Shown piece by piece: positions 1 to 22,174 of a stretch of DNA of 22,174 nucleotides. The stretch is from the IMG/VR virus record IMGVR_UViG_3300008459_000458, positions 1 through 22,174 of that record. One strand, written 5' to 3'. A program made the translations under genes and the position numbers. A model generated the notes under the pieces. That model worked only from the letters and a program-made list of their open reading frames with translations, did not search any database and had not been told where the DNA came from. Positions within the stretch are counted from its first letter, which is position 1. Each line of letters opens with the position of its first letter. The stretch is from a virus.

Positions 1-1
1 T

Positions 2-175
2 AAGAATTCAGCTGATGTATTTACTAATGATTTAACAACATTTGATTTCTTAACAGAGTATCGTAAAGGACAAACTGAATCAGTTGCTGAATATTCGGAT
101 TTATTGAATGCTGCCAATTTAGTAGATGTTAGCAACAACTTCGAAGTATTGTATTTTGAACAAACATATTTTTAA
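2..175 (+). CDS. C-terminal end of an unknown phage protein (partial)
   Basis: An open frame enters from the left edge and ends at the TAA at 173-175, giving 57 visible residues; the start lies outside the window. The visible part is acidic and polar, with a stretch reading TEYRKGQTESVAEYSDLL, and ends in FEQTYF. There is no recognisable motif, membrane segment or zinc site. It lies 13 nt upstream of a gene with a capsid-targeting-like leader and on the same strand, so it may belong to the same head or accessory block, but that is only positional. The frame itself is secure because it is open from base 2 and stops just before the next start; the function is unknown. Confidence 0.6.
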   Translation, partial: KNSADVFTNDLTTFDFLTEYRKGQTESVAEYSDLLNAANLVDVSNNFEVLYFEQTYF

Positions 176-188
176 TTGAAACTATACC

Positions 189-554
189 ATGAAAAATACA
201 TTACAAGAAAATATGCGTCGTTTTGGTACTAAGAATTTATCTGAACAAACTACGCAAAATAATTTAACTCCTGATGAATTAGCTGTATTGGGACTTTCTG
301 CCATGGCGGTAATGGCAAAAACAGATATTCAGAACACTACAACGGATGATTGGATGGCTGGTTTTGAACGAAATAAAAAAGTAGGGAAATTAGCACAAGA
401 CTTATTTAATAAAAAACAATCTGGTACTGGTACGTATGATAAAACCATATTTCAAGTAATGTTAAATGTACTGAAGGAAATGTATCCTAATCAGGCAGAT
501 GTTGATGAATTAATTAAACGAGGAACTAATCTTACTCATTTTTCAATTACATAG
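189..554 (+). CDS. Putative internal head protein with cleavable capsid-targeting leader
   Basis: A 121-residue protein of unknown family. Its first 20 residues share 16 identities with the N-terminus of the minus-strand protein at 5512-6087, including ENMRRF at 7-12 and TKNLSEQ at 14-20; the rest of the two proteins is unrelated. The LSE at residues 17-19 fits the (L/I)-X-E consensus cut by T4-type prohead proteases. T4 internal proteins carry short N-terminal targeting sequences removed this way, so a role inside the capsid is inferred. The mature part is mostly helical in appearance, with a hydrophobic patch at about 30-44 (ELAVLGLSAMAVMA). No SD is visible before the ATG. A strong terminator follows at 610-644, marking the end of this transcription unit. 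The function after processing is unknown. Confidence 0.7.
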   Translation: MKNTLQENMRRFGTKNLSEQTTQNNLTPDELAVLGLSAMAVMAKTDIQNTTTDDWMAGFERNKKVGKLAQDLFNKKQSGTGTYDKTIFQVMLNVLKEMYPNQADVDELIKRGTNLTHFSIT

Positions 555-582
555 TTAATTAATATTTAAGAAACGTCTCTAG

Positions 583-601
583 GGCCGTTATGGTTTCGGC
601 C
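583..601 (+). other. GC-rich hairpin upstream of the terminator
   Basis: GGCCG at 583-587 can pair with CGGCC at 597-601 around a 9-nt loop. An alternative pairing, ATGG (590-593) with CCAT (600-603), overlaps it. It is not followed by a T run, so it is not a terminator by itself. It lies 8 nt before the terminator hairpin, making a tandem structured 3' end in an otherwise very AT-rich genome. Confidence 0.45.
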
Positions 602-609
602 ATATTTAC

Positions 610-644
610 TCCACCTGTAGTGTCGCTACCGCAGGTGGATTTTT
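610..644 (+). terminator. Rho-independent terminator
   Basis: CCACCTG at 611-617 pairs with CAGGTGG at 632-638. An inner TAG/CTA stem (618-620 with 626-628) closes a 5-nt loop, and the T run at 640-644 follows directly. It sits between the gene ending at 554 and a predicted promoter at 653, the expected place for a terminator. Confidence 0.85.
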
Positions 645-652
645 ACTGTTTG

Positions 653-662
653 AATATTTATA
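653..662 (+). promoter_or_regulatory. Predicted late promoter, AATATTTATA
   Basis: AATATTTATA lies just after a terminator and 13 nt before the ATG at 676. It is one of nine upstream copies of ATATTTAT(A/T) in this window. The identification as a late promoter is inference from recurrence and from the reverse-complement relation to the T4 late core TATAAATA. Confidence 0.5.
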
Positions 663-675
663 CATAAAATAGTTA

Positions 676-873
676 ATGGGTTCAAAAATTAATTTTATAT
701 CTGTACACGCAGTTAATGATGCTGGTAATATCGAACAATATTTCATTAATACCGAACATGTACTACTAGTTCGTACGGAAGATGATACAATTATAATTAA
801 ATTAACTAATGGCGAAATAATTAAAATAAATAATATTCCTATACATTTATTTATGGACAAGTTTTATCGTTAA
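676..873 (+). CDS. Small unknown protein, probable beta fold
   Basis: A 65-residue protein. Its middle (ISVHAVNDAGNIEQYFINTEHVLLVRTEDDTIII) alternates hydrophobic and polar residues as beta strands do, followed by LTNGEIIKINNI, a pattern seen in small strand-rich proteins such as FlbD-like or LytTR-like modules. That resemblance is only in pattern and I do not assign a family. It is the first gene after a terminator (610-644) and a predicted late promoter (653-662), so it probably starts a new transcription unit. A long frame on the opposite strand here is a shadow that crosses the terminator. The ATG at 676 is the only reasonable start. Confidence 0.6.
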   Translation: MGSKINFISVHAVNDAGNIEQYFINTEHVLLVRTEDDTIIIKLTNGEIIKINNIPIHLFMDKFYR

Positions 874-886
874 TTTTAAAAAAACG

Positions 887-895
887 ATATTTATA
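887..895 (+). promoter_or_regulatory. Predicted late promoter, ATATTTATA
   Basis: ATATTTATA in the 52-nt gap between the genes ending at 873 and starting at 926, 30 nt before the start. It is one of nine upstream copies of the motif and suggests the histone-like gene has its own late promoter. Confidence 0.5.
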
Positions 896-925
896 TTAAA
901 TTTAATAACAAAAAAGGTTTACATT

Positions 926-1117
926 ATGACATCACAAGAAATCTACGAAACAATCGAAGCTCAATGGTTATCATTCAAAGAAAATCATGATAGATTCACA
1001 ACAAAAAAAGTTAAGAAAGCTGGCGTATTAGCTAGAAAATCAATTAATGAAATTAAAAAGTTAGCTACTAAATATAGATCAACTCAGTTAGCAGAATCTA
1101 AAGAAATAACTAAATAA
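926..1117 (+). CDS. Histone H1-like (Hc1-type) basic protein
   Basis: A 63-residue, lysine-rich protein with two predicted helices. The core KKAGVLARKSINEIKKLATKYR (about 30-51, split here for clarity as KKAGVLARKS and INEIKKLATKYR) follows the pattern of the small histone H1-like proteins of Bacteroidota, which have an AGxRxRK-type turn followed by a (L/I)xxLKKLAxxxR helix. Known members are annotated as DNA-binding nucleoid proteins. In a phage, roles in packaging DNA or altering the host nucleoid are both possible, and the sequence does not decide. An AAGG lies 8-11 nt before the ATG, and a predicted late promoter (887-895) precedes it. Late expression next to two leader-bearing proteins fits an internal, DNA-associated virion component, but this is inference. 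Confidence 0.6.
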   Translation: MTSQEIYETIEAQWLSFKENHDRFTTKKVKKAGVLARKSINEIKKLATKYRSTQLAESKEITK

Positions 1118-1128
1118 TTTTAAATACA

Positions 1129-1932
1129 ATGAAAAAATCAGTAGAATATATTATTCGAGAAACTATTAAAGAAATCCTATCAGAGGCACCAGCAAAACCA
1201 GAATTTGACAATGCACCGGCTGCCGCAAAGGATTCTCCATTTACGCCTGCGGAAGAAAAATTTATTTCTAAGTTTGATGCGAATGGTACTAGGCATCTTG
1301 GAATAATATATTCTCCTACTGATATTGGTATTCGCGAATTTATTACCAGAAGTGGTAAAGATTTAAATTTAACGCCAGAAATATTATTAAGAATGCTCCG
1401 AGATGGATACATAAAAATAGTTCCATATACCGGCTACGGCAGAAATACTGACTATACATTAGAACTTCAGTTATCATTAGATGATATTAAAGGAATGGGT
1501 AGCGAAGAACAAAAAGAAAAAGAAGAAAAAGAAGCACCATCTGGAGCATCAATTGAAACACCAGAATTACCCGCACCAGGTCCAGAGAATGCCGGAGTCA
1601 TGAAATATGGAGATTTATTACATGAATCTGCAAAAATCATGAATAATCTTATCACTGAGAAAAAATCCACAAAAAAAGATACCGAAGTTAAAGTTTATCA
1701 TAAACAAGCTAGGGTATTAGATCGACTTCCCAAAGGTTATGTTACAGATTTAGAAAGAATTATCAGTATTTTAAATAAAAAAACTAAATCTAAATATGAA
1801 AAAGAAAGATTGGTTGCTGATTTACTAGATAATTTAGCATTAAACTTTGATTTAAATGCAGATCAAATTAGAAAATCATATGAATTTCATAAAAATCAAA
1901 AAAGATTAAAGAAATTCTTAGACTCTAAATAA
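1129..1932 (+). CDS. Putative virion protein with LSE leader
   Basis: A 267-residue protein of unknown family. The N-terminus reads MKKSVEYIIRETIKEILSE followed by Ala-Pro-rich sequence. This is an amphipathic helix ending in LSE at residues 17-19, the same position as the LSE in the two ENMRRF leaders (genes at 189 and 5512), although the helix sequence differs. A prohead-protease cut after Glu19 is therefore plausible. Residues about 22-42 are Pro/Ala-rich. A folded segment follows (about 42-120, with NLTPEILLRMLRDGYIKIVPY), then a Lys/Glu/Pro linker (about 124-155). The C-terminal helical domain ends in a basic helix (YEFHKNQKRLKKFLDSK). The layout suggests a flexible multi-domain structural or internal protein. 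It starts 11 nt after the histone-like gene and is probably co-transcribed with it. Confidence 0.65.
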   Translation: MKKSVEYIIRETIKEILSEAPAKPEFDNAPAAAKDSPFTPAEEKFISKFDANGTRHLGIIYSPTDIGIREFITRSGKDLNLTPEILLRMLRDGYIKIVPYTGYGRNTDYTLELQLSLDDIKGMGSEEQKEKEEKEAPSGASIETPELPAPGPENAGVMKYGDLLHESAKIMNNLITEKKSTKKDTEVKVYHKQARVLDRLPKGYVTDLERIISILNKKTKSKYEKERLVADLLDNLALNFDLNADQIRKSYEFHKNQKRLKKFLDSK

Positions 1933-1966
1933 TTTGGATTTAATAAAATTATTTCCTATTATTATA
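1933..1966 (+). promoter_or_regulatory. Candidate promoter of a second class (TTTGGATTTAATA)
   Basis: TTTGGATTTAATA at 1933-1945 recurs nearly intact before the genes at 4962 and 6167. About 19 nt after TTTGG comes an AT-rich TATTATTATA (1957-1966), a possible -10-like box. TTTG is the usual -33 element of Bacteroidota promoters, but the typical TAnnTTTG at -7 is missing. Tentative. Confidence 0.3.
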
Positions 1967-1996
1967 AAGTAGTTATAAACCTCAAATTTTAAAAAA

Positions 1997-2206
1997 ATGT
2001 CTTATTACACCGCAAAAGTGCAGTTGACTGTGGTGGTTGATACACCAAAAGGTCAGCGAGAAAAAAGAGTTACAGAAACTTACTTAGTAGAAGCACTATC
2101 AGTTACCGAAGCAGAAGCAAAGGTAGTCAAAGATTTTGCTGGATCTACGTTTGATTTCGAAGTTAAGTCAGTTAATACAAGTAAAATCATTAAAATTATA
2201 GAATAA
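1997..2206 (+). CDS. DUF4494-like small protein
   Basis: A 69-residue protein. It has an N-terminal strand pair (YYTAKVQLTVVVDTPKGQ) followed by a conserved-looking core, VTETYLVEALSVTEAEAKV at about 25-43, and a C-terminal segment ending in KIIKIIE. The "YLVxAxSxTEAEAxV" signature is what I recognise as DUF4494, a family found mainly in Bacteroidota and their phages with no established function. Its presence supports a Bacteroidota host. The stop overlaps the next start as TAATG at 2204-2208, so the two are probably translationally coupled. No SD is visible; an A-rich stretch precedes the ATG. The family call is from memory of the pattern. Confidence 0.6.
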   Translation: MSYYTAKVQLTVVVDTPKGQREKRVTETYLVEALSVTEAEAKVVKDFAGSTFDFEVKSVNTSKIIKIIE

Positions 2207-2481
2207 TGGGTTACAAAGCAGGCGAAACAGTTATAGTTACCCAAGAGGGTACTAATCGTGTAGGAGTTGTCTTAGATAAATTCCAAGTACACAAAAAAAC
2301 CATGTATGATGTGTTGTTAGAAAACAGAAGTGGCGTATCGATGCTTACTACTTCTGCAAATAACAAAACATATATCAACAAGCAATTAACTAAACTGTTA
2401 TGTGAATCAAATAAAATACAAACTACGATTCCATATTATGATTTATTAGTTGCAGATTTATTACCTGATACAAAATCTTAA
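2206..2481 (+). CDS. Unknown 91-aa protein with SH3/KOW-like N-terminus
   Basis: A 91-residue protein of unknown function. Residues 4-40 (KAGETVIVTQEGTNRVGVV, then a second strand pair MYDVLLENRSG) have the G-D/E-x-V...G-x-V pattern of small SH3- or KOW-like barrels, similar in style to the N-terminus of the protein at 4201-4848. The C-terminal third (LLCESNKIQTTIPYYDLLVADLLPDTKS) looks helical. It overlaps the DUF4494-like gene by one base and is followed 5 nt later by a methyltransferase gene, so the three probably form one operon. The start is fixed by the TAATG overlap. No membrane segment or catalytic motif is visible. Confidence 0.6.
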   Translation: MGYKAGETVIVTQEGTNRVGVVLDKFQVHKKTMYDVLLENRSGVSMLTTSANNKTYINKQLTKLLCESNKIQTTIPYYDLLVADLLPDTKS

Positions 2482-2486
2482 TAGTT

Positions 2487-3143
2487 ATGTCAATTTTCGA
2501 AGGATTACAAGAGCGTATACAAGATTTGTTTGGTACCAAAAAAGAAAATAAATTTGATACATTAGATCCGCAAACCGATTCAGATTATTTATTAAATAGT
2601 CCAATTCCAGTTGGATATGATTCCATACAACAACAGAGATTTATCTATCAAAATTTAATATCTGGATTTGATCCTATAAATAATAGTTTATATGAAGTAG
2701 GCTGCGGGCGAGGAGATCTGTATAAATTTATAAAAGATTTATACGGAGTTGAAAATTTTGAATACGATGGAATTGATTTCAATCCGGTTATGTCTGATTT
2801 AGCAAAACAAAAATATGATTTAGATATAACAAATGGAATGTATGAAACTACACCGATTCCAAAATTTGATTGGGTTGTAGCATCCGGTCTATTTAGTAAT
2901 AAAACTAAACAGACAGATGATGAACAAGTTAGTTATATTTTGGATATGATTAACCGTATGTATGAATCGGCAAATAAAGCTGTTGCATTCAATCTATTAT
3001 GTCCATTAGCCGGATCAGTATCAGAAGGGTTCTTTTATGTATCGCCTGGACAAATCATTAATACATTAATACAAAAATATCGATTTGTTAATATTAAACA
3101 TGATTACATCGATAACATTTATACAGTAACAATTTTAAAATAA
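2487..3143 (+). CDS. Class I SAM-dependent methyltransferase
   Basis: A 218-residue protein with a Rossmann-type methyltransferase core. Motif I is EVGCGRGD at residues 70-77 (SAM-binding glycine-rich loop). Motif II is the acidic GID at 95-97, likely to bind the ribose. A motif IV-like segment, FDWVVASGLFS, follows at about 125-135. The first 50 residues form a helical N-terminal extension. There is no DPPY/NPPY-type motif, so a DNA adenine or cytosine-N4 methylase is not indicated, and the substrate cannot be read from sequence. The late strand segment (YRFVNIKHDYIDNIYTVTILK) closes the sheet as in other family members. Cyanophages and other T4-like phages carry similar stand-alone methyltransferases of unknown target. 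It sits in an operon with the DUF4494-like and SH3-like genes. Confidence 0.8.
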   Translation: MSIFEGLQERIQDLFGTKKENKFDTLDPQTDSDYLLNSPIPVGYDSIQQQRFIYQNLISGFDPINNSLYEVGCGRGDLYKFIKDLYGVENFEYDGIDFNPVMSDLAKQKYDLDITNGMYETTPIPKFDWVVASGLFSNKTKQTDDEQVSYILDMINRMYESANKAVAFNLLCPLAGSVSEGFFYVSPGQIINTLIQKYRFVNIKHDYIDNIYTVTILK

Positions 3144-3151
3144 AACAAAAA

Positions 3152-3544
3152 ATGAAAAGTAGCATTAATCATCCCGAAGCAATACAAGACAAGTTTGTAG
3201 AGCGCTATGGAAAAACATGGGCAAACATGGATTTTGTGTTTGACATTGAAATTTCTGAAAATAAATTTAGAGAAGATCCAATGAACACAGAAGTTGGTCA
3301 TTTAATATTGGAAAATCAACGTATTAAAATGCGTTATAAAGATTTAATTTCATATTCTAGAATCATGGAAGAAACTGCAAGTGAAGTATATTCTAGTTTA
3401 CTATCAAAAGAAGATACAGTGCCAGTAGAAGTTAAAGGAAATGCGTTTTCTTTAAGAAAACACGAAATAGGAAAATTGGCAGATACTTTAACTGATGCAA
3501 CTAATGCTACCATGAAGGGATATGAACTAGGTTTATATTTATAA
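3152..3544 (+). CDS. Unknown 130-aa protein
   Basis: A soluble, mainly helical protein with no family I recognise. It contains a charged N-terminal half (FVERYGKTWANMDFVFDIE) and a long central helix (ILENQRIKMRYKDLISYSRIMEETASEVYSSLL, about 51-83). The C-terminal part (HEIGKLADTLTDATNATMKGYELGLYL) is rich in Ala and Thr. It begins 8 nt after the methyltransferase gene, on the same strand, and its last codons overlap a predicted late promoter for the next gene (3535-3543). There is no signal peptide, membrane segment or metal-binding motif. An A-rich sequence rather than an SD precedes the start. Confidence 0.6.
   Translation: MKSSINHPEAIQDKFVERYGKTWANMDFVFDIEISENKFREDPMNTEVGHLILENQRIKMRYKDLISYSRIMEETASEVYSSLLSKEDTVPVEVKGNAFSLRKHEIGKLADTLTDATNATMKGYELGLYL
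3535..3543 (+). promoter_or_regulatory. Predicted late promoter, ATATTTATA, inside the end of the upstream gene
   Basis: ATATTTATA covers the final codons and part of the stop of the gene ending at 3544. It lies 21 nt before the start at 3565, within the spacing range of the other copies. Because it falls in coding sequence it is a weaker case than the intergenic copies. Confidence 0.4.
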
Positions 3545-3550
3545 TAAAAT

Positions 3551-3558
3551 AAAGGAGG
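3551..3558 (+). promoter_or_regulatory. Strong Shine-Dalgarno site AAAGGAGG
   Basis: AAAGGAGG ends 6 nt before the ATG at 3565. It is the only full-length SD I see in the window; other genes have A-rich leaders or at most AAGG/AAGGA. It fixes the start of the small gene downstream. Confidence 0.75.
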
Positions 3559-3564
3559 CCTATT

Positions 3565-3726
3565 ATGAATACATATGTTTACTTTTATAAAAGCGATTCA
3601 ACAAAAGAACCTATAGGCCGAGTAATTGCATATACTATTAATGAAGCGGTTCAAAAAATTGTTGTTATAAAAAAATTAAGTGAGGAGTCAATTGAAAAAC
3701 TATTAGTAATAAAAAAACTGGACTAA
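3565..3726 (+). CDS. Small unknown 53-aa protein with strong ribosome-binding site
   Basis: A 53-residue protein too short for most gene finders, supported by the AAAGGAGG site 6 nt upstream and by its clean fit between neighbours. It starts MNTYVYFYKSDSTKEPIG, continues with a helix (YTINEAVQKIVVIKKLSEES), and ends in a near-repeat of the same strand (KLLVIKKLD). IVVIKKL at about 32-38 and LLVIKKL at 46-52 look like a short internal duplication. No domain is recognised. The stop is followed 1 nt later by the next ATG (3728), so the two are likely coupled. The predicted late promoter at 3535-3543 and the strong SD suggest high late expression. Confidence 0.7.
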   Translation: MNTYVYFYKSDSTKEPIGRVIAYTINEAVQKIVVIKKLSEESIEKLLVIKKLD

Positions 3727-3727
3727 C

Positions 3728-4195
3728 ATGAAACCACTGTACAATAACGTAAACATTAGTAATGATGAAATCTATTACTATTTGGAATTAAGCGACGCGC
3801 AGAAAATACATTACTTGTTTCAATTATTTGACAGAGAACAGAAAAAATTAACATCAAAAAATTTAGATTTATCTGGATTTTTTAATTCGTTAAATGGTAG
3901 TTTAGATGCTAATACCGATCCAGATTTTAATCGTGATGCTGAAGAGAATCAACAGCTAGATCCAAATTTGGAAAATCATCCTGGTCGTGTAGACATTTTA
4001 ATTGATAATAATAATTTAATGATTGAGTCGAATAGTTTAAAAGCTATTCGACATATCATTTATAGATTTATTGAATCTGGATATATACTTCGAAGAGATT
4101 TACAATTAGAAAAATTATTTAAACGAGATAAAGTTACTAAATATCTTCGAATCTTTTCTATAGTTGATCAAACCAATCAAATTTGTATAAATTAA
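3728..4195 (+). CDS. Unknown 155-aa protein
   Basis: A protein with two predicted helical parts separated by an acidic, Asn/Asp-rich linker. The first part (EIYYYLELSDAQKIHYLFQLFDREQKKL, about 14-41) contains many aromatic residues. The linker (about 55-85, DANTDPDFNRDAEENQQLDPN) is probably flexible. The C-terminal part (LKAIRHIIYRFIESGYILRRDLQLEKLFKRDKV, about 103-135) is basic and could contact nucleic acid or another protein, but no helix-turn-helix or enzyme motif is clear. It starts 1 nt after the stop of the 53-aa gene. The next gene's likely ATG lies 5 nt after its stop. Confidence 0.6.
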   Translation: MKPLYNNVNISNDEIYYYLELSDAQKIHYLFQLFDREQKKLTSKNLDLSGFFNSLNGSLDANTDPDFNRDAEENQQLDPNLENHPGRVDILIDNNNLMIESNSLKAIRHIIYRFIESGYILRRDLQLEKLFKRDKVTKYLRIFSIVDQTNQICIN

Positions 4196-4200
4196 TTTTT

Positions 4201-4848
4201 ATGAGTACAAAAAATATTCCAGAGAACATCTTTAAAAAATTTAACAAAGTTCTGTTTAAAACAGGAGATGCTGTTTGTTTTACATGGTTTGGAGAACGTT
4301 GTTATGGATATGTAGTTCGATCTAAAAGAAATACATGGGGTGTACAATATACCGTTGAAATGGATGGTATAAAGTATCCATGTGGTATACAAATAGATGG
4401 ATATAAAACTAAGTATGCAACGGGTTGTGTATTATACGACGACACACAAAATACAGATACAGAAGAATTAAAGCGTAAAGCATCAATTAAACCAGAAATA
4501 TATAATTCAATTACCGTTAAAAGAACTACGTATGAGCAATCAGGATCCGACCAACCTAGACAAGTTTCTACAAACAACAGAAGGAAAAAAACTAAAAGCA
4601 CAGACGATGATAGATTACGCGGAACGGATGTTGATACCGTTGATTCAAAAACTACATCAGACACCGCCATCGGAGTTTCCGGAACAATTGATACTGGGAC
4701 TAGCAATACACGAATGCGTCGACGCAATAGTAAAGAACCAAGCAATACTAAACCAAAAAAAGAAGTCAAGAAAAAAGAAAATAAAGATTTAGAAGATGCT
4801 ATAAAGAAGCAAAAGGCATTTTTAAGTGGATTTGTTAAAAAAGAATAA
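4201..4848 (+). CDS. Protein with SH3/KOW-like N-terminal domain and disordered basic tail
   Basis: A 215-residue protein, taking the ATG at 4201 (MSTKNIPENIF) as the start. An in-frame ATG at 4183 would add six residues but would overlap the previous gene's end. Residues about 17-80 form a strand-rich domain with pattern KTGDAVCFTWFG...GYVVRSKRNTWGVQYTVEM, similar in style to SH3/KOW modules and to the protein at 2206-2481. From about residue 95 the sequence is low-complexity, rich in Thr, Ser, Asp, Lys and Arg, and ends in a charged helix (DLEDAIKKQKAFLSGFVKKE). The low-complexity tail coincides exactly with a second open frame (4532-4792) on the same strand. A terminator follows directly at 4851-4875. 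The function is unknown. Confidence 0.6.
   Translation: MSTKNIPENIFKKFNKVLFKTGDAVCFTWFGERCYGYVVRSKRNTWGVQYTVEMDGIKYPCGIQIDGYKTKYATGCVLYDDTQNTDTEELKRKASIKPEIYNSITVKRTTYEQSGSDQPRQVSTNNRRKKTKSTDDDRLRGTDVDTVDSKTTSDTAIGVSGTIDTGTSNTRMRRRNSKEPSNTKPKKEVKKKENKDLEDAIKKQKAFLSGFVKKE
4532..4792 (+). CDS. Candidate overprinted 86-aa helical protein nested in the 4201-4848 gene
   Basis: An ORF of 86 residues in the +1 frame relative to its host gene. Unlike random shadow frames it reads like a compact helical protein. KFLQTTEGKKLKAQTMIDYA and ERMLIPLIQKL at about 11-41 are followed by PPSEFPEQLILGLAIHECVD and AIVKNQAIL, then a basic tail (KKKSRKKKIKI). The host frame is low-complexity over the same bases, and this stretch uses more C and G at third positions than its surroundings (gcc, atc, tcc, gac, cgc), as expected if two frames are constrained. 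No SD precedes the ATG. Coding status is uncertain; if real, this is a gene-within-a-gene, with the host's tail the more permissive frame. Confidence 0.4.
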   Translation: MSNQDPTNLDKFLQTTEGKKLKAQTMIDYAERMLIPLIQKLHQTPPSEFPEQLILGLAIHECVDAIVKNQAILNQKKKSRKKKIKI

Positions 4849-4850
4849 TT

Positions 4851-4875
4851 AGGAGCCAATAAGGCTCCTTTTTTT
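4851..4875 (+). terminator. Rho-independent terminator
   Basis: AGGAGCC at 4851-4857 pairs perfectly with GGCTCCT at 4863-4869 around a 5-nt AATAA loop, followed by a T run through 4875. It lies 3 nt after the stop of the gene at 4201-4848 and ends the left transcription block. Confidence 0.9.
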
Positions 4876-4898
4876 ATGTAAAAAAGTTAATATTTTGG

Positions 4899-4931
4899 TT
4901 GGATATTTAATAAGTATTTTATATTATATTA
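4899..4931 (+). promoter_or_regulatory. Candidate promoter of a second class (TTGGATATTTAATA)
   Basis: TTGGATATTTAATA at 4899-4912 resembles the sequences at 1933 and 6119. An AT-rich ATATTATATTA follows at 4921-4931, 18 nt after TTGG, and the CAP-domain gene starts 30 nt further on. It lies just downstream of a terminator, so some promoter is needed here. Tentative. Confidence 0.35.
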
Positions 4932-4961
4932 ATGTAATTAACCACTTAACAATTATCGATT

Positions 4962-5522
4962 ATGAAAAATGCAATAACTATATTATTCGTCGTAATTAAT
5001 AGTTTTTCTTTTGCACAGACCCAATTGGATTTAATCCTATTAAATAAAGTTAATGCATATAGAAATAGTAAAGGATTACATTCACTGATTTGGAATAATT
5101 CATTGTATTTAGTTGCAGATAATCAAGCACAATACATGTTATTATCTAACAAAGTATCCCATGATCAGGAATTGCGTGATTCAATTATTTCAAAATCATT
5201 TGTTCCTGAGCCTAGTTTTACTGCTAGATTTATAAAATTTATGGATTACATTGGTACTAGAAGGGTCGGAGAAAATTTAGTTGCCCATAAAATACCATCA
5301 TATACTAATATCAATTTAGATAGCCTATCTAATAAATTACTAGAATCTTGGATATTTTCTCCAGCCCATAATGCATTATTATTAGACTCTGCTATGTGCG
5401 AAGCTGCTATATGCAATAAATATAGAGAAAATCTGTTAGAGGTCGATCCAGAAACTCTAGATTTTGTATACTCTAACAGATTATATGTTTCATATGAATG
5501 TTACACGGATATTACTGAGTAG
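4962..5522 (+). CDS. Secreted CAP (SCP/YkwD-like) domain protein
   Basis: A 186-residue protein with an N-terminal signal peptide: MKNA, hydrophobic ITILFVVINSFSF, and a predicted signal peptidase I cut after FA (residue 18) before Gln19. The FAQ ending is typical of Bacteroidota exported proteins. The rest matches the CAP fold: LLNKVNAYRNSKGLHSLIW (about 26-44), His67 in VSHD, Glu104 in GENL, and the signature SWIFSPAHNALLLD at 129-142 with His136. These His/Glu positions correspond to the conserved CAP cavity residues. Bacterial CAP proteins act outside the cytoplasm, often at the envelope, but their biochemical role is poorly defined. In a phage a role at the cell envelope during lysis or superinfection is possible but unproven. 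It overlaps the convergent minus-strand gene by 11 bp. A host-derived cargo gene is a reasonable explanation. Confidence 0.8.
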   Translation: MKNAITILFVVINSFSFAQTQLDLILLNKVNAYRNSKGLHSLIWNNSLYLVADNQAQYMLLSNKVSHDQELRDSIISKSFVPEPSFTARFIKFMDYIGTRRVGENLVAHKIPSYTNINLDSLSNKLLESWIFSPAHNALLLDSAMCEAAICNKYRENLLEVDPETLDFVYSNRLYVSYECYTDITE

Positions 5523-6087
5523 ATTGTGTTCCGATATTCAGTTGTTGAGTTGTTTTAGATCTAGGTGGTTGTACAGTAACCGGAACATCTTTTGCAGCTT
5601 GTTGTTGCTGTGGTGTAGCTAGTGTAGTTTTATATACAGTATCATCATCATAAGAACTAAGCAAGTCTTGCTGTCTTGATAGTAAAACAGATAATGCGGC
5701 CTTAACGGTCCCAGCTCCAAAATCACCATCTACGAACGGAGCTGTTTTACCAGATAAAGTTTTTATCTTTTCAATTCCAAATTCTTTTTGAAAATTTTGA
5801 ATTCTTGGATCTTTTTCTTTATAACCTAAACTACGAAAATACTGTATAGGTGCGGTATCGTTAATTAAACTGTCATTTGACAAAGATCTTTGTATAATAG
5901 CTATACGTTCTTTTATTGTTAAATCATCGGTAAAATTTAATTTATCTTTAGCATATTTAGTTACAAAGTCTATATAAAGTTGTTTAGATGATGGCAATCT
6001 AAATACAGCAAATACGTTTGTAATGTTTTGTTCAGATAAATTTTTAGTTCTAAAACGGCGCATATTTTCAGCTAGTATATTTTCCAT
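5512..6087 (-). CDS. Leader-bearing protein with peptidoglycan-binding-like segment
   Basis: The only clear minus-strand gene, 191 residues. Its first 20 residues share 16 identities with the protein at 189-554 (ENMRRF at 7-12, TKNLSEQ at 14-20), with the LSE putative prohead-protease site at 17-19. Residues about 92-140 (PRIQNFQKEFGI ... FVDGDFGAGTVKAALSVL) follow the PG_binding_1 pattern, whose hallmark is a D-G-x-F/Y-G-x-x-T-x-x-A segment; here it reads VDGDFGAGTVKAAL. The C-terminal 45 residues are Gln/Thr/Pro-rich and probably disordered. This suggests a head- or virion-packaged protein that may bind cell wall, although the two halves of that idea have not been seen together. A motif copy (6104-6112) on the minus strand lies 16 nt before its start. 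Its end overlaps the convergent CAP gene by 11 bp. Confidence 0.65.
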   Translation of the reverse strand: MENILAENMRRFRTKNLSEQNITNVFAVFRLPSSKQLYIDFVTKYAKDKLNFTDDLTIKERIAIIQRSLSNDSLINDTAPIQYFRSLGYKEKDPRIQNFQKEFGIEKIKTLSGKTAPFVDGDFGAGTVKAALSVLLSRQQDLLSSYDDDTVYKTTLATPQQQQAAKDVPVTVQPPRSKTTQQLNIGTQSTQ

Positions 6088-6103
6088 ATAATTTCCTTTT
6101 AAT

Positions 6104-6112
6104 AATAAATAT
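6104..6112 (-). promoter_or_regulatory. Predicted late promoter on the minus strand, ATATTTATT
   Basis: On the minus strand this reads ATATTTATT, 16 nt before the start at 6087. It is the only minus-strand gene and the motif is turned with it, which argues that the motif is directional rather than just AT-rich filler. Confidence 0.5.
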
Positions 6113-6118
6113 AAAGTA

Positions 6119-6149
6119 TTTGGATTTTAATACTTTTTTTCATATATTA
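6119..6149 (+). promoter_or_regulatory. Candidate promoter of a second class for the UVDE gene
   Basis: TTTGGATTTTAATA at 6119-6132 closely matches the sequence at 1933-1945. ATATATTA follows at 6142-6149, 18 nt after TTTGG, and the UVDE start lies 17 nt further on. It sits in the divergent 79-nt gap shared with the minus-strand gene. Tentative. Confidence 0.35.
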
Positions 6150-6166
6150 ATAAAAAATAAAATACT

Positions 6167-7183
6167 ATGATAAGATTTGGTTATGCATGTATTAACATGG
6201 ACTTAAGTAGCAAAGGTATTCGTACCGGTCGCACAATGATTGAACGCAAATTCAAAGCTGGTGGACTACGATTAGCTGGAGATATATCTCTAGAAAATGC
6301 TAAAGATTTACTTCCAATACTCAAATGGAATGAGCAGAATGGCATTCGATTGTTCCGTATCGGATCTGAATTATTTCCTAGATGGAATCATTATGAATTA
6401 CATGATTTACCAAACATCGATCAGATTGCTAAGCATCTTCGAGCTGCAGGTGATTATGCTCGAGAACATGGTCATCGCGTTACTACCCATCCTGGTCCGT
6501 TTCATATACTAGGTAGTCCTGATAGTGTGGTTGTTGATAATAGCATTGTAGGTTTAGAACGACATAGTGAAATGTTTGATCTCATGGGTTATGCTCCTAG
6601 TTATGAAAATAAGATCAATATTCATATTGGTGCTACATATGGCGACAAACAATCCACCGTGCAGCGTTGGCTTCATAATTATGATCGTTTATCTGATTCT
6701 CTTAAGAAACGATTGGTCATAGAAAATGATGATAAGGCATCAATGTATTCTGTACGAGACTTATATGAAATGGTGCATTCAGAAATTGGTATTCCTATTA
6801 CATTTGATTATTGGCATCATACTTTCAATACCGGTGACTTATCCGAGCAAGAAGCATTTTTTATGGCTCGTTCTACTTGGCAGAAACATGGCGTTACTCA
6901 ATGCACTCATTACAGTGAATCTCGCCGTGCTGAATTTCAAGGTATCATCGAGGGTATATGTTCTAAGAATGGTATCAGTATGGAGGAGTTACCAACCTGG
7001 CCATCATTTAAAAAACTACACACTGAATATGGCAAGATAAAAGCTCAGGCACATGCAGATTATATTACTCAGCTTCCGTGTACATATGGTGTTTCTGATT
7101 TAGATATTGTGGTAGAAGCAAAAGCTAAAGAACAATCATTGCTTCAAATAGCAAATACACAAAAAATTGCTATGATTTTATAA
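6167..7183 (+). CDS. uvdE: UV-damage endonuclease (UVDE family)
   Basis: A 338-residue protein with the TIM-barrel pattern of UVDE, an endonuclease that nicks DNA 5' of UV photoproducts and some other lesions, starting alternative excision repair. The N-terminus reads IRFGYACINMDLSSKGIRTG, matching the family's opening RLGYxxINM. Likely metal and active-site residues are His108 and His113 (THPGPFH), His153 (NIHIG), Glu186 (VIENDD), Asp214 with His217/His218 (DYWHH), His248 (THYSES) and Glu317 (DIVVEAKAKE). All family landmarks are present, so it should be active. T4 uses the unrelated DenV glycosylase for the same kind of damage. The gene has no phage structural neighbours on its own strand and follows a candidate non-late promoter, suggesting expression before late genes. 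It is followed by an intergenic gap with a late-promoter motif. Confidence 0.9.
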   Translation: MIRFGYACINMDLSSKGIRTGRTMIERKFKAGGLRLAGDISLENAKDLLPILKWNEQNGIRLFRIGSELFPRWNHYELHDLPNIDQIAKHLRAAGDYAREHGHRVTTHPGPFHILGSPDSVVVDNSIVGLERHSEMFDLMGYAPSYENKINIHIGATYGDKQSTVQRWLHNYDRLSDSLKKRLVIENDDKASMYSVRDLYEMVHSEIGIPITFDYWHHTFNTGDLSEQEAFFMARSTWQKHGVTQCTHYSESRRAEFQGIIEGICSKNGISMEELPTWPSFKKLHTEYGKIKAQAHADYITQLPCTYGVSDLDIVVEAKAKEQSLLQIANTQKIAMIL

Positions 7184-7187
7184 CAAA

Positions 7188-7197
7188 AATATTTATA
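7188..7197 (+). promoter_or_regulatory. Predicted late promoter, AATATTTATA
   Basis: AATATTTATA lies in the 53-nt gap after the UVDE gene, 39 nt before the next start at 7237, the longest spacing among the nine upstream copies. It would start the block of genes running through the late sigma factor. Confidence 0.5.
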
Positions 7198-7236
7198 TTA
7201 TATAATAAAAATTAATAACTAATAAATAAATAATCT

Positions 7237-7416
7237 ATGGCAAACTATCGTTACAAAGCAAAAATTACAGATGATATTGATGATGCGTATGAAATTGTTA
7301 AAAATGTTGGAAGAGCAATCAAAGAAAATAAAGCCGATGTTCCTTCTATACTAACTAATTTAGCACAAGCTCTTAAAAAACTAGAATCTGCTCGTTATTA
7401 TATTGATCGAGAATAA
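7237..7416 (+). CDS. Small unknown 59-aa helical protein
   Basis: A 59-residue protein in the gap after the UVDE gene. It reads MANYRYKAKITDDIDDAYEI at the start, then an amphipathic helix (VKNVGRAIKENKADVPSILT) and a second helix (NLAQALKKLESARYYIDRE). Alternating Leu/Ala/Lys positions suggest a short coiled-coil or helical hairpin. No known domain is recognised. It begins 39 nt after a predicted late promoter and is followed 11 nt later by a zinc-ribbon gene on the same strand. The frame is open from a good ATG to a TAA with no competing long ORF in the region, supporting a real gene. Confidence 0.65.
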   Translation: MANYRYKAKITDDIDDAYEIVKNVGRAIKENKADVPSILTNLAQALKKLESARYYIDRE

Positions 7417-7427
7417 TTAATATTGTT

Positions 7428-7577
7428 ATGTCAAAAAAAACTAAGTTTAGTTCCGGATTCAAAAAGTTAAAATGTAAACACTGCGAAAACATAGTTCCGC
7501 GTGTTGATGAAAGAGCAGTTACAGTTATATGTTATCAATGTACCGCAAAAATGGTTGATGGTGCAGTTTTAAAATAA
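7428..7577 (+). CDS. Small zinc-ribbon protein
   Basis: A 49-residue protein, most of it a four-cysteine zinc ribbon: CKHC at residues 16-19 and CYQC at 35-38, separated by 15 residues. This is the usual two-knuckle arrangement for binding one zinc ion. The N-terminus is basic (KKTKFSSGFKKLK), which would suit nucleic-acid contact, but the partner cannot be deduced. Such small zinc ribbons are common in phages and often unassigned. It lies 14 nt upstream of the HD-domain gene and in the same direction. Confidence 0.75.
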   Translation: MSKKTKFSSGFKKLKCKHCENIVPRVDERAVTVICYQCTAKMVDGAVLK

Positions 7578-7591
7578 ATTAAAAATAAGTT

Positions 7592-8365
7592 ATGTTAGAA
7601 GCAGAAAAAATAAAATCAAACTGGGAAGAATACAGGCACCGATTACATTATTTTCCAGATAGAGTACATGCATTGAATTCAATGTATGATGAATTCGAAG
7701 ACCGATTGATTATGATGCCGGCGTCTGGTACAGAGCATTTTCATAACGCATTTGCTGGTGGCTACGTAGATCACATACTTCGGGTAATGGATTGTGCTAA
7801 TGCGTTGTATGTTACTTGGAAATCAATGGGATCTGATATGAGTGGTTATACAATTGAAGAATTAATGTTTGCTGCAATGCATCATGATTTAGGTAAAATA
7901 GGATTTCCGGGCGAAGGCAATGAAGTTTATCAGATTGAAACTTCTGATTGGCACAGAAAGAATCAAGGAAAAATGTATCGACATAATGAAAACATTCCGT
8001 TCACAATGGTTCCAGATCTTTCAATTTGGTTGCTACAAGAATATGGTATTAAAATGTCTTGGAATGAATATCAAGCTATTAAAATACATGATGGAATGTA
8101 TGATGATGCAAACAAACCATACTTTGTTGCAAGATCCGCTCAGGCTAAATTAAAAACAAATATGCCGTTATTACTTCACCATGCAGATCATATGGCATCT
8201 CAAATTGAATATGAGCGTTGGAGAAATTACAAACAAGGCACGCCAGTTGCGGTAACAGAGAAAACAAAAGCAACTAAATCTAATACATTGAAAAATTTAG
8301 CAGAAAACAATCCAGGTGCAGATAAAGCACTAATGGATATTTTTAGCACATTTAATACAGATTAA
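7592..8365 (+). CDS. HD-domain phosphohydrolase
   Basis: A 257-residue protein with HD-superfamily metal-binding residues: His50/His51 and His61 in HFHNAFAGGYVDHILRV, the defining His98-Asp99 in AAMHHDLGK (94-102), His166-Asp167 in KIHDGMY, and HHADH at 196-200. The arrangement resembles the HD domain of YhaM-type 3'-5' exoribonucleases (HxxGGxxxH...HDxGK), but the OB-fold part of YhaM is absent. The substrate may be a nucleotide or nucleic acid, and the sequence does not decide. The C-terminal 40 residues are Lys/Asn-rich and likely flexible. It belongs to the same block as the zinc-ribbon protein and the late sigma factor; the next gene starts 2 nt after its stop. Confidence 0.8.
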   Translation: MLEAEKIKSNWEEYRHRLHYFPDRVHALNSMYDEFEDRLIMMPASGTEHFHNAFAGGYVDHILRVMDCANALYVTWKSMGSDMSGYTIEELMFAAMHHDLGKIGFPGEGNEVYQIETSDWHRKNQGKMYRHNENIPFTMVPDLSIWLLQEYGIKMSWNEYQAIKIHDGMYDDANKPYFVARSAQAKLKTNMPLLLHHADHMASQIEYERWRNYKQGTPVAVTEKTKATKSNTLKNLAENNPGADKALMDIFSTFNTD

Positions 8366-8367
8366 TT

Positions 8368-8694
8368 ATGATATTAATACTTTTATTATTATTGTTTATT
8401 TTAATAGTAGCAACAGTATATTTAGGTCGTAGAGCATATGTATTAGCTGGTTTATTAGCAGATGCTCAAGATGTTATTGATGAACGACAAGCATATATCA
8501 TACAACTTGAAGATACTAACAGATATATGTTTTCTAGAATCGAACAATCATATGATGCAATGCAACAAATAGATCGTTTAGGCGCATTTGAAAAAGATGA
8601 TGAAGCTGGAACTACTTTTGAATTATTAAAACAAGTTATAAATGAATTAAATACTGAATTCAATGAGTCCGAGGAAAAAGAAACCCAGCAGTAA
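8368..8694 (+). CDS. Membrane-anchored protein with conserved acidic helical tail
   Basis: A 108-residue protein. Residues 1-18 (MILILLLLLFILIVATVY) form one transmembrane segment at the very N-terminus, followed by RR, so the rest probably faces the cytoplasm. A helical region (about 25-60) leads to AMQQIDRLGAFEKDDEAGTT at about 69-88. A similar ID-x-x-GxFExDDExG segment occurs, to my recollection, in uncharacterised T4-like phage proteins. The tail is acidic (FNESEEKETQQ). The gp55-like gene starts inside its last 32 bases in another frame, so the two are likely coupled. T4's late coactivator gp33 is also about this size, but gp33 is not a membrane protein, so I do not claim equivalence. 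Confidence 0.65.
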   Translation: MILILLLLLFILIVATVYLGRRAYVLAGLLADAQDVIDERQAYIIQLEDTNRYMFSRIEQSYDAMQQIDRLGAFEKDDEAGTTFELLKQVINELNTEFNESEEKETQQ

Positions 8695-9364
8695 TTATTT
8701 TACTAAGATTACTGATATTGCAATTATTGCTTATAATAGAGCAGAGAGTTCAGTTTTAAGAGAAAAGATATATCGAAGATTTATATATCCGGCTTTCATG
8801 AAGTTAACAGAAAATATTATTAATAAAATGAAACCAGATTATATTGATTCATCATTCATGGATCTTCAAACTGATTTAGTTACTCACTTAACTTCGAAAC
8901 TAGATAAGTTTAAACCAGATTCAGGTAAAGCATATTCATATTATACCAGAACTTCATTTAACTATTTAATTGCAGAAAATCAAAAAGCATACGCTAAATT
9001 AAAAAATGATACTGAGGAATTAGATGTTGATGAACAACGTAATGTATTGATAGAAATACATAATGATGAAATGCGAGACACTTTAAAGTATTTCATGGAT
9101 GCATATATTAAACATTGTTATAAAAATCTCAATTATATTTTTACTAATCAGTCTGATATACATGTTGCTGACTCTATTTTGCATATATTTGAATCTAGAG
9201 AAATCATCGAAGATTTCAATAAAAAAGCATTGTATATTTTAGTTAGAGAGCGTACTGGTTTACTAACTAATAATATTACCAGAGTAGTTAAAGTACTTAA
9301 AGATATATACGTTAGAAAATTTAAAGAATATGAACAAGATAATTTCGTAAATTTACCATTTTGA
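8663..9364 (+). CDS. 55: Probable late-transcription sigma factor, gp55-like
   Basis: A 233-residue protein. Residues about 67-114 contain LDKFKPDSGKAYSYYTRTSF and NYLIAENQKAYAKLKND. This follows the sigma region-2 pattern seen in gp55-type factors of T4-like phages (DxFxPxxGKAYSYFxxxxxNYLI). gp55 replaces host sigma-70 and directs RNA polymerase to late promoters. The final residues (QDNFVNLPF) are acidic then hydrophobic, resembling the sliding-clamp-binding tails used in T4 late transcription; that is inference. No region-4 helix-turn-helix is obvious, as in T4 gp55. The start lies within the end of the previous gene (32-bp overlap). The next predicted late promoter is at 9364-9372, just before the baseplate genes. 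Confidence 0.65.
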   Translation: MSPRKKKPSSNYFTKITDIAIIAYNRAESSVLREKIYRRFIYPAFMKLTENIINKMKPDYIDSSFMDLQTDLVTHLTSKLDKFKPDSGKAYSYYTRTSFNYLIAENQKAYAKLKNDTEELDVDEQRNVLIEIHNDEMRDTLKYFMDAYIKHCYKNLNYIFTNQSDIHVADSILHIFESREIIEDFNKKALYILVRERTGLLTNNITRVVKVLKDIYVRKFKEYEQDNFVNLPF

Positions 9365-9372
9365 TATTTATA
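9364..9372 (+). promoter_or_regulatory. Predicted late promoter, ATATTTATA
   Basis: ATATTTATA overlaps the end of the sigma-factor gene's stop codon (TGA 9362-9364) and lies 16 nt before the start at 9389. It would drive the baseplate block beginning with the 135-aa protein. Confidence 0.55.
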
Positions 9373-9388
9373 TGAAAAAAAGATTCAT

Positions 9389-9796
9389 ATGGATATCAAT
9401 GAAGAGTTATTTAAAGGCATTAAATTTTCTGATTTAATGTCTGATGTATATCATAATTCTAAGAAAAAAGATCGACAAATATCACAACTTATTTCACAAT
9501 TACAGCCGTTGATACGCAATGCGTCTGATGCGACTGTAATTGTTCCTTTAATTAAAGAGTACCTCGAAGTTGGCGTTAAAAATGATGACCATTTGGTTAA
9601 ATTAACGGCAATTGCTCAGAGGTACATTTCTACAAAACAAACAATTCAAGGTAATGATAGTTTATTAAGCGATGAAGAAAAAGAAGAGTTGTTAAAAATG
9701 GCAGATTCTGAATTAGACTCTGATTTAGAACGACTTAATAACGAAATGTTAAATATAAAACAGACTGTAATTAAGAATTCAGGAACAAATGAGTAA
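9389..9796 (+). CDS. Conserved baseplate-region protein of unknown function
   Basis: A 135-residue, mostly helical protein: LFKGIKFSDLMSDVYHNSKK at 7-26, followed by KDRQISQLISQLQPLIRNASD. A middle segment, IVPLIKEYLEVGVKNDDHLV, precedes an acidic C-terminal helix (LLSDEEKEELLKMADSELDSDLERL). I recall similar proteins beside gp5 in T4-like marine phages, annotated only as hypothetical, and their role is unknown. It is the first gene after a predicted late promoter and overlaps the gp5-like gene by 8 bp, so they are co-expressed. A small chaperone or accessory assembly protein is possible, but nothing in the sequence shows it. Confidence 0.6.
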   Translation: MDINEELFKGIKFSDLMSDVYHNSKKKDRQISQLISQLQPLIRNASDATVIVPLIKEYLEVGVKNDDHLVKLTAIAQRYISTKQTIQGNDSLLSDEEKEELLKMADSELDSDLERLNNEMLNIKQTVIKNSGTNE

Positions 9797-10832
9797 TGTT
9801 AAGATAGATAAGAATCTAAATAATTTAGAACTATGCGTTGCTGAGGTAATCAGTGTACATCCATATGATACATATAAACATATTAGTTCTGGAGATAATA
9901 AAAATTTAGATAAACTATTTACGGTATATGCTCGAATTGATGGTATTGTAAATAAACCTATTATACAAGCAAAACCATTAACAAACGGAATAAAAAAAAT
10001 TCCATTGATTGGTGAACTGATATTAACATTTAAATTAAACAGCGACCGAGAAAATGTATTAAATCAAGAACAGTGGTTTTATATTTCAATTATAGATTTA
10101 AACTCGTCAATAAACCATAATTCATTGCCTGGATATACTGATACTAATCAAACACAAAATAATGATGTAATTGGTCAAACTATTGAAGAAAAGATAATTT
10201 CGCCATTGCAGCCATATGAGGGAGATTTATTAATTGAAGGTCGGTGGGGCAATAGTATACGAGTTGGCAGTACTGTAAAAAATACTACTGACACGTATAC
10301 AATTAAACCAGATTTATGGATTGGCAATGTTGGTGATCCTATTACTATTTTATCGAATGGCAGAAAAAATAAAGATTCTAAGCAATTTATAATAGAATCT
10401 CCAGAAACATGTGCATCGTCAATATATTTAACATCCACACAAAAACTTACTAAATTAAAATTAAATAATAAATTGCAGATTGGCGAATCTGAATCTGCAT
10501 TTGCCGGTTCACAAATTGTCGGGTTTGCAGATCGTATAGTATTAAAAGCAAAGACAGATACAATTATATTAGATTCAAAAACAGGAATTGAAATAAATTC
10601 TCCGTTAATTAAAGTGGGTGTTAGTGATAAAAAAGAACCATTACTTCATAGTACAGCTACGATGAAATTATTAAAAACTTTAATTCGAGTTGTAAATTCT
10701 GGAGTAGTTGATTCAAGCGGGGTAATCTGTACTCCAATTGATAAATCATTAAAATCTCCAGCTGTCAGACAAGCTATTGAACAATTAACTAACAATAAAG
10801 TTTTATTTGATAAACATATTAATGCAAAATAA
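9789..10832 (+). CDS. 5: Baseplate hub protein, gp5-like, without lysozyme domain
   Basis: A 347-residue protein. The N-terminal part (about 12-110; CVAEVISVHPYDTYKH ... KPIIQAKPLTNGIKKIPLIGELILTF) has the OB-fold pattern of gp5-type hub and spike proteins. Then comes GDLLIEGRWGNSIRVGS at about 144-160, the usual start of the gp5 C-terminal beta region, and repeating strand-rich sequence (IVLKAKTDTIILDSKTGIEI) as in the gp5 needle. T4 gp5 carries a lysozyme domain between OB fold and needle; here the linker (about 110-143) is far too short for one. The protein would form the trimeric spike at the tail tip. It overlaps its upstream partner by 8 bp and is followed 2 nt later by another structural gene. 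Confidence 0.75.
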   Translation: MSNVKIDKNLNNLELCVAEVISVHPYDTYKHISSGDNKNLDKLFTVYARIDGIVNKPIIQAKPLTNGIKKIPLIGELILTFKLNSDRENVLNQEQWFYISIIDLNSSINHNSLPGYTDTNQTQNNDVIGQTIEEKIISPLQPYEGDLLIEGRWGNSIRVGSTVKNTTDTYTIKPDLWIGNVGDPITILSNGRKNKDSKQFIIESPETCASSIYLTSTQKLTKLKLNNKLQIGESESAFAGSQIVGFADRIVLKAKTDTIILDSKTGIEINSPLIKVGVSDKKEPLLHSTATMKLLKTLIRVVNSGVVDSSGVICTPIDKSLKSPAVRQAIEQLTNNKVLFDKHINAK

Positions 10833-10834
10833 AC

Positions 10835-11956
10835 ATGCAACGTATTCCTGCTACTATAGTAAAATCTATCATACCATTAATATTAAGTCAACTAGATGAA
10901 TTAACTAGTTTAAGCGAGTTGTTGTCTAGTAAAGTACTTTCATTACCAGCATCTACTAGTTTAATAAAATGTAATGATCCTAGAATCGATGATATTAAAT
11001 CTGATTTAAAAAAAGTTAATGCATTAATAGCAGCAACCCAGTTATCATTAAGTAGTATCAGTAAAATTTTATCATTATTAAATACAATTGGACGTTTATC
11101 AATAATTTTTAAAAATGTAGGTTTAGTAATACCTACAACAGTACCAGGTCCGGTATCGCAAATAGTAACTACATTTTCTAATACCGGCACAAATTGTGTA
11201 TCTGCTGCGGAATGCTTACAAAATATATCAGATTCTATACAATTAGAACTAGGTCGTGTAAATGAAATACTAGGAAATTCAATTAATGTAATTGGAAATA
11301 TTTGTAACGATCAAATAATTAATACAAATATAAATGCACAACAACAAAGTAATTCTCTAATAAACTTAAAATTAGGTGAGTCTTTAAATTTGTCAGGTGC
11401 AAACTTTAATATAACTGACCGATCATTATATCCACTGTTTTTTCCTGCTACTGGAGAACATTATGCATCAGATGAAATTGGAATTTATATTAATGATGCA
11501 GCTGATAGTATATATGATACTAGATCTACTTTTACTAAAAGATACGTATCTAAATTTTATAACCAGTACAATGTTTCTAATGATGATATAAATGATGCAA
11601 TTACTGTTTTAAATACTTTATATAATGAGCAAAAAGCAGCTGTTAGTAAGATTTTACGAGATCGAGAAAATATGAATTTTATTCAGAAAGGACTAGAAAG
11701 AAATCTTGTAAGAAATCCAATTGGAAGTCCTGATGAACGAACAATGTTACTATATCAGGAGCCGCCTAGTAATGTATACTTTGGAAAAAGTATTTTATAT
11801 GGACAGGATAATAAATCATATCCATCGTTAACTGGAAAAAATGATGATATATTTAATGGTGGAAAACAAGATGACTTTTTTATAGATACTGAAAATAATC
11901 TCATATATGGTCCAAAGGAGTCTATTTCTGATTGGGGAACGCCCATAAAATACTAA
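10835..11956 (+). CDS. Unknown tail/baseplate structural protein
   Basis: A 373-residue protein. The N-terminal half is Ser/Leu/Ile-rich and helical (LILSQLDELTSLSELLSSKVLSLPAS and similar), suggesting coiled coils. The middle (about 190-300) is mixed, with several Tyr/Asp-rich stretches. The last 30 residues contain DDFFIDTENNLIYGPKES followed by WGTPIKY. This FYxDxxxNxIYGPK...WGxP pattern is familiar from the ends of phage fibre and collagen-like proteins, where it may help assembly. Position between a gp5-like hub and gp25-like wedge makes a baseplate or tail-tip role likely, but which T4 protein it replaces, if any, is unclear. It starts 2 nt after the gp5-like gene. Confidence 0.6.
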   Translation: MQRIPATIVKSIIPLILSQLDELTSLSELLSSKVLSLPASTSLIKCNDPRIDDIKSDLKKVNALIAATQLSLSSISKILSLLNTIGRLSIIFKNVGLVIPTTVPGPVSQIVTTFSNTGTNCVSAAECLQNISDSIQLELGRVNEILGNSINVIGNICNDQIINTNINAQQQSNSLINLKLGESLNLSGANFNITDRSLYPLFFPATGEHYASDEIGIYINDAADSIYDTRSTFTKRYVSKFYNQYNVSNDDINDAITVLNTLYNEQKAAVSKILRDRENMNFIQKGLERNLVRNPIGSPDERTMLLYQEPPSNVYFGKSILYGQDNKSYPSLTGKNDDIFNGGKQDDFFIDTENNLIYGPKESISDWGTPIKY

Positions 11957-11962
11957 ATAATA

Positions 11963-11971
11963 ATATTTATT
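11963..11971 (+). promoter_or_regulatory. Predicted late promoter, AATATTTAT(T)
   Basis: AATATTTATT, a one-base variant of the shared motif, lies in the 28-nt gap between the genes ending at 11956 and starting at 11985, 13 nt before that start. It would open the gp25-gp6 block. Confidence 0.45.
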
Positions 11972-11984
11972 TTAAAAAATATAT

Positions 11985-12482
11985 ATGAAACAACAAGATA
12001 CATCTACATTTTTAAATGCATTAAGAAATGTTATTCGAGAGGAATTGCGTTCAGTAATTAAGCAAGAATTAACAGAAATTTTAAAAGAAGGATTACAGTC
12101 TACAATTACAGAAATGAAACAAAAATCTGTTCCGGTTTCTAATGTAACTAATAATACTTCTAAAAACAAAACTACATTTAATGAAAATAAATATGCTGAT
12201 ATATTAAATAGCACACCTGCTATTCAAGATCAACATAACGCTGTACAATCATATGCTGAGTTAATGGCAGAAGGAATGGAAGAATTAAAATTTACATCAC
12301 GAGATGCACAGACATTTCCGATGATGCGTCAAAATACTAAAAGTTCAGTTACTCAAGTTCCTGCTATAATGCATGATCCGGAAACTGGTAAGGATTTTGA
12401 AATTAAGCCAGAAGTTGCTAGTGCAATGACACGAGATTATTCTGCTTTAATGAAAGCAATGGATTCTAAAAAGAAAAAATAA
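11985..12482 (+). CDS. Unknown baseplate-region protein with N-terminal amphipathic helix
   Basis: A 165-residue protein. Residues about 9-36 form a long amphipathic helix (FLNALRNVIREELRSVIKQE then LTEILKEG), similar in character to the leader of the protein at 1129 but much longer, and probably used for oligomerisation or assembly. A Lys/Asn/Thr-rich linker follows. The C-terminal part has PAIMHDPETGKDFEIKPEVA and ends in a lysine run (KKKK). I recognise no family. It sits directly before gp25-like and gp6-like genes under a predicted late promoter, so a baseplate assembly role is plausible from position only. Confidence 0.6.
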   Translation: MKQQDTSTFLNALRNVIREELRSVIKQELTEILKEGLQSTITEMKQKSVPVSNVTNNTSKNKTTFNENKYADILNSTPAIQDQHNAVQSYAELMAEGMEELKFTSRDAQTFPMMRQNTKSSVTQVPAIMHDPETGKDFEIKPEVASAMTRDYSALMKAMDSKKKK

Positions 12483-12493
12483 AGGCGTAGTTA

Positions 12494-12949
12494 ATGTCAT
12501 ATACATACATACCAAAGTATCAAGTAAAACCAAATGATAACGCATACGGAATAGATTTAAGTTCGAACTATCCGGGTATTTTTGGGTCATTATATGATAC
12601 TGGCAAACAGGCTACTGCAAATTTAAAAAATTTATTGTTTACTAGAAAAGGCGAACGGTATCATAATATAACATTTGGAACTAATTTAACTTATATAATA
12701 TTTGAGCCAAATGTAGCAGAATTAAAAGAAGATATTGATTCTATTATACGAGATGAAGTTTCGTATTGGTTACCATATATTAATATTTCTGATATTGAAA
12801 TTATAACAGCCGAAGATGATCCTACGATGAATCATAATATTAAAATTACAATAACATATAGTATCAACGATCAACCAGGTTTTGAAAATAAAATACTTAT
12901 ATATGCTTTAGAAAATGGCATATTATCAATAGAAGATTTTGGGCAATGA
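12494..12949 (+). CDS. 25: Baseplate wedge protein, gp25-like
   Basis: A 151-residue protein matching the GPW/gp25 family. LLFTRKGER at residues 47-55 and FGTNLTYIIFE at 61-71 correspond to the family signature (LLxTxxGER...FGxxLxxxLFE). The remainder alternates strands and helices (IIRDEVSYWLPYINISDIEI, then KITITYSINDQ) as in the T4 gp25 fold. gp25 connects the baseplate wedge to the tail sheath; it is a structural protein, although an old proposal gave it lysozyme activity. An AAGG lies 8 nt before the ATG at 12494. Its TGA overlaps the start of the gp6-like gene (ATGA at 12946), so the pair is translationally coupled, as expected for wedge components. Confidence 0.88.
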   Translation: MSYTYIPKYQVKPNDNAYGIDLSSNYPGIFGSLYDTGKQATANLKNLLFTRKGERYHNITFGTNLTYIIFEPNVAELKEDIDSIIRDEVSYWLPYINISDIEIITAEDDPTMNHNIKITITYSINDQPGFENKILIYALENGILSIEDFGQ

Positions 12950-14826
12950 AAACAAAAAAAGATGTATCATATTTAGGTAAAGACTTTGGTCAATTTAGAA
13001 AAAATTTAATAGAATTTACTAAACAGTATTTTCCAAATAATTATACAGATTTTAATGAGTCATCACCCGGAATGATTTTTATTGAACTGGCTTCGTATGT
13101 AGGGGATGTTTTAAGTTATTATACAGATACAAATTTAAAAGAATCCTTTTTAGAACAAGCAACTGAACGAGGTAATGTATATGACCTAGCTAGATTCTTG
13201 GGATATGAAGCAAAGAGTGTAACACCAGCTGTTGTTAAATTAGATGTATATCAACTAGTTCCAGCAGCTGGTACGGGATCAGCAGTACGACCAGATTTTA
13301 ATTATTCGTTATCTATTAAGTCTGGTATGCGAGTTAAACAATCAAATGGAGTTGCTCAATTTAGAACATTGAATCCGGTTAACTTTGCATTTTCATCTTC
13401 ATATGATACCACCGAAGTAACAATTTATGATACTGATTCTGCAACTAAACTTCCTACATATTACTTATTAAAAAAACAAGTTAATGCAGTATCCGGTGAA
13501 GTAAAAACAGCTACATATACTTTTGGGTCACCAATTCCATATGATAAAATAGTATTACCAGACAATAATATTGTCGAAATTTTATCAGTAGAAGAATCAG
13601 ATGGAGATAACTGGTATCGTGTTCCGTATTTAGCACAAGACACTATATTTGAATCAGTTCCTAATGTAGTCGAAAATGATCCGGAACTATCTGTATATCG
13701 TAGTACAGTTCCTTACTTATTAAAATTAAAGAAAACATCAAAACGGTTTGTAACTAGAACTAGATCTGATGGTAAGACTGAAATGCAATTTGGAGCTGGT
13801 ATTTCTGATAATAATGATGAGGAGATTATACCAAATCCTGACAATGTTGGAAACGGACTTTCAGGATTTAGGCGCGATGTTGATGTTGATATAGATCCAT
13901 CAAATTTTTTATATACTAGAACATATGGTCAAGCACCATCTAATACTACATTAACTGTAACATATACAGTTGGCAGTGGAATAACAGATAATGTAGCAGC
14001 TAGTACATTAAATGAAATTAATTTTATTGAATACTTTGATGATGTTAATTCTACTAATAGCGGAGCTATAACAAATTATGTAAAAACTACAGTTGCAGTA
14101 AACAATGAAACTCCTGCGGTTGGAGCTAAGTTTGGAGATTCTGTTACTGATATAAAAAATAATGCATTGGCTAATTTTGCAACTCAAAATCGACTTGTAA
14201 CTAAGGATGATTATATTATACGAGCATATAGTATGCCGGCTAATTATGGAAGTGTTGCAAAATCATATATAGTCCCTGACGATCAGATCACACAACAAGA
14301 TTTAGAAATTTCTAGAACTCCAAATCCATTAGCATTAAACATGTATGTTTTAGGTTATAATGAAAATAAACAATTAGTTGAACTTAATGCCGCAATAAAA
14401 GAAAACTTAAAAACATATTTAGGACATTACCGAATGTTAACAGATGCAGTTAATATCAAAAATGCATTTATAATTAATATTGGTATTGATTTTAAAATAT
14501 CAGTGCTTCCAAATTATAATAGCAATGATGTTTTATTGCGTTGTATAGAAGCGTTAAAAAGTTATTTTGATATTGACCGTTGGCAAATTAACCAACCTAT
14601 AGTTAAATCAGAAGTCTTTACCGTTTTAGCTAATACAAAAGGCGTACAATCTGTATATAGCGTATCATTTAAAAATTTATATGACTCTAATTTAGGATAT
14701 TCTGGCAATATATATGATTTAGCTACAGCGGATAGAAAGGGTATTATATATCCTAGTTTAGATCCTAGTATATTCGAAGTTAAATTCCCAAATAAAGATA
14801 TCACAGGACAAGTACTAAGTTATTAA
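12946..14826 (+). CDS. 6: Baseplate wedge protein, gp6/J-like
   Basis: A 626-residue protein, close to the 660 of T4 gp6. The N-terminus has the conserved wedge region FNESSPGMIFIELASYVGDV, then LSYYTDTNLKESFLEQATER, then GNVYDLARFLGYEAKSVTPA (about 38-95). This pattern is shared by gp6 and Mu-type baseplate J proteins. The central part is strand-rich. Near residue 415 comes NRLVTKDDYIIRAYSMPANY, also typical of J-like proteins, and the C-terminus is a compact alpha/beta domain. gp6 forms the iris of the baseplate, joining wedges into a ring. The ATGA overlap with the gp25-like gene sets the start. This is one of the most secure assignments here. Confidence 0.88.
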   Translation: MKTKKDVSYLGKDFGQFRKNLIEFTKQYFPNNYTDFNESSPGMIFIELASYVGDVLSYYTDTNLKESFLEQATERGNVYDLARFLGYEAKSVTPAVVKLDVYQLVPAAGTGSAVRPDFNYSLSIKSGMRVKQSNGVAQFRTLNPVNFAFSSSYDTTEVTIYDTDSATKLPTYYLLKKQVNAVSGEVKTATYTFGSPIPYDKIVLPDNNIVEILSVEESDGDNWYRVPYLAQDTIFESVPNVVENDPELSVYRSTVPYLLKLKKTSKRFVTRTRSDGKTEMQFGAGISDNNDEEIIPNPDNVGNGLSGFRRDVDVDIDPSNFLYTRTYGQAPSNTTLTVTYTVGSGITDNVAASTLNEINFIEYFDDVNSTNSGAITNYVKTTVAVNNETPAVGAKFGDSVTDIKNNALANFATQNRLVTKDDYIIRAYSMPANYGSVAKSYIVPDDQITQQDLEISRTPNPLALNMYVLGYNENKQLVELNAAIKENLKTYLGHYRMLTDAVNIKNAFIINIGIDFKISVLPNYNSNDVLLRCIEALKSYFDIDRWQINQPIVKSEVFTVLANTKGVQSVYSVSFKNLYDSNLGYSGNIYDLATADRKGIIYPSLDPSIFEVKFPNKDITGQVLSY

Positions 14827-14831
14827 TCTTT

Positions 14832-14840
14832 ATATTTATA
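14832..14840 (+). promoter_or_regulatory. Predicted late promoter, ATATTTATA
   Basis: ATATTTATA in the 33-nt gap between the gp6-like gene and the next start at 14860, 19 nt upstream of that start and followed by an AAGGA ribosome-binding site at 14847-14851. Confidence 0.55.
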
Positions 14841-14859
14841 TATAAAAAGGATTAATTAA

Positions 14860-15300
14860 ATGGGAGTACTTTCTACAAACCGCAGTCAAATTGTTTCTGG
14901 TGGTTTGATATCTGCTAGTTTTGTTTCTGATATATATGATGTATTAACTGGAAATGTATTAGATGCCGTACAAATATCTGGTTCATTAAATGTAACTGGA
15001 AGTATTATTGGTACTATAACTACTGCTTCATATGCAACTACAGCTGTGTCTGCAATTAGTGCATCATATGCTTCTTCATATGTTGAGACTGATCCGATAT
15101 TTGTTGCAAAATCTGGTTCGTATGCTACAACTGGATCTAATACATTTACAACTACGCAAACTATTAGTAGTTCTAGTATTGTATTAAGGCAAGTATCAGC
15201 TAGTTTAAATTTTGTAAATGATTCAGAAGCAGCTGCCGGTGGTGTACCATTAGGTGGATTGTATAGAAGCGGAAGTTTTATATTAATACGATTATCATAA
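14860..15300 (+). CDS. Ser/Thr/Ala-rich tail structural protein
   Basis: A 146-residue low-complexity protein. Short repeated elements such as SGSLNVTGSI, TASYATTA and ISASYASSY resemble fibre-type beta repeats common in tails of marine and Bacteroidota phages. The end (GGVPLGGLYRSGSFILIRLS) is a typical short C-terminal strand motif. It has an AAGGA site 8 nt before the ATG and follows a predicted late promoter, so it starts a new late block after gp6. It could be a small fibre, a head-fibre-like protein or a baseplate decoration. Repeats alone cannot separate these. Confidence 0.6.
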   Translation: MGVLSTNRSQIVSGGLISASFVSDIYDVLTGNVLDAVQISGSLNVTGSIIGTITTASYATTAVSAISASYASSYVETDPIFVAKSGSYATTGSNTFTTTQTISSSSIVLRQVSASLNFVNDSEAAAGGVPLGGLYRSGSFILIRLS

Positions 15301-15313
15301 CAGGAATAACTGA

Positions 15314-16471
15314 ATGTTTAGAATATTTTATGCAGAAAAAGATGCAACGTTGTATGAATCATATGCAGATTATAATACTGGATTAGATGAAATACTAGAA
15401 GTTGGTAAACGGTTAGATACAGAAGGAACTTCACTTCAAAAATCTAGAAGTGTTGTAAAATTTGATATGTCAGAAATACAAACTGTATTATCAAAGTACT
15501 CAGTTGACTTAAATGATTGTAAATTTTTATTGCAATTATATACTACTAATGCAAAAAATCTTCCTTCTGAATATACAATTACTGCAAATATTTTAGCACA
15601 AAATTGGATTAATGGCACTGGATTTCTAAGTTCGGATCCTGTTATATCAAATGGTATAACTTGGAATTATCCATTATCTGGCTCTAGTTGGGTATCTAGT
15701 AGCCAACAAATACAAGTTAATAGTTCATCATTATATATTTCAGGGTCCGGAAAAGGTGGTAGCTGGTTATATCAATCTGGTAGTGGCGTATTTAACCAAT
15801 CATTTTTCAATCAATCATTTTTTACACAACCAGGCTTAGGAAATAATGAAGGATTTTCTTATAGACCAACTGATTTAAATATTGATGTAACTGATGCTAT
15901 TAAACTATGGATAAGTGGTAGTGGCGGACATTCGATCAGCAACAATGGATTTTTATTAAGATTTTCTGATGCAGATGAATCTAATGACAATGTAACTGGA
16001 TATATAAGATTTTTTAGTAGAGAAACGCATACTATATATGTTCCAAAATTAACAATGTACTGGGATAACAGCACATTTACAACAGGATCGTTAGTATCTA
16101 TAGATTCAGATTCATATTTAGTATATACCAATGTAAAAGCACAGTATAAAGATACCGAAATTTCTAAAATACGAATATTTGCTCGAGATAAATATCCATC
16201 AAAATCTCCGACTAATTTATATCCATATCAAACAGTAAAATACTTACCGCCGACAACATATTATACAGTTAAAGATGCAGCTACAGATGAAATCATAATT
16301 CCGTACGATAATATTTATAGTAAAGTAAGTTGTGATTCTACTAGTAATTTCATTTATATTGATATGAATGGTTTTATGCCAGAAAGATATTATCGTTTAG
16401 AATTTAAAATAGTAGACGGATTTACTGAACAATATATAACTGATTCGGTTTATTTTAAAGTAGTTAGATAA
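15314..16471 (+). CDS. Tail/baseplate protein with DNRLRE-like N-terminal domain
   Basis: A 385-residue protein. The N-terminal domain (about 1-200) has YAEKDATLYESYADYNTGLD, then EILEVGK and SRSVVKFDMSEI. This is the pattern of DNRLRE-type carbohydrate-binding-like modules (xxDAxIxxxxxxxNxGxxxxLxVG...SxxRFD), although I assign it tentatively. A tandem 15-nt repeat at 15794-15823 encodes NQSFF twice. SGSG-rich loops surround it. The C-terminal 100 residues are strand-rich (KYLPPTTYYTVKDAATDEII, then YYRLEFKIVDG). Position between gp6-like and the 1177-residue protein suggests a baseplate or fibre-attachment role. The end is TAATG-coupled to the next gene. Confidence 0.55.
   Translation: MFRIFYAEKDATLYESYADYNTGLDEILEVGKRLDTEGTSLQKSRSVVKFDMSEIQTVLSKYSVDLNDCKFLLQLYTTNAKNLPSEYTITANILAQNWINGTGFLSSDPVISNGITWNYPLSGSSWVSSSQQIQVNSSSLYISGSGKGGSWLYQSGSGVFNQSFFNQSFFTQPGLGNNEGFSYRPTDLNIDVTDAIKLWISGSGGHSISNNGFLLRFSDADESNDNVTGYIRFFSRETHTIYVPKLTMYWDNSTFTTGSLVSIDSDSYLVYTNVKAQYKDTEISKIRIFARDKYPSKSPTNLYPYQTVKYLPPTTYYTVKDAATDEIIIPYDNIYSKVSCDSTSNFIYIDMNGFMPERYYRLEFKIVDGFTEQYITDSVYFKVVR
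15794..15823 (+). repeat. Two-copy 15-nt tandem repeat in a tail gene
   Basis: AACCAATCATTTTTC at 15794-15808 is repeated with few changes at 15809-15823, in frame and encoding NQSFF twice. It looks like a small replication-slippage duplication inside the structural gene. Confidence 0.6.
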
Positions 16472-17115
16472 TGACAAATATAAATACTAGATCATTTGAA
16501 ACAGCAGTACCAGATCGTTCTGGTACTTCTACTTCTGATACTAATCAAACAAATACAACTACGCAGGTAACGACTACCGCTAATGTATCTAATAATCAGC
16601 CAGCTATAGTAGAACAAGTATTACCGGCAGTTCAACGAGAATTATTAATAAAATATGATTCGGATTTAACAAAAATTTCAAATTATTCTTATGTTCATAA
16701 AAGAGACGATGCCGGAAATATTGTCTTGCAAGAAGATTCAAACAGTAATCAATTATTAACAATAGAACCTGTTACATACGAATTTGAAAATAATTTTGTC
16801 AATAAAACAATAAATACGAGATTTTCATATTTTAGATTTCCGGCTACATCTGTTGCTGGCGTTGATAGTCCTGAATTTTCAGCATTAGATCAAGTGGTTG
16901 GAACCACTCTTCGAGAATTAAGAGAACAAGTAGCAGTTGGAGATGTAACTAATCCGTTAGAATCCGATGTTCCTAGAGAAATACCTGGCGTAACTAATCC
17001 AGATGCAGCTGCAAATCAATTAAGTACGGTATTAAGTAATGCTGGATTTAATAATATTGCTACGGTTTCGCGAGCTATAGAATTAGCCGCAGGATATGAT
17101 AGAAACAAAAAATAA
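16471..17115 (+). CDS. Unknown 214-aa structural-region protein
   Basis: A protein with a Thr/Asn/Gln-rich N-terminus (about 10-45, SDTNQTNTTTQVTTTANVSN) that is probably a flexible linker. Next comes a strand-rich middle (LLIKYDSDLTKISNYSYVHK and DSNSNQLLTIEPVTYEFENN) and a helical C-terminus (LSTVLSNAGFNNIATVSRAI, then ELAAGYDRNKK). I do not recognise the family. The start overlaps the preceding stop as TAATG (16469-16473), indicating translational coupling, and the next gene begins 11 nt after its end, so it is part of the tail block. A connector between the two larger neighbours is possible. Confidence 0.6.
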   Translation: MTNINTRSFETAVPDRSGTSTSDTNQTNTTTQVTTTANVSNNQPAIVEQVLPAVQRELLIKYDSDLTKISNYSYVHKRDDAGNIVLQEDSNSNQLLTIEPVTYEFENNFVNKTINTRFSYFRFPATSVAGVDSPEFSALDQVVGTTLRELREQVAVGDVTNPLESDVPREIPGVTNPDAAANQLSTVLSNAGFNNIATVSRAIELAAGYDRNKK

Positions 17116-17126
17116 TTTAGATATAC

Positions 17127-20100
17127 ATGTTAAGTCAATATAAAAACATACAAGAAATTCTAAGTAAAACTGCTGGTTCTACATTTGGATTGAGATTCTC
17201 AGATCGAGAATTAGGATTAATTAATCGTTCTATTCGAATAGTAGAATCAGAAAAACTTAAAAATGTAGAATTACATGTATATTCTGATAGTACATGGATA
17301 ACTGGTAATCATAAAGTTACTTTACAACACGCTATACCTAGTTTTACTAACCCAGACACTAATGAATTATTACAGTTAACTGGAAATGTTATTTCTATAG
17401 ATCTGTATAAACATTTAAGTGATTTAAAACTTACAAGTGGTAAATTTAGATTTATTATAAATTTCTTTTCTGATTTAATCGGAAACTATGATCAGCAGTA
17501 TTTAGTAATCGATGAAATTTCTCCAGATCGTACAGAATTGCGTTTACGAGTAATTGATATTAATGATTCTAAGTTACTTCAACAATTAACTGATTATACG
17601 AACTCTGTACAGAAAAGGCATACTTCAAAACAATCATATACTCAGTATTTATTAAATTTTAGTAGAAACAAAACAGTATCGTTTGTTAATAGTGTAGTTG
17701 TTGGGGAGTATATATATGTTAAGTTGTATGAAGCATTACCAGATGACTTAGAAATTAATTTTAAATGTTGGATTGTTCAAGAAGAGAAATTACCATATAT
17801 TGATAATATCTTTATTCAACCAAAACAATCAGTAAAAACATTTACAACGTTGTCATCTGCCAATTGGCAAGCAGTATCTGATTATAATGTTTCTTCTGAA
17901 ACAGGTATAAAAAATTGGAATGATTTATTAGGATCATCTGTACAAACATCACAACAAATTATCGATGCATATTTTTCTGGAAGTTTATCTGGAATAAAAT
18001 TAAACATTGATTATAGTGATTTTAACAACTTTGTTTTTTATAGTTCTGCAGAAGAACGATTAAATAATTTTAAATATAAATTAGAATTACTAGAATATTA
18101 TGATTCGCAAATTGCAATACTTCAAACAATCTCCGGATCAGACGCATCTACAAATATAACTGATTATCAAAATAACAAACAATCATTAACTGGTGGATTT
18201 GATAATTTTGAAAAATTTTTATATTTTGAATCATCGTCAAAATTAACATCAAACGAGATACCACATGAATCTCCAGTAGTTGCAACTATTACTGGTAGTT
18301 ATTTAACACCGGTACCAAAAACTAATTCTACATACCCGTATGCATTATGTTCTACAACAAGTAGCACATTTATTAATTGGTTTGCCACTGCTAGTATCAA
18401 TGCACATACATATGATCAATTTAATATTAATAAGTTATCATATGCATTACCAACAACTATAATACAAAATGATTCTACTACTGATTTCTTAACATTTGTT
18501 AACATGTTAGGTCATCATTACGATATATTATATACATACATTAAACATACTTCTTTATTATATAGAAAAGAAGAAAATCCTAAATTAGGAATACCAAATG
18601 AATTACTATATTCAGTAGCAAAACAATTTGGATGGAATCTACAGGAAGGAAATCAATATCAAGAATTATGGCAGTATGTTTTAGGAACCAATGAAGCAGG
18701 AATTCCATTAACTGGGTCTAATACTGTTGGAGATCCTTCTGTTCCTGGTCGTGAAATGACTTATACGGTATGGCGTCGTATTGTTAATAACTTACCTTTA
18801 CTTTTAAAATCTAAAGGTACTAAACGAAGTGTACAAGCATTATTATCTTGTTATGGAATACCAAATTCATTGATAAGTATTAATGAATATGGCGGCCCTA
18901 GAATAGATCGTACGCCAGTATATGAAAAGTTAAATTTTGATTATGCATTAGATTTAATTAATAATACTGCCGGCACTGTAACAATAAATTACAGTCAATC
19001 TATAGGAAGTTTTGAAATACGTTTTCGCACTGATGATGTAATAAAAAATCCGGCTATACCAAATACCATGAATTTAGTTAATATTAACGGAAACACCGTA
19101 ACATTAAATTATACTCGCGGTACATTGGGTACAGTAAAAATAAACGGATCTGCATCTGCTAATATAGAATTATTTGATGGTGGTTGGTCTAATTTATTAT
19201 TAAGACAAAATAACACAAATTTAGATTTATTTGTTAATAGATCTAAATATGGAAAAATTGTAGCATCAGTTTCAGCATCGGCCACCGCATCATTTGGATT
19301 ATCCGGATCTATTACATTTGGCGGAACTTCTACTGGTGCATCTAGATTGCAAGGACAATTGCAAGAAGTTCGTTTGTGGTCTGGTAGTTTGTCTTTATCT
19401 GCATTTGAAAATCACACTAAAGCACCGGCAGCATATAACGGTACAACAGATGCATATCAAGAACTAATATTCCGTTTACCATTAACGCAAAAAATAAATC
19501 ATAATACTACATCTAGTTTGCGAGGCGTTGAACCAAAACAATCTACGATATCTGCGTCATTTTCTGGATGGAGCATCGCTGAGCCATATGATTCTATTGA
19601 AGAAACATATTATTATGATAGTTTATCAATTGGTGCTGGTACATTTGATGATAACAAGATTCGAATTGAATCTAGTTCACTCGTTGGAAATTTAGATATA
19701 AAAACTAGAGCCGAACGTAGTCAGTATGATACAGCTCCATTAGATAGTAAAAAATTAGGCATATATTTTTCTCCGCAAACAATGATTGATGAAGATATCA
19801 TTGCGCAACTAGGATTTACTGAATTAGATTCATATATAGGTGATCCGGGAGATACTGATGAAAAATCATATACTTTATTAAAATGGAAGTCGAGAGAATA
19901 TTGGAAAAAATATTCTGGTAGAAATGATATCAATTCTTATATAAGAATATTTACTTTATTTGATTTATCATTTTTTAAACAATTAGATCAATTACTACCA
20001 GCACGAGTAGATAAATTAACCGGGTTATTGATACAACCAAATTTATTAGAACGTAGTAAAGATTCATTATTACCTAGTATATCTAAGATTAACGAAACAT

Positions 20101-20660
20101 ATACATCTAGTTTACAATATGTTCCTGTTACTACTGGTGAAAGTATTATTTATACTGGAAATATTGCTGATGATTTATATACTATAACTGGTTATGATGA
20201 TGATCAGTTAGCTATGTATATTGAAACATTAGGAAATAGTAAATATGATGGATTTAATTATTCATATACGTATTTAAATAGATCTGGTAGTACTTATATA
20301 ACCGCATCTGCTCCATATTGGCAATCAGAATTTACTTGTCCATCTATAACCGGTAGTGTTATATCTAAACAATTTAAGAAAATTGAAACTTATTATTCTG
20401 GAGGCATATCTTATACGAGGGAAATTCAATCTGATGTATCTAATTACAGACCAACACGAGTACTTCGCCAAAGATATGATGGAGCAAAAATGAATTCAGC
20501 TGATTTTAATATTAAATCTACGGATACTTATGATGGTGGACCGGTAGCAGAAATAATTCTTACTAATCCAAATCAATTGATATACGATGGAGGTCCATCA
20601 AAAGGTAAATTTACAATTGGAGGATCTACACAAATATTAGGTAGTACCACAGAAGCATAA
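17127..20660 (+). CDS. Very large baseplate/tail protein with LamG-like domain
   Basis: A 1177-residue protein, the longest in the window. Residues about 548-580 contain NNLPLLLKSKGTKRSVQALL followed by SCYGIPNS, a block shared by large tail proteins of T4-like marine phages. Residues about 612-785 (SIGSFEIRFR ... WSNLLLRQNNTNLDLFVN ... GQLQEVRLWSGSLS) match a LamG/concanavalin-A-like beta sandwich, a fold that often binds sugars. The rest is mixed strand and helix. Its position after gp25 and gp6, and size near T4 gp7 (1032 aa), suggest a baseplate-wedge protein of the gp7 type with an inserted lectin-like domain, though direct homology to gp7 is not visible. It may contact the host surface. 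A new motif copy follows the gene. Confidence 0.65.
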   Translation: MLSQYKNIQEILSKTAGSTFGLRFSDRELGLINRSIRIVESEKLKNVELHVYSDSTWITGNHKVTLQHAIPSFTNPDTNELLQLTGNVISIDLYKHLSDLKLTSGKFRFIINFFSDLIGNYDQQYLVIDEISPDRTELRLRVIDINDSKLLQQLTDYTNSVQKRHTSKQSYTQYLLNFSRNKTVSFVNSVVVGEYIYVKLYEALPDDLEINFKCWIVQEEKLPYIDNIFIQPKQSVKTFTTLSSANWQAVSDYNVSSETGIKNWNDLLGSSVQTSQQIIDAYFSGSLSGIKLNIDYSDFNNFVFYSSAEERLNNFKYKLELLEYYDSQIAILQTISGSDASTNITDYQNNKQSLTGGFDNFEKFLYFESSSKLTSNEIPHESPVVATITGSYLTPVPKTNSTYPYALCSTTSSTFINWFATASINAHTYDQFNINKLSYALPTTIIQNDSTTDFLTFVNMLGHHYDILYTYIKHTSLLYRKEENPKLGIPNELLYSVAKQFGWNLQEGNQYQELWQYVLGTNEAGIPLTGSNTVGDPSVPGREMTYTVWRRIVNNLPLLLKSKGTKRSVQALLSCYGIPNSLISINEYGGPRIDRTPVYEKLNFDYALDLINNTAGTVTINYSQSIGSFEIRFRTDDVIKNPAIPNTMNLVNINGNTVTLNYTRGTLGTVKINGSASANIELFDGGWSNLLLRQNNTNLDLFVNRSKYGKIVASVSASATASFGLSGSITFGGTSTGASRLQGQLQEVRLWSGSLSLSAFENHTKAPAAYNGTTDAYQELIFRLPLTQKINHNTTSSLRGVEPKQSTISASFSGWSIAEPYDSIEETYYYDSLSIGAGTFDDNKIRIESSSLVGNLDIKTRAERSQYDTAPLDSKKLGIYFSPQTMIDEDIIAQLGFTELDSYIGDPGDTDEKSYTLLKWKSREYWKKYSGRNDINSYIRIFTLFDLSFFKQLDQLLPARVDKLTGLLIQPNLLERSKDSLLPSISKINETYTSSLQYVPVTTGESIIYTGNIADDLYTITGYDDDQLAMYIETLGNSKYDGFNYSYTYLNRSGSTYITASAPYWQSEFTCPSITGSVISKQFKKIETYYSGGISYTREIQSDVSNYRPTRVLRQRYDGAKMNSADFNIKSTDTYDGGPVAEIILTNPNQLIYDGGPSKGKFTIGGSTQILGSTTEA

Positions 20661-20686
20661 AATAAGTTGAAAAAATATAAGTATTA

Positions 20687-20695
20687 ATATTTATA
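20687..20695 (+). promoter_or_regulatory. Predicted late promoter, ATATTTATA
   Basis: ATATTTATA in the 55-nt gap after the large tail gene, 20 nt before the start at 20716. No terminator hairpin is visible in the gap, so read-through plus a fresh promoter is likely. Confidence 0.55.
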
Positions 20696-20715
20696 AGTAA
20701 AAAAAGAAATATATT

Positions 20716-21366
20716 ATGGGATATTTAGATAATTCAAGTGTTACAATTGATGCCATTTTAACAACTAAAGGTCGAGAACTTTTAGCAAAAGGCACATCAG
20801 ATTTCACAATAACGCAGTTTGCATTAGGCGATGATGAAGTTGATTATAGATTATGGAATCCGGAACATCCATTAGGTACAAATTACTATGGTGTAGTTAT
20901 TGAAAATATGCCAGTTTTAGAAGCAATTCCAGATGAAACTCAAGCATTGCGTTATAAATTGGTAACATTGCCAAAACAGTCGACTAATATACCAGTAATA
21001 TCTGTTGGTAAAACAGCAATTACTTTAATTGGACCTGGTACTAGCGATATTATATCTCCAGATACTGCCAATTTTAAAGGTGGTAATGGAACATTAGGTT
21101 ATACTGCAATATTGTCTGATTCAACTGTTGCTGATATACAAGCTACTAAAGCTGTTAATAGTAGTGTATTACCATCTACTCCTAGATTTATTGGAGCGAA
21201 TGCAGATGCACAAAGTGTTGCCGTTTCCGGATTTGAATTTAGAATCATTGCAAAAACACAAGTAATTGAAGATAAAACAGCTACTATAACAATTATTGGA
21301 AATGAAACTGGTGGAAGTGTTACTATTAATTTAACAGTAAGAAAAGCTACGGTAGCTACTATATAA
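20716..21366 (+). CDS. Conserved tail/virion structural protein
   Basis: A 216-residue protein. It begins MGYLDNSSVTIDAILTTKGR, followed by ELLAKGTSDFTITQFALGDD and EVDYRLWNPEHPLG. This "LTTKGRELLAKG...FALGDDEVDY" opening is one I associate with structural proteins of T4-like marine and Bacteroidota phages. The second half is strand-rich (SGFEFRIIAKTQVIEDKTATI, broken as FEFRIIAKTQV and IEDKTATITII) and ends in a Thr/Val-rich strand, suggesting an immunoglobulin-like domain. It follows a predicted late promoter, so it starts the next late unit. The exact virion location is unknown; tail or baseplate is likely from position. Confidence 0.65.
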   Translation: MGYLDNSSVTIDAILTTKGRELLAKGTSDFTITQFALGDDEVDYRLWNPEHPLGTNYYGVVIENMPVLEAIPDETQALRYKLVTLPKQSTNIPVISVGKTAITLIGPGTSDIISPDTANFKGGNGTLGYTAILSDSTVADIQATKAVNSSVLPSTPRFIGANADAQSVAVSGFEFRIIAKTQVIEDKTATITIIGNETGGSVTINLTVRKATVATI

Positions 21367-21382
21367 TTTTAAGGATATGACA

Positions 21383-22174
21383 ATGCATAAAAATAAAATT
21401 AAACAATTAAGAAGTTTATCTAGAACAGGACAACGTTTTCCTATAGACCCAACCTTTTCTAGAGATCCATTTTTTCAAGATCGAGCTTTACAAAATACTC
21501 CATTATTTAGTGCTCCGACAAATGTAACTCCAGTTACGTCCCCAGCTCCGCAGGTTGTAATTCCAACTCCATCTGTTAATATACAAGAATTAGCAAGGCA
21601 GATGGCAAATGAAATGATTGCTGAACAACAGCGTTTATCTGCAGCAACAAAATCTGGTAGAATTTATACTAGATTTGATCGAGAAAATGATGTTATTGAA
21701 GATCAAATTGAAACTATAACATCTGCTGTTTGGAGTAATGGAGAAGCTCAGTTAACTACATTTTTTTCATCATCAATTCAAACTAATTCGCAACGTAAAT
21801 ATTATGTTGAAGTATACGATGGTAATCCTGCTAGCAGTTCTTCACTACCACAATTTTCAATTGCATATGGCCATGCATTAGGAAGTGGATCTGACTCTGC
21901 AGCTAATATGTATGATTTTGCATCTCAAGCAGTATATTCTCAATACAGACAACTTTTATTGGATTCATCTGCTACTAGATTTACTACATATGGTTCTGGT
22001 AGTACTGATAGTATATATGCAATTACATTTAATAGAGCATGTTTAAAAGAAAGAGTTGATCCGGGTAATTTTGAATTTTCTTTAAGATTTATTAATTCTA
22101 GACCAGTAAATGCAACTGGATCGGTAACATTAGGAACAACATTAGTTTCATTAATAGATGATTCATCTATTAAT
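21383..22174 (+). CDS. Unknown structural protein (partial, runs off the window)
   Basis: An open frame from the ATG at 21383 through the right edge gives 264 residues with no stop. An in-frame ATG at 21377 lies almost on the AAGGA site (21371-21375), whereas 21383 is 7 nt from it, so 21383 is preferred. Residues about 1-30 are basic (HKNKIKQLRSLSRTGQRFP). A Pro/Val/Thr linker follows (TPVTSPAPQVVIPTPS), then a helix (ELARQMANEMIAEQQRLSAA) and a strand-rich domain beginning near GRIYTRFDREND, which may be a virion beta-sandwich. It lies 16 nt after the preceding structural gene and is probably co-transcribed. Because the C-terminus is missing, the family cannot be judged. Confidence 0.65.
   Translation, partial: MHKNKIKQLRSLSRTGQRFPIDPTFSRDPFFQDRALQNTPLFSAPTNVTPVTSPAPQVVIPTPSVNIQELARQMANEMIAEQQRLSAATKSGRIYTRFDRENDVIEDQIETITSAVWSNGEAQLTTFFSSSIQTNSQRKYYVEVYDGNPASSSSLPQFSIAYGHALGSGSDSAANMYDFASQAVYSQYRQLLLDSSATRFTTYGSGSTDSIYAITFNRACLKERVDPGNFEFSLRFINSRPVNATGSVTLGTTLVSLIDDSSIN

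Follow-up and report, generated by a model that had tools for sequence, protein, structure and literature searches.

Genes and features of the locus

The window analysed here is the whole stretch of 22,174 bases, a fragment that holds neither head genes nor a protease gene. Two of its open reading frames, at 189-554 (+) and 5512-6087 (-), encode products, here called protein 1 and protein 2, that begin with closely similar peptides (residues 1-20 are MKNTLQENMRRFGTKNLSEQ in protein 1 and MENILAENMRRFRTKNLSEQ in protein 2). The features of these genes and of the locus around the second are as follows.

189..245 (+): leader of protein 1, residues 1-19 (MKNTLQENMRRFGTKNLSE); from the sequence, cuts are predicted after E7 (LQE) and E19 (LSE)
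246..551 (+): body of protein 1, the predicted mature part, an orphan of 102 aa with no Pfam or PHROG match and no relative among viral contigs
4204..4848 (+): left flank, GDAVxFxWxG protein, syntenic in G001, G002, G004 and G005
4962..5522 (+): convergent partner, a CAP-domain protein with a signal peptide (PF00188, E 2e-9), the last 11 nt of its gene overlapping that of protein 2
5515..6030 (-): body of protein 2, an orphan of 172 aa; its resemblance to peptidoglycan (PG)-binding proteins is unconfirmed
6031..6087 (-): leader of protein 2, residues 1-19 (MENILAENMRRFRTKNLSE); from the sequence, cuts are predicted after E7 (LAE) and E19 (LSE)
6105..6113 (-): late-box-like TATATTTAT, 18-26 nt upstream of the protein 2 start, related to the box of the leader genes
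6167..7183 (+): right flank, UvdE-like UV endonuclease (PF03851, E 1e-56), syntenic

The preliminary description of this DNA held that the two proteins agree at 16 of the first 20 positions but are unrelated afterwards, and both points were borne out. The runner-up N-terminal pair among the 64 window ORFs compared is identical at 7 of 20 residues, and the highest N-terminal identity in 300 shuffles was 10. BLASTP similarity between the two proteins is confined to residues 1-24 (E 2e-8), and their bodies are therefore unrelated. The leader motif occurs twice in the record and not at all in its backwards control, and different codons are used at 3 of the 16 residues common to both leaders. The proposed cleavage site, LSE at 17-19, is present in both proteins, but the tag has two L-x-E sites rather than one, the other being at residues 5-7 (LQE or LAE). 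The PG-binding-like segment attributed to protein 2 found no support from profiles: there was no Pfam match at E<=10, no PDB match and no match to the PG profile of the clade, and a single-sequence structure model (pLDDT 45) was unusable. A tagged protein at the equivalent locus of a relative does match PG_binding_1 (1.8e-8). Among viral contigs, the relatives of protein 2 comprise one record that is 100% identical, and none was found for protein 1. The window protein at 1129-1932 starts with MKKSVEYIIRETIKEILSEAP, in which L/I-x-E motifs end at 11, 15 and 19, and possibly represents a further leader class.

Distribution of the leader

A search for the leader beyond the window found it at the N-termini of many proteins encoded on IMG/VR contigs. 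A degenerate DNA pattern for ENMRRFxTKNL matched at least 119 stretches, nearly all of which translate at the extreme start of an ORF, and a pattern for the variant ENMLRF matched 94 further stretches. After removal of duplicates, the matches listed comprise 184 distinct leader-bearing proteins, in a sample drawn by motif from metagenome fragments with simple gene calling. The bodies behind the leaders of these 184 proteins form 88 BLAST clusters, or 106 once the extended ENMLRF leader is removed; an apparent 21-member body family was rejected and the clustering redone, as the family was held together by the extended leader and not by the body.

The ENMRRF leader gave no tblastn match in 50,697 isolate phage records, even at E 10, and since the leader of phage immuto (see below) was recovered by a short query of this kind, we take the exact ENMRRF leader to be absent from these isolates. 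Nor was the ENMRRF pattern matched in GTDB genome contigs, or ENMRRF found in the literature searched. The window belongs to a T4-like group; judged by the gp6 homologue, the isolates closest to it are Mel-JY01 of Microcystis (53%) and immuto of Flavobacterium (43%). The leader is spread over a large uncultured group of aquatic T4-like phages.

Two tandem L-x-E sites define the leader

The consensus of the leader, M-K-x-x-[IT]-L-x-E-NM[RL]RF-x-x-KN-L-x-E, contains two tandem L-x-E sites. Because the search pattern fixes the E, N, M, R, F, K, N and L, these residues cannot be counted as conserved, and the informative positions are those left free. At site 1 the P3 residue, which the pattern does not force, is Leu in 183 and Ile in 1 of the 184 proteins among the matches listed. 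At site 2, leaders of the ENMRRF type have Glu at +12 in 49 of 51 cluster representatives, the other two having an L-x-E at +13 and +15. Leaders of the ENMLRF type, which may extend to about 50 residues, have an L/I-x-E between +15 and +27 in all 36 representatives, against an expectation of 6.5-8.3% per 14-residue span further along the same proteins, although these 36 are not fully independent because their leaders are partly homologous beyond +12. Exceptions among the 184 listed are the short L206, which is without a second site, and L198, in which this site is at +35. P2 is variable: at site 1 it is A, S, Q or K, and at site 2 it is N, S or T, among others. Q and S predominate immediately after the second site. 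As read from sequence, this arrangement of P3 and P1 with a free P2 is the T4 gp21 cleavage rule, L/I-x-E (PMC9026906).

Codon diversity at most invariant leader residues is near the background of the same genes, and where residues agree within a locus, 29% are encoded by different codons. Selection thus favours the peptide and not the DNA.

In most tagged records the leaders are accompanied by a gp21-type protease. PF03420 was matched in 20 of 28 leader-bearing records (9 of 12 and 11 of 16), including 10 of the 11 that reach 90 kb or more. The E values are near 1e-31 to 1e-36 save for one truncated copy, and none of 14 control genomes gave a match. Most copies of the protease have an L-[NTS]-E near residue 18-20 of their own N-terminus, and the N-termini of the major capsid protein (MCP) and scaffold bear conserved L-x-E sites; with sites in all three proteins, the L-x-E rule holds in the head proteins of this group independently of the tag.

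A shorter leader and an analogous leader in an isolate

A motif-free, all-against-all comparison of N-termini inside genomes recovered the ENM(R/L)RF set together with a second class of leader, MI(K/R)LK-x-LL-x-E, of 10 residues. In seven records an L/I-x-E ends at residue 10 in 48 genes, with 10.2 expected; the N-termini of T4 IPII and IPIII, MKTYQEFIAE, likewise end at Glu10. In at least nine body families, some members follow the long leader and others the short one, so that the two leaders are probably interchangeable, with a minimal signal of about 10 residues. Since homologues can follow MI(K/R)LK-x-LL-x-E with nothing added, the smallest sufficient tag is probably the initial 7-10 residues, up to and including L-x-E. 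The block ENM(R/L)RF-x-x-KNL-x-E would then be an added cassette carrying a predicted second cut site.

An analogous double leader, LVENKLTTNSKILKE (also FLVENKLTTNSKILKE), stands before four mutually unrelated bodies in the isolate immuto, and its spacing from E to E is 12, as in the ENMRRF leader. Two otherwise different immuto proteins (MW353175, 25061-25456 and 111675-112139) have in common MKKQILSEQF(K/R)RMQxLAGIITES, a further isolate leader with L-x-E and I-x-E sites.

The tagged bodies

Against Pfam, 86 long-leader bodies gave six matches (best E 0.005) and against PHROG five, all of them weak, whereas 86 length-matched genes of the same genomes gave strong matches to 72 Pfam and 95 PHROG families. 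As no match is better than 0.005, most long-leader bodies are not recognisable wall enzymes. The short-leader proteins include some that combine Phage_lysozyme2, M23 and PG_binding, GDSL and lysozyme2, or LysM and lysozyme domains. These tagged lysozyme, M23 and LysM proteins could be lysis enzymes and not necessarily head proteins, so that the tag class may be heterogeneous.

Several recurrent segments were seen in tagged proteins. A module D-x-DQNNNGYPD-x-(S/T)E, which resembles a calcium-binding repeat, follows the leader in many unrelated proteins (L015:10839-11237, L029, L052, L116 and others); DLENKLGFDSGANRDPRTGN is another such segment; and the short-leader proteins at G001:107621, G002:45633 and G004:70091 have a GxGDNxxVY segment that recalls the glycine loop of kinases.

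Leader genes paired with exported partners

Flanked by the GDAVxFxWxG gene on one side and uvdE on the other, the locus is organised alike in the window, G001, G002, G004 and G005, and in G005 it holds a short-leader PG_binding_1 protein. In the window the protein 2 gene converges on a gene for a protein with a signal peptide. With signal peptides (Bacteroidota-like) assigned by a hydropathy rule, such a tail-to-tail gene was found for 54 of 64 testable ENMLRF leader genes, compared with 10 of 81 other convergent neighbours (12%), and for 4 of 80 ENMRRF genes, protein 2 of the window among them. Among the partners are CAP proteins (6 of 33), rhomboid proteins (2) and orphans. Pairs of an ENMLRF leader gene and a signal-peptide gene also lie next to uvdE at loci such as L134, L230 and L267.

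Bodies and partners tend to vary together: among pairs of bodies of less than 60% identity, partners are similar in 16 of 34, with 1.3 expected and a maximum of 6 by a permutation that removes phage kinship only partly. For the cargo family paired with CAP proteins, a model of the C-terminal part, of moderate confidence (pLDDT 72), has OmpA-like peptidoglycan-binding domains as its best matches (Foldseek E 3.7e-4; VIA Z 7.8), a likeness that with a Z below 8 is suggestive only.

We tentatively entertain the possibility, which we would not yet favour, that these are polymorphic two-gene cassettes in which a head-packaged, injected and often peptidoglycan-targeting protein is matched with a co-diversifying, convergent, exported partner, as an effector is with its cognate partner. 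Were this so, the pair might, for instance, guard a cell already infected against superinfecting virions, or reshape its wall once the phage has entered. We know of no counterpart of the exported partners in the biology of the T4 internal proteins.

An upstream box shared with virion genes

Of the leader representatives, 62.5% are preceded by the box TATTTATA, compared with 14.4% of 857 other genes. In G001 and G002, where virion genes were named by homology and position, the same box is found in front of the genes for sheath, tube, portal, scaffold and baseplate and of further virion genes. Where leader genes and their partners were compared, the late box was found for 52 of 58 leader genes and 18 of 58 partners, against a background of 22%. 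From this putative promoter box, common to leader and virion genes, we infer that the leader genes are expressed late.

What the leader may do

Taken together, these observations make it likely that the leader is a capsid-targeting propeptide like the T4 CTS, in a new and more elaborate form, with packaging of the tagged proteins and cleavage of the leader both putative. A tag with a head-protease site on about 100 unrelated proteins probably marks proteins that are loaded into the head and delivered to the host. The idea of a portable capsid-targeting tag, put forward in the preliminary description for two proteins, now has strong comparative support, in 184 proteins with some 106 bodies, in the retention of L/I-x-E, in the gp21-type protease of 20 of 28 records, in selection at the level of the peptide, in the box common to virion genes and in swapping with the short leader.

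According to this model, the tagged proteins would be made late, together with the products of the virion genes, and the leader would carry them into the prohead core by way of a core or scaffold component. The gp21-type S77 protease, to judge from the motif and the gene content, would then cut after the tandem L-x-E sites, releasing one peptide of 7-10 residues and one of 12. The variable bodies would stay in the DNA-filled head and, if T4 is a guide, leave with the DNA at infection.

It is unlikely that the leader sorts its protein uncut, docking to part of the scaffold, portal or tail and remaining on the protein. The ENM(R/L)RF and KN residues are as conserved as the L and E, as would fit a binding surface, and conservation cannot by itself prove cutting. 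However, fixed P3 and P1 with a free P2 match the gp21 rule, the displaced second sites keep that rule elsewhere in the leader, which a rigid docking surface would not need, and the tagged phages encode gp21-type proteases. The short-leader proteins with lysozyme2, M23, PG_binding, GDSL and LysM domains, and the OmpA-like domain model of one ENMLRF family, could point instead to a localisation or lysis tag that directs proteins acting on peptidoglycan, and others related to them, to the envelope and plays no part in the head. Yet the leader has no hydrophobic stretch, most of the 86 long-leader bodies compared with Pfam are not recognisable wall enzymes, the L-x-E logic would be left unexplained, and a wall binder without a signal peptide could also reach the periplasm by ejection; we consider such a tag quite improbable.

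It is formally conceivable, too, that the leader has no targeting role and is a relic of recombination, a 5' segment spread by gene conversion or duplication. Leaders do occur on many bodies, in tandem arrays (G001, 126-130 kb) and swapped on homologous bodies, but the codon diversity at most invariant residues indicates that what is kept is the peptide and not the DNA, and this reading, which we rejected, has very little probability left. We retain the capsid-targeting propeptide as the working interpretation.

If it is correct, a single peptide pattern lists, from DNA alone, candidate head-packaged and injected proteins in a large uncultured group whose cargo is almost wholly unannotated. 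T4 IPI blocks a host restriction enzyme, and since the T4 internal proteins include this restriction blocker, the tagged list is one of candidate counter-defence or takeover proteins. The leader would also be a naturally diversified targeting signal, a candidate for loading proteins into the heads of other phages, and would expose the paired exported partners.

Relationship to known systems

The kind of tag is already known, since the T4 CTS, described on the internal proteins IPI, IPII and IPIII (Mullaney and Black, 1996; reviewed in PMC9026906), was proposed as a general route for loading varied proteins (PMC9026906). Like it, the leaders described here are short N-terminal propeptides that end in L/I-x-E and head otherwise divergent proteins of phages encoding a gp21-type S77 protease; the short class ends at Glu10 as does MKTYQEFIAE. 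Agreement with that T4 sequence is limited to the L/I-x-E end and, in the short class, Glu10, a stretch too short to weigh either way. Unlike the T4 CTS, the leaders have another sequence; the long class has two sites 12 residues apart and the NM(R/L)RFxxKN block; ENMLRF leaders reach about 50 residues; there are far more cargo families, and secreted partner genes; and the tag is found in an uncultured aquatic clade related to immuto and Mel-JY01. The anatomy of the leader thus agrees with the T4 CTS in all features that can be read from sequence, while targeting, cutting and ejection would be carried over from T4 by analogy.

The propeptides of the head ejection proteins of the giant phages SPN3US and phiKZ are similar in having multiple P3-x-E cuts by an S77-type protease (PMC10052503, PMC5694885), but follow an A-x-E rule, are mostly 79-254 residues long and are not one common tag. 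The immuto leader MENFDLKKFLVENKLTTNSKILKE, for which we found no description as a tag in the literature searched, has the same succession of L-x-E, 12 residues and L-x-E on four unrelated bodies, in a genome with an annotated prohead protease; it differs in an internal sequence unrelated to NMRRFxTKN and in being confined to four proteins of one genome. Against this background, what is new is the layout with tandem sites, how many cargo families there are, a short form that is probably interchangeable with the long one, and the exported partners that are cognate to the cargo.

Follow-up and report, generated by a model that had tools for sequence, protein, structure and literature searches.

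Late promoters of phage T4 lack a −35 element and are AT-rich downstream (PMC2988020). They carry an eight-base TATA-like box at the −10 position, TATAAATA (−13 to −6), and serve the virion genes of a phage that encodes the sigma-region-2 protein gp55, to which the late system adds gp33 and the clamp gp45. T4 gp55 flips A−12, A−9 and A−8, with A−12 and A−8 entering deep pockets (PMC7892883). Aeromonas phage Aeh1 has a/gC at −13/−12 of its late promoter, and the late-promoter consensus of a cyanophage is reported to be T4-like (PMC2988020). The Bacteroidota primary-sigma promoter combines TTG with a −7 element about 20 nt downstream, whose flavobacterial consensus is TAnnTTTG (PMC9723704). Here we describe a box with the consensus ATATTTAT(A/T)nnAAA(G/A) in a viral window (the whole stretch of DNA analysed, 22,174 nt) and in its relatives. 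We propose, with a probability of roughly 0.8, that it acts as the −10-like part of late promoters of the T4 type, directed along the genes and read by a gp55-related phage sigma factor to express late virion operons.

A directional box upstream of genes

The window contains 12 copies of ATATTTATW, both strands counted. All nine upstream copies claimed in an earlier note are present at the 13–39 nt from a start codon that it gave; seven of its coordinates were exact, and two (653 and 7188) were each one base low (Table 1). That note had seen a single mid-gene copy, at 16311, which is indeed the only mid-gene one among the exact ATATTTATA matches (8 forward, 0 reverse), but two minus-strand copies bring the mid-gene total to three, all of which are probably chance occurrences. 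The 3535 box overlaps the 3′ end of gene 3152–3544, and the first base of the 9364 box is the last base of the stop codon of the sigma gene (8663–9364).

Table 1. Box copies and associated genes in the window; distances to start codons are counted from the end of the motif.
Feature	Coordinates	Strand	Remarks
Late box ATATTTATA	654..662	+	13 nt before ORF at 676
Late box ATATTTATA	887..895	+	30 nt before gene at 926; box in 3/6 orthologues
Late box ATATTTATA	3535..3543	+	21 nt before gene at 3565; box in 8/9 orthologues
Late box ATATTTATT	6104..6112	-	16 nt before minus-strand gene 5512-6087; box in 2/2 orthologues
Late box ATATTTATA	7189..7197	+	39 nt before gene at 7237; box in 42/45 orthologues
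Late box ATATTTATA	9364..9372	+	16 nt before gene at 9389; box in 100/102 orthologues
Late box ATATTTATT	11963..11971	+	13 nt before gene at 11985; box in 92/115 orthologues
Late box ATATTTATA	14832..14840	+	19 nt before gene at 14860; box in 25/25 orthologues
Late box ATATTTATA	20687..20695	+	20 nt before gene at 20716; box in 24/24 orthologues
ATATTTATA mid-gene	16311..16319	+	inside gene 15314-16471
ATATTTATT antisense	5415..5423	-	inside gene 4962-5522
ATATTTATT antisense	12186..12194	-	inside gene 11985-12482
Divergent sigma factor, predicted box reader	8663..9364	+	AF2 model, profile and fold match to gp55
Baseplate wedge (gp6-like) gene	12946..14826	+	PHROG 219, E 3e-20; morphogenesis gene in box-led unit

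By itself the raw count is a poor argument, because it is not significant in whole-window shuffles: 7.35 copies are expected and 9 of 100 shuffles reach 12. Position and direction are another matter. A box lies within 60 nt upstream of 9 of the 29 window genes in the sense orientation and of none in the antisense orientation, whereas dinucleotide-shuffled upstream regions gave a mean of 0.66 genes and a maximum of 5 in 2000 trials. The enrichment over shuffled sequence that the earlier note had proposed as a check is not significant in the total and is present in where, and which way round, the copies lie. De novo, ATATTTAT was the top upstream 8-mer in the window, in 80 relatives and in phage Mel-JY01, and a seeded EM search retained a ATATTTAT-type motif. 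A generic Escherichia coli sigma-70 scan of the window returned fewer sites than it did in shuffles.

The relatives were found through the baseplate wedge gene, whose product is 53% identical to that of Mel-JY01 and 43% identical to that of Flavobacterium phage immuto; at least one phage of the clade infects Flavobacterium. Upstream ATATTTATA copies in sense and antisense orientation numbered 94 and 2 in the 80 related UViG loci, 10 and 0 in immuto, and 9 and 0 in Mel-JY01, and their density in the 80 loci was 1.80 per kb upstream versus 0.07 per kb in the coding sense. Five gene families are box-led in 100/102, 92/115, 42/45, 25/25 and 24/24 of their members, whereas none of the members of the operon-internal families represented by the genes at 8368, 8663, 9789, 10835, 12494 and 12946 is preceded by a box. 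In large contigs the boxes are skewed between strands (3/33, 31/8, 4/26, 2/25, 22/3 and 5/23, as against 9/9 in T4). LR756508 showed no box enrichment over the 42 kb covered, though it contains an orthologue of the sigma gene described below. Chance occurrence in AT-rich intergenic DNA, which the non-significant total would allow, is already contradicted by the tests of position, direction and conservation, and we give it practically no weight.

Box occurrence depends on gap length: a box is found in 201 of 230 gaps of 20–40 nt and 68 of 85 gaps of 40–80 nt, but in only 9 of 898 gaps under 20 nt, a distribution such as promoters of multi-gene units would give. The same figures bear on whether the box could instead be an element of the mRNA leader that enhances translation or affects stability. 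Its short distance from the start codon (median 19 nt), the A-rich leader sequence that follows it and the fact that Bacteroidota mostly do without Shine–Dalgarno signals would all suit such a role. However, hundreds of tightly packed downstream operon genes do without a box, the box tracks orthologous families and not every gene, and start codons follow it at anything from 4 to more than 40 nt, so that we regard a leader element as quite improbable. Still less probable is a T4-type promoter on the opposite strand that gives rise to antisense or divergent transcripts. Although TATAAATA is contained in the reverse complement of the box, the box keeps to the start of the gene ahead of it, the one for the minus-strand gene likewise lies on the minus strand, and a plus-strand terminator-like hairpin (626–638) stands immediately 5′ of the 654 box.

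Late-gene preference and the host-type promoter

In immuto, TATTTATA precedes 15 of 59 genes in the structural region versus 9 of 174 others (p = 5e-5), and in Mel-JY01 ATATTTAT precedes 12 of 53 versus 6 of 167 (p = 7e-5). The preference for structural genes recurs in contigs G001 (p = 0.04) and G004 (p = 0.02), where genes for portal, sheath, tube and hub are box-led and no box was found before ssb, recA-like or dnaB genes; in contig G003 it is not significant (17/51 versus 7/28, p = 0.61). Because boxes also stand before certain genes that do not belong to the structural blocks, as in immuto and G003, 'late' describes a tendency.

The early genes of immuto are served by promoters of the host type, TTG-N20-TATATTTAGG, and this class (TATTTAGG) is found on 0 of the 59 late genes of that phage. 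The two kinds of element resemble each other: the early TATATTTAGG of immuto and the late box ATATTTATA have the string ATATTTA in common, TATTTATA agrees with TATnTTTG at most positions, and the TATTT-like core letters are those of the Bacteroidota primary-sigma promoter. The box might accordingly be a −35-less or degenerate host promoter read by host sigma A. Yet 94% of the host-type sites in immuto have TTG exactly 21 nt before ATATTTAGG, and about 1% of the relatives' late boxes have it at the early-promoter offset. Moreover, the early and late classes sit on different genes, the late box lacks the G that ends the −7 element, and a phage sigma factor has been kept throughout the clade. On this evidence we consider host sigma A an unlikely reader of the box, if a better candidate than the leader element. 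Upstream of the operon that contains the sigma gene (before 7592) no host-type promoter was found. The gap there is occupied by a small zinc-ribbon ORF.

A gp55-like sigma factor as the candidate reader

The likely reader, judged from sequence profiles and a structural model, is the protein encoded at 8663–9364. Its AF2 model has a gp55-like sigma-region-2 fold at residues ~14–115 and a helical, helix-turn-helix-like part at residues ~135–228. Profile alignment with ten gp55 proteins (hhalign) gave a probability of 95 and E = 3e-8. Foldseek E-values against the PDB were weak (best 0.42), and a second look at the PDB gave Z = 10.0 over 119 residues against T4 gp55 (chain 7d7c_F) and Z = 9.7 (2.4 Å, 91 residues) against region 2 of sigmaE bound to −10 DNA. 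Attempts to name the gene by Pfam, PHROGs and PDB sequence search yielded nothing convincing, the best weak matches being Sigma70_r2 for one member (E = 0.05) and a PHROG sigma family for one (E = 0.19). The C-terminal domain matches region 4 weakly (7khc_F, Z = 4.7), among SRP and TFIIB matches. Orthologues are found in immuto, Mel-JY01, LR756508 and many UViG loci; in Mel-JY01 the orthologue is 158764–159534, an earlier candidate at 157744–158427 having proved to be a Clp protease.

Several gp55 residues, among them Y97, T99, N13 and H95 of the −10 pocket, were compared with the window protein. Y97 aligns with Y93, which is invariant in 24 members, F86 with F83, and T99 with T95, a position that is T or S in most members but not in immuto. 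At the others the residue differs: H95 corresponds to Y91 and N13 to T14, with the N-terminal register uncertain by one residue. Position 95 was considered as the cause of the altered box centre described below and was rejected; it is not diagnostic, because cyanophage gp55s carry F there, like the Y or F of the clade, while a T4-like late consensus is reported for a cyanophage. N13, of the shallow −9 pocket, is shared by all ten gp55s compared; the clade does not have N at this position.

Proposed mechanism and comparison with T4

Taken together, the direction, position and conservation of the box, its late-gene preference and the nearby gp55-like sigma gene give good support to the candidate late promoter that the earlier note had put forward. 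We infer from sequence the role of the motif as a promoter, the 8663–9364 protein as its reader, the start site and the timing. In this model the phage sigma, related to gp55 in its region 2, would bind the host RNA polymerase core, capture the non-template A−12 and A−8 and open a promoter that consists of a gene-directed −10-like element without a −35. Head, tail and baseplate operons would be transcribed late from the box, with a predicted start about 6 nt after it, and early genes would rely on the host primary sigma factor. The predicted +1 shows a purine preference (G 0.41, A 0.35), which is only suggestive as support for the start site.

If correct, the model would provide a transcription map that can be put to the test for a large phage group, mostly uncultured and largely without gene annotation, that occurs in many metagenome samples. 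The box would show where operons begin and which genes, those of unknown virion proteins among them, are likely to be late, and the protein that probably reads it is named alongside.

The clade's arrangement is like that of T4 in several respects: no conserved −35, nor a TTG at host spacing, was found before the boxes, the sequence downstream is A/T-rich, and an eight-base TATA-like box occupies the −10 position before virion genes of a phage with a sigma-region-2 protein. Compared with TATAAATA, the box TATTTATA has the same outer bases, and A−10 and A−9 are replaced by T and T. Upstream of genes, TATAAATA itself has no sense copy in the window, and in relatives 18 sense copies stand against 96 antisense ones. 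Since TAT..ATA is palindromic, reverse-complementing TATAAATA alters nothing but the centre, where AA becomes TT. There is hence no need for the 'opposite reading of a familiar element' suggested in the earlier note, and its other phrase, a 'recoded late box', is the better description: read in the gene direction, the box retains both A−12 and A−8, the bases that gp55 takes into its deep pockets. In the literature searched, neither TATTTATA nor ATATTTAT was found described for phages.

The systems also differ. The clade's box has an extra conserved A before it and AAA a few nucleotides after it (positions 11–13), and a family-weighted logo places a T-rich stretch 7–16 nt upstream. Its sigma is recognizable as gp55-like only by profile or fold and has a longer, helix-turn-helix-like C-terminal part. 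No counterpart of the gp45 clamp was detected with Pfam PF02916 in immuto, Mel-JY01 or eight contigs, a model that may be too narrow for the clade. We tentatively suggest, as a possibility we consider doubtful, that this T4-like clade rewrote the centre of the late code from AA to TT, and that a two-domain late sigma (region 2 plus the C-terminal part) replaces the split gp55 and gp33 and may work without a replication clamp. Because the outer bases of T4 are kept and only the centre is changed, the box and its sigma form a natural experiment on which −10 positions a gp55-type sigma needs. Aeh1 likewise has a lineage-specific alteration of the T4 late box; there the upstream end is changed, whereas here it is the centre.

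Placement and direction of the box

The window, a 22 kb viral record with a gene for a gp6-like baseplate wedge, contains all nine upstream copies of ATATTTAT(A/T) that the earlier note had proposed as a candidate late promoter; seven of its coordinates are exact and two were one base too low, the true positions being 654 and 7189. The distance from motif end to start codon is 13-39 nt for all nine, as claimed. Exact ATATTTATA occurs eight times in the forward and never in the reverse orientation. The expected enrichment over shuffled sequence holds for placement and direction, which are beyond chance, and not for the raw count: the window has 12 copies versus 7.35 in dinucleotide shuffles (at least 12 in 9 of 100). 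A sense motif stands within 60 nt upstream of 9 of 29 genes and an antisense motif before 0 of 29; when each upstream region was shuffled separately (n = 2,000 trials), the count averaged 0.66 and never exceeded 5.

The relatives compared were Flavobacterium phage immuto, Microcystis phage Mel-JY01, uncultured phage LR756508 and 80 viral loci, with a single gene caller applied to all records for upstream counts. Upstream of genes, ATATTTATA was sense rather than antisense in ratios of 94/2 (80 loci), 10/0 (immuto) and 9/0 (Mel-JY01), and its density in the 80 loci was 1.80 per kb upstream versus 0.07 per kb in coding sense. An unsupervised 8-mer count gave ATATTTAT the highest rank in three sets: the window, its relatives and Mel-JY01. 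The motif was also retained by an EM search that started from its core and could drift away from it. Over their whole length, eight large contigs showed strand skews of 3/33, 10/0, 31/8, 4/26, 2/25, 22/3, 5/23 and 3/8, with T4 as the control at 9/9.

By gene family (named by window coordinate), the motif splits almost cleanly into present and absent: it precedes families 9389 (100/102), 11985 (92/115), 7237 (42/45), 14860 (25/25), 20716 (24/24) and 3565 (8/9), and is absent from 8368 (0/92), 8663 (0/100), 9789 (0/109), 10835 (0/89), 12494 (0/115) and 12946 (0/114); by gap size, it occupies 201 of 230 gaps of 20-40 nt, 68 of 85 of 40-80 nt and only 9 of 898 below 20 nt, although neither set of counts represents independent events, because many loci are closely related. 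Were the motif a translation signal rather than a promoter, it would have to stand before tightly packed genes as well, which a promoter would not. The motif marks transcription units.

Features of the window and its relatives (window coordinates unless stated)
Feature	Position	Strand	Basis or remark
Upstream motif copies	654, 887, 3535, 7189, 9364, 11963, 14832, 20687	plus	motif scan
Upstream motif copy	6104-6112	minus	motif scan
Intragenic motif copies (three)	16311; 5415; 12186	plus; minus; minus	motif scan
Terminator-like hairpin	directly 5' of 654 box
Perfect terminator-like hairpin, AGGAGCC-AATAA-GGCTCCT + T run	4851-4869	plus	after gene 4201-4848
Proteins with MKNLLSENMLRFGTKNLSE-like tag	189-554; 5512-6087; L105, L106, L125, L127, L137, L167, L028, L052	plus; minus (window)
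Secreted CAP/SCP-like protein	4962-5522		signal peptide ends in SFAQ
UV-damage endonuclease UvdE	6167-7183		PF03851, E 1e-56; between divergent minus-strand gene and 7189 box
Small zinc-ribbon ORF	7429-7577		between genes 7237 and 7592; kept in relatives
Early promoter family TTG-N20-TATATTTAGGTAT(CAATAATT), highly uniform	immuto MW353175, 22094-76216		upstream of small early genes
About 13 copies of TTGACACG(C), then TTATATTTA-like box, GAGATATG-type start	contig G001 (loci L179-L184, reverse-complemented), 1601-11710
Clp-protease family protein, annotated hypothetical	Mel-JY01 PP395634, 157744-158427		PF00574, E 6e-30; just 5' of phage sigma orthologue

Late genes and early promoter classes

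With structural blocks delimited by hand from annotation, TATTTATA lies upstream of 15 of 59 structural-block genes versus 9 of 174 others in immuto (p 5e-5), and ATATTTAT upstream of 12 of 53 versus 6 of 167 in Mel-JY01 (p 7e-5). Three large contigs carry boxes upstream of portal, sheath, tube and hub genes, and their ssb, recA-like and dnaB genes all lack one. Two of these contigs gave a significant block test (p 0.04 and 0.02) and one did not (p 0.61), so that 'late' describes a strong tendency of the box and no rule.

A second promoter class in immuto is an internal control: TTG-N20-TATATTTAGG stands upstream of 14 non-structural and no structural genes, and TTG occurs at the exact early offset in 94% of these sites versus about 1% of the relatives' late boxes. 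The TTG element is part of the flavobacterial primary-sigma promoter, a type that the immuto class fits. The flavobacterial primary-sigma element is TAnnTTTG (PMC9723704). Contig G001 has a comparable class, in which TTGACACG precedes a TTATATTTA-like box; all six of its upstream sites lie beyond the late block. The TTGACACG(C) elements are probably early promoters of the clade to which the window itself belongs.

Thirteen proteins whose bodies differ have a MKNLLSENMLRFGTKNLSE-like tag in common at the N terminus, and most of them have a late box. The tag resembles a targeting signal or propeptide for virion proteins and would be akin in concept to the capsid-targeting sequence of T4. The SFAQ signal-peptide ending is frequent in Bacteroidota and gives a hint of the phylum of the host.

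A putative sigma factor and the T4 late promoter

Gene 8663-9364 is kept across the whole clade, with orthologues at about 34% in immuto, Mel-JY01 and LR756508; none of the sequence-library searches names its product. Its predicted structure (mean pLDDT 79) gave weak Foldseek E-values (best 0.42). A second look with VIA matched the model to gp55 as it stands in the T4 open complex at a promoter (7d7c_F; Z 10.0, 119 residues, rmsd 7.0) and to sigmaE region 2 on its -10 strand (4lup_A; Z 9.7, 2.4 Å, 91 residues). Helical folds may reach such Z scores by chance, but here the best-ranked matches are nearly all sigma factors. A profile of ten gp55 proteins matched the clade profile with probability 95 (E 3e-8), in agreement with the modelled likeness to sigma factors. 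The gene product is the likely, predicted reader of the box. Given the small zinc-ribbon ORF between genes 7237 and 7592, the gene may belong to the unit headed by the 7189 box, which would imply positive feedback.

The earlier idea of a T4 late core read in the opposite direction is the wrong picture, as the palindromic flanks TAT..ATA common to TATAAATA and TATTTATA suffice: because of them, TATTTATA is both the reverse complement of TATAAATA and a form of TATAAATA in which TT replaces the central AA. Read gene-wise against the T4 late box, the clade's box retains A-12 and A-8 but has lost A-10 and A-9. In T4 gp55, deep pockets hold A-12 (Y97) and A-8 (T99), and a shallow pocket holds A-9 (N13, H95) (PMC7892883). 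The clade sigma has an invariant tyrosine at Y97 and mostly T or S at T99; N13 is invariant in ten gp55s and the aligned clade position is not N, in an N-terminal register that is uncertain. These residues would fit the retained A-12 and A-8 and the lost A-9, a prediction rather than proof because of that register and because position 95 is not diagnostic.

Direction, placement, family conservation and late-gene preference make 'candidate late promoter' most likely correct: the box is most likely the late promoter of a T4-like clade, its centre rewritten, with a divergent late sigma as putative reader. A literature search, poor in subscription papers, found no published description of the box. 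Read as such a promoter, the clade's box would work like the T4 late promoter, yet is no member by exact box, and the clade sigma shares with the gp55 family the region-2 criterion only.
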